Assembly: GCA_964036045.1 (NCBI GenBank)
Contig: OZ038384.1
Span: 25,721,000 to 25,784,999, forward strand
Source: Eutreptiella sp. 'Long Island Sound 2002'
Lineage: Eukaryota; Euglenozoa; Euglenophyceae; Eutreptiales; Eutreptiaceae
DNA: 64,000 nt
Direction of reading: 5' to 3'
Shown here one piece after another: positions 1 through 64,000 of the stretch. A model generated the notes under the pieces. The model had not been told where the DNA came from. It saw only the letters and a program-made list of their open reading frames with translations, and searched no databases. Numbering within the stretch: position 1 is the stretch's first letter; each line of letters begins with the position of its first letter. Made by a program: the position numbers and the translations under genes.

Positions 1-2056
1 TGTATCGGCGACTGTCCGTTGGCTCGCGATTTTGCGGTAACCGATTGGTTAACTGTTATTTACAGATATTTTGGCGGAAACCCCGAAGAAGGGTCAGATT
101 TCATCAGTAAGGGGTTCGTTGCTTCCGCAATTTTCATATTATACACTCGCAAAATTAATCTGATTTTTTCAGACTTTAAGAATCGGATTTGCGACTTCGA
201 CATCCCCGCACTTGATATGATGAATCTCGAGTGGTCCTACATTTTTCCCTGATCGCGAATCAACCTTTCTTTTGGTTATGCCCTTCGCTTTTCTTTGAGA
301 TATAGGCGAAACAAAATTGATTCGTGAGGCCACCTTGAAAGGTCATATCTCCAGCTCAGGGCGAGGAATACCAATTTCGAGAATTGGGTTCGAACCGCCT
401 TGGTCTCAACTTAATTTAGGGAGCATCAAATGTCTTTGATGTGTACACATGCCCGGTTTAGCAAGCGATAATCGTCAAGAGGGTAGAAAGTGATATATAA
501 CTCTTGGACCATGCAACCGAATATTTTAATGCGACTTTTGAGTGTACCGCATGAGTGTTGGTGTTGCATAGAAGTTTTCATTGGGTTCCTACGTATTTTT
601 AACGGGTAGTTATGTCCATGGAGGGGCATGGCATATCATGGTGGGAGCCACTTTTGGAGGGTATGTGTTATATGCATGGTATGTGCTTCGATATGCTCAC
701 GCCCATGTTATATATCTCCGTTTGTCGGAAGATATATGCAGTCATACGTGGCAAGGGCTTCGCCCATGTCTCAGTGGTGAGCTCCATAGCGCTAGACTAA
801 GTCTACTGCTCATATAGTGCATGTGGGAGGGCTTACGGTGCGACCCACAAGCACCACTATCAATTTTCCCATTTTCATGGTGCGTGTTGGGAGGAGGCTC
901 GAAGGTGTTCCCCTGCGTCCATGTGGGGATCCAAGTCGGGAGATTGTTTGCAAATGGTCCCAAGCAATTGTGTTTTGAATCATATGTTGATACCATGGGT
1001 GAGCGAAGTTATATACTATTGTAATTATCTTGAATTTCGCATTATTTGCATGTTTTTGACCTCATTTTATGCTCATTTTTGTATTTTATGTGCTCAACTG
1101 GTCGGCTAACAGCAACGTGCCTAGAGATCTGTGAACTATGGTATGTTGCCTCTATGTTGGCATATGCTTCGGTGTTGTACCTCACCATATGCCGGATCAC
1201 GTGTCACTGTGGCGTGGCACACGAGGCCTCACAAAATTAGGTCCCAAATTCATGAGTTGACTTGTGAAGCATGTCATGTACATAACCGGAGGGGTTTCGG
1301 GGCCAATGACGGAAAATTCTTGGGCATGGACCTTTGGTTTGTATCACCCTTGTGTATTACTCTCCGGTTTGACACATGCATGGGGCATTTGAATATTTGC
1401 CGTATGCATTTTTGAGTATATAATTGATTTTTGGGCATAATGGTGTGATTTGCCTGATTTTGCTAGGTTATGAGGTCACATTCATGGGGCAGTTCTCCGA
1501 GCCCAATCGACTCCAAGTCCAACCAAGGTTATGTCAAGGAAGGGCATGGTCTTGAGTGCCACCCTAGGTCATGACACGCCACCTCCTCCATTGGGCTAGG
1601 ATTTAGAGGCTTGGGAGTGAACACATTTTTTCGGGTTTATGTAGTGACTTTTGACACATGGCATTTAGCCATCTTATTTGACTGGGTTCAGGGCATCATG
1701 TTGGCGAGTCAAGGGAAGGTCTTGAGTCCAGGGAATGAGGGGTCTATGGCTGTGATTGTGTACGTTTCCATCTTTCCCCAACTTTGCTTTATTTGTGTTC
1801 ATATGCCAATTTCAGGGCTTTCCTCTTTGGTGCAATTTTTGTACATGCCCACCGCCGTGAGACAACCGGCGTGTTGAACGGAAGCCCGCAGTGTGGATTG
1901 GATTTGGAGTGTGCCTGGTGCTGCTAGGGATCTGCGTGCAGGAGCAATTTTTACTTTTTTTGTGATGCAGAGCCTGGTGAGAAGCAGGACCATGGGAGTG
2001 TCGAGAAATGGTGGAAGGGGTATAGCAGGGGCCGGTCCTGATAGGGACCTTCTTTA
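1..2056 (+). repeat. gypsy-1 5' LTR (partial)
   Basis: Matches 10778-13265 almost colinearly once the 411-bp insertion and its duplicate are removed. It ends immediately before the primer-binding site with ...CTTTA. If the 3' LTR really starts at 10504, about 274 bp of this LTR lies left of the window. A TATA-like sequence sits at 1417-1424. The gag frame is already open in the last ~90 bp. Confidence 0.9.
370..405 (+). other. tRNA-like box in gypsy-1 LTR
   Basis: A perfect B-box-like GGTTCGAACC lies just after a 5-bp stem with a 7-nt loop (CCAAT/ATTGG), and an A-box-like CAGCTCAGGGCG lies just upstream. The same arrangement recurs in the 3' LTR near 11160, with some changes. The spacing does not make a proper tRNA because the variable region is missing. 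It may be a pol III promoter remnant or chance. Confidence 0.3.
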
Positions 2057-2069
2057 TGGTAGCAGAGGA
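2057..2069 (+). promoter_or_regulatory. Primer-binding site, initiator tRNA-Met
   Basis: TGGTAGCAGAGGA follows the LTR end directly. It is complementary to the 3' end (CCTCTGCTACCA) of a eukaryotic initiator tRNA-Met of the animal type. The gag frame is read through it as Tyr-Gly-Ser-Arg-Gly. Confidence 0.88.
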
Positions 2070-5039
2070 GTATCTGCCCCCTACCGCCGCACCGGGGACT
2101 TGGGCCCTCATGAGCCCTGCCCAAGGACGCCCCGGGTGCAGATCGTTGAGTCCGTGGAGTCGACGCCGGACTGGGAAGCCCGAGAAGAGCAAAGATGCTC
2201 AGAACGGAGACCCCCTGCAGAACATGGGCTGGACATGGAGGACCTGGCCTCCATGTGTGAAAGGCAATGCCGCAAGGCTTGCAATCTCCGCTCCGCTGCG
2301 GAGGAGTTGGAGGAGACCGGCAGCAACGGCAGAGCTCGGCGTTACCGGAAGCGCAGGTCCCCGAAACCCGCGGCAGAAGCCAGGGCGATGGAGACGGATC
2401 CCAGCCCCGTCAGGCTGTGGTCAGCTGCAGATTCCGAGGGGCACTCCGAGGGCTATCGGACAGCTTACCTTTCGGAGTCGGAGGAAATGGCCAGACCGCC
2501 CACAAGGGCGAACACGGCCCCAGAACCAAGCCTGGAGCATGACGCCGAGGCGTTGGAGAGGCCTGCCAGAGCCAGAACGGCGCCTGTGGCCCGGCACACG
2601 GAGCCAACGCGGGATAGCATCGGCGACACACCCATGGCGGAGGAGTCCGAGGCGCCGGGAACCGTGGGACGCGCCGGATCTGGTGGAAAGCACGTTGAGT
2701 GCCACTGCGAGCACGTGTCCTTCCTCATCGGCAAGTACCCAAAGATGGGGATGGACGCCATCGTGTAGCACCTCGACCGCCTGGACAACGCGAAGGACGG
2801 TCTAGAGGAGGACGTCGCGGGGATCCTGGATGACCAGTCGGCAGCGGAGAGAGACATGGCGGAGCTGCGAGCGGAACAGGACCGGTACCGGCAGGATCTG
2901 GAGCTGGCCCTGCAGAAGCAGCAGCGAGTGGTGGACAGCCTCCTCCACCTGGTTGAGGACATGTCGGGACGCCTGAAAAGGCTAGAGGAGTTACTACCCC
3001 TCGCCTCGGGTCCGGAGCTCCAGGCAAAGCCGGCAGCGGCAGAGCTGGTGGAGCGGGTTAAGACCCTCAGGAGCGCCATGGAAAAACCCATGGGCGGCCC
3101 TGCAGAGGCACCTTACGCGCCTCCGCGTGTTGACCCGGGTGCGCTGCCGTTTGTTCCCATGTTCAGCGAATCCATAATGCTCGGGGAGCAAACGGCACCG
3201 GCTGGGTCCATGCGGGAAGGGCGCGCAACCACGGACCTGAGGAGCCTGACGGTACAGATGTCCCATGCCGCCCAGGATCCAACGACCACTACGACTGCCC
3301 ATGCAGTTTATGCGGAAGAGGAGATCCAGAGCCAGACCATGCAGGGGCGAACCATGGGAAGCGCCGACGGACATGGTCGAGGCCATCCAGGCGGAAACCT
3401 GTCGGTGAAGGACCCCAATACGGGGATATGGACAGCCGGTGGAGCAAGTCCTTCCCGCATTCCAAACCCCATGGGTTCAGGCCCAACTGGACAGTACTCC
3501 ATGGAGGAGAGGGATGTACGGGGAGTGTACTCACACCCCCCGGCCACAGGTGGTATCCGTCTCGGTGGAGTGGTGGCTGCGGACGTCGGAGACGCCGTCA
3601 GGATTGACAACCTCAGGGGAATCAAAATCCCCTATTACGATGGCAACCCCTCCAATCTGGATGACTTCATCCTGGATTGGGAGGACTTTTCCGAGGAGGT
3701 CGTCGGCGAGATGAGGGGAGCGCCAAGGGACAAGTGGGTATGTCGGACATTCACACACAGACTGGCGCAGGACCTGAAGGAGGAGCTCAGGGATCAGATC
3801 CGTGACGGAGTGATCCAGACGGAGCAGACCTGCCTCCAGTGGCTGGAGGAAGAGGAGGGAACGGACGCCCCCAATCAGAAGTTGGAGGACTTGTGGTCCA
3901 TTCCGCTGCCCCTGGAGCGCGGGGAACTGAGGGTCCGGGAATGGAATCGGTACATCCGCAAGTACCGAAGAAGCCTCAAGCTGGTGGAAGACTGGAATGA
4001 GGCCAGCGAGATCCGACACTTGCTGAAGGACGTCCTCCCCGGGCACTGGAAGAGAAGAGTGGAGGATGAGGAGAAGAATAGAGCAAAGAAGCGCGTGGCC
4101 TTACGGATCATGGCATCGGAGGACACCCACGCCGGAATAATGGAGTTTTTCCGGCGAAACCTCGGCGAGCCCAGCCGAATGTTGCCATTGAAGAACGCCG
4201 TCTATGTGGAGGTATTCGGTGACACCATGGGGCAAAGGCTGATGCGCCTCAACAACGTGGAGTGGAGGCGTGGAGAACAGCTGAGGATGCAGGCCATCTT
4301 CGCCCGCATGAGCCTGGACGAGATCGTGAAGTACATAACGGTGGAGCTGAAGCTCAACGCCAAAAACGAGGCCCACGTGCAGGATCGACAAGGCCCAGGA
4401 CATAGAGGTCATCGAGAAGATCACCACCAGCCAGAGGTCAAGGGGGACACGGTCGGCACCGCGGAGGAAGGGAGTGGAAGCGGCCAAGATCTCTGGATCG
4501 CGACCGGCCCAGAGGATCATGAAGAAGCCCACTTCTTCGCGTTTGTAGCGCACAACATGAAGGAGAATGGGCAGGACAGGTCCAGGTGGAACCGCCTGGA
4601 CCCCAGGTCCAAGAACCGCAGAGAACCGCGGAGGATCGGGAACCCGCCGCTCTCGTTCGGCGAGTACAGATCGCAGCACACCGGTTGCTGGGTCTGCTAC
4701 GGCAAGGGGAACAACCATGCACATGACCACCGGCATTGCAAGGTATACGAGGAGGACAAGAAGATGTACTTCGCCGCCCATCCCGACAGGAAGCCCAAGG
4801 AGCAACAAATTGCCGATCGGAAGGCAAAGGGCGGAGACGGTGGAAAAGGCCAAGGAAAGGGCCAAGGGAAAGGCGGAGGAAAAGGCTATGGTGGAGGACC
4901 CGGTCCAGACCGACGCGTGAGGTCGATCGAGGAGGTTGCTGAGGACATGTTGAGGACGTTGGAGGAACTCAAAGCCCATCAACGTGGTGGACAAAGTCTG
5001 AGCGGATCGCAGCAGGAGGGAGCTGCGGCAGGCCATGTC

Positions 5040-5042
5040 TAG
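5040..5042 (+). promoter_or_regulatory. In-frame amber between gag and pol (candidate readthrough site)
   Basis: GTC TAG AGG AGC C: the frame is open on both sides and continues into the protease. gypsy-2 has GCC TAG TGG AGC C at its own gag-pol junction. The shared position and similar 3' context suggest readthrough, as in gammaretroviruses; this is inference. Confidence 0.5.
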
Positions 5043-5813
5043 AGGAGCCCCCACGGGAATGGGACCCCGGAGGTCTCTCCTCCGAAAATCAGTGGAATCC
5101 CAGAGAAAGCAAAGGCACATCGGGTGCCGAAGAAGGCTCCAGAAGAGTCAAAACCACTGAGTTTCGCCACTCCGAACCCCTGGAGCGCCCTGCCAAGGGA
5201 AGTTTATGTGGGCAAGGGACGTGGCAAGAAGGAAGGAGCGACCACGGAGAGCCCCGTGGAAGGGCGGGACCAGCCCAAGATCTACACCATCCGTGACCAT
5301 ACCCTCGAAGTCCTGATGCACCCGGATGTGCTAGAGTTGCATGCCGTGAGAGTCGTCCATACACCGCATGGTGACGAGCGGCAGTTGCACTTGAAGGTGC
5401 GTGTATGGTGCGGACAAGAGGAGTTGGTGGTGGATGCTTTGGTGGATACGGGTGCCCAGGTGAGCCTGGTCCGGAGAGGGTTGTTCAAGGAGGAATCCCT
5501 GCAGCCCAGCCGGAGACCGGTACGCCTGGAGGTGGCCAATGGAGAGATTATGGGTGGTGGAACCCATGAGGCCACTATCAGTATGGAATTCCGGGAGCAT
5601 GAGCGCTTGAACCGCCCTGACTTGGCGAAGAGAAGCACTCCATCCGGGAACTTCTATGTGGCCGACATTACAGATTGGGATATGATCATGGGGTATGACT
5701 TCATGGTGGCAAATGCCATTGGAGCCCTTCCCCATCGCGCAACGCTGGTCCGGGAGGATGATGAATGCCTCACATGGCTGTCCACGGATTATGCATGCGG
5801 ATCATCCCAATGA
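5043..5813 (+). CDS. gypsy-1 aspartic protease (start of Pol)
   Basis: Retropepsin-type protease that would process the Gag-Pol polyprotein. The active-site Asp-Thr-Gly sits in ALVDTGAQVSLV (about 5440-5475). A second hydrophobic-Gly block, MIMGYDFM (about 5683-5706), matches the ILG/IMG motif of the fold. No Met is needed if the segment is reached by readthrough of TAG 5040; the first Met is at 5124. The frame is closed by TGA at 5811-5813 and reopens in the same frame with the RT segment. That stop therefore looks like a CGA-to-TGA nonsense mutation within a single Pol, not a natural end. Confidence 0.82.
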   Translation, partial: RSPHGNGTPEVSPPKISGIPEKAKAHRVPKKAPEESKPLSFATPNPWSALPREVYVGKGRGKKEGATTESPVEGRDQPKIYTIRDHTLEVLMHPDVLELHAVRVVHTPHGDERQLHLKVRVWCGQEELVVDALVDTGAQVSLVRRGLFKEESLQPSRRPVRLEVANGEIMGGGTHEATISMEFREHERLNRPDLAKRSTPSGNFYVADITDWDMIMGYDFMVANAIGALPHRATLVREDDECLTWLSTDYACGSSQ

Positions 5814-8594
5814 AATGCTGAGGAAGAAGATCGGATCGTCCGAGCGGTGCAAGCTGTGGGTGCCAAGTCCAGAGGAGACCGCGGAGTTCAGCTCACGGAG
5901 CATGGAATGGCGCCGCAGGTGTATGACAGGATGATCCAGACGCTGGGAGCCGAAGCGCCCGAGACGGACGTCTTCGCTTCCCGGGATGCCCCACTTTTGC
6001 GGAAGTGTAGGAGGCATTGGCATCGAGGGGACTCAGCCTGGCACAGGCATTGGGGTTTGAAGGAGTGGGGGCCCATGTATTGGCATGGCTCCCTGGACAA
6101 TACCAGACGTACGGTGGAGAAGATCGTCGCGGATAGGGCGAAGGGGATCCTGGTCATAACCGGCATAGGATCCACCCGGTGTCCGCTGGAGGGTCTCAAG
6201 TCGACGCTGGACTCAATCACCCTGAACGAGATGTCATTCGGGCCAGAGAAGGAGTTTTTCATCGATGCCAAGGGTGTATCAATGCCCTCCCTGGGTCAAG
6301 CGTGGGGTACCAAGGCTTTCCTGGTGGATGGGGCGCAAGCCGAGCCCACGGGTGATGAAGCGTTCATCTGTAGGGTGGAGGCGGTGCCCATGAAGGTCAT
6401 GTTTGAGCGCAAGGAGGGGACGGATCAGCCAATTGATGGCATTGACGTCCTGTCCCACGCCGACATCGACCATGTCGTCAACTACATGCGGATGGGGATG
6501 CACGACCGGATGGCAGCCAAGAAGAGGTGGGCCATGGTCACATCTCCGCATTGGTGGGATGATAAGAGGTTGGTCACCGGCAAGTACGACAAGGATGATT
6601 TCGTGGCGAGGGTCATGGATCACATCGCGGACCAATATGATGGTCCGGTTGGGTCGGACCCACCGACGTGGGATTTTCCAAGAATGGAGGCCGGTAGCAA
6701 CAAGAACTCGGTCAATGCCGCAAATCTCCGAAGATTATCGGTGGGAAGTGCACCCCACGACGATGAAGACGGCATATCGGACGAGGAGAAGTCGGACTCG
6801 GACTCGGAAGAGGCCTATACCGCAGTGCGGTCGGTTGTATCGATACCGAAGCGAGCGGCTGAAGAGGCCCAGGAGAACCCGAAGGTCGCCGAGCTGAAGG
6901 AGAGGCTGATCAATGCCTATCCGCGGCTATTCAGTGCCGTCGCCAACAAGAACCCTCCGGATTGTGGGAGGTTTGGCACAGCGAGGATCAAGCTGAAGCC
7001 GAACCCCAAGATCTATCGTCATCGGGAGTACCAACCTCAGGGCGGTCGGGCCGAGGCCATGAAGAAGTTGTTGGCCGAGTTTTTTGAGCGGGGCTGGATC
7101 GAACCCTCCGACAGTGAGTGGGCCAGCCCAGCCTTTATCGTGCCCAAGAAGGAGAAGGGCGAGTGGAGGTTGGTGGTGGATTGCAGGGGTTTGAACGAGC
7201 AAACCGAGCACGACTCGTACTCGCTTCCTCTGATCGACACCATCCTCCAAAAGCAACAGAAAAAGCGGATCTTTACGGTGTTAGACCTGAAACACGGCTA
7301 TCAACAGATGCCGCTACACCCGGACTCCAGGCCCTGCACAGCGATGTCGACGCCGCTGGGGCCCATGCAGTGGAAAGTGGTGCCTATGGGCGCCAAGAAT
7401 GGCAACGCCGCTTTCCAGCGCATGATGGAGGACCTACTCGGTCCTGTCCGGGACTGTGCCGACCCCTTTGTGGATGACATCATCATCGGATCCGGCACGG
7501 AGGACATGACTGAGGACAAGCTCATCGAAGCGCATGAGAAGGATCTGCGCCGACTGCTCAGCGAGCTCGACAAGCACAACATGGTGTGCAAGCCCACCAA
7601 AGCCTCACTCTTCGTGAACGAAGTGGAGTTCGCGGGTCAGGTGGTTGGTCACAGGCAACGCCGTCCCATGCCTGGGAAGCTGGCGTCCCTGCACCACTGC
7701 GAGAAGCCCCAGACCATCAGCAAACTCCGATCCTTCATGGGGTTCTGTAACTACTCTTCGGGCTATGTCCGGATGTATGCAGAACTGTCGGGGCCGCTGC
7801 ACAAGATGCTGCAGGTGGGCAAGTTCGATGGCCGGAAGGGGAGCAAGAAGAAACTTGCCTGGACCCCTGAGGCCGAATATGCGTTCAGCCGCCTGAAGGA
7901 GCGACTCCTGGGGCAGCTGGGGCTATTCCTGGTGGACCCGGACAAGGAATTCGTGCTACGGACGGACGCCTCGGACTATGCTGTAGGGGCAGTCCTCGAG
8001 CAGTTCCGGGACGACGGGTCACACGTACCCGTGGCGTTTAGGAGCCGGATCCTGGCCGAGGGCCAACGCCGAACCTGGACCGCGAGGGAGAAGGAGACGT
8101 ACGCCATTGTTTGTGCGCTCAGGAAGTGGTCTGGCCACATCGGATTGCAACTGGTGGTGGTTTGTACGGACCATCAGTCCTTGCAGAGCTGGCACAAGGA
8201 GCACGTCGACACCCCCTCGGGACCGGCGGCAAGGAGGGCCCGATGGCATGAGACGTTCACCAAGTTCGACCTCAGCGTCGTGTACGTCCCGGGGAAGGAC
8301 AACACTGTGGCAGGTTGCCTCAGTCGATGGGCCTATCCCGCGGGCAAGGCATGGATGGACATATCCAGCCATGGAGACGCCGAGGAGACTGAGGAGACCA
8401 AACGCATCATCGAGATGGAGAAGGCCATGGAGCAAGAGGGGGTCAAGTGCTTTGTGGTGATGGCAAACCGTACGGACCTGGCCAGGTTCCGGGGTGCCCG
8501 AGTCCAAGCTATTCAAGAGGAAACCTCTCGAGCAATGGATGGTGGCCCCTGTAGAGCTAGTCAGGTCGGTGCTCACAGAGGACTGGTCGGATGA
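5814..8594 (+). CDS. pol: gypsy-1 Pol: methyltransferase-like segment, RT, RNase H
   Basis: Reverse transcriptase and RNase H of gypsy-1 (open frame of 915 aa from 5847). The N-terminal ~160 residues (about 5960-6330) contain DVFAS and end in AFLVDG. They correspond in place and outline to the NPPF-bearing segment of gypsy-2 and look like a degenerate Dam-like methyltransferase fold. RT follows (about 6990-7680): the DCRGLN block, FTVLDLKHGYQQ, and the catalytic FVDD at 7466-7483 (FVDD in place of the common YVDD). RNase H begins at VLRTDASDYAVG (about 7950) and reaches the PGKDNTVAGCLSRW block near 8290-8330. The true frame leaves this ORF by a one-base shift near 8495; the last ~30 residues to 8594 are out of frame. 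Confidence 0.88.
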   Translation, partial: NAEEEDRIVRAVQAVGAKSRGDRGVQLTEHGMAPQVYDRMIQTLGAEAPETDVFASRDAPLLRKCRRHWHRGDSAWHRHWGLKEWGPMYWHGSLDNTRRTVEKIVADRAKGILVITGIGSTRCPLEGLKSTLDSITLNEMSFGPEKEFFIDAKGVSMPSLGQAWGTKAFLVDGAQAEPTGDEAFICRVEAVPMKVMFERKEGTDQPIDGIDVLSHADIDHVVNYMRMGMHDRMAAKKRWAMVTSPHWWDDKRLVTGKYDKDDFVARVMDHIADQYDGPVGSDPPTWDFPRMEAGSNKNSVNAANLRRLSVGSAPHDDEDGISDEEKSDSDSEEAYTAVRSVVSIPKRAAEEAQENPKVAELKERLINAYPRLFSAVANKNPPDCGRFGTARIKLKPNPKIYRHREYQPQGGRAEAMKKLLAEFFERGWIEPSDSEWASPAFIVPKKEKGEWRLVVDCRGLNEQTEHDSYSLPLIDTILQKQQKKRIFTVLDLKHGYQQMPLHPDSRPCTAMSTPLGPMQWKVVPMGAKNGNAAFQRMMEDLLGPVRDCADPFVDDIIIGSGTEDMTEDKLIEAHEKDLRRLLSELDKHNMVCKPTKASLFVNEVEFAGQVVGHRQRRPMPGKLASLHHCEKPQTISKLRSFMGFCNYSSGYVRMYAELSGPLHKMLQVGKFDGRKGSKKKLAWTPEAEYAFSRLKERLLGQLGLFLVDPDKEFVLRTDASDYAVGAVLEQFRDDGSHVPVAFRSRILAEGQRRTWTAREKETYAIVCALRKWSGHIGLQLVVVCTDHQSLQSWHKEHVDTPSGPAARRARWHETFTKFDLSVVYVPGKDNTVAGCLSRWAYPAGKAWMDISSHGDAEETEETKRIIEMEKAMEQEGVKCFVVMANRTDLARFRGARVQAIQEETSRAMDGGPCRASQVGAHRGLVG

Positions 8595-10110
8595 CTATGC
8601 GGCATCCGAGCACTGGAGCAAGTACTGGAATGCCGTGAGCGCCCCGTCGGACGACGAATGGCCCGAGGGCTTGACAGAGGATGGGGATAAACTATTCCTC
8701 AAGGACAAGCTATTGGTCCCTGAGAACCGAATGGAGGAGCTCATTGACCACTGGCATAACGCCCAGCTCATGCATCCTGGTCGGGAAAAGATGCAGCAGG
8801 ACCTGGAGTGGCGCTTCAAGTTCCCACCGGGGTACTACGCCCTCCTGGACAAGTACTGCAGCGACTGCGCCGTGTGTTGGGCCACGAAGAGCCCCAACCA
8901 CTCCACGGCGGGCAACCCGGTGTACATGGCTATACTGGAAGCCCCTATGCGGTCCGTGGCCATGGATGTGTTCGCCATGCCTGAGGTCACCGTGGACGGA
9001 GAGACCTACGACTGTGTCATCCTGGCGGTGGACAGGCACAGCGGGTATATTGTGGCAGTCCCGGGCAAGAAGTCCAAGAAGAAGGACAAGAAGGACAAGC
9101 ATGGAGTGGGTCTGCAGGCCAAGACCGTCGCTAATGCCATGATCAGGCATTGGCTGACAATGTTTGATGTCCCGGCTGTCATCTGCGGCGATCGGGGCAG
9201 TCAATTCGTGGGGACGTGGTCCAAGACGATGTGCAAGCACATGGGGATTCGGCACGCCAAGACCGTGGCGTACCACAGCCGGTCAAATAGCCGGGCTGAG
9301 CTGACCGGGCGGCAGATGTTCGAGAAGTTCCGCCAGCTGCACATTGACGAACCGGGCCGGAACTGGTATGATTCGCTGTGGAGAGTACTCCAGGCGTACC
9401 ATGACCTTCTGGGACCCACTGGACTGTCGCCCCATCGTATCCTGTTCCTACGGGATCGAGTGTCACGCACTCTCCCGTGGTTGAACCATGGCAAAGTGGC
9501 CCGGGATGCGAATGCTATGATGGCCGAGGCGGACAACACAGCGGCCAAGGTGTGCAAAGCACTTCAGGACGAGCATGAGAAGAGGGCCAAGTACTTCAAG
9601 CAGGGAAAAGTCCAGAAGTATGCTCTCCAAGACACCGTATGGGTGGAGCGGCACCGCAAGGATTTCCTGTCCAGGCATCGGCAGGCATCTTGGTATGTGC
9701 CGGGGGTAATCGTGCGGAACGTCGGGCAGGATGTGTACGCGGTTCGTGTGGGGGATAACAAGATCCTGGACCGCGACCATACCCAGCTTCGTCGCGGAGC
9801 ACCAGAGCCCAGCGGACGTCCCGTCACCTTCGAGTTCACGGCCGGCAATGTGGACTCGGACGACGAGGGTGAGGACGACAACTTCACTGTTGAGAAGATC
9901 CTGGCAGACAAGCCAGACCCGGGGACGCCTGGGGGGAGGCTTGATAAAGTCCGTTGGAAGGGATTCGCCGCGTCCAGGGATTTGTGGGAGCCTCCGAGCA
10001 GCTTTGTGCCGAGGTACACCACGGTTCTGATGGAGTATCTGAAGAAAAAGAACATTTCTTTGGATGTCAAGGATGTGTTGGTCCATTTGGTGGCTGCAGT
10101 AGCACCGTAA
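8494..10110 (+). CDS. gypsy-1 Pol C-terminus: integrase and chromodomain
   Basis: Integrase with an N-terminal HHCC zinc-binding module (DHWHNAQLMHPG ... CSDCAVC, about 8745-8880) and the DDE core: Asp in AMDVFAMP (near 8965), Asp in CGDRGSQF (near 9188) and Glu in SNSRAELTGRQ (near 9299). A basic linker precedes a C-terminal chromodomain (about 9880-10010; FTVEKILADK ... VRWKGF ... WEPPSSF) that would tether the pre-integration complex to modified histones. The frame is offset from the RT ORF, so the 'start' at 8494 is the frameshift point, not an initiation codon. It ends in TAA at 10108-10110. Presence of the chromodomain places gypsy-1 among the chromoviruses. Confidence 0.9.
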   Translation: MPESKLFKRKPLEQWMVAPVELVRSVLTEDWSDDYAASEHWSKYWNAVSAPSDDEWPEGLTEDGDKLFLKDKLLVPENRMEELIDHWHNAQLMHPGREKMQQDLEWRFKFPPGYYALLDKYCSDCAVCWATKSPNHSTAGNPVYMAILEAPMRSVAMDVFAMPEVTVDGETYDCVILAVDRHSGYIVAVPGKKSKKKDKKDKHGVGLQAKTVANAMIRHWLTMFDVPAVICGDRGSQFVGTWSKTMCKHMGIRHAKTVAYHSRSNSRAELTGRQMFEKFRQLHIDEPGRNWYDSLWRVLQAYHDLLGPTGLSPHRILFLRDRVSRTLPWLNHGKVARDANAMMAEADNTAAKVCKALQDEHEKRAKYFKQGKVQKYALQDTVWVERHRKDFLSRHRQASWYVPGVIVRNVGQDVYAVRVGDNKILDRDHTQLRRGAPEPSGRPVTFEFTAGNVDSDDEGEDDNFTVEKILADKPDPGTPGGRLDKVRWKGFAASRDLWEPPSSFVPRYTTVLMEYLKKKNISLDVKDVLVHLVAAVAP

Positions 10111-10503
10111 TGGATCCCCCTTGGCATTTTTGTTTGTTTTTGTGCTTGGGAGACGGGTGAGGGCGTTCATCCGGGGATTTTTGTGCCTTGATTGGCCATA
10201 TACGCCCTTCACTCGATCTCCACATATATATTTCATTGTGGTATACTTATTTAGGTCGACCGACGACGTTTTTCTATCTTTGATCCCCTTGGTCCATGTT
10301 GTAGATCAAGAGGAGACCGGATATGGCGTAGGGCACCGATTATGAGTGTCTTCACCCCTCCCTTGGGGCATGGGGGACGCCTACGACGTGTGTGGGGCCT
10401 CCATGTGTCCTTGGGACATGGGGGGGGGGTGTGGAGCCCATTGGGGTCCTTCCGTCCTCTCTTCAATGACTTCCGAGCGGATACAACGCTCTGAGAAGGG
10501 GGG
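10111..10503 (+). other. gypsy-1 3' non-coding region with candidate polypurine tracts
   Basis: No coding signal. Two purine runs could prime plus-strand synthesis: 10420-10429 (G10, followed by TGTGG) and 10493-10503 (GAGAAGGGGGG, followed by TGAAG). The second is preferred because TGAAG is nearly the inverse of the LTR end CTTTA. Confidence 0.55.
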
Positions 10504-13265
10504 TGAAGCCGGTTCGGACCCCTGTGGGCATCTTTGGGTCACTTGGGGTGTGTATCTATGTGCCGGCAAGCCGCCATTGGCTGATATCATACTCTCCCAT
10601 CCACCTGACCTAACCTGATGTGATAGTGTGATAGGTTTGGCCATTCCAGCTATGAGCGGCCATATTCAATACCGAGGCGCCGCCGGCTGAGATTTATATA
10701 TCAGAATATCAGGAATCAACAGGGTTTTTTTATCATAATGTTTCCGTAATTTTTCCGCCTTCCGTTCTGATTGTCAATGTATCGGCGACTGTCAGTTGGC
10801 TCGCGATTTTGCGGTAACCGATTGGTTAACTGTTATTTACAGATATTTCGGCGGAAACCCCGATGAAGGGTCAGATTTCATCAGTAAACGGTTCGTTGCT
10901 TCCGCAATTTTCATATTATACACTCTCAAAATTAATCTGATTTTTTCAGACTTTCAGAATCGGATTTTCGACTTCGACATCGCCGCACTTGATATGATGA
11001 ATCTCGAGTGGTCCTACATTTTTCCCTGATCACGAATCAACCTTCCTTTGGTTATGCCCTTCGCTTTTCCTGGAGATATAGGCGAAACAAAATTGATTCG
11101 TGAGGCCACTTTGAAAGGTCATATCTCCGGCTCACGGCGAGGAATACCAATTTCGAGAATTGGGTTCGAACTGCCTCGGTCTCAACTTAATTTAGGGAGC
11201 ATCAAACGTCTTTGATGTGTACACATGCCTGGTGTAGCAAGGGATAATGGTTAAGAAGGTAGAAAGTGATATATCACTCTGGGACCGTGCCACGGAATAT
11301 TTTAATGCGACTTTTGAGTGTACCGCATGAGTGTTGGTGTTGCATAGAAACCTTCCTTGGGTTCCTACGTATTTTTAACGGGTAGTTATGTCCATGGAGG
11401 GGCATGGCATATCATGGTGGGAGCCACTTTTGGAGGGTATGTGTTATATGCATGGTATGTGCTTCAATATGCTAACGCCCATGATATATATCTCCGTTTG
11501 TAGGAAGATATATGGAGTCATGCGTGGCAAGGGCTTCGCTGATGTCGCAATGGTGAGCTCCATAGCGCTAGACTAAGGTAGGTAGGTAGGTAGATATCTT
11601 CGGGAGCTCGGGATGCCTCCTTTGACGATGCAGGAAGAAGGTCTTACCAAGGGGACGTCCTGTCCCTCCCACTGCCCTATGTTAGGTGCCTCTTGAGCCG
11701 CTCCCGCATGTGCTTGGGAAGGCATCGTCGCGGCCACCCGGTCCATGTGTCCCAGGTGGGAGGGTGTCCCCACATGTGTCCATGAGTAGGGCCACATGCC
11801 CCCTCCTTTGGGCGGCAGCTCTGGGGGCTGCCCAGCCTTGTGGAGTATCTCTCACCACAAGGGGTATTGCTCCCGCTTGTGTACGGTACGACCGCCTCAC
11901 CCTTGTGGCTTGAGTTGCGGGGCCGGTCCGCTTGGCAGGCGACCCCCTCCTGGACTGTGTACCGGCTTGCCTGTCACCGGTTGGTGAACTCCATAGCGCT
12001 AGACTAAGTCTACCGCTCATATAGTGCATGTGGGAGGGCTTACGGTGCGACCCACAAGCGCCACTATCAATTTTCCCATTTTCATGGTGCGTGTTGGAAG
12101 GAGGTTCGAAGGTGTCCCTATGCGTCCATGTGGGGATCCAAGTGGGGGGATTGTTTGCAAATGGTCCGAAGCAATTGTGTTTTGAATCATATGTTGATAC
12201 CGTGGGTGAGCGAAGTCATATACTATTGTAATTGTCTTGAATTTGGCATTATTTGCATGTTTTTGACCTCATTTTATGCTCATTTTTGTATTTTATGTGC
12301 TCAACTGGTCGGCTAAAAGCAACGTGCCTAGATATCTGTGAACTATGGTATGTTGCTTATATGTTGGCATATGCTTCGGTGTTGTACCTCACCATAAGCC
12401 GGATCACGTGGTCACTTTGGCGTGGCACACGAGGCCTCACAAATTTAGGTCCCAAATTCATGAGTTGACTTGTGAAGCATGTCATGTACATAACCGGATG
12501 GGTTTCGGAGCCAATGATGGGATATTCTTTGGCATGGACCTTTGGTCTATATCACCCTTGTATTTTACTGTCCAGTTTGACACAGGCATGGAGCATTTGA
12601 ATATTTGCCGTATGCATTTTTGAGTATATAATTGATTTTTGGGCATAATGGTGTGATTTGCCTGATTTTGCTAGGTTTTGAGTTCATATTCATGGCACAG
12701 TTCCCCAAGCCAAATCGACTCCAACTCCAACCAAGGTTTCGTCAAGGTAGGGCATGGTCTTGAGTGCCACTCTAGGTCATGACACGCCACCTCCCCTATT
12801 GGGCTAGGATTTAGAGGCTTGGGAGTGAACACATTTTTGGGGTTTATGTAGTGACTTTTGACACATCGCATTGGGCCATCTTATTTGACTGGGTTCAGGG
12901 CATCATGTTGGCGAGTCAAGGGAAGGTCTTGAGTCCAGGGAATGAGGGGTCTATGGCTGTGATTGTGTGCGTTTCCATCTTTCCCCAACTTTGCTTTATT
13001 TGTGTTCATATGCCAATTTCAGGGCTTTCCTCTTTGGTGCAATTTTTGTACATGCCCACCGCCGTGAGACAACCGGCGTGTTGAACGGAAGCCCGCAGTG
13101 TGGATTGGATTTGGATTGTGCTTGGTGCTGCTAGGGATCTGCGTGCAGGAGCAATTTTTAGTATTTTGTTGTGATGCAGAGCCTGGTGAGAAGCAGGACC
13201 ATGGGAGTGTCGGGAAATGGTGGAAGGGGTATAGCAGGGGCCGGTCCTGGTAGGGACCTTCTTTA
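10504..13265 (+). repeat. gypsy-1 3' LTR (carries an insertion)
   Basis: Homologous to 1-2056 from 10778 onward. It has a 411-bp insertion at 11578-11988 plus a 20-bp duplicate, giving about 2.33 kb without it. It ends ...CTTTA at 13265, where similarity to the 5' LTR stops. The exact start is inferred from the polypurine tract because the matching part of the 5' LTR is outside the window. Confidence 0.82.
11578..11988 (-). mobile_element. Non-autonomous insertion in gypsy-1 3' LTR
   Basis: A 411-bp GC-rich segment absent from the 5' LTR. It is flanked by perfect 20-bp duplicates of the LTR sequence (11558-11577 and 11989-12008). It begins on the + strand with a GGTA tetranucleotide run (about 11577-11594), which on the - strand would be a 3' (TACC)n tail. 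A long duplication plus a simple-repeat tail fits target-primed insertion of a SINE or short LINE derivative on the - strand. I see no convincing A/B box or coding region, so the family is unknown. Confidence 0.72.
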
Positions 13266-13628
13266 ATCCTTGGTGGGCGAGCACTTGCTCAACTGGCTCA
13301 AGCCCCCACTCAGGACTACCACTCTTACACGCACGCTCTACTGGGTGGTGTTGATGAAGAGGTCACGAGCCCCAATGGCTCACCTGTGAGATGGCAAGAG
13401 AACACAGAGCTACTAAGCGTCTGTGGCCTAACAGGGACGCCACAACGCGTTTCCCTGCTAGGGCTTGGAGTGAAGGAGTGCTCTTTTTGCGTGCACAGCG
13501 CAAATGTCGATGGAGTCGGAGTCCAGGCAGAGGCGGAGTTATTTGTTTGGCCTGTTCAGCGCTCTTGTTTAGCAGAGCAGAAAAAATTCACTGCTGCAAC
13601 AATCACCCTGGGGTTCCCACCTGTAAAG
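13266..13628. other. Flanking sequence, no feature recognised
   Basis: The AT-balanced stretch between the gypsy-1 3' LTR and the inverted-repeat element. Short ORFs occur but show no family features. Confidence 0.5.
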
Positions 13629-13963
13629 CCCCTAGATTATCGTCTTAAGGTCAAAGCCGTTCTACTCAACTCAACCCTATTCAATCTGTCAATTGAACAG
13701 AATTGAATAAATTGAACATTGACAAAATTGAACACAGAGCGCGCCGACATTTTGCGCTCGCGGGCGCAGTCAAAAAGACGCAAATAGACGTCATGTAGAG
13801 CCACAGACACCTTTAAAGCTCAGAAAAGTTGAGGATTTCACAGTGTCTGGTGATAAAATACAATCCTGTTCATGTAGGTTAATTGTGTGTTGCCGGAAAT
13901 TGCTGTGCGCACTATTGACTGTGGTGCGCGCTACTCATGTTCAATTTTCATGTGTAGATAATG

Positions 13964-14478
13964 GCCTCTCGCAACATCTATGACCCTCATGGACTCCATG
14001 ATTTCCTAGTAAATGAACACGTGCAACTCCCATCTTTGATGATGACGTTGTTGACGTGCTTGCAAACTGTTTCATACAAACACCACGATACCACAACCTT
14101 CTAAAGAAGGGGTGTGATACGGCCCATGGTGGTAATATCGTTCAACGTTGTAAACAAGAAGCGTTGACCAACCATGGTACGCTTATTTGCACACCTATAC
14201 GTGCGGTAGAGCTCATTGTGGATTTCAGGGTGCCACGCACGAGGTATCCTATCCTACAAGAGTTCATAAGTGACTTCAATCACAAATTTCCCCAAAAGCT
14301 CCGTGTACAATGGTCTCCACGCTTACCTTCGTTGAAGTCCGCCAACGATAAGTGGAGGGAATTGTGTAGTGAAATGCGGCTAGAGCCTCCATTGCTTTCA
14401 CTTACTTATGTGGTGTTGCATGCATGTGAAGGGATATTTCCTTTGCTTTTGTCCGTTGGTGTGGCCTTTTCTCTCTAG
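13964..14478 (+). pseudogene. Degenerate ORF inside the inverted-repeat element
   Basis: An ATG at about 13964 opens a short frame (begins MASRNIYDPHG). A one-base shift near 14030 leads into the longer frame seen at 14056-14478 (140 aa). Joined across that shift the text reads like one protein of about 165 aa rich in Leu, Cys and His, but I recognise no family. It lies between the terminal inverted repeats, so it may be a remnant of the element's own gene or captured host sequence. Confidence 0.3.
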
Positions 14479-14481
14479 AGC

Positions 14482-15003
14482 CTCAAAGTGAGTTTGAAAG
14501 GAGCCGTGGCAAGCAACGTTGCGGAGGAAGCAAAAAAAAAGGAAGAGGAAGAGGAAGAGGAACCAACCAATGATGTGGATGACCCAAACGAGGAAGAGGA
14601 ACCAACCAATGATGCACATGAGGGGGAGGAATGTAAGGAAGTAAGGAGAGTGGTTGAGGAAGATGGGGTCCCTCCAACAAGGGCCTCTCTACGTCTTAAA
14701 GACCTAGATAAATTCTGGGTTCCCATGCAATTGGAAATGGAAAAGGACTTGGAGTGTGATAAGGAGTGGGTTGTTTGTTGTGGGTATGAATGCATGCTTT
14801 TGCGTGGCTCGGAGTTAGATGATGCTCTGAGGAGTGAATGGACAAAGGCCACCCGTCCGGGTTGGCGAATGCTCATTATGCCCCCGCAACTACCCGGGGA
14901 GGATGAAATTAGCCTGCTAGCCATACAAAAAATTGATTGTGAAAAGACATATGAGGAGGCGGAGGCCCGGTGGGTGCAATACAAGGCGGATGCCAAGGTG
15001 TAG
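14482..15003 (+). CDS. Acidic hypothetical protein or exon in the inverted-repeat element
   Basis: An open frame of about 170 codons with no ATG near its left end, so it would have to be an exon or a fragment. The N-terminal ~60 residues are strongly acidic, with Glu runs and two copies of an EEPTND motif. The rest is a mixed globular-looking region with WVVCCGYECMLL and a Trp-rich C-terminus, ending in TAG. It follows the degenerate ORF closely and ends about 315 bp before the right inverted repeat. No family is recognised; function unknown. Confidence 0.35.
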   Translation, partial: LKVSLKGAVASNVAEEAKKKEEEEEEEPTNDVDDPNEEEEPTNDAHEGEECKEVRRVVEEDGVPPTRASLRLKDLDKFWVPMQLEMEKDLECDKEWVVCCGYECMLLRGSELDDALRSEWTKATRPGWRMLIMPPQLPGEDEISLLAIQKIDCEKTYEEAEARWVQYKADAKV

Positions 15004-15398
15004 GACAAGTGTATTCATCAATACATGGTCTTCACACTTTTTTATGATAGTGTTCATTCCATCCTATTGTGCGTGTTGATCCTGTGTTGTTCAATGGAAT
15101 TCTCAACTCCATCAATTGTGAGAAAAATGCATAAAAAAGGGTATGCAAGGGTCGCAAGGGTTTAAAAATCATTGGTAGGTGTTTGACGTACATTTTGTCA
15201 AATGATTGTCATGGTTTTGGAAATGTGAAACCACATGAGGTGCCATTAAATGGGAATTAGACATGGTGGAAAGTATTTGTTCAATTGAAATCTATGGTAT
15301 TCAATTGAGTAGACTTGATTGACTTGAGTAGAACGGTTTTGACCTTAAAACGATGATCTAGGGCAGAGGCAAATGAAGGAAAGCTTGAGACTGAGGAA

Positions 15399-16530
15399 CC
15401 AAGACTACCTCCACGTGTTATACGCTTCTCAGGTAGCCCTATAATACGCTGTTCCTAAACTGCCCTGTCAAGGAAGAAAGCTTAAGGAACTCCACCCGTT
15501 CTCTTAAAGAACGTGGAGTGGAGCCCCTGGGTAACCTAAACAAGGTTCACCGTGCGCAGTACGCGTGGCCTACCCTTTAATGCGTGTGTGAATGCACGAG
15601 CATGCACGGGTTGTTCTTATTTCTTCAAGTTTTGTCCAGATCATACTTAATCTTACCCACAATCGAACAGAAATTCCACCAGGGGGTGGCCCCACCTGGG
15701 CTTACCTACCTTACTCACCGCTAGAAAGCGAAAGCAAGTGTGGAGGAGACGAAACACGAAGCCATGCGTGTGTGTCTATGTCTAATCGCCCTGAACTTTC
15801 CTCTAATAATCTGCAATCTTCTAATCTATTCCTCTATCGTGCGTAAGCGGTGCTACACGGCTCGGACACGGAGACACGAGACGAACTATGTGCATGCTGC
15901 ATACCACATGAGCACACCTGTGGTTTCTACCTGATTCATTGAAGTCTTTTTGTTGATTGTTGAAATCTTTGTTTTCTGATTCTTTCTGTCAGTGTGGGTG
16001 GAATCTGGATGTATGTTTATTATTATGTGTCTCTCGTCAGTTTCTTCATTACGCGTGACATACATTTATAATCTTAATCTATATTTGTTTTCTGGAGCCC
16101 GGTTAGGTCGCGCTCCGGCGAGCCGTGATTTTATGCATGGGAATTTCCTGATTTAGAAAATCAGGGGATGACCCCAATTTTTATAAAAATGTGCATCTGA
16201 TGCACAATGGGATTCTGGTCAGGTGTGTGTTTTCAGAAAGGTTCTAGGCCGTAATTTGACGGATTTAGGTTTTGTCCCTTCGCGTTTGCGTGGATTCGTC
16301 CCTCTTCCTCTCATTTCTCTCTGTACAGATATTCTCGCGACACGTCGCTGAGTGAGCCGCAGTTCTGGCCGAAAAACAGCAGCCAGGGGACTGACCAGAA
16401 CCCAAGACCCCACCAAAGGGCAATTTAATTTTTCTCGTCACCCCCACGCCCTAAGACCAGGACAGCTGTCGCCAGCAGGTTTCAAGAGATTCAGAGCGAG
16501 TGTCCAATAAGAGTCTTGCGTGGGGTTGTG
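15399..16530 (+). repeat. Left copy of 1.13-kb direct duplication flanking LINE-A
   Basis: Repeats at 58676-59804 at roughly 97% identity by eye. It starts CCAAGACTACC and ends ...GTGGGGTTGTG, immediately before the LINE-A 3' tail. It lacks TG/CA ends and no primer-binding site follows, so it is not an LTR. It is best read as an exceptionally long target-site duplication made when LINE-A inserted. No gene is recognised in it. Confidence 0.85.
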
Positions 16531-18273
16531 AGGTTTGAGGTTTGAGGTTTGATTTTGCGGGTACTAGACGCATTTCAGCCCCGGGGGGCCACCTGGTCCG
16601 GCCAGGTGATATCCTCCCCACCGGGTCCTAGTGGGGGGCCCACCAAGACGCACCTCCTGCCTGGTGGCGGAGTCCCCCGGGTTCACAGGGCTCGGAGCCC
16701 TGTCCTTCCCCGGCTTCCCCGTTTCGCCACTCCCCGGTCAGTGCATCAATTCGCAGCCGTGGCTGCGGACGCTTACCCAGTGCGTCGCCCCCCTAATGCG
16801 TGGTCGCCCCGAGCGCCGGCGCCGCCGGGCCCGTGCTACTGGCTTGTCGCCAGTGGGACCCCCTTGGGCTGGCGCAGAGGCTGCCTAGCCTAGGGGTTGG
16901 GGCGTGGCGCTGTGCGCCACTACTGCCTTGGCGGGTGCAGTGCCCCGTCTGGGTGTGCGCGGCGCTCGCGGCCGGTTCGGGGGGTTTGGGCCGGTACCTG
17001 ATGTTGTGTCTCTCTCGTTTCCCCCTTCCCGCCCCGCGTGTTCTGCGCTGCGTGTTGCGGGCTGTCCCGTCCGGGTGTCCCTTACCCTCGCTCGCTCGTA
17101 CGCCATTCCACGCGGTCTGTGCGTTCCGCGCGCTCGGTCCGGTTGCCCTTCTGGTAGTCCCCGCGTGCCCTTTGCGTGTTTGTGCGCTCGCGCTCCCGCG
17201 GCGTCCGCTCCCCCCCCTCCTGGGTGGTGTGGCGTGCGCACCTCGCGCGGTCCCGACACTGGGCGCTGGTAGGGCCGTTCCACGTGGTCCGTGCCCCTCC
17301 GCGTGTCCTGCCCCGGTCCTATGCTCCGTCTGGCGTGCTTGGGGGGGGGCGGTCCGGTCCCGGTTCCCACCTACTTGGCTCCGGGTTGTGGGGGTGGCGG
17401 TAGGGCGCCCCCCGGGGGGGGTGCCTTCTACTGTGGCGAGGGGCGTCTGGGGTCAGGCGCTCCCCCTCCCCCGACTGCCCGCCCACTGGGCGGGCTGTCG
17501 GGGCCCGCTATCCACGTGTTGTGGGCGCGGGCGTGCGGAAGTGGGGGCCCTTCTCTGTCCCCTCGGCCTGCACGCCCTGTGGGGGCTGCGCACCGCGGGG
17601 CGGGTCCGTGGCGTTCGTGTGCCGGGGGGCGGGCTGGGGGGGGGGGGGGGGCGTGCGCCGGACCGCCCGTTTGTGCGGCCGGGGAGGGGCCTGTAGGGCG
17701 GGGGGTCGCTCTGCCTCGTTCCGTCCCTCTGCCTCCCCTGGGCAGGCAACAAAGCGGGTGTCACTGGCGTCGTTCTGTCCATGGGGGGCGTGGCCCCCCA
17801 TAACGCTCCGGTTCGCGTTCGCCCGCCTTCTCTGGGCGCGATCTGTGCGGCGTCCTGGCGCGTTGGCGCGGGCTCGCTTGTTCTCCGTGGCCCCTGTGGG
17901 AGCCGGCGGCCGGGGCGGGGGGGCGGGTCGCGCTCCGGCTCCTCTCTTGGGCGGGGGGGGGACCAACCCCCCCAGCCTCGGGGGGTGGGGGCCGGGGCCC
18001 CCGCGGCTTGCGGGCCGGTGCGGGGGGGTGGGGGGGGGTCGCGCCACGCCCCCCCCCCCTTCTGGCTGGCGGCCTGCGGTACTCCTTCCTGGCCCCCCTC
18101 GCGTCGTCGGCGCACTCCCCTCCGGCGTGCGCGTGCGGTCGGGGTCGCGGTGCCGCCCCGGGGTGGGGGGGGTGAGAGGCCGCCCGTGGACCGCCCCCCC
18201 GGGGGGCCCTGCAGACCTGAACCCCCCCTCTGCCCTCCCTGAGTGGGCTGTGGTCACGGGAGGGTCATGTGGG
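16531..18273 (-). mobile_element. LINE-A, 3'-terminal segment (3' UTR)
   Basis: Very GC-rich sequence colinear with 34381-36740 of LINE-B. The left end (sense 3' end) carries three TTTGAGG heptamers on the + strand (16531-16552), the same tail as LINE-B. It is interrupted at 18273 by gypsy-2 and resumes at 29213. Rejoining the flanks across the GTGGG duplication restores the sequence seen uninterrupted at 36735-36760 in LINE-B. Long ORFs on both strands here are by-products of GC bias. Confidence 0.85.
18269..18273. repeat. gypsy-2 target-site duplication, left
   Basis: GTGGG directly outside the left LTR; the same five bases follow the right LTR at 29213-29217. Confidence 0.88.
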
Positions 18274-18807
18274 TGAAAGTGCTGCCCTAGGTCGTTGATG
18301 GTGCCGGAGGGCTCAGGGCCGGCAAGACCGGGGGGGCATGCACGCGAGGAGTCGACCTGAACGCTGCTGTTGGGGGCAGAACCGGATACACGGACACCAA
18401 CGGAGGCAAGAGCGGCGACAACGGAGGCAAGATCCATGCTGATTGTTATCCGGCAAAAAATCGCAGTCTATGAAGAAAATTGATGCGGATATTCCTAAGT
18501 ACATCTGAGTGTCCATATCTATCTGAAAAGATTTATATAAATCCGATTGTGAAAAAATATTTGGCCGATCTGGCTCGCGCACGCGCGTCAGCGGCAAATG
18601 GCGATTCCGGGTAAATGATCGGAACGCGGCGGATTTACGATGAATGGACCGCAGAATCAGATCCGGCACATCAGAAATATATAGGTCTGATCCTGAGACT
18701 GAGCTGCGGGGCGGCGATTCCGCCGAAGCAGAGAAAATAACCAAAATGTAGCCAATCTGGGGCAGATCTGCTAAAATCTGAGCAGATGGGGGTTAGCCGC
18801 ACTTACA
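18274..18807 (-). repeat. gypsy-2 3' LTR (left)
   Basis: Runs TGTAAG...TTTCA on the - strand. A TATA box lies at 18532-18539. It duplicates the first ~55 gag codons, which here read out into LINE-A sequence and are not a gene. Confidence 0.93.
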
Positions 18808-18817
18808 CTCCCCCTCC
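18808..18817 (-). promoter_or_regulatory. gypsy-2 polypurine tract
   Basis: GGAGGGGGAG on the - strand, abutting the 3' LTR start TGTAAG; the primer for plus-strand DNA synthesis. Confidence 0.85.
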
Positions 18818-20618
18818 AAAAACACACTGGGGTGTGTCTCTACGTCAACGAAGAACGTAGTGCGGGTAAGTCCCAGAAAAAAATAGAAATGTAGCCTCGA
18901 TGGGGCGAAATCTGCTTGATCTGACCTGATTTGGACTGAATTGGCACTGAATCAGGATGGATGAACCTGAAATGAGACAGAATGAGGAGTGACGAACAGT
19001 CCTCCGTGCAGTAAAACATTAGGTTAAGGGCTAAAAAGCATGTAAACGTATCGAGAATCGATACCAAACCATGCCCTGGTTGAGAATGAGGTACATTATT
19101 GATGGATTGAGTGGGGGAATCAAGAAATGGAGTGACATCTCGGCGCTCTGGCACAGTTTAGCTGTCGCGGGCACGCTACGGTGTCCTCCACGTACTCTAC
19201 ATCGTGTTACTCCCGCTTTTCTCTTTCTGAAAAGTGCAGCATGTGCTTCAGATTTGGCGCATCTGGTGGATGATCACAAGATTCAGCAAGATTGAGAATC
19301 AATTTGAGCAGAGATGAAGGAGATGAAACAATCACAGAGAGGGAAAACAAATACAAATGTAGTCTGCAGGCCCTAAGTGAACAGAAAAACATCAGCGTCA
19401 ACGAAGTTAGGCAAAGCCGTAAACAGATCTTCGAGGAATGAGAGGAGATGACAAGGAAATCAACCTAAACTTTCCTAAAATGAGGAAATTCCCTAAGATG
19501 AAGGTGAAATGAAGCGGAATGTCTAGAACTGAAACTACTAACACCTTCGTTTAGACTAGAGTTAATATATATTGTCGTTTATTCAGCTGAATTGTGCTTT
19601 CCGGCACGTTGGTTCGCGAGCATCCAACAGATTCCATGAAAATGTGGATCATGTGATGATGCATCATGATGGGACATGCTGGCCCTGGATCCTTGGCATG
19701 TAACGCGCCGAAGGTTCGCTGAAGGCGCTTTACTGACAGTATATACCTGAGAGACACCGAATAGCCCTTTATTTACAGTGGCGGCGGTGTCAATCGACTT
19801 GGACAAGGCCCATCTTTCGATTTAGTCCCACAAGACACTTGGATTCACCATTTTCGACAGTTTCAGGTCGGATTGAGCTCACATTGGCGTGTGCCAAAAA
19901 TACACTCAGTGTAGCTTCGGTGTATTTTGGTTGTCTGAACAATTGACGTCGGGGTTTTGCATAACAGTGGCAGAATGATGGACAAACCTGAGGAATTCAA
20001 GGTAAATTCAAGGAATCTGGATCTGAATCTGGACTTTGGCTTCAGCATCACGGCAAATGAAGGTAAGATCTGAGTTCCTGGCGTCGCATCTAGTGCCGCC
20101 AGTACTACAGGGGGTGCCTGTAGGGGTGAATGTCGCCGGCCGGCGTTTTTACTATGTACATTTGCTTCCATCTGCACGAGTAGCCAAATTCCAAAGATGC
20201 ACAGACCAACAGAGACAAGATTACCCCGGATCTGCCTGAATTAAGCCTGAGTTTGGTTTTTTCTGGACACGGCAGCACACTCCGTGGCTTTCGGCAGCGT
20301 ATCTACGCCTTGTCTGCCGAACGGAGACCAAAGAAAGGTTGATTGACGTCAAATTATCAAACATTCGCAGTTCTCCACATCATGTCGTAATCAGGAAGAA
20401 TGAACAGTGGATTGAGCAGAATGTGGTTTTTTCAAGTCGTCAGAACACTCACATTGGAATAAGTGGTCGACGGGGCGAGGCTGGAGCTTTTGTAGGAGTT
20501 GGACATGCAAGGGTTTCGAACCTACACCCTTGAGCCCTAGCGACGAGTGCCATGACGCCCTGGACTAGACGACTGTTACCCAGATTATGGCGTCGGCGAC
20601 TCAAGTCACGACAGGTCT
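18818..20618 (-). other. gypsy-2 3' non-coding region
   Basis: 1.8 kb of moderately AT-rich sequence between the Pol stop and the polypurine tract. No ORF has family features. It contains a tRNA-like B box near 20515. Confidence 0.6.
20488..20588 (-). other. tRNA-like sequence in gypsy-2 3' region
   Basis: On the - strand an A-box-like TAGTCCAGGGC is followed about 45 nt later by a perfect B box, GGTTCGAAACC. I could not fold a full cloverleaf, so it may be a SINE head or a decayed tRNA. Confidence 0.3.
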
Positions 20619-20621
20619 CCC

Positions 20622-21215
20622 TCAATTCGGCCAAGCACGAATACATGTGACCACCAACCTGTCTGGTGGGGCCCTCGTACGGCTTGGGCGCTGTAAATCA
20701 GCGGCCGAACTCGAAGCTTGGTCCTCATTTGGCTCCTGGGCTGGCCTGACCGCAGGAGGGGGGATCGACGGATCAGCCCTGGAATGTGGCTGCTGAGGGC
20801 CGTAAAAGGCTGGATCTCGATTCACCACAGGTCTTTTTCCGTCGCTCTCCACCTGTCTATCAGGTTTCGACAGACAGTCTGTCAGGAGTACGCCAATTTC
20901 GGGGTGCTTCTTGAGGAAGTCGATGAACCCCTTGGTGTACCCATGGACAAAAGAATGGGCTGGTTCCCAGTTGTTGTGACTGGAATCAAAGCCCCTCCAC
21001 TCACATAGAAATTCCCATTCGCCCTTTTCGTCACGTCTTGCTTCTGAAATCCTCTTGAGTTCGTACTCCCCCCCTTCGATGACCCGATCGGACAAAAATT
21101 TCGAAGTCCAAAGAAGGGGTTTAACCCGATCCTTGGGGGAGGGGATCTCTCTCTTGAGGCGATCGCCCCAAAACTTCAATTTCCCTGCTGACATCCACAC
21201 GAGTCCTCCACCTGT
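20622..21215 (-). CDS. gypsy-2 Pol C-terminus: chromodomain
   Basis: The last part of Pol, in a frame offset from the integrase by a shift near 21210 (the joined text runs through SAGKLKFWGDRLKREI). A chromodomain (about 21080-20930; YELKRISEAR ... FLCEWRGF ... NNWEPAHSF) keeps the aromatic-cage type residues Tyr, Trp and Trp. A Pro/Ser/Arg-rich tail follows, ending in TGA at 20622. It is thought to steer integration by binding chromatin marks. The ORF start is the frameshift, not an initiation site. Confidence 0.85.
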   Translation of the reverse strand, partial: TGGGLVWMSAGKLKFWGDRLKREIPSPKDRVKPLLWTSKFLSDRVIEGGEYELKRISEARRDEKGEWEFLCEWRGFDSSHNNWEPAHSFVHGYTKGFIDFLKKHPEIGVLLTDCLSKPDRQVESDGKRPVVNRDPAFYGPQQPHSRADPSIPPPAVRPAQEPNEDQASSSAADLQRPSRTRAPPDRLVVTCIRAWPN

Positions 21216-22850
21216 TCTCACCTAGACGCGCTGTAACAGCGAATGGCCCCTCCCACAAGGGAAGAAGCTTATCATCTCCGTCCAGGGTGGTTTCGGATTT
21301 TCGAAGCCAAACTCGATCATCGACTTCAAAATTGTGGAGGTTTTTTCGGCCTTGATTCTGGACCCAAAGCCAGTCAGCTTGATGCTTATCGATTAATTTC
21401 GAGACAGTTCTTTCTTCTCGTTGGATTTCGTCCAAAAACAACGAAGCATCTTTACAAGGGCGAGGATTATTCAACGGCATGTTCCACCAACACTTCTTTC
21501 GTCCAAAGACAATTTCATTTGGAGAAAGGCCATGGTACAAAGGCGTGTTGTGGTAACGGCGAAGCAATGCGAATAGAACTTCAAGCCAATGGAAGTCTTT
21601 CTCACTGGCGAGCTCCTTACGAAGCATATTTATTATAGAGCGGCCGGCTCTTTCGCCAGGCAGCGCTCGATGTGAGTGGATTTCACATCTCAGGTGGTGG
21701 ATTCCAAGGCGAGCACATAATTCCTTCCACCATTCGGAGGTGTACTCTTTGCCTGAGTCCGTAACCACCTCGAATGGGACGTCCCAACCTCCCATCCAGG
21801 TCTGCGCGCACCATTTGGCGGCAGCCTTGCCAGTCATTGACTCGACGTTGCAAGGCAACACCTGAATGTAGCCAGAATGACGGCATTGTAGAAGGAGCAC
21901 TCCATTGACCTTTTTGTTGGTCCAATGGCACTCTTCGTCGTCGAGTTCACCAAGATGGAAAAAATCACTGGTGACTCTGTTAAAGAGGCGCTCCGGAATA
22001 GGGTGCGGCCTCAGATGGCCGTGCTTCTTCGCGCTGGGGGGCGTCGAGACAGCACATTGGGCACATCCGGCGGCTACTTTCATACAATGAGTATATAGCC
22101 TTGAGCGGAACAACCTATGTTTAATCATCGACCATAATCTACGGCCATGTGCGTGGGGGGACTCCCATTTGTGCCACCAGTTTAACACTCGGGGGGCCAG
22201 GGCGTCTGGTACGCACAATTTACCCTCCATCCACAGCTTCCCCCCATCCAACGAATATTCAGCATAAATTCCATCCTTGTGAGCATCTTTGGATTTGAGA
22301 TTCTCAAAGACCTCTTTAAACATGGAATCATGCAGATAATCGTTCGTCCAGTCACGGATGATCAGGGAATCTTTCGGCAGGGGTGGAGTTTTGGCCCGAT
22401 CTCGACGCTTAATGCCCTGAATCAACCGAAATCCACTTACAGGTCGGGTATACTCGAACCGTTTCACACTCCCTGAGGAGGGATCGGTGACTTTCTCCAC
22501 GACTTTCAGTGATTTGGTGACGATCTCATGGGCATGCGCCGGATCTGAGAAGGCCGTGATATCATTACACGGTAATGCATGCTGTTTAACAGAGCATTGC
22601 ATGCATTCACGTCGAATGAGCTTTTTTTCTTCTTGATCCCACTCGATTACGACGTGGCGGTCCTGCTCCGTACCATGGATGTTGGTACTTTGCAGCCCCT
22701 CTGAAGCGGGGTAAGCCCATCGGCTCAGAGCATCCGCTACCGTGTTGTGTTTTCCAGGCAAATACGACACATGGAGGTCAAACAGACTTAGAAATTCATG
22801 CCATCTGGCCCGTCGACCAGCTGGGCTCGCGACAGTATCAATGTGTTTTC
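21121..22850 (-). CDS. gypsy-2 Pol: end of RNase H and integrase
   Basis: Continues RNase H after the one-base loss near 22845: the RRARWHEFLSLFD and PGKHNTVADALSRWAYP blocks match gypsy-1 closely. Integrase follows. Its zinc-binding part is altered (HKWESPHAHGRR ... CMKVAAGCAQC). The DDE core shows Asp in TSDFFHLG (near 21955), Asp in EVVTDSGKEY (near 21760) and Glu in ALPGERAGRS (near 21650). A GPF-type terminal block (LWEGPFAV, near 21255) precedes the chromodomain frame. The frame change near 21210 separates it from the chromodomain. Confidence 0.88.
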
Positions 22851-25808
22851 TGTGGCCCAATACTCCAGAGATCGATGATCCGTCAGGACCTCGACTCGAT
22901 TGGTGCCAACCCACGATTGGTACTTCTTCAGAGCGCAGATTATGGCATACGTCTCTTGCTCACGCGGTGACCATTGCATCTGGCGTGGAGCTAGCTTCCG
23001 AGACCAAAATGCAAGAGGGTAATGATCACCTGTGGCTTCATCAACCTGTTCAAGGACAGCTCCGATCGCGTACCTAGAAGCGTCGGTTCTTATGTAGAAG
23101 GGTCGGTCGAATTTCGGCACATGCAACGTGGCGACTTCGCAGAGGGCCGCCTTCAAGTGATGGAAGGCCTCCTCGCACTCGTCAGTCCACTTGACACGAA
23201 CCTTTGAACCTGCCTTGCCCGCATCTCTCCCTACCTTCAATAGTTCAGTGAGGGGGGCAGCAAATTTGGCATAATTCGGCACAAAAGTGTGGTAAAAATT
23301 GCAACAACCCAGGAATCCTCTCAATTTCGTGATCGTCTCAGGGCGCTTCCACTTCTGAATAGCGACGAGCTTCCCTGGACTGGGTCGTCGGGTGCCATTC
23401 TCAAGGAGAGAACCACAAAATTCGACTGATTTTAAAAATAGTTTTCCCTTCTTTGGCCCACAAATCAGCTGATTGGCATCAAGAATGTCCAAAACCTGGT
23501 TCAGCTGCTTTTCATGTAGGGCCACCAGCTCAGCTTCGGTCAGTCCCTCCCCCTCTGTCGCGATGATTATGTCATCTATGTACACACTCACGAAGGCACG
23601 AAGGTCAGGATGAGCTGTAAAAAGCACATCCTCCATCATTCTTTGAAAAAACGAAGGGGCGTTCTTCAGGCCCATGGGCATGACCGTCCACTGGACTGGG
23701 CCACATGGCGTGCACATACAGGTGAGAGGTCGGCTGTCCTTCCTCAACGGCATTTGGTGAAAGCCGTGACGGAGATCCAGCACAGAAAACAAACGACCTC
23801 TTGCCCTCTTGGCGATTTCCTCCTCAATGAGGGGCAGGGGGTGTGAATCCGCCTTGGTTTCGGCGTTGAGGTTGCGAAAATCAACAACCATTCGCCAACC
23901 ATCAATAGTGTTCTGGTCTGCAGGCGGCGGCTTCGGGACTGTGAAGGGTGCACAGCACCACTCGCTGGTCATACAACCCTCAAGCCAACCAAATTCCCTG
24001 AGATTTCTCTCGATGATTCTTCTGAGTATCTCATGTTTCTGTCCATGGTTCTCATAAGGACGCTGTTTCTTCGCCTTGTACCCTTCACGAAGCTCGATGA
24101 AGGCTTCACCGAACTGCCCACGGACAGGGGGGTTCTTGATCAACTTCCCCGAAAGGGTTGTGTCCTTCCGTTCCTCAAAAATCTTGTCTCTTTTCTTGGA
24201 ACACAACTCAGTGTCCACCTGATCGCCAGGAATTACTGTCGAAAAAACTTTGGCGATTTCTTCGGCCTTGGCAGGAAGAATCTTCTTACGGATGTCCCTA
24301 AAAAGGTCCGTATCAACTGCCTCTTGTAGATAGGTGGGTCGAGTGTCGACATTCCAGAGATTCTCTTCGTGATCCAGCTCCTCGAAAGGATCTATGAAAG
24401 CTTCCACACGGGGTTTTTCATAAAAAACTCTGAATTTGCGGCGCGAAGAAAATTTTTTTGTCGTCCGTGCGCCGTAGATTCTTTTGGATGTAGATCGTAT
24501 TGGGGAAGAGGGAGACGAGGCGGATCCATTTGACGTTGGATCATCTTCGGCATCTGACGGACAAAAATCAGAAAAAATAGATTCATCATCAGTACCACGC
24601 TCAACCTCAGATTCAGACCAAACACAGGAATCAGTATTAGAATCAGCAGAATCAGAGTCAGAAAGCTTTCCATCCACCAGGAATGCAAGCAAACTCCAGG
24701 GCCGCTGTGGCAGGGGACCTGTGTCGTCCCTGGCATACAGCTTAATCTTCCTGGGAAGTTCGATGTAATCTACACAAATGTCTTGCAATTCCTGAAACCA
24801 AGGCTTGTCGTCCCACAAGGGCACAACTAAAATCGCCTGGGTTTTATCTTGCTTGATTTTGTGGATGACCTGCAGGATTAAGTGAAACGGAGGATTAATC
24901 CATAACTTCTTGTCCCATTTATGGGTCCAAGCGTCGCGAAAGTGCTTGTCAAAGCGCTTGTTCTCGCAGTTAGCAAAGTCATCATACTGTGGCCAAAAGG
25001 AATGGTGTTCATAAAAATATTCACAAATTGTATCGCGCCATTTGTCGACAACTCTGTAGGATGAAGAGTGCCAGCGCGAAGGGCGTCGTGGCTGTGAGTC
25101 CCTACGAAGACATTCTAACTCTCGGGAGTAATCGACACTCCCATTCACCTCTGCAATGGTGACATCTTCGCCAAACTTTGGTGTAACCTTTTGCTTCAAA
25201 AATTCTTCTGCACTTTTAAACCCTGCGTGCAGAAAACGAAATTCAGGACGCTCCAAGGGACCTGACTCCAGCAAAAAACAACGCCGATGACCTACGGGCG
25301 CCACCCTGTTCTTGCGAAGCCAAGGATGGCCCAAGTAAAGGTCATACTTTATGTCGGCACGATAGAAGTAGCCATCCTTAAGGATAACTTCCTCCACATT
25401 GCCTTCTTCCCAAAGGTCTTGAGCGACCAAATGAGTGGATATATAACAACCGCGTTGCCCACCTGCGAGAGAATGTCCAGAAACTCCCTCGAGGGTAATA
25501 GGATGAGGCGAATCAAACACGCAGTCGTCAGGCAAAAAGGAATTGGATTGGAGATTTACCTCCGATCCATTGTCACACAAACAAGTGGCGAGGTGGAAAT
25601 TGCCCTTGCAATCAGAGACCCACAGCTTTGTGACAAACTGACGGGCCCTGTGCTTGGACTGTACACCAACCTCGTCCACTACAACAGAAGGATCCGCTGC
25701 CGGATCCAGGGGAGAGGAGACAAGCGACCCTACATCAAGTAGTGGTCGAGAAGGAATTTGGGGATCATGCCTGAAATCGCCTGGGGAGGGGCGATTTTCG
25801 TGGCTCCA
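22788..25808 (-). CDS. pol: gypsy-2 Pol: protease, Dam-like segment, RT, RNase H
   Basis: Open from the codon after TAG 25809-25811; the first Met is at 25679. The protease has DNG in place of DTG/DSG (CLCDNGSEVN, near 25570). A ~120-residue block (about 25060-24690) contains FWPQYDDFA, then WINPPF, then ILVVPLWDDKPW. The NPPF motif and the Trp/Pro spacing resemble phage-type Dam N6-adenine methyltransferases. An acidic Ser-rich linker (24670-24540) precedes RT, which has WRMVVDFRNLN, FSVLDLRHGFHQM and catalytic VYIDDIIIA (about 23570). RNase H starts at YIRTDASRYAIG (about 23085). A missing base in an A run near 22845 shifts the frame within RNase H; the last ~15 codons are out of frame. Confidence 0.9.
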   Translation of the reverse strand, partial: WSHENRPSPGDFRHDPQIPSRPLLDVGSLVSSPLDPAADPSVVVDEVGVQSKHRARQFVTKLWVSDCKGNFHLATCLCDNGSEVNLQSNSFLPDDCVFDSPHPITLEGVSGHSLAGGQRGCYISTHLVAQDLWEEGNVEEVILKDGYFYRADIKYDLYLGHPWLRKNRVAPVGHRRCFLLESGPLERPEFRFLHAGFKSAEEFLKQKVTPKFGEDVTIAEVNGSVDYSRELECLRRDSQPRRPSRWHSSSYRVVDKWRDTICEYFYEHHSFWPQYDDFANCENKRFDKHFRDAWTHKWDKKLWINPPFHLILQVIHKIKQDKTQAILVVPLWDDKPWFQELQDICVDYIELPRKIKLYARDDTGPLPQRPWSLLAFLVDGKLSDSDSADSNTDSCVWSESEVERGTDDESIFSDFCPSDAEDDPTSNGSASSPSSPIRSTSKRIYGARTTKKFSSRRKFRVFYEKPRVEAFIDPFEELDHEENLWNVDTRPTYLQEAVDTDLFRDIRKKILPAKAEEIAKVFSTVIPGDQVDTELCSKKRDKIFEERKDTTLSGKLIKNPPVRGQFGEAFIELREGYKAKKQRPYENHGQKHEILRRIIERNLREFGWLEGCMTSEWCCAPFTVPKPPPADQNTIDGWRMVVDFRNLNAETKADSHPLPLIEEEIAKRARGRLFSVLDLRHGFHQMPLRKDSRPLTCMCTPCGPVQWTVMPMGLKNAPSFFQRMMEDVLFTAHPDLRAFVSVYIDDIIIATEGEGLTEAELVALHEKQLNQVLDILDANQLICGPKKGKLFLKSVEFCGSLLENGTRRPSPGKLVAIQKWKRPETITKLRGFLGCCNFYHTFVPNYAKFAAPLTELLKVGRDAGKAGSKVRVKWTDECEEAFHHLKAALCEVATLHVPKFDRPFYIRTDASRYAIGAVLEQVDEATGDHYPLAFWSRKLAPRQMQWSPREQETYAIICALKKYQSWVGTNRVEVLTDHRSLEYWATENTLILSRAQLVDGPDGMNF

Positions 25809-25811
25809 CTA
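25809..25811 (-). promoter_or_regulatory. In-frame amber between gag and pol of gypsy-2
   Basis: GCC TAG TGG AGC C, with the same frame open on both sides. It matches the gypsy-1 junction in position, stop codon and following bases (WGG AGC C), so it is a candidate readthrough signal, not a random stop. Confidence 0.5.
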
Positions 25812-26640
25812 GGCGTTCTGACCTCCAGTGGCTGCATTAACATTATGGACACACCCTGATTCGTCGACCCACTCATCTTGGAGCGGATCATCTGCTGGAT
25901 TCAAGGCATTTTCAACGTAATCTCGGTCCGCATCGGACACCTGATCTGCACCTGAGACCTGATCCACACGATGGTTGCCCTTTCCACGTCCACGGCCACG
26001 GCCGCCGGATGATGGACCTCCACCGTCGCCACGCCCTCTGCCCTTACCAGAGGAAGGGGTTCCCGAAGGATTTCCCTTACCTTTACCCTGGAATCCTAGA
26101 GCATTTCCCTTGTTTGCACCGGATTGAGGGGTTTGGCCTGGATTTCGATTTCCGCCTCCGGCGTTGCTATTGGGATTTTTCTGGCCGTTCGGCTGCCCAC
26201 GGGAGCCGGATGGAGTCCGATTTCCTGTGCCTTGGGACCCGCCAGGGCCTCCAGGATTTTTGTTTCCACCGGAGGGGGTCGGATTCCCTTTTCCAGCCTT
26301 CCCACCGTGCACCTGTCTGTCATTCCTGTCTGAATTCTGCGAATTACTGATATTTTCACCAATCACCTTGTGATCGTAAGGAGACCATCGGTGATTATCC
26401 GTAGAATGCGTCTTAGCTCGGTTCGTAGAACCTAAAAGAAGGCAGATGCTACAGTGCTGCTGATCATTCCGGGTGTCATTCACCTTTTTATTGCCCTTTT
26501 GGGCCCCATTTTGGGTGTTTTGCTGGGTATTCTTGTTTCCCCCAAGACCCTCATGGAAATTCTGGTTGGCGGTGTCGGCGAGCCGCTCAACCTCCTCCCA
26601 GAGTTCCTTCGGGGTGTACGAAAACACCCAGTTTTTGGGC
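25809..26640 (-). CDS. gypsy-2 Gag C-terminus (nucleocapsid)
   Basis: A 272-aa frame that continues gag after a +1 shift near 26640. It begins in helical sequence (YTPKELWEEVERLADTAN), followed by a Cys/His cluster (CSIC ... THSTDNH, near 26450-26400) and a long Gly/Asn/Pro/Ser tail with RGRGRGKG-type RGG-like repeats (26330-25980). That composition is typical of RNA-binding nucleocapsids. It ends at TAG 25809-25811. Whether the +1 shift is programmed or a mutation cannot be told from one copy. Confidence 0.75.
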
Positions 26641-28842
26641 CCTCAGGCGATGGCCATGGAAGCTGACTCCCCTGTTGAGGACTTGGACAAACAAGTCCCG
26701 ATCCTCGTGTTCTTGAAACTTGATTTTCCACGTCTCCTCAGTGAATTTCACCTTGGAGAAGGACGTGGGGGAGCACTTTTGAAGTGCCTCCCTGACGGAA
26801 AACTTGTTGGCAGAGGCATCGAAGCCTTCCACCTCCGCCCACCAGGTCTTGACCTTTTCTTCGGACTGTTTGTTCCGAAGGGTGGCGGCAGTTTCTGAGG
26901 GGATCTTGTCAAAAATCAGACTTTTCAGCTCGGCACTAGAAAATTTTTCGCCTGAATGTTCAGCTTCTTCCACTAAATTCCAGAACCGCTGTTTCTTGTC
27001 TTGCACTTCGTGCAAAATTAATCGCGAGAATGAAGGAAAATTCTTCAACATTTGGTGGTAGTGGTCCTCTGGCAGCCGGGATCCACGTACCTCCAACTGT
27101 TCCCACACCTCATCAAAGGTAAGGGGGGAACTTGTATCCTCGCGATCACTCCAAGTCCTGAGCCAAGTGTTGGCCGGCGCTCCCTCAAGGCAATCCAAGA
27201 GGGCCATCAGGAACTGATCATCTTGGAGTTTTTGAGTCTTAACCCACAGTTTAAATTCCCGTTGGAACTGAGGCCAACGTCGGGGGTTCCCATTATACTT
27301 CGGTTGCTTGGCAACCTGACGAAGTCGCAAAGAAGTAGGATTAAGAAGCGAATCCAGCCCAACACCGGCCGTAATGGCAGACACCTTGGCGGCATCATTC
27401 GCCACACCAGCTCTGGCGAGGGTCTGGGCGAGCAACAGCTGGGCTAAGGCATTGGAGTCAGCAGCAGGAGGGGCAGTACGGGAGGCAGTTCGCTTGGCAT
27501 TCTGAGCCTCAGTCCTAGCCTTCGCTGTCCTACTCTCAGAACGAGAGATTTTAACTCTTTCCTTTAGCTTGGTCCTGCTGATCCTTGCATCGGTGGTCCT
27601 GGAGTCCACCGAAGGGGCACTTGAAAAAATTTCTGTCGCCTCCTCCGATGGCTCTGTTGCTTGTTCCACCGATGAGGCGCCCTCAGACAGCATGTGCGTC
27701 TTGAAAAGATGTTTTATTCCCAGCGTTTGAATGATGAGGTGCATTTGATCTTTGAGCAATTGGAGCTCAGCATCTCGCTGGAATCTGCAGGAGCATTTGG
27801 CAGGACAGTACATGCCGTGTCCTGAAGGGCCTGAGCAGGCTGTCGGACCGCTGATCTCGGTGGTCCGCAGCCAGGAGTCCACTTGGGGAGCTCCTTCAGC
27901 CCTGATTTCCAGGCTTGCCTGCCTGGCCGCCTCTAAAATTCCCTCCCCAACCGCGGCGGCTAGATCGTCGCGGATGGAAACAGGGGGATGAGGGGCGGAG
28001 GGCCCGGGAACAGGTGCGCAGCCCTTCTCCTTCGGGAAGGGGCTTGCCTCCCAGATCTGCAAAAAATTGGCAAAAGAGTCATCTTCTTGAGAACGCCACC
28101 ACATCCTGGTATTAATTTCGTCCTGAAGGAGGAAAAAATATTCCGTTAAAAAATCAGAGGCGATTCTTTCTTGTTCGATCAGCTTAGACGAGGCTAAGTA
28201 ACAAAGGGCCTCAAGGCTCTCAAGGTTACGGGTCACTTCTGAGGACAAATGGTCGTCCCAGTGTGCCCAAGAGGCTGGTCGATTATAGCTAGGTACCTCA
28301 CTTGGACCGCCCATCTCAATGTCGTTCAGATCGGCGTCCGTGGTCTCAAATGTTGGAAATGCGTAAGGAATGTTGGTACCTGTCAGCTCCGTAAGCTCCA
28401 CCGGAGCATTGCCATCGTCGTAGGCCGGCGGATTCCAGCTGCTCGATGGCCAGTTTCGACTGGGATTATGGTAATCTGGGTACCCACAGCTGCTGATGAG
28501 CGCCCTTCTTGGGCAGCTTGGACTTGCGCAAGGCATTCCTCTCAAGGCCTCGTTCGCACAGCACCAAGGCAGTGTAATCGTTACTTCTCCAGAAGCGGCG
28601 AGATCTACGGGGCCGTACTGGGGAGCGGGCTGTGGATGGGACGCCACTGAAGCAACATTCAGGTAGCCTCTGCTACCATGAAAGTGCTGCCCTAGGTCGT
28701 TGATGGTGCCGGAGGGCTCAGGGCCGGCAAGACCGGGGGGGCAGGCACGCGAGGAGTCGACCTGAACGCTGCTGTTAGGGGCAGAACCGGATACACGGAC
28801 ACCAACGGAGGCAAGAGCGGCGACAACGGAGGCAAGATCCAT
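26587..28842 (-). CDS. gag: gypsy-2 Gag (capsid part), starts inside the 5' LTR
   Basis: A 751-aa frame starting at ATG 28840-28842, 164 nt upstream of the LTR end and about 65 nt downstream of the likely transcription start implied by the TATA box. The first ~55 residues are LTR-encoded. The primer-binding site is read as His-Gly-Ser-Arg-Gly. Residues of about 400-470 are basic and Ala-rich. The retroviral-type capsid/retrotrans-gag region is around residues 495-700 (NGNPRRWPQFQREFKLWV ... LLDCLEGAPANTWL). The biologically meaningful frame leaves this ORF near 26640 at AAA-C-TGG; the last ~15 codons are out of frame. Confidence 0.85.
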   Translation of the reverse strand: MDLASVVAALASVGVRVSGSAPNSSVQVDSSRACPPGLAGPEPSGTINDLGQHFHGSRGYLNVASVASHPQPAPQYGPVDLAASGEVTITLPWCCANEALRGMPCASPSCPRRALISSCGYPDYHNPSRNWPSSSWNPPAYDDGNAPVELTELTGTNIPYAFPTFETTDADLNDIEMGGPSEVPSYNRPASWAHWDDHLSSEVTRNLESLEALCYLASSKLIEQERIASDFLTEYFFLLQDEINTRMWWRSQEDDSFANFLQIWEASPFPKEKGCAPVPGPSAPHPPVSIRDDLAAAVGEGILEAARQASLEIRAEGAPQVDSWLRTTEISGPTACSGPSGHGMYCPAKCSCRFQRDAELQLLKDQMHLIIQTLGIKHLFKTHMLSEGASSVEQATEPSEEATEIFSSAPSVDSRTTDARISRTKLKERVKISRSESRTAKARTEAQNAKRTASRTAPPAADSNALAQLLLAQTLARAGVANDAAKVSAITAGVGLDSLLNPTSLRLRQVAKQPKYNGNPRRWPQFQREFKLWVKTQKLQDDQFLMALLDCLEGAPANTWLRTWSDREDTSSPLTFDEVWEQLEVRGSRLPEDHYHQMLKNFPSFSRLILHEVQDKKQRFWNLVEEAEHSGEKFSSAELKSLIFDKIPSETAATLRNKQSEEKVKTWWAEVEGFDASANKFSVREALQKCSPTSFSKVKFTEETWKIKFQEHEDRDLFVQVLNRGVSFHGHRLRAQKLGVFVHPEGTLGGG
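28667..28678 (-). promoter_or_regulatory. gypsy-2 primer-binding site, initiator tRNA-Met
   Basis: TGGTAGCAGAGG on the - strand, directly adjacent to the 5' LTR end. It is complementary to the same tRNA 3' end as in gypsy-1 and lies inside the gag reading frame. Confidence 0.92.
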
Positions 28843-29212
28843 GCTGATTGTTATCCGGCAAAAAATCCCAGTCTATGAAGAAAATTGATGCGGATATTCC
28901 TAAGTAAATCTGAGTGTCCATATCTATCTGAAAAGATTTATATAAATCCGATTGTGAAAAAATATTTGGCCGATCTGGCTCGCGCACGCGCGTCAGCGGC
29001 AAATGGCGATTCCGGGTAAATGATCGGAACGCGGCGGATTTACGATGAATGGACCGCGGAATCAGATCCGGCACATCGAAAATATATAGGTCTGATCCTG
29101 AGACTGAGCTGCGGGGCGGCGATTCCGCCGAAGCAGAGAAAATGACCAAAATGTAGCCAATCTGGGGCAGATCTGCTAAAATCTGAGCAGATGGGGGTTA
29201 GCCGCACTTACA
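28679..29212 (-). repeat. gypsy-2 5' LTR (right)
   Basis: 534 bp running TGTAAG...TTTCA in element sense. It contains the TATA box and the gag start codon. About eight substitutions separate it from the left LTR. Confidence 0.94.
28938..28945 (-). promoter_or_regulatory. TATA box of gypsy-2 LTR promoter
   Basis: TATATAAA on the - strand. Transcription about 30 nt downstream (near 28905) would place the gag ATG at 28842 just inside the RNA. Confidence 0.6.
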
Positions 29213-29217
29213 GTGGG
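29213..29217. repeat. gypsy-2 target-site duplication, right
   Basis: GTGGG, identical to 18269-18273. Confidence 0.88.
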
Positions 29218-30243
29218 GCGCGGCCTCCATACTGTTCTGGTGCGCGTTGCTCCCCCACGCTGGTGTGGGCTCGCCTTGCGGCCGCGACCCCCGCGGGAGC
29301 AGGTCCAGCCGCACCTCCTCCCCCCGCGTCGCGGTCCCTTCTGGGGGGGGGGGGGGGCGTCCCCTCGGCTCCGGGGGGGCGGAGGGCCGCTCCTGTGGCT
29401 CCCAAGCTTGGGGGGGGGTGCGTGGGGGGGGGGGCTGGGGGGGCCGCCCCCCCGCCCCCCCGCCCCGTCGGGCGTCAGCCTGCCTTCCGTTGTCTCCGGC
29501 GTGCCCCCCCGGGGTATACTCGCGCCGTGGGGGATGCCGGGCGGCCGCGGGCGTTGGGCGGGGTCCGGTCGGCCACCGACGGGTCAGTGCGGCGGGGGGG
29601 GGGGAGGGGGGCCCTGGTTCGCACCCCCGTCTTCCCGGCCGGCCTCTGATAAGGCCGCTCCGTTTGCGCCGTCCTGGGCGCCGCCGGTCCGCCGTCGGCC
29701 GGCAGCGGGCACGGCGTGCGGGCGCCTGCCTCGGCCGTGGTGCCTCCGCACCCCGGGTGCAGCGGCCTCTTCTGGGGGGGTGCGGGGCCGCCGTTTCTTC
29801 GGTCTGCCTCCGTCCGCTCTGGGGCCTGATTGGGAGGGGGGGGGGGAGTGGGGGGGGCCCTCTGGTCCCCTGGCGCCGCCTCCTGAGGGCCGGGGGGGGG
29901 GCGGCATGGCGGTCCCGGCCCCGGGGGCCAGCCATCGGCTGGGGGGTCGCACCCTTCACCCGCCCCCCTCTTCCTAGAGCCGGACCCTCGTGCAGGCCCT
30001 CGCTGGGGCCCCTCATCCCCCCAGCCATTGTCGCGCGGCGCTGGCCGGCCGGGGGCGGCCGTGAGGGTTAGCGGTCAGCGGTTAGCGGGCTGCGGGGCAG
30101 CAGGTTCCCCCCCGCGCTCGTTGTCTCCGCCCTCCCTCCCGTGGGGGGTGGCGCGCCCTCCTTCGTCCCCCGTACTGTGGGGGGGGCGTGGGTCGGGGGG
30201 CCCGGCTCCCCCGCCCATGTTTTCGTGTGCGCCGTCCGGGCCG

Positions 30244-32180
30244 TCACCTGCGCTGCCGCTTGTGTGGGGGCTGGGGCTGTGGCGGCGGCGGGTTGCGCCG
30301 GCGGTAGCGCCAGTGGGCGAGGGCGCTGCGCAAGGCCCGGGGGAGCCAGTTGTTGGCGTCCGCATCCGTGATGCGGAGCACCGCTCCCCCTTCCAGGAAG
30401 GCCGGCCACATCGGCCCCCTGTCGGGCCACGCCGCCCGGATCACTGACCTGAGGACACTCTCATGGTCCTCTGGGGCTGCTCAACCCCCGGGGGTACCTC
30501 TCGGTTTCCTCTGTCTCTCCGGAGGAGCACGGCATCAAAGGGCCGGTTCCTCAATCCCCTGGTGGTGCCCTGGTTGGCCCAGCACAACCACCCGTACACC
30601 TCCCCCACCAGGGGGAGGGCCTCCTCCCCCAGAGGGTCCGGGACCGTGCCCCAGTCCCGGTCCCAGGGCCGGGCCCCCTCTGCCCCTCGCGCCGGCTCTC
30701 CCCGCTGCCCCTGTGCCTGCGGCGCCGATGCCGCGCCCCGCCCCCCCTCCGCCGAGGCCATCCGCGCCGGCTCCGCTCTCGGCGCGGGGGGGGCTGGCTG
30801 GTGCTGGGGTCGTGGGGGTTGGGGGGTGACGAGCTCGCCGGCATCGGGGTTGATGTTGTAGAGGTGGTGGTGGTGGTGGTGGTGGTGGTGGGTGTGGTGC
30901 GCCGGCATCTGTTGGATGCCGGGGGGGATGCACCTCACCGGCTGCACGTCCGGCTGCGGGGGCGCCCCGCTCCCCGACCCCCTCCCTTCGGCCCGCCCCC
31001 CCCCCCCCCGGGCTCCCATGCCCCGTCCCGTCTGTCCCTTGGGGCCCGCGGCGCCCTTGCCCTTGCCCTGGGGCCCCTTTCCGGCCCCCTGCCCGTGCCG
31101 CGGGTCCCGCCCCCCGTCCTCCACGCCCTGGCCCGCCCGCTCGCCCAACGTCCCTCGCCCCGCTCCCCGCACCTGGGCTCCCTGCCCGCACCCCTGCGTG
31201 CCCTTCCTGTGCCCTGGTCCCTTCCGGGCCCCCTGCCCCGAGTCGCGCCGTCCGCTGCCTGCGCTCTCTCCCCCCCCGCTGCTGCGCCCTTGCTCCCTGC
31301 CGCGCGTGCCCTGGCCTGCTCTTTGCGCGCGCTCCTGGGCACTTCCCCCGTCGCCCCCTGTCCCCCGCTCCGCGCTCCCGTGGCTGGCACGCAGCTCTGC
31401 CTACGCGCCCTCCCCTCCTTCCTGGATCACGCGCCGGGCGTCCCGCTGTCTTTGCAGCTGCGGCAGCGTGACGCCCGGCGGCGAGTGCTCGGGCGCCAGG
31501 GGGCGGACGTGCCGCGCCCGCCCCGGGGGGAAGGGCTTGGGGGGGAACGGCTTGGGGGGGCTGGTGTGGGTGTTGGTGGGGTTGGCGTGGGCGCGGTACT
31601 TCGCGCTCTCCCTGCCCACCGCTGCCGCTGCGGCGGCCGCCGGCGAGGCACCCGTGGCCCGTGCTGGGTCCGTCTCCCGCTTTGGCGGCGTGCTGGGGGT
31701 CGCGGCGTGGCCGGCCGAGGCGGTGGCGCGGCCCGCCGGAGCCGCAATCGCAACCCCTCGCGCGCCCTCCTCGCTCTCCTCTGCGGCTGCGGCAGCCCTC
31801 GGCGATGCGCCTGGTTCCTGCGCCGGGGCTAGCCCCCGTGTCGGCGGCGTGCCGGGGGCCGCGGTCGGGGACGCGGCGTGGCTCGCTGGGGCTGTGGTCT
31901 CTGCTTCCTGCGCGACTGGGGCCTCCTCCCGGGGCGGGGCGGCAGGGCTTGCTGCTTGGGCGGCGTGGGCGGTCACCTCGGCTGGCTCAGGCTCCTGGGC
32001 CGGCGGCGGCGGCCCGACCAGCACCGTTGCCTCCGCCAGCCTCCGCTCCTCGCGCTCTGCGAGGGTCTCCGCCGTCCACTCCGGGGAGGCGGGGGAGCAG
32101 GAGCGGGACCGGCGGTGGTGGCGGTCGTCCCGCTGGGGGGAGCCATCGGAGTCTGCCATCACTGTTATCCTGGTAGGCAT
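30244..32180 (-). pseudogene. LINE-A ORF4 (frameshifted)
   Basis: The counterpart of LINE-B ORF4. It starts at ATG 32178-32180 (MPTRITVMADS), inside the last 16 nt of ORF3. The frame runs to about 31401 and continues in a second frame (about 31172-30450), then in a third ending at 30244. It shares the Arg/Ser-rich start, Ala/Pro-rich repeats, PPKPFPPKPFPPG, the Gly/Lys-rich section, the poly-His tract (near 30850-30895) and the C-terminal block WLCWANQG ... DADANNWLPRALRSALAHW with LINE-B. The frame breaks mean it is inactive, but the shared text shows ORF4 is a family gene. Confidence 0.75.
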
Positions 32181-33418
32181 ACTGGTGGCAGGCGCACCCT
32201 TCCCACTACCCCCTGGTGCATCAGTGCCGTGCCGTGGGCAGTGCCCTGCGGTGCTCTGCGGGAGGGAGGGGGGGAGGGGGTGGGGGGCCGGCTCATCCAT
32301 CGGCATTGGGAGGGGAGGCGGGGGAGCCACGCGGCCCACGCGTCGCGCCACAGCTCCCAGTCTGGGGCGGGGCCCAGGGCCCTGGGCCCCCGGGGGTCGT
32401 CGGGTGGTGTCCGGGGGAGCCGCATTAGGTGGACCCCCGTAACGGCGGTGACCTCCTGTTTTTGCAGGAAGGCGTGTACCCCATCCCGCGCCACGGGCGC
32501 CGGGAGGGGGGGGCGGGGTACGGGTGCTGCCCCATAGAGCTGGGTGGGGGTGACCCCCAGGACCCGCTTCGGGTCCCCGCGGGTCGCGAAGACGAGGAGG
32601 AGCAGGGGGGTGCCAGGGCACTCTTGCCAGAGGACCTGCCCCCTGTGTTGGGCACCCCTGGTTCTGGAGAGGGGGGGGGACAGGTTTGGGTTAGCCCATC
32701 TGCGGGGCGCGTGCGTCGCTGGCGGGAGGGCGGGGCACCAAGTGGGCTCCGTGGGGAACGCCTCGCATACGATGGCGTACAGGGGGGTAGGCCTGGTGCC
32801 GTCGTACACCGGGTTGGTCGGCCGGGGGCGGGCGGACGCCTCGTCTGCGCCTTCCACGAACACCGTGATCTCGCCCACCTCCAGGTCCTCGTCTGGTGGG
32901 TGTAGAAGGTGGAGCGCCGCATCAAGCTCGGACACTGCCCCCGGGCACGTGGCCCGCGCCTGGTTCAGGTACGGGGCCGCGTCCCCGAGGTAGCGCGTCC
33001 TGAGGGCGTGCAGCAGGGCTGGGGCGCTGCTGCGGAGGGACATGGCGGACCCCGCTCCCCTCAGCTGCAGGCTATCCCCCATAGACAGGGGCCGGCCCGA
33101 CCGGTTGGACTCGCGCCACTCCATCCAGTGCCCGTAGAGGGCCGCCTCCGGGCTGATGAGTCCCTGCTGGACGGCGTTCACGATCCGGTGCATCGCCGGG
33201 AGCAGTGTAGGGGCCCCCGCTCCGTTCAGGGCGCGGACGGCCGGGAGGGCGGTCTCGTTGAGGAAAGCCCTCGCACTGCCCGTCAGGTCACGCCGTGCGG
33301 CAGCGTGCGCCTCGTGCGCCTCCGCCACCGCGTCCGCCACCAGGCCCCAGACGGCCGCCTCCTGCGCTTTGCGGCGGGCCCTGGTGTGTCCCGGCCCATC
33401 CCCCCGTCGGCGTGGCAT
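32165..33418 (-). CDS. LINE-A ORF3 (intact, 417 aa)
   Basis: Starts at ATG 33416-33418, 40 nt after the ORF2 stop, and ends in TAA at 32165-32167. It aligns over about 370 residues with LINE-B ORF3, most differences being conservative or silent. That supports a real protein, although both strands are open in this GC-rich DNA. The sequence is Ala/Arg/Pro-rich with a globular-looking core (ALYGHWMEWRESNRSGRPL; VGEITVFVEGADE; DWELWRDAWAAWLPRL). I recognise no domain. Its position downstream of an RT ORF is unusual for a LINE. Function unknown; a nucleic-acid-binding or assembly role would be a guess. Confidence 0.7.
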   Translation of the reverse strand: MPRRRGDGPGHTRARRKAQEAAVWGLVADAVAEAHEAHAAARRDLTGSARAFLNETALPAVRALNGAGAPTLLPAMHRIVNAVQQGLISPEAALYGHWMEWRESNRSGRPLSMGDSLQLRGAGSAMSLRSSAPALLHALRTRYLGDAAPYLNQARATCPGAVSELDAALHLLHPPDEDLEVGEITVFVEGADEASARPRPTNPVYDGTRPTPLYAIVCEAFPTEPTWCPALPPATHAPRRWANPNLSPPLSRTRGAQHRGQVLWQECPGTPLLLLVFATRGDPKRVLGVTPTQLYGAAPVPRPPLPAPVARDGVHAFLQKQEVTAVTGVHLMRLPRTPPDDPRGPRALGPAPDWELWRDAWAAWLPRLPSQCRWMSRPPTPSPPPSRRAPQGTAHGTALMHQGVVGRVRLPPVCLPG

Positions 33419-33457
33419 GGTACTGCAGGCTCTGCAAAGGGCGGCAGCGGGTGGGGG

Positions 33458-34382
33458 TCAGGGCGCGAACACGTGCGACAGGTGCGCAACGGATGAGGGG
33501 TCCCGCAGGTGCACGTGGATCCACAGAAGGGCAGCGCCCGCGGGGCCCGCGCGTTCGTGTGAGGGGGCGTGTGCCCCTTCGATGCGCCGGTGCAGGGCCT
33601 CCTCCTCTGTGCGCCTGCGCGGGCCTGCGGGAGGTTCGGGCCAGGGGCACGCGGCCACCTGGGCGCACCGCGCGCACCTGTTAGCGCCTGTTGACGCTGC
33701 GGAGGACACCGTGTCACATTCCCCGCAGAGCCAGCAGGTGTGTTGGAGCTGGGAGGGCGGCGACCAAGGGTCGAGACGGCGGAGCCAGAGGTCGTCCCAC
33801 CTCTGTCGGAGGGGGTCCCGGATCTCCAGCAGGCGGGCGCGCACGCGGCGCCGGTAGTCCCTGCCAAGCGTCTTCCGCTGGACCTCCCGCCACGTGTCGT
33901 CAGGGAGAATCCCGTGGTCGTGGAAGGCGGCGATGAGGTCGTCCCACGCCGGGTGGGGGTGCCCCTGGGGGGGGGTTGCCATGTACACGTGGCGCCCGGT
34001 GAGGTGGGGCGTCAGCGCATCCCATCGGCACCCGTTCGCGGCGTCCCGGTCGAGGAGGGCCAGCAGGGTGCTGTCCGCGACTGCCTCCGATCTCACTCGC
34101 AGCCCTTCGCAGCCCTCCAGCTCCTGGCGCAGCGCGGCTGCAATGTCGGTGGGGAGCATGAGGAGCAAGGGCCCCTGGGTGTCGCCCAGCCGGGACAGGG
34201 CGTCGTCGTATACCGGCCCCCCAGCTTTGAAGTGCGCCACGGCGAGCTGGGCGGCCCCGTTCTCCCGGGGCTGCCACCGGACGGTGGTCCCGGCGTGTCC
34301 CCATTTGCGTATCCCCGTAGCTCGGAGTACGTTGGCGGCGTGAAGGACGATGCGGGGGCGGACGGGTGTCCTGACGAGTGAG
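33458..34382 (-). pseudogene. LINE-A ORF2, C-terminal fragment
   Basis: The last ~300 codons of ORF2 before the natural stop, TGA at 33458 (ending SHVFAP). It aligns with 41808-42727 of LINE-B and includes the Cys-rich cluster CWLCGEC ... RCARC (near 33720-33670). The rest of ORF2 continues beyond LINE-B at 57406-58675. This copy preserves the original ORF2 end, which LINE-B has lost through a one-base deletion. Confidence 0.82.
34368..34382. repeat. LINE-B target-site duplication, left
   Basis: GTCCTGACGAGTGAG, repeated at 57406-57420. The uninterrupted target is seen in LINE-B itself at 42716-42730. Confidence 0.85.
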
Positions 34383-34402
34383 GTTTGAGGTTTGAGGTTT
34401 GA
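34381..34402 (-). repeat. LINE-B 3' tail, (CCTCAAA)n
   Basis: Three TTTGAGG heptamers on the + strand, identical to the tail of LINE-A at 16531. A tandem-repeat tail replaces poly(A), as in I-type and some other LINEs. Confidence 0.8.
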
Positions 34403-35374
34403 TTTTGCGGGTACTAGACGCCTTTCGGCCCCGGGGGGCCACCTGGTCGGGCCAGGTGATATCCTCCCCACCGGGTCCTAGTGGGGGGCCCTCCAAGACG
34501 CACCTCCTGCCTGGTGGCGGAGTCCCCCGGGTTCACAGAGCTCGGAGCCCCGTCCTTCCCCGGCGTCCCCGTTTCGCCACTCCCCGGTCAGTGCATCAAT
34601 TCGCAGCCGTGGCCGCGGGCGCTTACCCACTGCGTCGCCCCCCTAATGCGTGGTCGCCCGGGGCACCGGCGCCGCCGGGCCCGTGCTACTGGCTTGTCGC
34701 CAGTGGGACCCCCTTGGGCTGGCGCGGTGGCTGCCTAGCCTAGGGGTTGGGGCGTGGCGCTGTGCGCCACTACTGCCTTGGCGGGTGCAGTGTCCCGTCT
34801 GTGTGTGCGCGGCGCTCGCGGCCGGTTCGGGGGGGTTCGGGCCGGTACCTGGTGTTGTGTGTCCCCTTCTTCCCCCTTCCCGCCCCGCGTATCCCGCGTT
34901 GCGTGTGGCGGGCCGTCCCGTCCGGGTGTCCCTTATCCTCGCTCGCTGGTACGCCATTCCATGTGGTCTGTGCGTTCCGCGCGCTCTGTCCGGTTGCCCT
35001 TCTGGTGGTCCCCGCGTGTCCTTTTCGTGTGTGTGCGCTCGCGCTCTCGCGGTGTCCGCTCCCCGCTGGGTGGTGTGGCGCGCGCATCTCGCGTGGTCCC
35101 GGCACTGGGCGCTGGTAGGGCCGTTCCATGTGGTCCGTGCCCCTCCGCGTGTCCTGCCCCGGTCCCGTGCTCCGTCTGGCGTGCTTGGGGGGGGGGCGGT
35201 CCGGTCCCGGTTCCCCCCTACTTGGCTTGGGGTTGCGGGGGCGGCGGCTGGGCGTCCCCGGGGGGGTGCCTTCGTCCATTGCGTGGGGCGTGGGGCGTCC
35301 CCCTTCCCTCCTCTGCCCGTCCACTAGGTGGGCTGTCGGGGTCTGCGTTGCGGGCGTGCGGTTGTGGGGGCCCC

Positions 35375-36225
35375 GCTCCGTTCTCGCGGGAGAGAGGTGT
35401 CGTCTTGGTGCCCAGGCGCCGGCCCGCCAGATTCTCATGACGTGCCTGATGCGCACCGAGCTTCGCCCTGCGGGATGCGTGGGGGGGTTGGGGTGACCGT
35501 GGCTGGAATGGCGCTCCAATGTCCCGGTTCATGGCCCAGCTGGGCAGCCCTACCGCGGGCTTACTCTTGGTACAGGGGGAGGGGGTTGCGGGCGCGTTTG
35601 TTCTGTGACCCGGGTGCCGGTGTATCTCAGAAGGCAGCCACCCCGGAGGTAGCGCACCAGGCGCACGCCGTGAAGGAGCTGGTTCGAACCCCGGGATCGG
35701 TGGTCTCCCATCGATCCCTTCGAATACCGGGCGAGGCCTCCCACCGACCTGTTTGAGTACAGGTGACGGTGCGCACTGCTGCAGGGGTGGGTGGTTCCCA
35801 TGTCTTTTGTCTTTCGTGGGTGGGGGGTAAAACGAACGAGACCTCCACCCGATCCACCGGTATCGGTGGTGGCGCGAGTTGCTGGAGGGGGGGGTGGTTC
35901 CCACGCCACCAACTAGAGAGCTCTATGCGCAGGGATCCCAGGAGCACCAAAGCCCGGGATCGAACCCCCGCACTGGACGATTGAAGACCGACGCTCTCAC
36001 TACTGGGCCGCGGGAGTCTCTTACGCCACTGAGGGGTGTCGTCGGCTATGAATCCTGTCCTGTGGGTGGGGCTGTGCGCCGTGAAGCGCGTTGCGCGTGC
36101 CGGGAGGCCTCAGTCCACGCGCACGGGGTCGGGACAGGGGAGGGGGCTGGGTGGGGTGCGTTGGATCGCCGACTGACGTGCACAGGGGTAAGAGGCGGGC
36201 AGTAGCACCACCGGGTCGCCGACTG
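35375..36225. mobile_element. LINE-B-specific insert with tRNA-like boxes
   Basis: About 850 bp replacing about 160 bp of the LINE-A 3' UTR (17540-17700). It contains a perfect B box on the + strand (GGTTCGAACCC at about 35690) with an A-box-like TAGCGCACCAGG ~35 nt upstream. A second B box, GGTTCGATCCC, lies on the - strand (about 35955-35967) with TAGTGAGAGCG upstream. The boxes point in opposite directions, which suggests one or two SINE-like insertions. The boundaries are approximate and no clear target duplication was found. Confidence 0.4.
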
Positions 36226-36270
36226 ACCGTAGGGCGGGGGGTCGCTCTGCCTCTTTCCGGCCCTCTGCCT

Positions 36271-36924
36271 TCCCTGGGCAGGCAACAAAGCGGGCGTCAC
36301 TGGCGTTGCGTTGTCCATGGGGGGCGTGGCCCCCCATACCACTCCGGTTCGTGTTCACCCAGCCTCTCCGGGTACGATCTGTGCGGCGTCCCGGTGCGCA
36401 GGCGTGGGCCCGCTTGTTCCTCGCGGCCCCCGTGTGGGCCGTCGGCCGGAGCGGGGGGGCGGGTCGCACTCCGGCCCCCCTCTCGGGTGGGGGGGGTCCA
36501 TTCCCCTTGCCTCGGGGGGGGTGTCGCGCTGCGGCCTCCCCGCTCTCGTTCCGGGCGGCGGCCTGCGGTACTCCTTTCTGGCCCTCCCCTCCGGCGCGCG
36601 CGTGCGGCCGGGGCTGAAGTGCCGCCCCGGGGCGGGGGGGGGTGAGGGGCGGCCCGTGTACCGCTCCCCTGGGGGCCCCGGCTGACCTGCAAACCCCCCC
36701 TCTGTCCCCTCGGAGTGGGCTGTGGTCACGGGAGGGTCATGTGGGGCGCGGCCTCCTTCGTGTTCCGTTGTGCGCGTTGCTCCGGCACGCCGGTGTGGGT
36801 TCGTGGGGGCAGGTCCAGCCGCCGCTGCCCTTACCGTGTCGCCGTTCCCCCTGGGGGTGGGGGCGCCCCCCCGGCCCTTGGGGGGCGGAGGGCCGCGCCT
36901 GTGGCTCCCCAGCTGGGGTGGGTG

Positions 36925-36961
<37 letters not shown>

Positions 36962-37274
36962 ACCCCTCTCGCTCTCGGGCCTGTGTGGGAGGGGGGGGGG
37001 GGGGGGGAGTGGGGGGGGTCCTTCGGTTCCCTGGCGATGCCCCCTGTCGGCCAGAAAGGGGGGGGGGGGGAGGGCGGCTTGGCGGTCCCAGCCCCGGGGG
37101 CCAGCCATCGGCCAGGGGGGTCGCGCCCTTCCCCCGCCCCCCTCTACCGAGTGCCGGATCCCCACGCAGTCCCTCCCTGGGGCCCCTCATCTCCCGGCCG
37201 TTGCCGCGCGGCGCTGGCCGGCCGGGGGTGGTCGTGAGGGTTAGCGGTCAGTGGTTAGCGGGTTGCGGGGCCGC
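36271..37274 (-). repeat. LINE-B 3' UTR duplication, unit 1
   Basis: About 1.0 kb, starting near the GGCAACAAAGCGGG landmark (36281) and ending near GGTTAGCGGTCAGTGG (37240). It repeats directly as unit 2. LINE-A has only one unit, split by gypsy-2. Confidence 0.75.
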
Positions 37275-38310
37275 TTTCCCCGGGTAGGCAACAAAGCGGG
37301 CGTCCCTTGGCGTCCTGCTGTCCATGGGGGGCGTGGCCACCCATACCATTCCGGTTCGCGCCGACACGGCTTCTCTGGGCACGATCTGCGCGGCGTCCCG
37401 GTGCGCAGGCGTGGGCCCACGTGCTCTTCGCGGCCCCCATTGGAGCCGGCGGCTGGGGCGTCGGGGCGGGTCACTCCCCGGCTCCCCTCCCGGGCGGGGG
37501 GGTCCGTCCCTTCAGCCTCGGGGGGTGGGGGCCGGGGCCCCTGCGGCCGGCGGGCCGGTGGGGGGGCGGGGGGGGGGGGGGGGGGGTGTCGCGCCGCGGC
37601 CTCCCTGCTCTCGTTCCAGGCGGCGGCCTGTGGTACTCCTTCCTGGCTCTCTCCGCGTCGCCGGTGCGCTCCCTTCCGGCGCGCGCTTGCGGTCGGGGCT
37701 GAAGTGCCGCCCCGTGGTGGGGGGGGTGAGGGGCGGCCCGTGGACCGCCCCCCTGGGGGCCCCATCTGACTTGACACCCTCCCTCCGTCACCTCGGGGCG
37801 GGCTGTGGTTACGGGAGGGTCATGTGGGGTGCGGCCTCCTTCCTGCTCCGTCGTGCGCGTTGCCCCGGCACGCCGGTGTGGGTTCGCGGGAGCAGGCCCA
37901 GCCGCCGTTCCCCCTGAGGGGGGGGCGCCCCCCCGGCCCTGGGGGGGCGGAGGGCCGCGCCTGTGGCGCCCCTGCTGCGGTGGGTGCGGGGGGGGGGGGG
38001 GTGGGGGGGCCGCCCCCCGCCCGCCCCCGGGTCTGTGCGGGGGGGGGGGGGGTGGGTTGGGGGGGGCCCTTTGGCCCCCTGGTGATGCCTCTCGTCGGCC
38101 GCGGGGGGGGGGGGCGGGGGCGGCATGGCGGCCCTGGTCCCGGGGGCCAGCCATCGGCCAGGGGGTCGCGCCCGTCACCCGCCCCCCCTATCGAGAGCTG
38201 GATGCCCGCGCAGGCCCTCGCCGGGGCCCTCACCTCCCCGGCCGTTGCCGCGCAGCGCCGGCCGGCCGGGGGTGGTTGATGGTTAGCGGTCAGTGGTTAG
38301 CAGGTTGCGG
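37275..38310 (-). repeat. LINE-B 3' UTR duplication, unit 2
   Basis: The direct repeat of unit 1: landmarks at 37287 and 38281 are offset by about 1.01-1.04 kb. Diverged by substitutions and G-run length. Confidence 0.75.
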
Positions 38311-38451
38311 GGCAGCCGGTTCCTCCCCGCGCTTGGCGCCCCCGCACTCCCTTCCGTGGGTGGCGGCGCGTCCCCGCACGTCGTGCCATACCGTGGGGGG
38401 GGCGTGGGTCAGGGGGCCCATCCCCCCCTCCCGCGCCCGCCGTCTGGGCCT

Positions 38452-40494
38452 TCACTTGCCCCGCCGCTTGTGTGGGGGCTGGGGCTGCGGCGGCGGCGGG
38501 TTGTGCCGGCGGTAGCGCCAGTGGGCGAGGGCGCTACGCAAAGCCCGGGGGAGCCAGTTGTTGGCGTCCGCATCCGTGATGCGGAGCACCGCTCCCCCCT
38601 CCAGGAAGGCCGGCCACGTCGGCTCCCTGTCGGGCCACGCCGCCCGGATCACTGACCTGAGGACCCTCTCGTGGTCCTCTTGGGCCGCCCACCCCCCCGG
38701 GGGTGCCTCTCTGTTTCCTCCGTCCCTCCGGAGGAGCACGGCATCGAAGGGCCGGTTCCGCGACCTCCTGGAGGTCCCCTGGTTGGCCCAGCACAACCAC
38801 CCGTACACTTCCCCCACCAGGGGGAGGGTCTCCCCCCCCAGCGGGTCCGGGACTGCGCCCCAGTCCAGGTTCCACGGCCGGCTCTCCTCCGCCCCCTGTG
38901 CCCGCCCCCCTCGCTGCTCCTGCACCTGCGGCGCCGATGCCACGCCCCGTCCCCCCTCCGCCGAGGCCATCCGCGCCGGCTCCGCCCTCGGCGCGGGGGG
39001 GGCTTGCTGGTGCTGGTGTCGTGGGGGTTGGGGGGGGATGAGCTCGCCGGCGTCAGGGTCGATGTTGTAGAGGTGGTGGTGGTGGTGGTGGTGGTGGTGG
39101 TAGGTGTGGTGCGCCGGCATCTGTTGGATGCCGGGGGGGATGCACCTCACCGGCTGCACTTCCGGCTGCGGGGGTGCTCCGCCCTCTGCCCCCCTCCCCT
39201 CGCCCCGCCCTCCCCCCTGGGCTCCCGTGCCCCGTCCCTCCTGTCCCTTGGGGCCCTTGCCCTTGCCCTTGCCCTTGCCCTTGGGCCCCTTTCCGGTCCC
39301 GTGCCCGTGTCGCGGGTCCCGCCTCTCGTCCCCCACACCCCGGCCCGCTCGCTCTCCCATCCCCCCTTGTCCAGCCCCCTGCGCCCGGGTGCCCTTCCCG
39401 CGCCCCTGACCACCCTCCCCGTGCCCTGGCCCCTCCCTGACCCCCTGCCCGAGTCGCGGGTCCCGCCTCTCGTCCACCACGCCCCGGCCCGCTCGCTCTC
39501 CCACCACCCCACGCTCCGTCCCCTGCACCTGGGCCTCCTGCCCGCGCTCCCGCGCGCCCTTCCCGTGCCCCGACCCCTCCCCTGCCCCCTGCCTGTCACG
39601 CCGTCCGCCGCTCCCCTCCCCCTCGCCGCTGCGCCCTTCCTGGACCACTCGCCGGGCGTCCCGCTGCCTTTGCAATTGCGGCAGCGTGACGCCCGGCGGC
39701 GAGCGCTCGCGCTTCGGGGGGCGGTCGTGCCGCTCCCGCCCCGGGGGGAAGGGCTTGGGGGGGTACGGCTTGGGGGGGCTGGTGTGGGTGTGGGCGGGGT
39801 TGGCGTGGGCGCGGTACTTCGTGCTCTCCCTGCCCACTGCTGCTGCTGCGGCGGCCGCCGGCGAGGCGTCCGCGGCCCGTGCGGGGTTCTTCCCCCGCTT
39901 GCGCGGCGTGCCAGGGGCCGCAGCCCCTCTCGCGCCCTCCGCACTCTCCTTCACTGCCGTGGCGGCCGCCGACGAGGCGCCCGTGGCCGCGGTCGCAGAC
40001 TCTCGCACATCCTCCTCGGTCTTCTCTGCTGCCGCGGCGGCCGCCCGCGAGGCGCCCACGGCCCGTGCGGGGCCCGTCGCAACCCCTCTTGCGCCCTGCT
40101 TGCTCTCCTGCGCGGCTGCGGCAGCCCTCGGCGACGCGTCCGGCTCCTGCGCCGGGGCTGCCCCCCTTGCCGGCGGCGTGGTGGGGGCCGCGGCCGGGGC
40201 CGCGGCGTGGCTCGCCGCGGTCTCCGCCTCCTGCGCGTCAGGGCGGGGCGGGGCGGCGGGGCTGGCCGCTTGGGCGGCGGGGGCGGCCGTCTCGGCTGGC
40301 CCAGGTTCCCGGGCCGGCGGCGGCGGTCCGACCACCGCCGCCTCCGCCAGCCTCCGCTCCTCGCGCTCCGCGAGGGTCTCCCCCGTCCACTCTGGGGAGG
40401 AGACGGGGGAGCGGGAGCGGGACCGGCGGTGGTGGCGGTCGTCCCGCCCGAGGGACCCATCGGAGTCTGCCATTACTGTTACCCTGGTAGGCAT
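38452..40494 (-). CDS. LINE-B ORF4: poly-His, Lys/Gly- and Ala/Pro-rich protein
   Basis: 680 aa from ATG 40492-40494 (MPTRVTVMADS), the start conserved in LINE-A; an upstream in-frame ATG at 40536 is not. Order of regions: an Arg/Ser-rich start (DRHHRRSRSRSP); long Ala/Glu/Pro repeats; PPKPYPPKPFPPG; Arg/Gly/Glu repeats with GERAGRG motifs; a KGKGKGKG tract (near 39255-39290); a poly-His run (about 39071-39110); then a compact C-terminal block (GEVYGWLCWANQG ... DADANNWLPRALRSALAHWRYRR). It ends in TGA. Low-complexity basic and His tracts suggest RNA or metal binding, but no known domain is recognised. It overlaps the end of ORF3. Confidence 0.72.
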   Translation of the reverse strand: MPTRVTVMADSDGSLGRDDRHHRRSRSRSPVSSPEWTGETLAEREERRLAEAAVVGPPPPAREPGPAETAAPAAQAASPAAPPRPDAQEAETAASHAAAPAAAPTTPPARGAAPAQEPDASPRAAAAAQESKQGARGVATGPARAVGASRAAAAAAEKTEEDVRESATAATGASSAAATAVKESAEGARGAAAPGTPRKRGKNPARAADASPAAAAAAAVGRESTKYRAHANPAHTHTSPPKPYPPKPFPPGRERHDRPPKRERSPPGVTLPQLQRQRDARRVVQEGRSGEGEGSGGRRDRQGAGEGSGHGKGARERGQEAQVQGTERGVVGERAGRGVVDERRDPRLGQGVREGPGHGEGGQGRGKGTRAQGAGQGGMGERAGRGVGDERRDPRHGHGTGKGPKGKGKGKGKGPKGQEGRGTGAQGGGRGEGRGAEGGAPPQPEVQPVRCIPPGIQQMPAHHTYHHHHHHHHHLYNIDPDAGELIPPQPPRHQHQQAPPAPRAEPARMASAEGGRGVASAPQVQEQRGGRAQGAEESRPWNLDWGAVPDPLGGETLPLVGEVYGWLCWANQGTSRRSRNRPFDAVLLRRDGGNREAPPGGWAAQEDHERVLRSVIRAAWPDREPTWPAFLEGGAVLRITDADANNWLPRALRSALAHWRYRRHNPPPPQPQPPHKRRGK

Positions 40495-41767
40495 GCGTGG
40501 TGGCAGGCGCGCCCTTCCCACTACCTCCTGGTGCATCAGTGCCGTGCCGTGGGCAGTGCCGTGTGGTGCTCTGCGGGGGGGGGGGGGGGAGGGGGTGGGG
40601 GGCCGGCTGTGGCGTCAGTTCGCACGGCCGGGGGTCCGCGGCCATCCACCGGCATTGGGAGGGGAGGCGGGGGAGCCACGCGGCCCACGCGTCGCGCCAC
40701 AGCTCCCAGTCTGGGGCGGGGCTCAGGGCCCTGGGCCCCCGGGGGTCGTCGAGCGGTGCCGGGGGCAGCCGCACCAGATGGACCCCCGTAACGGCGGTGA
40801 CCTCCTGTGTGCGCAGGAAGGTGTGTACTCCGTCCCGCGCCGCGGGCGCCGGGAGGGGGGGGCGGGGTACGGGTGTGGCCCCATAGAGGTGGGTGGGGGT
40901 GATCCCCAGGATCCGCCCCGGGTCCCCGCGGGTCGCGACGACGAGGAGGAGCAGGGGGGTGCCAGGGCACTCTTGCCAGAGGACCTGCCCCCTGTGGTGG
41001 GCACCCCTGGTCCTGGAGAGGGGGGGGGACAGGTCTGGGTTAGCCCAGCCGCGGGGCGCGTGCATCGCCGGTGGGAGGGCGGGGCACCAAGTGGGCTCCC
41101 TGGGGAACGCCTCGTAGACGACGGCGTACGGGGGGGTAGGCCCGGTGCCGTCATACACCGGGTTGGTCGGCCGGGGGCGGGCGGACGCCTCGTCCGCGCC
41201 TTCCACGAACACCGTGACCTCGCCCACCTCCAGGTCCTCGTCCGGCGGGTGTAGAAGGTGGAGCGCCGCATCCAGCTCGGACACTCCCCCCGGGTACGTG
41301 GCCCGCGCCTGGTTCAGGTACGGGGCCGCGTCCCCGGGGTAGCGCGTCCTGAGGGCGTGCAGCAGGGCTGGGGCGCTACTGTGGAGGGACATGGCAGACC
41401 CCGCTCCCGTCATCCGGAGGGCGTCCCCCATGGACAGGGGCCGGCCCGACCGATTGGACTCGCGCCACTCCATCCAGTGCCCGTAGAGGGCCGCCTCTGG
41501 GCTGATGAGCCCTGGCCGGACGGCGTTCACGATCCGGTGCATTGCCGGGAGCAACGTAGGGGCCCCCGCTCCGTTCAGGGCGCGGACGGCTGGGAGGGCG
41601 GTCTCGTTGAGGAAGGCCCTCGCACTGCCCTCCAGGTCGCACCGTGCGGCAGCGTGCGCTCCTTTTGCCTCCGCCACCGCGTCCGCCACCAGACCCCGGA
41701 CGGCCGCCTCCTGCGCTCTGCGGCGGGCCCTGGTGTGCCCCGGCCCATCCCCCCGTCGGCGTGGCAT
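40238..41767 (-). CDS. LINE-B ORF3, unknown protein
   Basis: Starts at ATG 41765-41767 (MPRRRGDGPGHTRARR), the same start as LINE-A ORF3 at 33418. Residues 1-~370 align with LINE-A, after which an indel near 40600-40645 puts the two copies in different frames. The natural end is therefore probably near ORF4's start, as in LINE-A (16-nt overlap), and the last ~100 codons to 40238 are spurious. The core contains ALYGHWMEWRESNRSGRPL and DWELWRDAWAAWLPRL. No recognised domain. The ORF2 frame overlaps its first 190 nt only because of a one-base deletion in this copy. Confidence 0.68.
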   Translation of the reverse strand: MPRRRGDGPGHTRARRRAQEAAVRGLVADAVAEAKGAHAAARCDLEGSARAFLNETALPAVRALNGAGAPTLLPAMHRIVNAVRPGLISPEAALYGHWMEWRESNRSGRPLSMGDALRMTGAGSAMSLHSSAPALLHALRTRYPGDAAPYLNQARATYPGGVSELDAALHLLHPPDEDLEVGEVTVFVEGADEASARPRPTNPVYDGTGPTPPYAVVYEAFPREPTWCPALPPAMHAPRGWANPDLSPPLSRTRGAHHRGQVLWQECPGTPLLLLVVATRGDPGRILGITPTHLYGATPVPRPPLPAPAARDGVHTFLRTQEVTAVTGVHLVRLPPAPLDDPRGPRALSPAPDWELWRDAWAAWLPRLPSQCRWMAADPRPCELTPQPAPHPLPPPPPQSTTRHCPRHGTDAPGGSGKGAPATTHAYQGNSNGRLRWVPRAGRPPPPPVPLPLPRLLPRVDGGDPRGARGAEAGGGGGGRTAAAGPGTWASRDGRPRRPSGQPRRPAPP

Positions 41768-44700
41768 GGTGCTGCGGGCTCTGCAAAGGGCGGCGGCGAG
41801 TGGGGGTTAGGGGCGAACACGTGCGACAGGTGCGCAATGGATGTGGGGTCCCGCAGGTGCACGTGGATCCACAGAAGGGCAGCGCCCGCGGGGCCCGCCT
41901 GTTTGTGTGAGGGGGTGTGTGCCCCCTCGATGCGCCGGCGCAAGGCCTCCTCCCCTGTGCGCCTGCGCGGACCTGCGGGAGGTTCGGGCCAGGGGCACGC
42001 GGCTACCTGGGTGCACCGCTCGCACCTGTTGGCGCCTGTCGCTGCTGCGGAGGACACCGTGTCACACTCTCCGCAGAGTCGGCAGGTGTGCGGGAGGTGG
42101 GAGGGCGGCGACCAAGGGTCGAGATGGCGGAGCCAGAGGTCATCCCACCTCTGTCGGAGGGGGTCCCGGATCTCCAGCAAGCGGGCGCGGACGCGGCGCC
42201 GGTAGTCCTTGCCAAGTGTCTTCCGCTGGACCTCCTGCCACGTGTCGCCGGGGAGGATCCCGTGGTCGTGGAAGGCGGCGATGAGGTCGTCCCACGCCGG
42301 GCGGGGGTGCCCCTGGGGGGGGCTCGCCATGTACACGTGGCGCCCGGTGAGGTGGGGCGTCAGCGCGTCCCACTGGCACCCGGTCGCTGTGTCCCTGTGG
42401 AGGAGGGCCAGTAGGGTGCCGTCCGCGACCGCCTCCCACCCCACTCGCAGCCCTTCGCAGCCGTCCAGCTCCCGGTGCAGCGCGGCTGCGATACCGGTGG
42501 GGAGCATGAGGAGTAAGGGCCCCTGGGTGTCGCCCAGCCGGGACAGGGCGTCGTCGTATACCGGCCCCCCCGCTTTGAAGTGCGCCACGGTGAGTTGGGT
42601 GGCCCCGTCCTCTGGGGGTTGCCACCGGACGGTGGCCGCAGCGTGTCCCCACGTGCGTATCTCCGTGGCCCGGAGCACGTTGGCGGTGTGAAGGACGATG
42701 CGGGGCGGGACGGGCGTCCTGACGAGTGAGGATATGTCCCCAGTCCATCCCGTTTGCGGCCCCGGGGCCGCCTGCAGCCATTCCCCCGTCGCCGCGTCCC
42801 ACGGGTGGTCAGGTCCCGCCCCGCGGACCATGGTGGGTCTCGGCCGGGTGTCCGGCCCCCACCCCCGGAGCGGGATGGCGGCGTATCGTTGCGCAGGGGT
42901 CCCCGGGGCGCGCGCGGCGGCGCACCACCGGCCCCACTCCCGCGCCCACTCTTCCCCCACGATGCCCGCCTCCCATGCGGTCATGGAGCCGCGCCCGATG
43001 ATCCACGGTGGGAAAAGGGCGTCTTGCAGGTGCCTCGAGAACCCCCCCGGCAGGTCCTGATACGGGTGGGGGCCCTCTTGGAGCGGGCACTCCAGAGTGC
43101 CATTCACAACACGGAGGGAGGCTACGAAGTCCTTGTCAGGGCGCGGGGGAGGGGGAGGGTGGTCGCCCTCCGCCGCAGTGAGCCACCGGTGCGCCCGGGC
43201 CGCCGCGCTTAGGGGGTCGTGGAGGAGTTGCTCCAGCCGGTGGTTGCGAAGCTCCCACGCGAAGTCCCCTAGCCGGAGCATGTGGTGGAGGAAGTCGTCC
43301 ACCGAGGTCCCTCCCGGCGGGTCGTATCGGGTTATGGCGCGGAGCTGCGCCTCCGCGTCCTCGGGCACCAGTCCGGAGCAGAACACCTCCGTCCACGTGG
43401 CGCCTGCGGAGCACCACGAGGCCACCCACAGGGCCTTGTCCCCAGGTGGGAGGTGGCGGGCCGCCTCGTGCACCGCCTGGCGGTAGTGGGGCCAGAGGAG
43501 CCGCGAGTGGGTGCAGCCCACGTGCATGTGCACCGGGGTCTCTTCCGGGCCGCTGCAGAAAAGGCACGGCTGCGGGACGATGGCGACGCCGGAGAGCCGC
43601 TCCTTCCGGACGCGGAGCCTGCGCTGCACCGGCGTGTGGCCGTCTCGGGCCCGCAGCGCCCGGCGGTTGGTGGCCGCCGCGGTGAGGTCCCGGGCGTGGA
43701 CGTAGGCCGTGGCGTGGGCCGCGCCTAGGGGTGTGTGTCCACGGTGCGTCAGCGCATGGTCTGTCTGCGCCCGTTGTGCGACCTCGCCGAGCACCCGCAT
43801 CGTGGGGGGCCGTAGATCGAGATGGCCGTCACGGCCGGCGACGATGAGTTGGGCGTGGCCAGGGTCCGGGGGCGTGTTCTGCAAGACGGTGTCCTGGGAC
43901 GCCGCCCAGTCCGCCTTGTGCAGTAGGGCGTCACTGTGGTGCGAGGTGGCTCGGACGTACCAGAACGGGTGCCCGGCGTGTTGCCCCCGCGCGCACAGGC
44001 CGTGCCGGAGCCACCTCAGGGGCATCTGGTTGACCACCTTCGCTGCGCCCGCGGGGACCCCCGTGGTTCGCTCGCGATCTGCGTGCCGCAGGAGGTGGAG
44101 GATGACTTCGGCGTCCACCGTGCGGACCCATGGTCTGTGTGCACCGTAATGTAGGGGGAGGGAGGCGGCCACCCCCTCTCCGTCAGGCACCGTGCCCGAG
44201 ATGGCCACCGCCCACGTGCGGGTGAGGTCGGCGGCGAGAGCGACGCTGGTGGCGTGTTTGCAGGGTCCGCCCCCGGACGCGTCAGAGGAGGTGTGTCCCC
44301 AGGCCTCCGGGATCCAGTAGTATCCGGTGGGGCTGAGCCACCCCGCGTTGAGGTCGGTGGAGTGCCACCGGACGTCGGGGTGGCTGTGGGTCAGTTGGTC
44401 CATGCTCAGCGCCCTGGTGTCGCCTGGGCTGATCGCCGGGTGGTCGTGCAGCCGGATCTCCGCTCCGGCGACCGTGCTTGCCCAGGACCGTAGCGCCGTC
44501 ACATGTTCCTTGAGCCACGCCGGGCCCCCGCGCTGGTGTACCACCAAGTGTCCCGTGTCCTCCGGCTGGTCCTCCAGCGCGTGTACCGCCATGTGTGGGT
44601 CGTGCGGCACCCCCGTAGCCACCAGTAGGGCGGTGCCGCGGGGGAGTCCACGGGGTTCGGGCTGGCCTGCCCCCACTTGCACTATCACCCACTCGGCCCG

Positions 44701-46509
44701 GAGCTGCGCTTGTCCCGCCGCTTGGGTGCATTGGTCGTCTGTGGTCACCAGCCACAACGGCATCGGCGCGTGGGGCCGGGGGCGTAAGGGTTCTGGCCAC
44801 GCCACGTCCGCGTTGGGCTCTTGGTGCTCGCTTTCCGCGAGTACGTCGCGGAGGATGTACATGAGGGCCGCTGGCGGGTGGTACGCCGCCCCCCGCGTGG
44901 GGGGGGACAGGCCGTTCCGGCGGCGGTAGCCCCCGACGTGGAGGTGCAGGCCGTCTGGGGTCACCCGCGGGCCGGTGTGGGCGTCCTGCTTAGCCCTCGT
45001 GGGGTGGACGAGTCTCAGGCGGGGGTCCCGCGTGCCGGTGGTGTGGAAGAGGTGGGCCAGGGCATCGCGCCACCCGGGGTGGTTGGTGGGCCCCTGCTCA
45101 TGGCGGCAAAAATGAAGGTGTTCATCGGCGCATTGGTCGAGGCACTCCCGCAACGCCGTCGGCCACGGATCGTCGTTGTCGGGGAAGGGGTGGCGTGGCC
45201 CGTGGTGCCCATGCCACGGCGTTGCGTGTGGCACCGTCAGGCGGCACGTGTCACGGTGTCGCAGCTTGGCGGTGCGCAGCGTGACGATTTTGCCCGGCGG
45301 GGACTGTAGTTGGACGTGAGCCGCCCTGGGGCACGCGATGGGGTTGTACATCCCCACTCCCAGGGCGGCCAGGGCCCGGGGTATGCGCTGGACCCAGTCG
45401 CCTCTCGCCAGAGTTGCGAACTCCGGGACGGGGTAGTGCACCTCAGGGCATATTCTGTGCGCGCCGGCTATCTCCCAGAACATCTTGGTGACCTCCGCGC
45501 GCACGGAGGTTGCGCGGTGGTGGACGAGTGTACCCACGAGGGCCACCGCTGCCTGCTGGCACCGCGTGGGCACCCGTGTGAGCCCCAGGGTCCGGTCATC
45601 CTGCAGGCTGTCCCGCGAGGCGTCGAAGGCGTATCGTGTCCTGTCCTTCGCGACCTGGACCGTGATGTGGTCCAGGTGGCGTGCAGTGTCGGAGTCGTCG
45701 GCGATGAAAGGGGCGACGTACTGCGTCACCCCTCCGAGGATCGCCAGGATGACGTCCTGCACCACTTTCGGTGGCGCGAGGGTGTTAAGGCACCAGTGGT
45801 GTACTGCCGCCAGGCGTAGCCGGTGCTTGCGCTGCAGGGAGAACTCCCCGTCCGGCTGCAGCTGGAGTCCCAGGTAGGGGACGGAGTCCGCCGCTGGTAC
45901 CCAGTACCACGGGTTTTCCAGGTGGGGGCAGAGGCGTAGCTGCAGGCCCGGGACCCCCTCCGTGGTGGCCATGGCGCACTTGCGGGGGGTGAGCTCCATG
46001 CCCATCATCCCCAGGTACGCGGCCACCGCCTCCACGCCCTCGACGAAGTGCTGCAGCGTGTGGGCCACCACCAGCAGGTCGTCGATGTAGGCCTGGATGA
46101 GGCCGTGCTCGGCTCCTCCCGGCGGGCGCAGGCGGTGCCCCTGTGCCCTGAGCAGAGGCTCCAGGAGGAGCGCGTACAGCAGGGGGCTCTCGGGGTTGCC
46201 CTGCCGGACGCCGCGTAGCATGTAGACGGGCTGCGTTAGCCCGTGTGCTGTGACGATGCGCAGCCTGGCGCACGTGTGGAGGAAGAGCAGGAGGTCAATG
46301 ACGTCCGGCGGCACGGAGAGGTGGCGCAGGATGAGGTGGAGGGCGCCGTGCGGGGCGGTGTCGAAGGCCTTGCGGGCGTCGAAGGAGAAGACGTAGTTGG
46401 GCCTTCCCCGCTGGAGCTGCCGCTGCGCCATGAACAGTGGGGGGCCTGTGTTGGAGCCAGGGAGGGCCCCCTGCTGCCAGTCGCTGACCACCCCGTGCCG
46501 TGTGAGCAC
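41575..46509 (-). CDS. LINE-B ORF2, part 2: RT core, RNase H, CCHC, C-terminal extension
   Basis: Continues the ORF2 frame after TAG 46510-46512. RT motifs: FSFDARKAFDTA (first catalytic Asp, near 46385), MLRGVRQGNPESPLL (near 46215), AYIDDLLVV (catalytic pair, near 46085) and YLGLQL. RNase H: DASGGG (near 44275), TVDAEV (near 44115) and HHSDALLHKADWAAS (near 43925). Zinc knuckle C-x2-C-x8-H-x4-C at CLFC ... C (about 43575-43510). The unusual ~550-residue extension beyond it ends with a second Cys cluster, CRLCGEC ... RCERC (about 42095-42010). The natural end is SHVFAP near 41808, from LINE-A; a one-base deletion extends this copy to 41575. Confidence 0.9.
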   Translation of the reverse strand: MLTRHGVVSDWQQGALPGSNTGPPLFMAQRQLQRGRPNYVFSFDARKAFDTAPHGALHLILRHLSVPPDVIDLLLFLHTCARLRIVTAHGLTQPVYMLRGVRQGNPESPLLYALLLEPLLRAQGHRLRPPGGAEHGLIQAYIDDLLVVAHTLQHFVEGVEAVAAYLGMMGMELTPRKCAMATTEGVPGLQLRLCPHLENPWYWVPAADSVPYLGLQLQPDGEFSLQRKHRLRLAAVHHWCLNTLAPPKVVQDVILAILGGVTQYVAPFIADDSDTARHLDHITVQVAKDRTRYAFDASRDSLQDDRTLGLTRVPTRCQQAAVALVGTLVHHRATSVRAEVTKMFWEIAGAHRICPEVHYPVPEFATLARGDWVQRIPRALAALGVGMYNPIACPRAAHVQLQSPPGKIVTLRTAKLRHRDTCRLTVPHATPWHGHHGPRHPFPDNDDPWPTALRECLDQCADEHLHFCRHEQGPTNHPGWRDALAHLFHTTGTRDPRLRLVHPTRAKQDAHTGPRVTPDGLHLHVGGYRRRNGLSPPTRGAAYHPPAALMYILRDVLAESEHQEPNADVAWPEPLRPRPHAPMPLWLVTTDDQCTQAAGQAQLRAEWVIVQVGAGQPEPRGLPRGTALLVATGVPHDPHMAVHALEDQPEDTGHLVVHQRGGPAWLKEHVTALRSWASTVAGAEIRLHDHPAISPGDTRALSMDQLTHSHPDVRWHSTDLNAGWLSPTGYYWIPEAWGHTSSDASGGGPCKHATSVALAADLTRTWAVAISGTVPDGEGVAASLPLHYGAHRPWVRTVDAEVILHLLRHADRERTTGVPAGAAKVVNQMPLRWLRHGLCARGQHAGHPFWYVRATSHHSDALLHKADWAASQDTVLQNTPPDPGHAQLIVAGRDGHLDLRPPTMRVLGEVAQRAQTDHALTHRGHTPLGAAHATAYVHARDLTAAATNRRALRARDGHTPVQRRLRVRKERLSGVAIVPQPCLFCSGPEETPVHMHVGCTHSRLLWPHYRQAVHEAARHLPPGDKALWVASWCSAGATWTEVFCSGLVPEDAEAQLRAITRYDPPGGTSVDDFLHHMLRLGDFAWELRNHRLEQLLHDPLSAAARAHRWLTAAEGDHPPPPPRPDKDFVASLRVVNGTLECPLQEGPHPYQDLPGGFSRHLQDALFPPWIIGRGSMTAWEAGIVGEEWAREWGRWCAAARAPGTPAQRYAAIPLRGWGPDTRPRPTMVRGAGPDHPWDAATGEWLQAAPGPQTGWTGDISSLVRTPVPPRIVLHTANVLRATEIRTWGHAAATVRWQPPEDGATQLTVAHFKAGGPVYDDALSRLGDTQGPLLLMLPTGIAAALHRELDGCEGLRVGWEAVADGTLLALLHRDTATGCQWDALTPHLTGRHVYMASPPQGHPRPAWDDLIAAFHDHGILPGDTWQEVQRKTLGKDYRRRVRARLLEIRDPLRQRWDDLWLRHLDPWSPPSHLPHTCRLCGECDTVSSAAATGANRCERCTQVAACPWPEPPAGPRRRTGEEALRRRIEGAHTPSHKQAGPAGAALLWIHVHLRDPTSIAHLSHVFAPNPHSPPPFAEPAAPCHADGGMGRGTPGPAAERRRRPSGVWWRTRWRRQKERTLPHGATWRAVRGPSSTRPPSQPSAP

Positions 46510-48501
46510 CTACGTGATGCGCTGGGTGAGGGGGCCCGTGAGCAGCTTCATGTCCAGCTGGCCCAGGGCTATGGGCCTGTAGTCGTCCAGTCTGGCAGAG
46601 CCCGGTACCTTGGGGCTGAGCCAGATGTGCGCGTCCCTCCAGTGCATCGGTGGCGGGGCGCCGCGGAGGATGGCCCGGTAGGAGTGGACCAGGAGCCACT
46701 GGACGGACGCCGGGAGGGCCTTGATGAAGCGGGCCTCCACGTGGTTAGGACCCGGGGCCTTGCCATCGGCCTTGTCCAGGGCGGACTTCAGGTCCTGCAT
46801 GGAGTACTGCTGGACCTGTGTCCAGGCTCCCTCAGGGACCCGTGGGACGTGGCGGCCGAGGACCGCCTGGAAACCCGGGAGGTCCACCGGGCGTTTGTCA
46901 TACAGTTCTCGCCAGAAGGCGCGAACTGCGAACATCACGTCGTGGGCCTCCGTGAGGAGCGTTTGGGTGTTGGGAACCCGCACGTTCCAGAGGCCCGACG
47001 GGCCTGGGGCCTCTACCTCTATGGCTCCCCGCACGGCTTTCCATCGCTTGGCGATGTCGGGGGCGTGGCGGCGCCAGAATTCCTTGATGGCGCGCTTGCG
47101 GTCTGCCGCCAGGAGGGCGCGGAGCTGGCGAATGTCCTCCTCGAGGGCGGCTGCTTGCCTTTCCAGCTCCTCCTGCAGCTGGCCCTGCGTGGTCGGGCGG
47201 AACCTGGGCGACACACTCTGCAGTTCCTCCGTGAGCCGGAGCGCCGCCTCGGACCGGATGCCATGCCTGGCTGCGTCCGCCTGGTACGCTGCCGGGGCGC
47301 GCGCTGCCAGGGTGTCATAGCGGAGGACCGCTGCCTGGAGCTGCTTTCTGCTCTCCGGGGGGTCCCCCTCCGCCGGGTCCGTTCCCGCCGGAGACGGCTG
47401 CCGGCGTCCCACCACGCGCGCCAGGGCGTCATGCGTCGCGTGGAGGTGTTCGAACACCTTGTCCACCGCAGCCGCGGGCATGGACCCGTAGTCGTGCTGC
47501 TCTGCGGGACCCAGCCAGGGCGCAAGGGAGGGTTCATCCTGCGCGGCGGTGACCGCCGCCCACAGGCAGTGTTGGACGGGCGCGGCCTCGGCGTCGTACG
47601 GGAGGAGGCGGCCTTCCGTGTGGCTGTGGGGGGTGGGCATCGCCGCGCGCCCCGCCGCGCTGAGGAGGCCCGGCAGGGCCAGGCGGACCGGGAGGTGGTC
47701 CGAGCCGACCACCTGGGGGTGTGCCATGCCGCGAGCCCAGACGCTCTCCCGCAGGGACCACGGCAGGAGGGGCTCGTTGACCAGGAAAGTGTCCACCCTG
47801 TGCTGGGACGGGTGGAGCGTGGGGGTCATGTCCTCCTCTCCGCCCGCCGCGGCTCTTCGGAAGCCGCAGGCTTCCCAGCCCGCTCGGAAATGCTCCGTGG
47901 CCGGGTTGGCGGGGACATCCATGTAGATGTTGGTGTCACCGGCGATGACCACCGGGTGCCTCCCGCCGAGGCTGCGTGCCGTGGCATACATTTGTATGTC
48001 GGCCCAGAACGCCGCCCGTCCCGCCCACGGGGAGCAACCTGCTTGCGGCCCGTGGACGTTGATGAGGGTGAGGCCTCCCCCGTCCGTGCGGATCTCCAGG
48101 GCCGCGGCTTTCCCGGGGACAATTTCCGTGAAGCTGAGCACCTCGTGCTCCGCCACGTACTTGCTGCTGACCGCGGTGAGGAGGCCCCCCCCTCTCGAGG
48201 TGGAGGTGGCCCCCGTCTCTGCCAGCCGGCTGCTGAAGTAGGCGGTGTACCCCTTGTCCCGGAGCGCCGCGGCCACGTGCATCTCCTGCGCCCTGGTGGC
48301 GATCCCCGTTTCCTGGAGCATGATGGCAAAGCCCCCCTCCTGGGGCAGCATGCCGGTGACGAGGTGCTCCTTGTCGGTGCAGGCCGCCGGCCCCCTGCGC
48401 CGCCGGAGTGTGTCCCGGAGGGACCGGTCTGGCGGCACCAGGCCGTTGCGCAGGTTCCACGAGAGGAGCCACAGGGCGTCGCCCGTCGGGTCCTCCTGGA
48501 G
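46510..48501 (-). CDS. LINE-B ORF2, part 1: APE endonuclease and start of RT (ends at TAG)
   Basis: Open from the codon after TGA 48502-48504. No ATG precedes the endonuclease: the first block, LLSWNLRN (near 48450), lies before the first Met-like codon. EEP/APE motifs are present in order: SWNLRN, MLQETG (Glu), NVHGP, AGDTNIYMD (Asp/Asn), VDTF and GSDHLPV (catalytic His, near 47695). A helical linker follows, then RT entry motifs KAPGPNHVEARFIKAL and LSPKVP ... DYRPIALG (about 46760-46560). The TAG at 46510 falls inside RT between QRIT and VLTRHG, in the same frame as the rest of ORF2, and reads as a nonsense mutation. Confidence 0.9.
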   Translation of the reverse strand, partial: LQEDPTGDALWLLSWNLRNGLVPPDRSLRDTLRRRRGPAACTDKEHLVTGMLPQEGGFAIMLQETGIATRAQEMHVAAALRDKGYTAYFSSRLAETGATSTSRGGGLLTAVSSKYVAEHEVLSFTEIVPGKAAALEIRTDGGGLTLINVHGPQAGCSPWAGRAAFWADIQMYATARSLGGRHPVVIAGDTNIYMDVPANPATEHFRAGWEACGFRRAAAGGEEDMTPTLHPSQHRVDTFLVNEPLLPWSLRESVWARGMAHPQVVGSDHLPVRLALPGLLSAAGRAAMPTPHSHTEGRLLPYDAEAAPVQHCLWAAVTAAQDEPSLAPWLGPAEQHDYGSMPAAAVDKVFEHLHATHDALARVVGRRQPSPAGTDPAEGDPPESRKQLQAAVLRYDTLAARAPAAYQADAARHGIRSEAALRLTEELQSVSPRFRPTTQGQLQEELERQAAALEEDIRQLRALLAADRKRAIKEFWRRHAPDIAKRWKAVRGAIEVEAPGPSGLWNVRVPNTQTLLTEAHDVMFAVRAFWRELYDKRPVDLPGFQAVLGRHVPRVPEGAWTQVQQYSMQDLKSALDKADGKAPGPNHVEARFIKALPASVQWLLVHSYRAILRGAPPPMHWRDAHIWLSPKVPGSARLDDYRPIALGQLDMKLLTGPLTQRIT

Positions 48502-51500
48502 TCAGCTATCCCGCGTCGGCATCGCCGCCGGGTTCGCTGGTGCCGCCAGGGCATCTGGGTGCGCCGCATCCGCTGAGCCCGTTCCCAGCGGGGCCCACAA
48601 GGGGGCCCGGGGGACCGGGGGAGTCAGGGGGGCCAGGGGGGCCAGCCCCGTGGGGATGGACATGGACCCTGGTGGGGCCGCACCGCCGGCCCCCGGGGCC
48701 GCTCCGGGTGCCTCCTCACCTCCATCTGCGTGGTCGGCTGCCTGGGGCGGGGGGCGCCGGGTGTACGGGGCGTGCCACGGGGACCTCCGTGCTCTCCCCT
48801 GCAGGATGTTGGCGGCCGCCTCCTTGTCGTCCGCCGGGGCCGCAGCGTGCACCGCGTGCCACGCCAGGTGTTCCAGCATCGCCCCGCTGGTGTAGTACTT
48901 GTCCGCACACATGGGGCATTTCGTCGGCTCCGTGGCCCCTCGCGCCGGGGGAGCTGCACCGACTTCCGAATGGCGCCCTCCGCCGCTGGTTCGAAGGGCA
49001 GGTTGGCCAGCGGCACCGTGTGTGGTGCCAGCGTGCGGCCCGGGGCCGCCGCATCGAGGGCTCGCGTCGCGGGCGCGGGCCCGAGGCCTCGGGCGGCATC
49101 GCGCTGCGCGTCCGCCTGCAGCCACGTTTGCCAGTGCGTGGAGCCGATTTGGCGGTCGGGTTTGCTCCTCCACCGCAGGTCGTGGAAGGCCTGTAGCCAG
49201 TGGTACACCGTGGTCGGGACCGCCAGCTGGAGCTCCAGGTCGGCGGGGTGCGCCGCTGCCGGCCACACTCCCGGCCTCGCCGCCCGGGCGTTGTCCTTCA
49301 GCCTGACCTGGAGCAGGAGGGCGTGGTGTTCGCCCTCCCGCAGCGCCTTGATGATCATGCGTGTGCAGTCTGCCACGCGGATCACGGCTTCGGGCCCCGG
49401 CAGGCGTTCAGGGTCGCAGACGACGACGTGCGCGTCCGCCGGGCTGAACATGCAGACCACCCACTGTGGGTTCTGCTGCCCCCGTTGGGCCACCGCCAGG
49501 GTAGCCGCTGGGCGGGCGTGCGTGATGGGCCCCGCGTGGAGGTCCGGGACGTCCGTGGCCCTGATGGCGTCTCCCTGCCACGCGGCCCGTAGATGCTCCT
49601 CCTGGTCGGGGCTCCACACCAGTGCGGGGGGGTTGACCCACCCCGGTTCCTGCCTCTTGTTGGGGGCGCTGACAGCGTGCAGCAGGACCGCCAGCGGCCA
49701 GGGGTCCGCCGACATGTAGTAGGCCTGGGTGGGCCCCTGTCGCCAGTCGACGTGGGACAGGGGCGGGAATGCCCCTTGCCTGGCGGTGCTGTGCCAGACC
49801 GCCCATCGGCCTCCGGCCAGGATGTGCGACCGGTACCCTCCGGCGTGGCCGTGTACGATGGCTTGGTAGCCTGCCGTCTGCAGTACCAGCGCCTCCCCCT
49901 GCTTAGGCCCGGGCGGGGGTGCGCCATCGCCCGCACCCCAGACGCGGGTGCGCCCGCGGAGTGTGGCATGCCACGGGTCTGGTGCATCGCGCTGGGGCCC
50001 TTGTATGCACCCCGCAATTTGCGCCGGGCCGTGGTGGTGGACGAAGCTCTCCCCGCCGTCTGCTAGCAAAGCCGCCGCGACGACGTATAGTTGCTCCGCC
50101 GTGAGGGGCGCCGTCGGCTCGTGCGTCGCGGCCGGCCGTTGGGGCCGCGTGTCGCGGCAGGGGACGTGGGGCAGCAGCTGCGCCGGCCACGCCGCCACTG
50201 GACCCATGGTGACGGCCGCGACCGCGGACGCCAGCGCCGTGCGGTCCGTGGGTCTGTACTGCCGGAGTCCCGTGGTATCTCGGGTGAGGTGCCTGCAGGC
50301 TGCCATCCAGGCCACCGCTCCGCAGTTCGTGCAGTCCGGTTCGGCACCGCTCGCATCGTCGCCTCCCCACTGCTGTACTGTGGTGGCGGTGTCGAGCAGG
50401 GGGGCCCCGCTGTAGCGCCTCCGGGCCCTGCCCCGGCGGGAGGGCGGGCGGGATTGGCTGCGGGTAGTTTTGCGCGCCCCGGCGCTCCGGGTGCGTGTGG
50501 TACGGGTTCTGCCGGCGGTGCTCCGGGGCTGCCCGTGGCTGGAAGAGGAGCTGGTGCAGGTACCAGTGGCCCTCCGCGGCGGACGGATTGCGGAGCGTTA
50601 GCCACTGTTCCACCACGCCTCCTGGGTGCGCGGCCTCGACGCGGCGCTGCAACCCCAGGCGGCCTAGGCGGTTGGACGTGCCCGCGGGTGGGATGTGTGC
50701 CTGCGGGTAGAGCACCCGCAGCGGCTCCAGCGCCAGGTCCAGCACTTCGTCGTTGAGCTGCTTCGTGAGGGCCGACGCCCTGTGTAGGGCGTGGAGGACC
50801 CCGGGCGTGGGGGCCGTGAGCTGTTCGAGCACCGGTCCCGGTGGGTACCGCGTACCCGGGTTCGTCAGCCACTCCCTGGTGTGGCTCAGTACGGCTTTCC
50901 ACACGTCCCTTGTAAAGGCGTGCCGGGGGGCCAATGAGGGGACCATCCGTAGGAGGCGGTGGCACGCCGGCGGCGACCGCATGGGCTGTGGGGCGGCCGC
51001 CGTGATCCACCTGCACGCCGTGCCGGGCACGATCGCCCCCCATTCCACAGTCCCCATGCCCTCGGCATGAATCAACGCCTGGCCTTGGACCATGGGGAAG
51101 TAGGGGCTCGAGCGCCCCTTCCCTTCCCTCCACCGTACCCAGGCGGCCCCCGCCTGCAGGCTGCGGAGCAGGGCCACGCCGGGGAGGGGCGGCTGCGGGA
51201 AAGCCCCCTTGGCGGCCTGGGTGGCGTGGGCCAAGGTGCCCATTGGTAAGTACCACAACGGGAGGGTCCAGGGGCCCGGCAGCGGTTGCGCCACCCCTGC
51301 GTCCCATCGCCACTCGGAGTCTGGCGGGGCGGCCGGGACCGTGACCGTCTGCAGGAAGTGGCGTGCATACTTGTCGGGGTGCCGTTGGAGGGTTGCCGCG
51401 AGGCTGAGCCCCTCCGCCGCTGGTGCCACCGGGAGGCCGCCCCTGGGGCCTGCGCCAGGGGTATTCCTGGTCGGCCGGCCAGGTGTGGAGGTCCCGGGCG

Positions 51501-52198
51501 ATGTCCTCCGCGGTCCCTGTGGGGGCGTCCTCTGGTGCCAGGTGCCACATGACGGCGAGCACCGCCCATGTGGAAAAGGGCCACGCCCGCGGGGGGGTGT
51601 ACACCTGGATGGTCCACTGTGGGCACGCCCGCCGCACGCGGGACACGTGGAGCACCCCTCGGACCATGTCCGCCGCCAGGACCAGCACCATTCCCGAGGG
51701 ATCCACAATGATCCCCTCTGCGGGTCCACCGTGGCGGCCCCGGGTGTGCAGGGCCACCGCCGCTTGTCCCGCGTGGGTGACGCGGTCGACGGCCTCCTGG
51801 ATGTTCACGCTGCCGCGCGCGGTCTCATCCAGGATCCAGCCCTGCGTCACCCCGTAGCGTAGGGCGGCGCGTGCGGCCGCGGGCTTCACCTCGGGCAACG
51901 CTCCGTCGTCGGCATCGGGCTGGGGGTGCTGTCTGGGGCACCAGCCTTCGCCGGTGCAATGGCCCCGTTTCCACGCGGGGCAGATCGCGGATACGCTGCC
52001 CGCCGGCGGCGCAGGTTCCGCGGGCGCGCCCCCCGCGGGGGGCTCCGGCAATGCCTCCAGGTCGGAGTCTGTGCCCGCGTCCTCTTGTGGGGGGTCTCCT
52101 TCGCCGTCTCTGAGTCCCAGCGCCCTGATGACCTCGTGTGCTTCGTCCAGCGTCGGAGATCGGGGGCGTGTCTTGCGTGGTGCCGCGGGTTCCGCCAT
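48502..52198 (-). pseudogene. LINE-B ORF1: zinc-finger protein (three frame changes)
   Basis: Starts at ATG 52196-52198 (MAEPAAPRKTRPRSP), about 70 bp downstream of the tandem array, and would encode about 1,230 aa. A CCCH finger C-x7-C-x5-C-x3-H (CPAWKRGHCTGEGWCPRQH) lies at about 51985-51930. The frame changes near 51440 into a Trp/Leu-rich globular region (LSLAATLQRHPDKYARHF onward). It changes again near 50440 into a frame with CTNCGAVAW and a long folded region (50315-48960). A third change, near 48945, leads to a C2H2 finger C-x2-C-x12-H-x3-H (CPMCADKYY ... HLAWH, about 48915-48850). It ends at TGA 48502-48504, after which the same frame opens directly into ORF2. Confidence 0.72.
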
Positions 52199-52270
52199 TG
52201 CTATGTCGCTGTGTCTAAGAGCAGGGGGCGGGGTGCGGATGTCCCGTGGCTGGTGCGTTGGTGCGTTGGT

Positions 52271-55200
52271 GCGTTGCTCGGTGTGGGGGCGGTGGATGGG
52301 CATCCCCGGGGGGGCGCCTTCCAGTGTTGCGAGGGGCGTCCGGTGTTAGGCGCTGTCCCTCCCCCGGCCGCTCGTCCTCCGGAGCGTGCAGCCAGGGTTC
52401 CGCGACCCGCGTGTCCCGGGCGCGGTCGGTGCGGGCAGTGGACCCTGCACCGGCCCCACAGCGTAGCACTTGCGGGCCGGCGTTGCTCGCTGTGGGGGTG
52501 GCGGAGGGGCGCCCCCGGGGGGGGTGCCTGCCACCGTTGTGAGGGGCGCCTGGTGTCAGGCGCTGTCCCTCCCCCGGCCGCGCTCGCCCTCCGTAGCGTG
52601 CAGCCAGGGTTCCGCGACCCGTGTGTCCCGGGCGCGGTCGATGCGGGCGTGTGGACCCAGCACCGGTCCCACAGCGTGCGCCCTTGCGGGCCGACGCTGC
52701 TCGCTGTGGGGCTGGCGGAATGGCGTCCCCGGGGGGGGCGCTTTCCACCGTTGTGAGGGGCGCCTGGTGTCAGGCGCTGTCCCTTCCCTGGCCGCTCGTC
52801 CTCCGGAGCGTGCAGCCAGGGTTCCGCGACCCGCGTGTCCCGGGTGCGGTCGATGCGGGCATGTGGACCCAGCACCGGCCCCACAGCGTGCGCCCTTGCG
52901 GGCCGGCGTTGCTCGCTGTGGGGGTGGCGGAAGGGCGTTCCCGGGGAGGTGCCTTCCACTGTTGTGAGGGGCGCCCGGTGTCAGGCGCTGTCCCTCCCCC
53001 GGCCGCGCTCGCCCTCCGTAGCGTGCAGCCAGGGTTCCGCGACCCGTGTGTCCCGGGCGCGGTCGATGCGGGCGTGTGGACCCAGCACCGGTCCCACGGC
53101 GTGCGCCCTTGCGGGCCGGCGTTGTTCGCTGTGGGGGTGGCGGAAGGGCGTCCCCGGGGGGGGCTGCCTTCCACCGTTGTGAGGGGCGTCTGGTGTCAGG
53201 CTGTCCCTCCCTCGGCCGCTCGTCCTCCGGAGCGTGCAGCCAGGTTCCGCGACCCGCGTGTCCCGGGCGCGGTCGATGCGGGCAGTGGACCCAGCACCGG
53301 CCCCACAGCGTGCGCCCTTGCGGGCCGACGCTGCTCGTTGTGGGGATGGCGGAAGGGCGTCCCCGGGGGGGGTGCCTTCCACCGTCATGAGGGGTGCCTG
53401 GTGTCAGGCGCTGTCCCTCCCCCGGCCGCTCGTCCTCCGGAGCGTGCAGCCAGGGTTCCGCGACCCGCGTGTCCCGGGTGCGGTCGATGCGGGCGTGTGG
53501 ACCCAGCACCGGCCCCACAGCGTGCGCCCTTGCGGGCCGGTGTTGCTCGCTGTGGGGGTGGCGGAAGGGCGTCCCCGGGGGGGGTGCCTTCCACCGTTGT
53601 GAGGGGCGCCTGGTGTCAGGCGCTGTCCCTCCCCCGGCCGCTCGTCCTCCGGAGCGTGCAGCCAGGGTTCCGTGACCCGCGTGTCCCGGGTGCGGTCGAT
53701 GCGGGCGTGTGGACCCAGCACCGGCCTCACAGCGTGCGCCCTTGCGGGCCGGCGTTGCTCGCTGTGGGGGTGGCGGAAGGGTGTCCCCGGGGGGGGTGCC
53801 TTCCACTGTTGTGAGGGGCGCCTGGTGTTAGGCGCTGTCCCTCCCCCGGCCGCTCGTCCTCCGGAGCGTGCAGCCAGGGTTCCGCGACCCGCGTGTCCCG
53901 GGCGCGGTCGGTGCGGGCGTGTGGACCCAGCACCGGCCCCACAGCGTGCGCCCTTGCGGGCCGGCGTTGCTCGCTGTGGGGGTGGCGGAGGGGCGCCCCC
54001 GGGGGGGCCGCCTGCCACCGTTGTGAGGGGCGTCTGGCGTCAGGCGCTGTCCCTCCCCCGTCCGCTCGTCCTTTGGAGCGCGCAGCCGGGGTTCTGCGAC
54101 CCGTGTGTCCCGGGTGCGGTCGATGCGGGCGTGTGGACCCAGCACCGGCCCCACAGCGTGCGCCCTTGCGGGCCGGTGTTGCTCGCTGTGGGGGTGGCGG
54201 AAGGGCGTCCCCGGGGGGGGTGCCTTCCACCGTTGTGAGGGGCGCCTGGTGTCAGGCGCTGTCCCTTCCCCGGCCGCTCGTCCTCCGGAGCGTGCAGCCA
54301 GGGTTCCGTGACCCGCGTGTCCCGGGTGCGGTCGATGCGGGCGTGTGGACCCAGCACCGGCCCCACAGCGTGCGCCCTTGCGGGCCGGCGTTGCTCGCTG
54401 TGGGGATGGCGGAAGGGCGTCCCCGGGGGGGGTGTCTTCCACCGTTGTGAGGGGCGCCTGGTGTCAGGCGCTGTCCCTTCCCCGGCCGCTCGTCCTCCGG
54501 AGCGTGCAGCCAGGGTTCCGCGACCCGTGTGTCCCGGGTGCGGTCGGTGCGGGCGTGTGGACCCAGCACTGGCCCCACAGCGTGCGCCCTTGCGGGCCGG
54601 CGTTGCTCGCTGTGGGGGTGGTGGAAGGGCGTCCCCGGGGGGGAGTGCCTTCCACCGTTGTGAGGGGCGCCTGGTGTCAGGCGCTGCCCCTCCCCCGGCC
54701 GCCTGTCCTCCGGAGCGTGCAGCCAGGGTTCCGCGACCCGTGTGTCCCGGGTGCGGTCGATGCGGGCGTGTGGACCCAGCATCGGCCCCACAGCGTGCGC
54801 CCTTTTGGGCTGGCGTTGCTCGCTGTGGGGGTGGCGGAAGGGCGTCCCCGGGGGGGGTGCCTTCCACCGTTGTGAGGGGCGCCTGGTGTCAGGCGCTGTC
54901 CCTCCCCCGGCCGCTCGTCTTCTGGAGCGTGCAGCCAGGGCTCCGCGACCCGCGTGTCCCGGGCGCGGTTGATGTGGGCGTGTGGACCCAGCACCAGCCC
55001 CACAGCGTGCGCCCTTGCGGGCCGGCGTTGCTCGCTGTGGGGGTGGCGGAAGGGCGTCCCCGGGGGGGCTGCCTTCCGCCGTTGTGAGGGGCGCCTGGTG
55101 TCAGGCGCTGTCCCTCCCCCGGCCGCTCGTCCTCCGGAGCATGCAGCTAGGGTTCCGCGACCCGCGTGTCCCGGGTGCGGTCGATGCGGGCGTGTGGACC

Positions 55201-56410
55201 CAGCACCGGCCCCACAGCGTGCGCCCTTGCGGGCTGGCGTTGCTCGCTATGGGGGTGGCGGAAGGGCGTCCCCGGGGGGGGTGCCTTCCACCGTTGTGAG
55301 GGGCGCCTGGTGTCAGGCGCTGTCCCTCCCCCGGCTGCCCGTCCTCCGGAGCGTGCAGCTAGGGTTCCGCGACCCGTGTGTCCCGGGTGCGGTCGATGCG
55401 GGCGTGTGGACCCAGCACCGGCCCCACAGCGTGCGCCCTTGCGGGTCGGCGTTGCTCGCTGTGGGGGCGGCAGAAGGGCGTCCCCGGGGGGGGTGCCTTC
55501 CACCGTTGTGAGGGGCGCCTGGTGTCAGGCGCTGTCCCTCCCCCGGCTGCTCGTCCTCCGGAGCGCGCAGCCAGGGTTCCGCGACCCGTGTGTCCCGGGT
55601 GCGGTCGATGCGGGCGTGTGGACCCAGCACCGGCCCCACAGCGTGCGCCCTGGCGGGCCGGTGTTGCTCGCTGTGGGGGTGGCGGAAGGGCGTCCCCGGG
55701 GGGGGTGCCTCCCACCGTTGTGAGGGGCGCCTGGTGTCAGGCGCTGCCCCTCCCCCGGCCGCTCGTCCTCCGGAGCGTGCAGCCAGGGTTCCGCGACCCG
55801 TGTGTCCCGGGTGCGGTCGATGCGGGCGTGTGGACCCAGCACCGGCCCCACAGCGTGCGCCCTTGCGGGCCGGCGTTGCTCGCTGTGGGGGTGGCGGAAG
55901 GGCGTCCCCGGGGGGGGCTGCCTTCCACCGTTGTGAGGGGCGCTTGGTGCCAGGCGCTGTCCCTCCCCCGGCCGCTCGTCCTCCGGAGCGTGCAGCCAGG
56001 GTTCCGCGACCCGTGTGTCCCGGGTGCGGTCGATGCGGGCGTGTGGACCCAGCACCGGCCCCACAGCGTGCGTGCGCCCTTGCGGGCCGGCGTTGCTCGC
56101 TGTGGGGGTGGCGGAAGGGCGTCCCCGGGGGGGGCTGTCCTCCACCGTTGTGAGGGGCGCCTGGTGCCAGGCGCTGTCCCTCCCCCGGCTGCCCGTCCTC
56201 CGGAGCGTGCAGCCAGGGTTCCGCGACCCGCGTGTCCCGGGTGCGGTCGGTGTGGGCGTGGGGGCCCGGCACCGGCCCCACAGCGTGCGCCCTTGCGGGC
56301 CGGCGTTGCTCGCTGTGGGGGTGGCGGAAGGGCGTCCCCGGGGGGGGTGCCTTCCACCATGGTGAGGGGCGCTTGGGGTCAGGCGCTGTCCCTCTCCCGT
56401 CTGCCCGCCC
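52271..56410 (-). repeat. LINE-B 5' tandem array, ~212-bp unit x ~19.5
   Basis: The landmark TTCCGCGACCC recurs at 52399, 52610, 52822, 53035 and so on to about 56219, spaced 211-213 bp. Units are about 90-97% alike by eye. The unit length is not a multiple of three, so the many ORFs across it are by-products. It lies directly upstream of ORF1, the position of promoter monomers in mouse L1 5' UTRs, so it may be the promoter array. Confidence 0.92.
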
Positions 56411-57405
56411 ACTGCCGGGTGGGTTGCCGGGGTTCGTTGGGTGTGTGCGGTGTGTGTGGTGCCTGTGCCGTGCGTGTCGTGGTGTGTGGTGCTGCTCTTT
56501 CCTTGGTCCTCCGGTGCTCCCCTCTCCGGTGTCTCGGTGCGGTGTTGTGCTCGCCGTGTGCCCGCCGTGTCCCCTCCTCTGTGTGCGCCCCTTGCTCGTT
56601 CGCTGGCTACCCCTTGTTCCTTTCGCGGCTTCGTTGCTCTTTACCCTTTCCTCTACCCCTCTCCCTGGCATGCACTTTTTCCCTGCCTCCGCTTTGTTGC
56701 GTGTCTTCGTCCTTTTCCTTGTCGGCCCGGGCTTCCTCTTTTGAACCTGCGTAGGGCCTGCGTAGGGAGAGAAGGGTGCGTAAACGAGCGTGCGGCGGCG
56801 GCGGTTTTGTCGCGACACGGCACCTCGAGCTGACTGGTACGTCATGCGACATTCGTGTGCGACCGGCTTGCGTGTAGGTTTATCGCCCCACTTGCTCCCG
56901 GCTTGTTTCCACCCCCCTTTGGTCGCTACCTTTTCTCGTCGCCCGTTCCGCGCGCGCGGCGTGACGTGCAACATACCTGCCTCTTTCCCCACTACCTTAA
57001 CGTGTCCTAGTCCTCCCGCCTTGTCGGGCGTTCGCTTATGTGTGACGACGGCACGACGCAATACTTGCCTAAGCGTCTAAGACAACCCTACTTTAACGCC
57101 CGGACGACGCAGACACGAGCATACGCTTCTCTTCGGGACCTGTGAGGATAGAACATGGGTGCGTGCACGTGTGTTCGTTGGGACCCGGCACTCGCCGGCG
57201 CTATGCTATTTGTGTGTTTGCTCTTCTTGTCCCCCTCCCTGGCTATTTGTGTGTTCTAACCCACGCAACTCCGCGGTTGGCGACGTGGCACGACATGGTA
57301 ACATACTTGTGTTCTTGGTGGCGGTGTGTGGCTTGTCTACTATTCGTTTGCATGCGGCGGCATACCTTTTGTTCCCTTTCGCTCCCTTTCGCCTCCATGT
57401 TGCTC
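56411..57405 (-). other. LINE-B 5' leader
   Basis: About 1 kb of less GC-extreme sequence between the element's 5' end and the array. A basic open frame (57061 leftwards, start MRRAVVTHKRTP) runs into the array but has no family features. The 5' boundary is fixed by the 15-bp duplication that starts at 57406. Confidence 0.6.
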
Positions 57406-57420
57406 GTCCTGACGAGTGAG
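57406..57420. repeat. LINE-B target-site duplication, right
   Basis: GTCCTGACGAGTGAG, identical to 34368-34382. Confidence 0.85.
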
Positions 57421-58675
57421 GACACGTCCCCAGTCCATCCCGTTTGCGGCCCCGGGGCCGCTTGCAGCCATTCCCCCGTCGCCGCGTCCCACAGGGTGGT
57501 CAGGTCCCGCCCCGCGGATCACGGTGGGTCTCTGCTGGGTGTGCGGCCCCCATCCCTCGAGCGGGATGGCGGCGTATCGTTGCGCAGGGGTCTCCGGGGC
57601 GGGCATGGCGGCGCACCACGGGCTCCACTCACGCGCCCAGTCCTCACCCACGATGCGCGCCTCCCACGCGGTCATGGAGCCGCGCCCGATGATCCACGGT
57701 GGGAAGAGGGCGTCTTGTAGGTGCTTCGAGAACCCACCTGGCAGGTCCTGGTACGGGTGGGGGCCCTCGTGGGGCAGGCACTCCAGAGTGCCATTCACGA
57801 CATGGAGGGAGGGTACGAAGTCCTTGTCAGGGCGCGGGGGAGGGGGAGGTTGGTCGCCCTCCGCCGCAGTGAGCCATCGGTGTGCCTGGGCCGCTGCGCT
57901 TTCGGGCTCGCGGAGGAGTTGCTCCAGCCGGTGGTTGCGAACCTCCCATGCGAAGTCCCCCAGCCGGAGCATGTGGGGGAGAAAATTGTCCACAGAGGTC
58001 CCTCCCGGCGGGTCGTAGCGGGCTATGGTGCGGAGCTGCGCCTCCGCGTCCTCGGGCACCAGTCAAGAGCAGAAGACTTCCGTCCATGCGGCGCCTGCGG
58101 AGCGCCACGAGGCCGCCCACAGGGCTTTGTCCCCGGGTGGGAGGTGGCGGGCTGCCTCGTGTACCGCCTGGCGGTAGTGGGGCGAGAGGAGCTGTGAGTG
58201 GGCGCACCCCACGTGCATGTGCACCGGGGTCTCCTCCGGGCCGCCGCATAGGAGGCACGGCTGTGGGACGACGGCGACGCCGGGTAGCCGCTCCTTACGG
58301 ACGCGGAGCCTGCGCTGCACCGGCGTGTGGCCGTCTTCGGCCCGCAGCGCCCGGCGGTTGGTGGCCGTCGTGGTGAGGTCCCGGGCGTGACCATAGGCTG
58401 TGGTGTGGGCCGCGCCCAAAGGTGTGTGTCCCCGGTGCGTCAGCGCATGGTCCGTCTGCGCCCGCTGCGCGACCTCGCCGAGCACCCGCATCGTGGGGGG
58501 CCGTAGATCGAGATGGCCGTCAAGGCCGGCGACAATGAGTTGGGCGTGGCCAGGGTCCGGGGGCGTGTTCTGCAGGACGGTGTCCTGGGACGCCGCCCAG
58601 TCCGCATTGTACAGTAGGGCGTCACTGTGGTGCGAGGTGGCTCGAACGTACCAGAACGGGTGCCCGGCGTGTTGC
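57406..58675 (-). pseudogene. LINE-A ORF2 fragment and truncated 5' end of LINE-A
   Basis: Continues LINE-A ORF2 from 34382 after the LINE-B insertion. Aligns with 42716-43985 of LINE-B. It retains the CCHC knuckle (CLLC ... C, about 58265-58205) and part of the RNase H/linker region. It has TGA at 58063-58065 where LINE-B has GGA, and a frameshift near 57500. LINE-A stops abruptly at 58675 within the RNase H region, a typical 5' truncation from incomplete reverse transcription, and abuts the right copy of the 1.13-kb duplication. Confidence 0.85.
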
Positions 58676-59804
58676 CCAAGACTACCTTCACGTGTTATAC
58701 GCTTCTCAGGTAGCCCTATAATACGCTGTTCCCAAACTGCCCTGTCAAGGAAGCAAGCTTAAGGAACTCCACCCGTTCTCTTAAAGAACGTGGAGTGGAG
58801 CCCCTGGGTAACCTCAACAAGGTTTACCGTGCGCAGTACGCGTGGCCTACCCTTTAATGCGTGTGTGAATGCACGAGCATGCACGGGTTGTTCTTATTTC
58901 TTCAAGTATTGTCCAGATCATACTTAATCTTACCCACAATCGAACAGAAATTCCACCAGGGGGTGGCCCCACCTGGGCTTACCTACCTTACTCACCGCTA
59001 GAAAGCGAAAGCAAGTGTGGAGGAGACGAAACACGACGCTATGCATATGTGTCTATGTCTAATCGCCCTGACCATTCTTCTAATCATCTGCAATCTTCTA
59101 ATCTATTTCTCTATCGTGCGTAAGCGGTGCTACACGGCTCGGACACGGAGACACGAGACGAGCTATGTGCATGCTGCATACCACATGACCACACCTGTGG
59201 TTTCTACCTGATTCATTGAAGTCTTTTTGTTGATTGTTGAAATCTTTTATTTTTGATTCTTTCTGTCAGTGTTGGTGGAATCTCGATGTTTATTTATTAT
59301 GTGTGTCTCGTGAGTTTCTTCATTACGCGTGACATACATTTATAATCTTATTCAATATTTGTTTTCTGGAGCCCGGTTAGGATGCGCTCCGGCGAGCCGT
59401 GATTTTATGCGTGGGAATTTCCTGATTTAAAAAATCAGGGGATGACCCCAATTGTTATGAAAATGTGCATCTGATGCACAATGGGATTCTGGTCAGGTGT
59501 GTGTTTTCAGAAAAGTTCTAGGCCGTAATTTGACGGATTTAGGTGTTGTCCCTTCGCGTTTGCGTGGATTCGTCCCTCTTCCTCTCATTTCTCTCTGTAC
59601 AGATATCCTCGCGACACGTCGCTGAGTAGGCCGCAGTTCTGGCCGAAAAGCAGCAGCCAGGGGACTGACCAGAACCCAAGACCCCACCAAGGGGCAATTT
59701 AATTTTTCTGGTCGTCCCCACGCCCTAAGACCAGGACAGGTGTCGCCAGCAGGTTTCAAGAGACTCAGAGCGAATGTCCAATAAGAGTCTTGCGTGGGGT
59801 TGTG
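58676..59804 (+). repeat. Right copy of 1.13-kb direct duplication flanking LINE-A
   Basis: The partner of 15399-16530. It starts at CCAAGACTACC, directly at the LINE-A 5' truncation point, and runs to ...GTTGTG, then continues into unique flank. About 2-3% divergence by eye. Confidence 0.85.
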
Positions 59805-60079
59805 TCGCGCTGCAGCTTGGAGGGAGGGATGTATATGCATATGTCTTTGCATACCCTAATCTAACCCAACCAAGCCACAGGAACCCCTGCAGCGCCATGA
59901 GCGCTGACCTTTCTGTTGGAAATTGTCATGAACAATGCAGCAGGAGTTGCTGGCCATGGTAAAGCGCTCTTTTCCAGTGTGAGAGAAAATATAGGTATTT
60001 TAAAGTAGGTGTCGAAACCAAAGAAAGGCCAAGAAAAAATGCCCTCTTCCTGAAAATGCGACAGTGGCGGCCACCACAG
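59805..60079. other. Unique AT-rich flank, no feature recognised
   Basis: Non-coding sequence right of the duplication; nothing recognised. Confidence 0.4.
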
Positions 60080-60351
60080 CACAACGGGGGAGTAAGAAAA
60101 AGTGCTTTTCCAATCCTTTAGGGTAAACTTTAGTTGTGTTAGATGCTCTAAGCACTCTTGCATTTTTATCTTAGTATTGGCCTAACCAAAATGGGTGATA
60201 ATACATTTTGACCTATAGAACCAAACACTAAATTAGGATGTAGTGTGGACCCCTTAATCCCCGAGCAATGTGAACTAAAACAACTTTTCCTGAGTTGACT
60301 GAGGCACTGATATACTGAGGCAGAGCCTATGAATTTATCTATGTTTTCTCA

Positions 60352-60570
60352 TGAATTCTGAGCTATCCTAGTGGTATGCACCCTAGGGTACCTCTTTTTG
60401 AGAGGTCCTGGGTTCAATACCCAGTCAGCCTAGCTAAGTAGGAGGTTACCCTGTGACATGGCAGTGACCTCAGCGCCACAAGCCATGCCACCTCAGCACC
60501 TATGGGACCAAAAACAAAGGGTGCACATCCCAAAGATGGCACTATGGAGAGAGTAAGCCCTTGGGGCAGT
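60352..60570 (+). mobile_element. tRNA-derived SINE-like module 1
   Basis: The head resembles a tRNA: an A-box-like CTAGTGGTATGC; an anticodon-type stem ACCTC/GAGGT closing a 7-nt TTTTTGA loop; and a T-arm CTGGG-TTCAATA-CCCAG with a B box GGTTCAATACC. The acceptor halves pair only partly and the variable loop is short. A non-tRNA body of about 140 bp follows. This is the layout of a tRNA-derived SINE rather than a working tRNA. Confidence 0.5.
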
Positions 60571-60818
60571 TTTCCAATCTGTTTTCCTCAATGCTTGTAA
60601 AATATTTCTGAGTTGCATTGATTGACTATCCGTTGTAGTTATTGTGAGTTTCCCTTGCTGATAACTCCTTGCCTCTAACTCATTTGACTGCAGCCCTTCT
60701 ATGCTTTGATCCTGTTTTGAACTCTACCTGCTTATCTCTGGCATTGGGTTATCCTGGGGTGTTTCTATTTCAAAAACAAAACATTTTCTTCATCAAAGAC
60801 AAGCAGCAGAAACCCTCT

Positions 60819-60860
60819 CCTGCTGCTTGCTGCTTGTGTACACCAGCAGCAAGCAGCAGG
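60819..60860. repeat. Perfect 15-bp hairpin
   Basis: CCTGCTGCTTGCTGC at 60819-60833 pairs exactly with 60846-60860 around a 12-nt loop. Confidence 0.75.
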
Positions 60861-60989
60861 AAAGGCACAACAAAGAGTAGAAAGAGGTCTTCTCAAACTT
60901 TCTATAATATACACCACATGTGTGAGGTCACCACTTTGGAGGTGCATAGACGCAGTGCATGTGAGGCAAAAGGAGCGCGGAAAAATTGC

Positions 60990-61800
60990 TCTCCAGTGGT
61001 GTAAGTAAGAAAAAGTGTATTTCCACGCCAAAAGGTAAGCCTTAGTTGTTTTAGAGATTCCTAAAGGCATACTACATTTTTATCTTAGTATTGGCCTATC
61101 CAAAAAGGGGTGACAAAGCAACTTGACCTGTAAAACCAAGCATTGAACTTTGGATGTTGTGTGGACCCCCGACCCCCCAACTGATTGGACTTGCGCACCA
61201 TTTCCTGGACTGACTGACGCACTGACATTGATCCAGAGCCTATACATTTTTCTGTCTTTTCCCATGAAGGCTTAGCTATCCTAGTGGTTTGCACCGTAGG
61301 GGGCTGGGCCACCTCTTTTTGAGACGTCCTGGTTTCCATTCCCAGTCAGCCTAGCTAAGTAGGAATATCCCATGTGACATGGTAGTGACATCAGCGCCAC
61401 AAGCCATGCCACCTCAGCACCTATGGGACCCAAAACAAAGAGTGCACATCTCTAGATGGCACTATAAAAGAGAGAGTGCCCATGTGGGCAGTTTTCCAAT
61501 GATTGTAGGATAGCTTCTAACTATCGTTTCCTCAATCTGTAGTTATTGTGAGCTCCTTTGTTGATACACTATCTCCTTTGACTGTAGCCCTTCATGTTGT
61601 GGGTTTGATCCTGTGCTTCCTCTCTTGCACTGTGGGTACTTGGCGTTTTGGTTTCTTTCAACAAAACACTTATTTCGGAAAGCCTGAGCTACATCAGGAA
61701 GCAACAGGAGCAAGCAGAGGCAAAAACAAAACAATATCATCAAAGCAACCAACAGTGAAAGCCTGTTTTAACTTTCTGTTCACACCCTGTAATAAGACCC
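60990..61800 (+). repeat. Degenerate tandem duplication, unit 2
   Basis: Second, diverged copy of 60080-60985. It includes a second SINE-like head at about 61262-61500 with decayed boxes (GGTTTCCATTCC) and better acceptor pairing (GGCT ... AGCC). Confidence 0.6.
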
Positions 61801-64000
61801 GCCTCGGTCCCGATTGAGGTCTATTCCTTGACCCCTGTTCCCATGGACACCGAGGCACAGGCACTGATCCAAATACTTGATAGCCTTTTAGATCACTTGA
61901 CGTGATCTACAAACATGCCTGTGCGAAACACAGCAAACAGGCCTAAACATACCGAAAATTTAGAAAACACTCAGAAACCTCCAAAGCTAGAAAATTTATA
62001 AAATCCGTAGATTTTACCTAAGCTTTCTTCAAAGCAAAAATTGAATCCTACGCACAATAATCGCGATGCGGGGCTGCCAGCTGGCACTTTCCGTCCGCGA
62101 ATTCCGCGGGCCATTCAGCAGCCCATATTATAATGAAAATGCATAATCCACAATAAAATTGAAAACAAAATAGGTAAGAGAATCTTCTACATTTGTGGAC
62201 CCATTACACTCCCGCACCAAGCTCAAACTCAGGGTCAAGAGCTGAGTTTGTTGCCCAAAAAAATCAATAATGGAGGCAAATGCATAAGATACACCCAAAG
62301 CCTTTCTGAGCTTTTTTCAGCATAAACCTATACTTCACCTGTGACATGGTATTTACTACAACTGCTCTGTACAAAATAAAAACTTCTGCCACACCCTAGT
62401 GCCCTGAAATGGAAATCCACAAGGTGTCAGGGGCTTCTTGTTTCAATGTACAAAAAAGTCGCTGCTCAGGGGTTGGGGAAAAGCCTGAAGCAAAAGGCTA
62501 TAACAGCCCCATTCTCTTTCTGGGAGGTGTGGTAACACACTCCTACCAAAACCTGTATATAATAACAAAAAATCCTGCAAACCTTTCTGAGCTCTTCTGT
62601 AACTTGCAGTCATTTCTCATTACAGAAAAACCAGCTCCAACAGCGCTAGTCAGTGCAAAAACCCAGCCAGAGTTTCAAAATGATTTTCAAAATCCAACTG
62701 CAATTTCTGCCTAGGAAGCCTGGCCCAGAGTACCCTGCCTAGGGGAGACCCCAAAAGGACAGAGACACACAGGCGCAGAGCACACAGCATGGGCACAAGA
62801 ATATCGTACAAACATATTTTGTTGTGCCCGCTGGGTTCGCACCAGCCCGCTGCCGTGCACGGTACTTTACAGCGTGCAGGTGCATTGCACAAAGTGCCGT
62901 GCACAGTACTTGTGCAGCATTGAACAAAAAAACAAAAGAGAGAAAAGAAAACGTCAGAGCAAAAAAATATTCAATTCTTCAGACTCCTCCACATCGCATC
63001 CAGTATCAACCCTCTGACTTGCAACAACATCTCTTCACTATACCATGCACGCTTACACATACCTCGCACTCCCCAAGCAAAGTGCTCACACCGAGACACC
63101 AGAACCGAGGAACACCCTGCAAATTCAAATGCCAAACCCTTCCTCAAAATAAAAAACGTAAAGTACAACTCTGCTAGCATAGCAGAGGTTCCCACTGACC
63201 CACCTACTCTCTGCCCTACCACTGGGCCTGACGTCTCACGCACTGGCGTACCTGCTGACGTGGAGGGGGGGGGGGCGTAGTTGGCGTCCCATACCCCAGC
63301 CCCACTTATAAAAGTATAATGAAGGCTTGCCATGCCCCCACTACATGTCCTCGGACCACCCAAAAATCTGCAGCAGGTAAGGAGTATAAAAAAAATATCC
63401 CCAGGGGTTGTGGAAGTTTTTCAAGAAAAGGCTTTTTGGCTCTGGATCTCCCAAGGGGGCTGCTGCACTGAAGGGGGGGGTACCTCAAAGGCGAATTGGC
63501 CTCCCCTCAACCCATCTCCATCCCCCAACCCGTCCTGTGCAGCCCCTTTCAACCTACACTATGGAGCGCAGGCAGCAAAAACCTGCAGAAAACTGGCTGG
63601 AAAGACCTGTGAGTGAAAAAGAGGCACGTGCAAACCCGTGCCACAAACAGAATAAATACAGGCGCCCACACAGGGCCCAAACAAGGCCCACAGGCCTGCA
63701 GCCCATAACGAAGGGCTCTCAAAGCAAAAAACGGGCATTTCCAAGCCCACAGACAAAACAAAAACAAACCTGAACCTCCATACACCACCACAAACAACCT
63801 CGCATATTTTGTTCTAATCCTACGCCATTTGTTATCCAAGTCACTTGTCACATCCAGCTCATTTAGCCTACATTCAACCATATATTCGTCAATCACGAAG
63901 ACAGAAGGGAACCACTCACTCGTAATAAAGGCTTACACACCCAGCACAAACTGTTCTCCAGTTCAATGCAGTCAGGACCCGTGAGCGAAGGGCCGCATCC
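61801..64000. other. AT-rich flank without supported genes
   Basis: Only short ORFs of biased composition. Near 62830 there is a T-arm-like hairpin (GCTGG GTTCGCA CCAGC), but I see no cloverleaf. Near 62850-62905 a GTGCACGGTACTT-type motif is repeated. Nothing here supports a gene. Confidence 0.5.

Follow-up and report, generated by a model that had tools for sequence, protein, structure and literature searches.

The window analysed here is a 64,000-nucleotide stretch of the genome of Eutreptiella sp. 'Long Island Sound 2002', and on its minus strand, from 57405 down to 34381, lies one non-LTR retrotransposon (Table 1). Its parts are ordered, 5' to 3', as leader, 212-bp array, ORF1, ORF2 (APE plus RT), ORF3, ORF4, a 3' UTR of about 4 kb, and an (AAACCTC)n tail. 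It has no LTRs, a short target-site duplication (TSD), a 3' tail that is fixed, and a 5' end that varies among copies. The sequence CCTCACTCGTCAGGAC flanks both ends, at 34381 and 57405; these ends agree with the 15-bp duplication proposed in a first-pass annotation, while the length can be read as 12-16 bp, the leading CCTC possibly being tail and not TSD. The arrayed 5' region, long 3' UTR, and heptamer tail of that annotation stand as described, as does the absence of a nested LTR element: when the window was compared with itself, no pair of LTR-like repeats turned up within the element, and a nested LTR element as a contributor to the 23 kb is ruled out on the evidence of other copies. Typical LINEs measure 4-8 kb, and this element is a new, very long LINE variant.

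Table 1. Features of the element and of the older copy that it interrupts. A caret marks a splice-site boundary.
Feature	Position	Strand	Remarks
Whole element copy	34381..57405	-	23,025 bp; 5' end 57405, 3' end 34381; TSD both sides; colinear with another genomic copy
Leader exon remnant GAGCAACATG	57396..57405	-	Joined at 57396/57395 to exon opening GAGGCGAAAG
Remaining 5' leader	56400..57395	-	Further GTATG-type donor-like sites (scan with approximate weight matrices)
5' array of 212-bp units	52271..56399	-	19.5 copies, 93% matches
ORF1	48502..52198	-	About 1.23k codons, with frameshifts in window copy; CCCH-like and C2H2-like motifs present
UGA between ORF1 and ORF2	48502..48504	-	Both ORFs in same frame; same in C5, C17, and C15 copies
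ORF2	41824..48501	-	About 2.2k codons; APE, RT, CCHC-like zinc motif, long C-terminal extension
ORF3	40238..41767	-	509 aa; acceptor-like CCCTTTGCAG^AG at 41780 just upstream
ORF4	38452..40536	-	First ATG 40536, also 40494 and 40473; low complexity; acceptor-like C-run GCAG^AG at 40570
Two direct repeats of about 1 kb in 3' UTR	36267..38316	-	77% identical
3' tail	34381..34401	-	AAACCTC repeated about three times; the three other copies have 3-4 units
LINE-A 5' piece (ORF2 region)	57406..58677	-	91.8% identical to 42715-43986
LINE-A middle piece (ORF2 C-terminus, ORF3, ORF4, part of 3' UTR)	29213..34380	-	89.6% to 42731-40077, 82.6% to 39924-38014
LINE-A 3' piece	16528..18273	-	89% to 34378-35389, 80% to 37278-37828
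LTR element between LINE-A middle and 3' pieces, outside 23-kb element	18274-29212		LTRs 98.5% identical

The organism's own 2.28-Gb assembly (2205 contigs) was searched with the window's 5' 976 bp as query. Of 1852 candidates, 40 were scored; they show 97-100% identity and are spread over 20 different large contigs, with the 39 other than the window's own at 97-98% to its leader part. Three complete copies, designated C5, C17, and C15, were located by both ends; their lengths, in ascending order, are 23.8, 24.0, and 27.0 kb, and each has a duplication of its own (AACACTGTC for C5, CACATGGGCACCCCA for C17, CTCTCACCTAGTCG for C15). A complete unit is about 24-27 kb. TSD and (AAACCTC)n tail are present in all four copies, with TSDs of 9-16 bp and arrays of some 18 to 35 units (34.5, 18.5, and about 19 in the three other copies). 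The 5' junctions of C17 and C15 also hold fillers, of 25 and 4 nt, for which the explanation proposed below does not account. Flanks differ among the listed copies, with no fixed target site seen, and 5'-truncated copies are common in the family (L010, L011, L024, L026, L028, L032, L034, L038). The protein cluster P0001, representing 2181 aa of ORF2, has 438 member sequences. The first 1.2 kb of contig C17 contains 153 TTAGGG units.

ORF1 is split over frames in the window copy; proteins P0028 and P0001 read through the window's ORF1 and ORF2 breaks. Under strict patterns applied to four relatives, the CCCH motif is found in P0068 and the C2H2 motif in P0028, and neither in P0097 or P0041. No Pfam family was found for ORF1 (P0028 gave one match far below cut-off, E 0.22), and its profile had only one weak match in PDB, E 1.3. 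Part of ORF1 looks peptidase-like by eye, an impression on which we make no claim. Twenty-six of 213 protein records end at the UGA that separates ORF1 from ORF2, and ORF2 has no ATG ahead of its first APE motif. In the window copy its frame continues to 41575, with one in-frame stop at 46510-46512. The APE endonuclease matches the whole of PF03372 (7.2e-10) and the non-LTR RT matches PF00078 (RVT_1; 2.3e-17), both above Pfam cut-offs; zf-RVT scored below cut-off (E 0.028 in one run, 0.0022 in another). Of the domain order APE-RT-RNase H-CCHC plus C-terminal extension proposed at first pass, everything was recovered except RNase H: the region, which shows spaced D/E residues by eye, had no match as a single sequence in Pfam or PDB, nor through a 22-row ORF2 profile in PDB. 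The C-terminal 481 residues of ORF2 had no Pfam match, and Rfam returned nothing at gathering scores. An ARAGORN tRNA-His call at 44865-44934 on the plus strand, where it lies within ORF2 in antisense orientation, is regarded as a chance match. Across copies, none with all four frames open was seen: the frame of ORF1 is disrupted in the window and C17, that of ORF3 in C5, and ORF2, read in the window and C5 copies, contains a stop in both.

ORF3, 510 aa long in C17 and 410 in C15, and ORF4 belong to no Pfam family. The element is inserted into LINE-A, which, judged by its alignments to the element, belongs to the same family, is truncated at its 5' end, and provides an older sequence for comparison. 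Counting changes by codon position between the window copy and this one older copy gave 28/21/53 over 417 codons for part of ORF2, 19/22/39 over 300 codons for the ORF2 C-terminus, and 24/25/40 over 379 codons for ORF3, against 28/27/21 over 135 triplets for a 3' UTR control. Because the recent copies, window versus C5, have no third-position excess, the coding signal rests on LINE-A; judged against it, ORF2 and ORF3 show a pattern expected of coding constraint. ORF4 shows such constraint only weakly (64/78/85 over 485 codons), and the chance that it is GC-rich low-complexity sequence and not a gene is substantial, somewhat short of even. Its lack of a Pfam family and its early-ending frame in C15 (654 codons stop to stop) point the same way as the weak signal, whereas a frame of 720 codons stop to stop in both the window and C5 and of 757 in C17, with an acceptor-like site ahead of it, argues for a gene.

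The description of the window copy as full-length could not be kept: besides its broken ORF1 and ORF2, it lacks a leader of about 1.0 kb that is seen in other copies, 185 bp of this at a GT-AG junction. Inspection of the 5' junction in 32 copies, the window's own among them, showed that 28 extend upstream into this conserved leader, which opens with GTCGCGCGATCGC and is followed by a further 1 kb or so before the array. Sixteen of 20 listed loci share an identical first base, at GTCGCG, and their flanks are unrelated (L012 and L013 are a duplicated pair), and L029 also reaches this start.

In the window copy, the last 10-14 nt before a leader GT site directly abut a leader AG site, while unspliced copies hold a 185-bp segment at the 57396/57395 position. 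The window, L047, and L048 all have GACGAGCA[A/G]CATG joined to GAGGCG, where other copies read CATG^GTATGA...TATGTAG^GAGGCG. The three insertions are independent, with different flanks and a common junction; L047 must be a separate event because its GCAGC variant matches that of L034 and L038. A fourth insertion, L029, has a different donor, ACCCAA^GTATGT, with 502 bp removed and the same acceptor. Splicing is read here from genomic copies, and for L029, L047, and L048 from their 5' junctions. A missing leader segment bounded by GT and AG, with continuous flanks, occurs in four of the 32 copies inspected, which is not a frequency, as L047 and L048 were chosen for matches that started at the first base of the query. 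The RNA that gave rise to the window copy had probably lost a segment by splicing. A junction common to three insertions, with a fourth insertion joining another GT to the same AG, suggests reverse transcription of spliced element RNAs, as in the spliced integrated retrotransposed elements (SpIREs) of human LINE-1, where leader splicing followed by reverse transcription leaves copies with TSDs and without the GT-AG leader sequence (PMC5860796). Both are APE-RT LINEs with GT-to-AG leader loss; in L1 one donor joins several acceptors, whereas here two donors so far join one acceptor (PMC5860796).

That the window's 5' junction is instead an internal deletion, or an ordinary 5' truncation with microhomology, is unlikely. 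Truncation is common in the family and the window TSD ends in GGAC, overlapping leader sequence GGACGAGC, but this reading must accommodate a junction common to three differently flanked insertions, one from another sequence variant, a fourth insertion with another donor and the same acceptor, and donors that are both GT with an acceptor that is AG. Still less probable is a trans-spliced leader in place of a cis exon as the source of the short GGACGAGCAACATG start. Three copies do start within a few nt of each other, some 10-15 nt before the donor; however, most listed copies have these same 14 nt in cis, with GTATGA after them, so a separate leader gene need not be invoked. It is scarcely credible that a LINE of ordinary size was enlarged by separate insertion of the array, ORF3/ORF4, or long 3' UTR, or by an assembly join: the unusual size and the absence of Pfam families for ORF3 and ORF4 would favour this, but C5, on another chromosome, is colinear with the window from leader through array and ORF1-4 to the tail (97-99% identity, with extra array units), the C17 and C15 3' ends with their TSDs fall within about 30 bp of the positions predicted from array size, LINE-A, independently inserted, has ORF2-ORF3-ORF4-3' UTR, and the coding signal of ORF3 resembles that of ORF2. 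A join is rejected because C5 is colinear throughout and three copies located by both ends have their own duplications; separate insertion is likewise rejected on the other copies. The first-pass proposal of one 23-kb LINE that has four ORFs and an array in its 5' region is thereby upheld, none of these copies or LINE-A dividing the unit at the ORF2 boundaries.

Leader splicing before reverse transcription would yield the window copy. Transcription would begin at GTCGCG, with a second start perhaps 10-15 nt before one donor, and ORF2p would nick DNA with its APE domain and copy the RNA by target-primed reverse transcription. We consider it very likely that the window copy is a single insertion from a non-LTR family that is young, very long, and present in many copies, and itself a 5'-incomplete copy of a spliced RNA.

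No RT outside the family was found at more than 32% identity. The nearest, P0207, is a 1546-aa metagenome protein (JGI) with 32% identity over 58% of the query; the family groups with it in an RT tree at 84/85 support, but is set far apart by its own branch of 2.12 changes per site. The earlier statement that the element matches no LINE clade is compatible with this long isolated branch, in a tree whose named references are human L1 and two R2 elements only. The ORF2 profile matched ten PDB sequences, which are R2 and L1 reverse transcriptases, and the RT core aligns to the R2 structures 8gh6 (presumably R2 of Bombyx), 9dou, and 9nl3 at E 1.6e-11. Despite similar RT cores, R2-clade elements have an RLE, a single ORF, and an rDNA target, whereas this family has APE upstream of RT, more than one ORF, and differing flanks. 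Long ORF2 proteins with APE, an RNase H-like region, and a CCHC motif are known from Dualen/RandI, I, R1, Tad, and plant L1; the family resembles them in ORF2 length, APE, and CCHC motif, and in the RNase H-like region only if that is real. Dualen/RandI elements combine their APE with an RLE endonuclease at the C-terminus. Human L1 is about 6 kb long; this family differs in its 24-27 kb, heptamer tail in place of poly(A), four ORFs, and 212-bp array. No element of this kind emerged from open-licence literature on LINEs of giant or record length or on introns within non-LTR elements.

Splicing of an mRNA for each ORF is a plausible candidate scheme, which we hold only tentatively and would not favour in its full form: the 24-27-kb RNA would be the replication template, ORF1 to ORF4 would be expressed, as in retroviruses, from separate putative mRNAs joining the leader exon to acceptors just before each ORF, the array would be an intron in these, and ORF2, having no start codon of its own, would acquire one from the leader exon, whose sequence ends in ...ACATG^. 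At the site CTCCAG^GAGGAC this join would give ATG-GAG-GAC in frame with ORF2. Among 1268 AG sites, ranked with approximate, rounded weight matrices, the acceptor for ORF4 is 9th, ORF1 17th, ORF3 20th, and ORF2 only 140th; by the same matrices, none of the eight top-ranked sites lies immediately ahead of an ORF.

Recent activity of the family is suggested by the hundreds of ORF2 sequences that cluster together and by insertions that are 97-98% alike. ORF3 adds a further protein, which has a coding signal and falls into no known Pfam family. Copying a 24-27-kb RNA in a single target-primed event would put the processivity of a LINE reverse transcriptase to the test. Since spliced and unspliced copies occur side by side, leader splicing, which is known as a conflict in human L1, can be tested directly in a LINE of a very different kind.

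Copies of the nested LINE were sought in the 2.28-Gb host assembly, and three were located by both ends, each bounded by a target-site duplication (TSD; see the table). The C5 copy lacks the first 181 bp and is otherwise colinear with the window copy at 97-99%; the C17 and C15 copies were sampled at the 5' end (10 kb), across ORF3-ORF4 (3.6 kb) and at the 3' end (2.5 kb). All three end in 3-4 AAACCTC units. Extra nucleotides stand between the TSD and the element's first base in the C17 copy (25) and the C15 copy (4). LINE-A, into which the window copy inserted, is a copy of the same family: its three pieces (58677-57406, 34380-29213 and 18273-16528) follow the order of the nested copy with about 80-92% identity, and they are separated by that copy at 34381/57405 and by an LTR element at 18274-29212. 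This colinearity independently shows that the ORF2 C-terminus, ORF3, ORF4 and the 3' UTR form one unit. The LINE family is real and unusually large, and it has probably been active recently.

Features of the window copy, of an LTR element in LINE-A and of family copies located by both ends
Feature	Position	Strand	Details
Window copy, whole	57405 (5')..34381 (3')	-	CCTCACTCGTCAGGAC present in both flanks
Leader		-	~1 kb, ahead of array
5' array	52271-56399	-	212-bp unit, 19.5 units
ORF1	ATG 52198 to stop at 48502	-	
ORF2		-	directly after single UGA closing ORF1, frame shared with ORF1
ORF3	ATG at 41767	-	
ORF4	end at 38452	-	
3' UTR		-	~4 kb; two ~1-kb repeats, 77% identical; ends in AAACCTC-unit tail
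LTR element within LINE-A 3' UTR	18274-29212	gag-pol-like ORFs on -	534-bp LTRs, 98.5% identical
C5 copy	C5:125015099-125042106		27.0 kb, 34.5 array units; TSD AACACTGTC
C17 copy (L020)	C17:35034219-35058001		23.8 kb, 18.5 array units; TSD CACATGGGCACCCCA
C15 copy (L021)	C15:35571297-35595288		24.0 kb, ~19 array units; TSD CTCTCACCTAGTCG

A search with the 5' 976 bp of the window copy gave 40 scored loci among 1852 candidates, at 97-100% identity. Junctions were taken from 32 of the 40 (30 read, plus the upstream parts of two more, selected for matches that start at query base 1). Sequence extends upstream past the window copy's 5' end in 28 of the 32, the other four being the window copy and loci L029, L047 and L048. 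A common first base, GTCGCGCGATCGC, was found in 16 of 20 tabulated loci, whose flanks are unrelated except in the duplicated pair L012/L013 and the related pair L035/L036. L031 starts about one base away, and L018 and the duplicated pair L015/L019 some 13-20 nt later; other inspected loci are 5'-truncated at various points. One copy (L033) directly adjoins a short TTAGGG run, and contig C17 carries 153 TTAGGG units in its first 1.2 kb (L051, G000:C17:1-1200).

Unspliced leaders read ...CGGACGAGCAACATG/GTATGA...(185 bp)...TATGTAG/GAGGCG..., while in the window copy, L047 (contig C4) and L048 (C5:80.65 Mb) ...GACGAGCA[A/G]CATG is joined directly to GAGGCG. Flanks differ among these three, and L047 carries a GCAGC variant also present in L034 and L038 and so has a separate origin. 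L029, whose 5' end is complete and reaches the common start, joins a different donor, ...ACCCAA/GTATGT (502 bp removed), to the same GAGGCG acceptor. Human L1 SpIREs offer a parallel, being described as genomic copies of spliced leader RNA that miss a GT..AG leader segment (PMC5860796). The window copy, L047 and L048 all begin about 10-15 nt ahead of their donor, which may reflect a second transcription start. In L020, some 30 consecutive A lie inside the leader intron, downstream of the window copy's donor.

The first-pass annotation called the window copy apparently full-length; it is neither complete, since the leader of other copies extends further upstream, nor intact. Its ORF1 is broken across several frames and its ORF2 has a single in-frame stop (46510-46512). 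Protein P0028, part of ORF1 (1060 aa, 155 members), is open across the ORF1 breaks and itself shifts frame close to its end; P0001 (2181 aa, 438 members), which covers ORF2 from an internal Met onward, is open across the stop. The window copy is thus defective. Pfam recognises APE (PF03372, 7.2e-10) and RT (PF00078, 2.3e-17) in ORF2, with a zinc-binding motif scoring under the cut-off; Pfam and PDB searches found no RNase H in the ORF2 region.

Changes at codon positions 1/2/3 between the window copy and LINE-A number 28/21/53 (417 codons) and 19/22/39 (300 codons) in ORF2 and 24/25/40 (379 codons) in ORF3, suggesting that coding constraint acted on both in the family's past. The counts are 64/78/85 (485 codons) for ORF4, whose coding status is uncertain, and 28/27/21 (135 triplets) for the 3' UTR. 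Compared with the recent C5 copy, no region has a third-position excess.

The window, C5, C17 and C15 copies agree in the UGA that closes ORF1 and in the sequence around it, 26 of 213 protein records end at this UGA, and ORF2 has no ATG ahead of its first APE motif. Readthrough of the UGA would account for an ORF2 without an early ATG. Alternatively, a leader exon ending in ATG may be spliced to CTCCAG/GAGGAC, a predicted join that stays in frame (M-E-D-P/T-T-G-D-A-L-W). Acceptor-like sites just ahead of ORF4, ORF1 and ORF3 rank 9th, 17th and 20th among 1268 AG sites by approximate splice-site matrices; that of ORF2 is weaker (140th).

Part of an array unit (56314-56459) is 73% alike to a 3' UTR stretch (35234-35369), a possible sign that the array arose from the element's own sequence. 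Also in the 3' UTR, a tRNA A/B-box-like stretch seen by eye (35930-36010, minus strand), where ARAGORN calls no tRNA, makes a SINE relationship possible. Direct repeats of 1.13 kb (15399-16530 and 58676-59804, 95.6% identical) adjoin both LINE-A ends, representing either an exceptionally long TSD or an older repeat hit by LINE-A. A second LTR-type element occupies 1-13265 on the plus strand, with long ORFs between repeats at 1-2056 (cut by the window start) and 10778-13265 that are 94-95% identical.

Outside the family, ORF2 relatives reach at most 32% identity among the best 8000 candidates scored per search. In an RT tree of 17 rows, which omits host LINE L001 and two proteins lacking a recognised motif (P0148 and P0213), the family branch measures 2.12 changes per site. 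Its grouping with the metagenome protein P0207 is weak (84/85), and human L1 and two R2 elements lie elsewhere in the tree, of whose 14 inner branches 8 are not resolved. Given this low identity and isolated, poorly resolved position, we class the family as a LINE without an assigned clade. Searches of open-licence papers on giant or longest LINEs and on introns in non-LTR elements listed no description of such a LINE. The element is of a known kind, a LINE; what is new is its size, its number of ORFs and the probable retrocopying of spliced leader RNAs.
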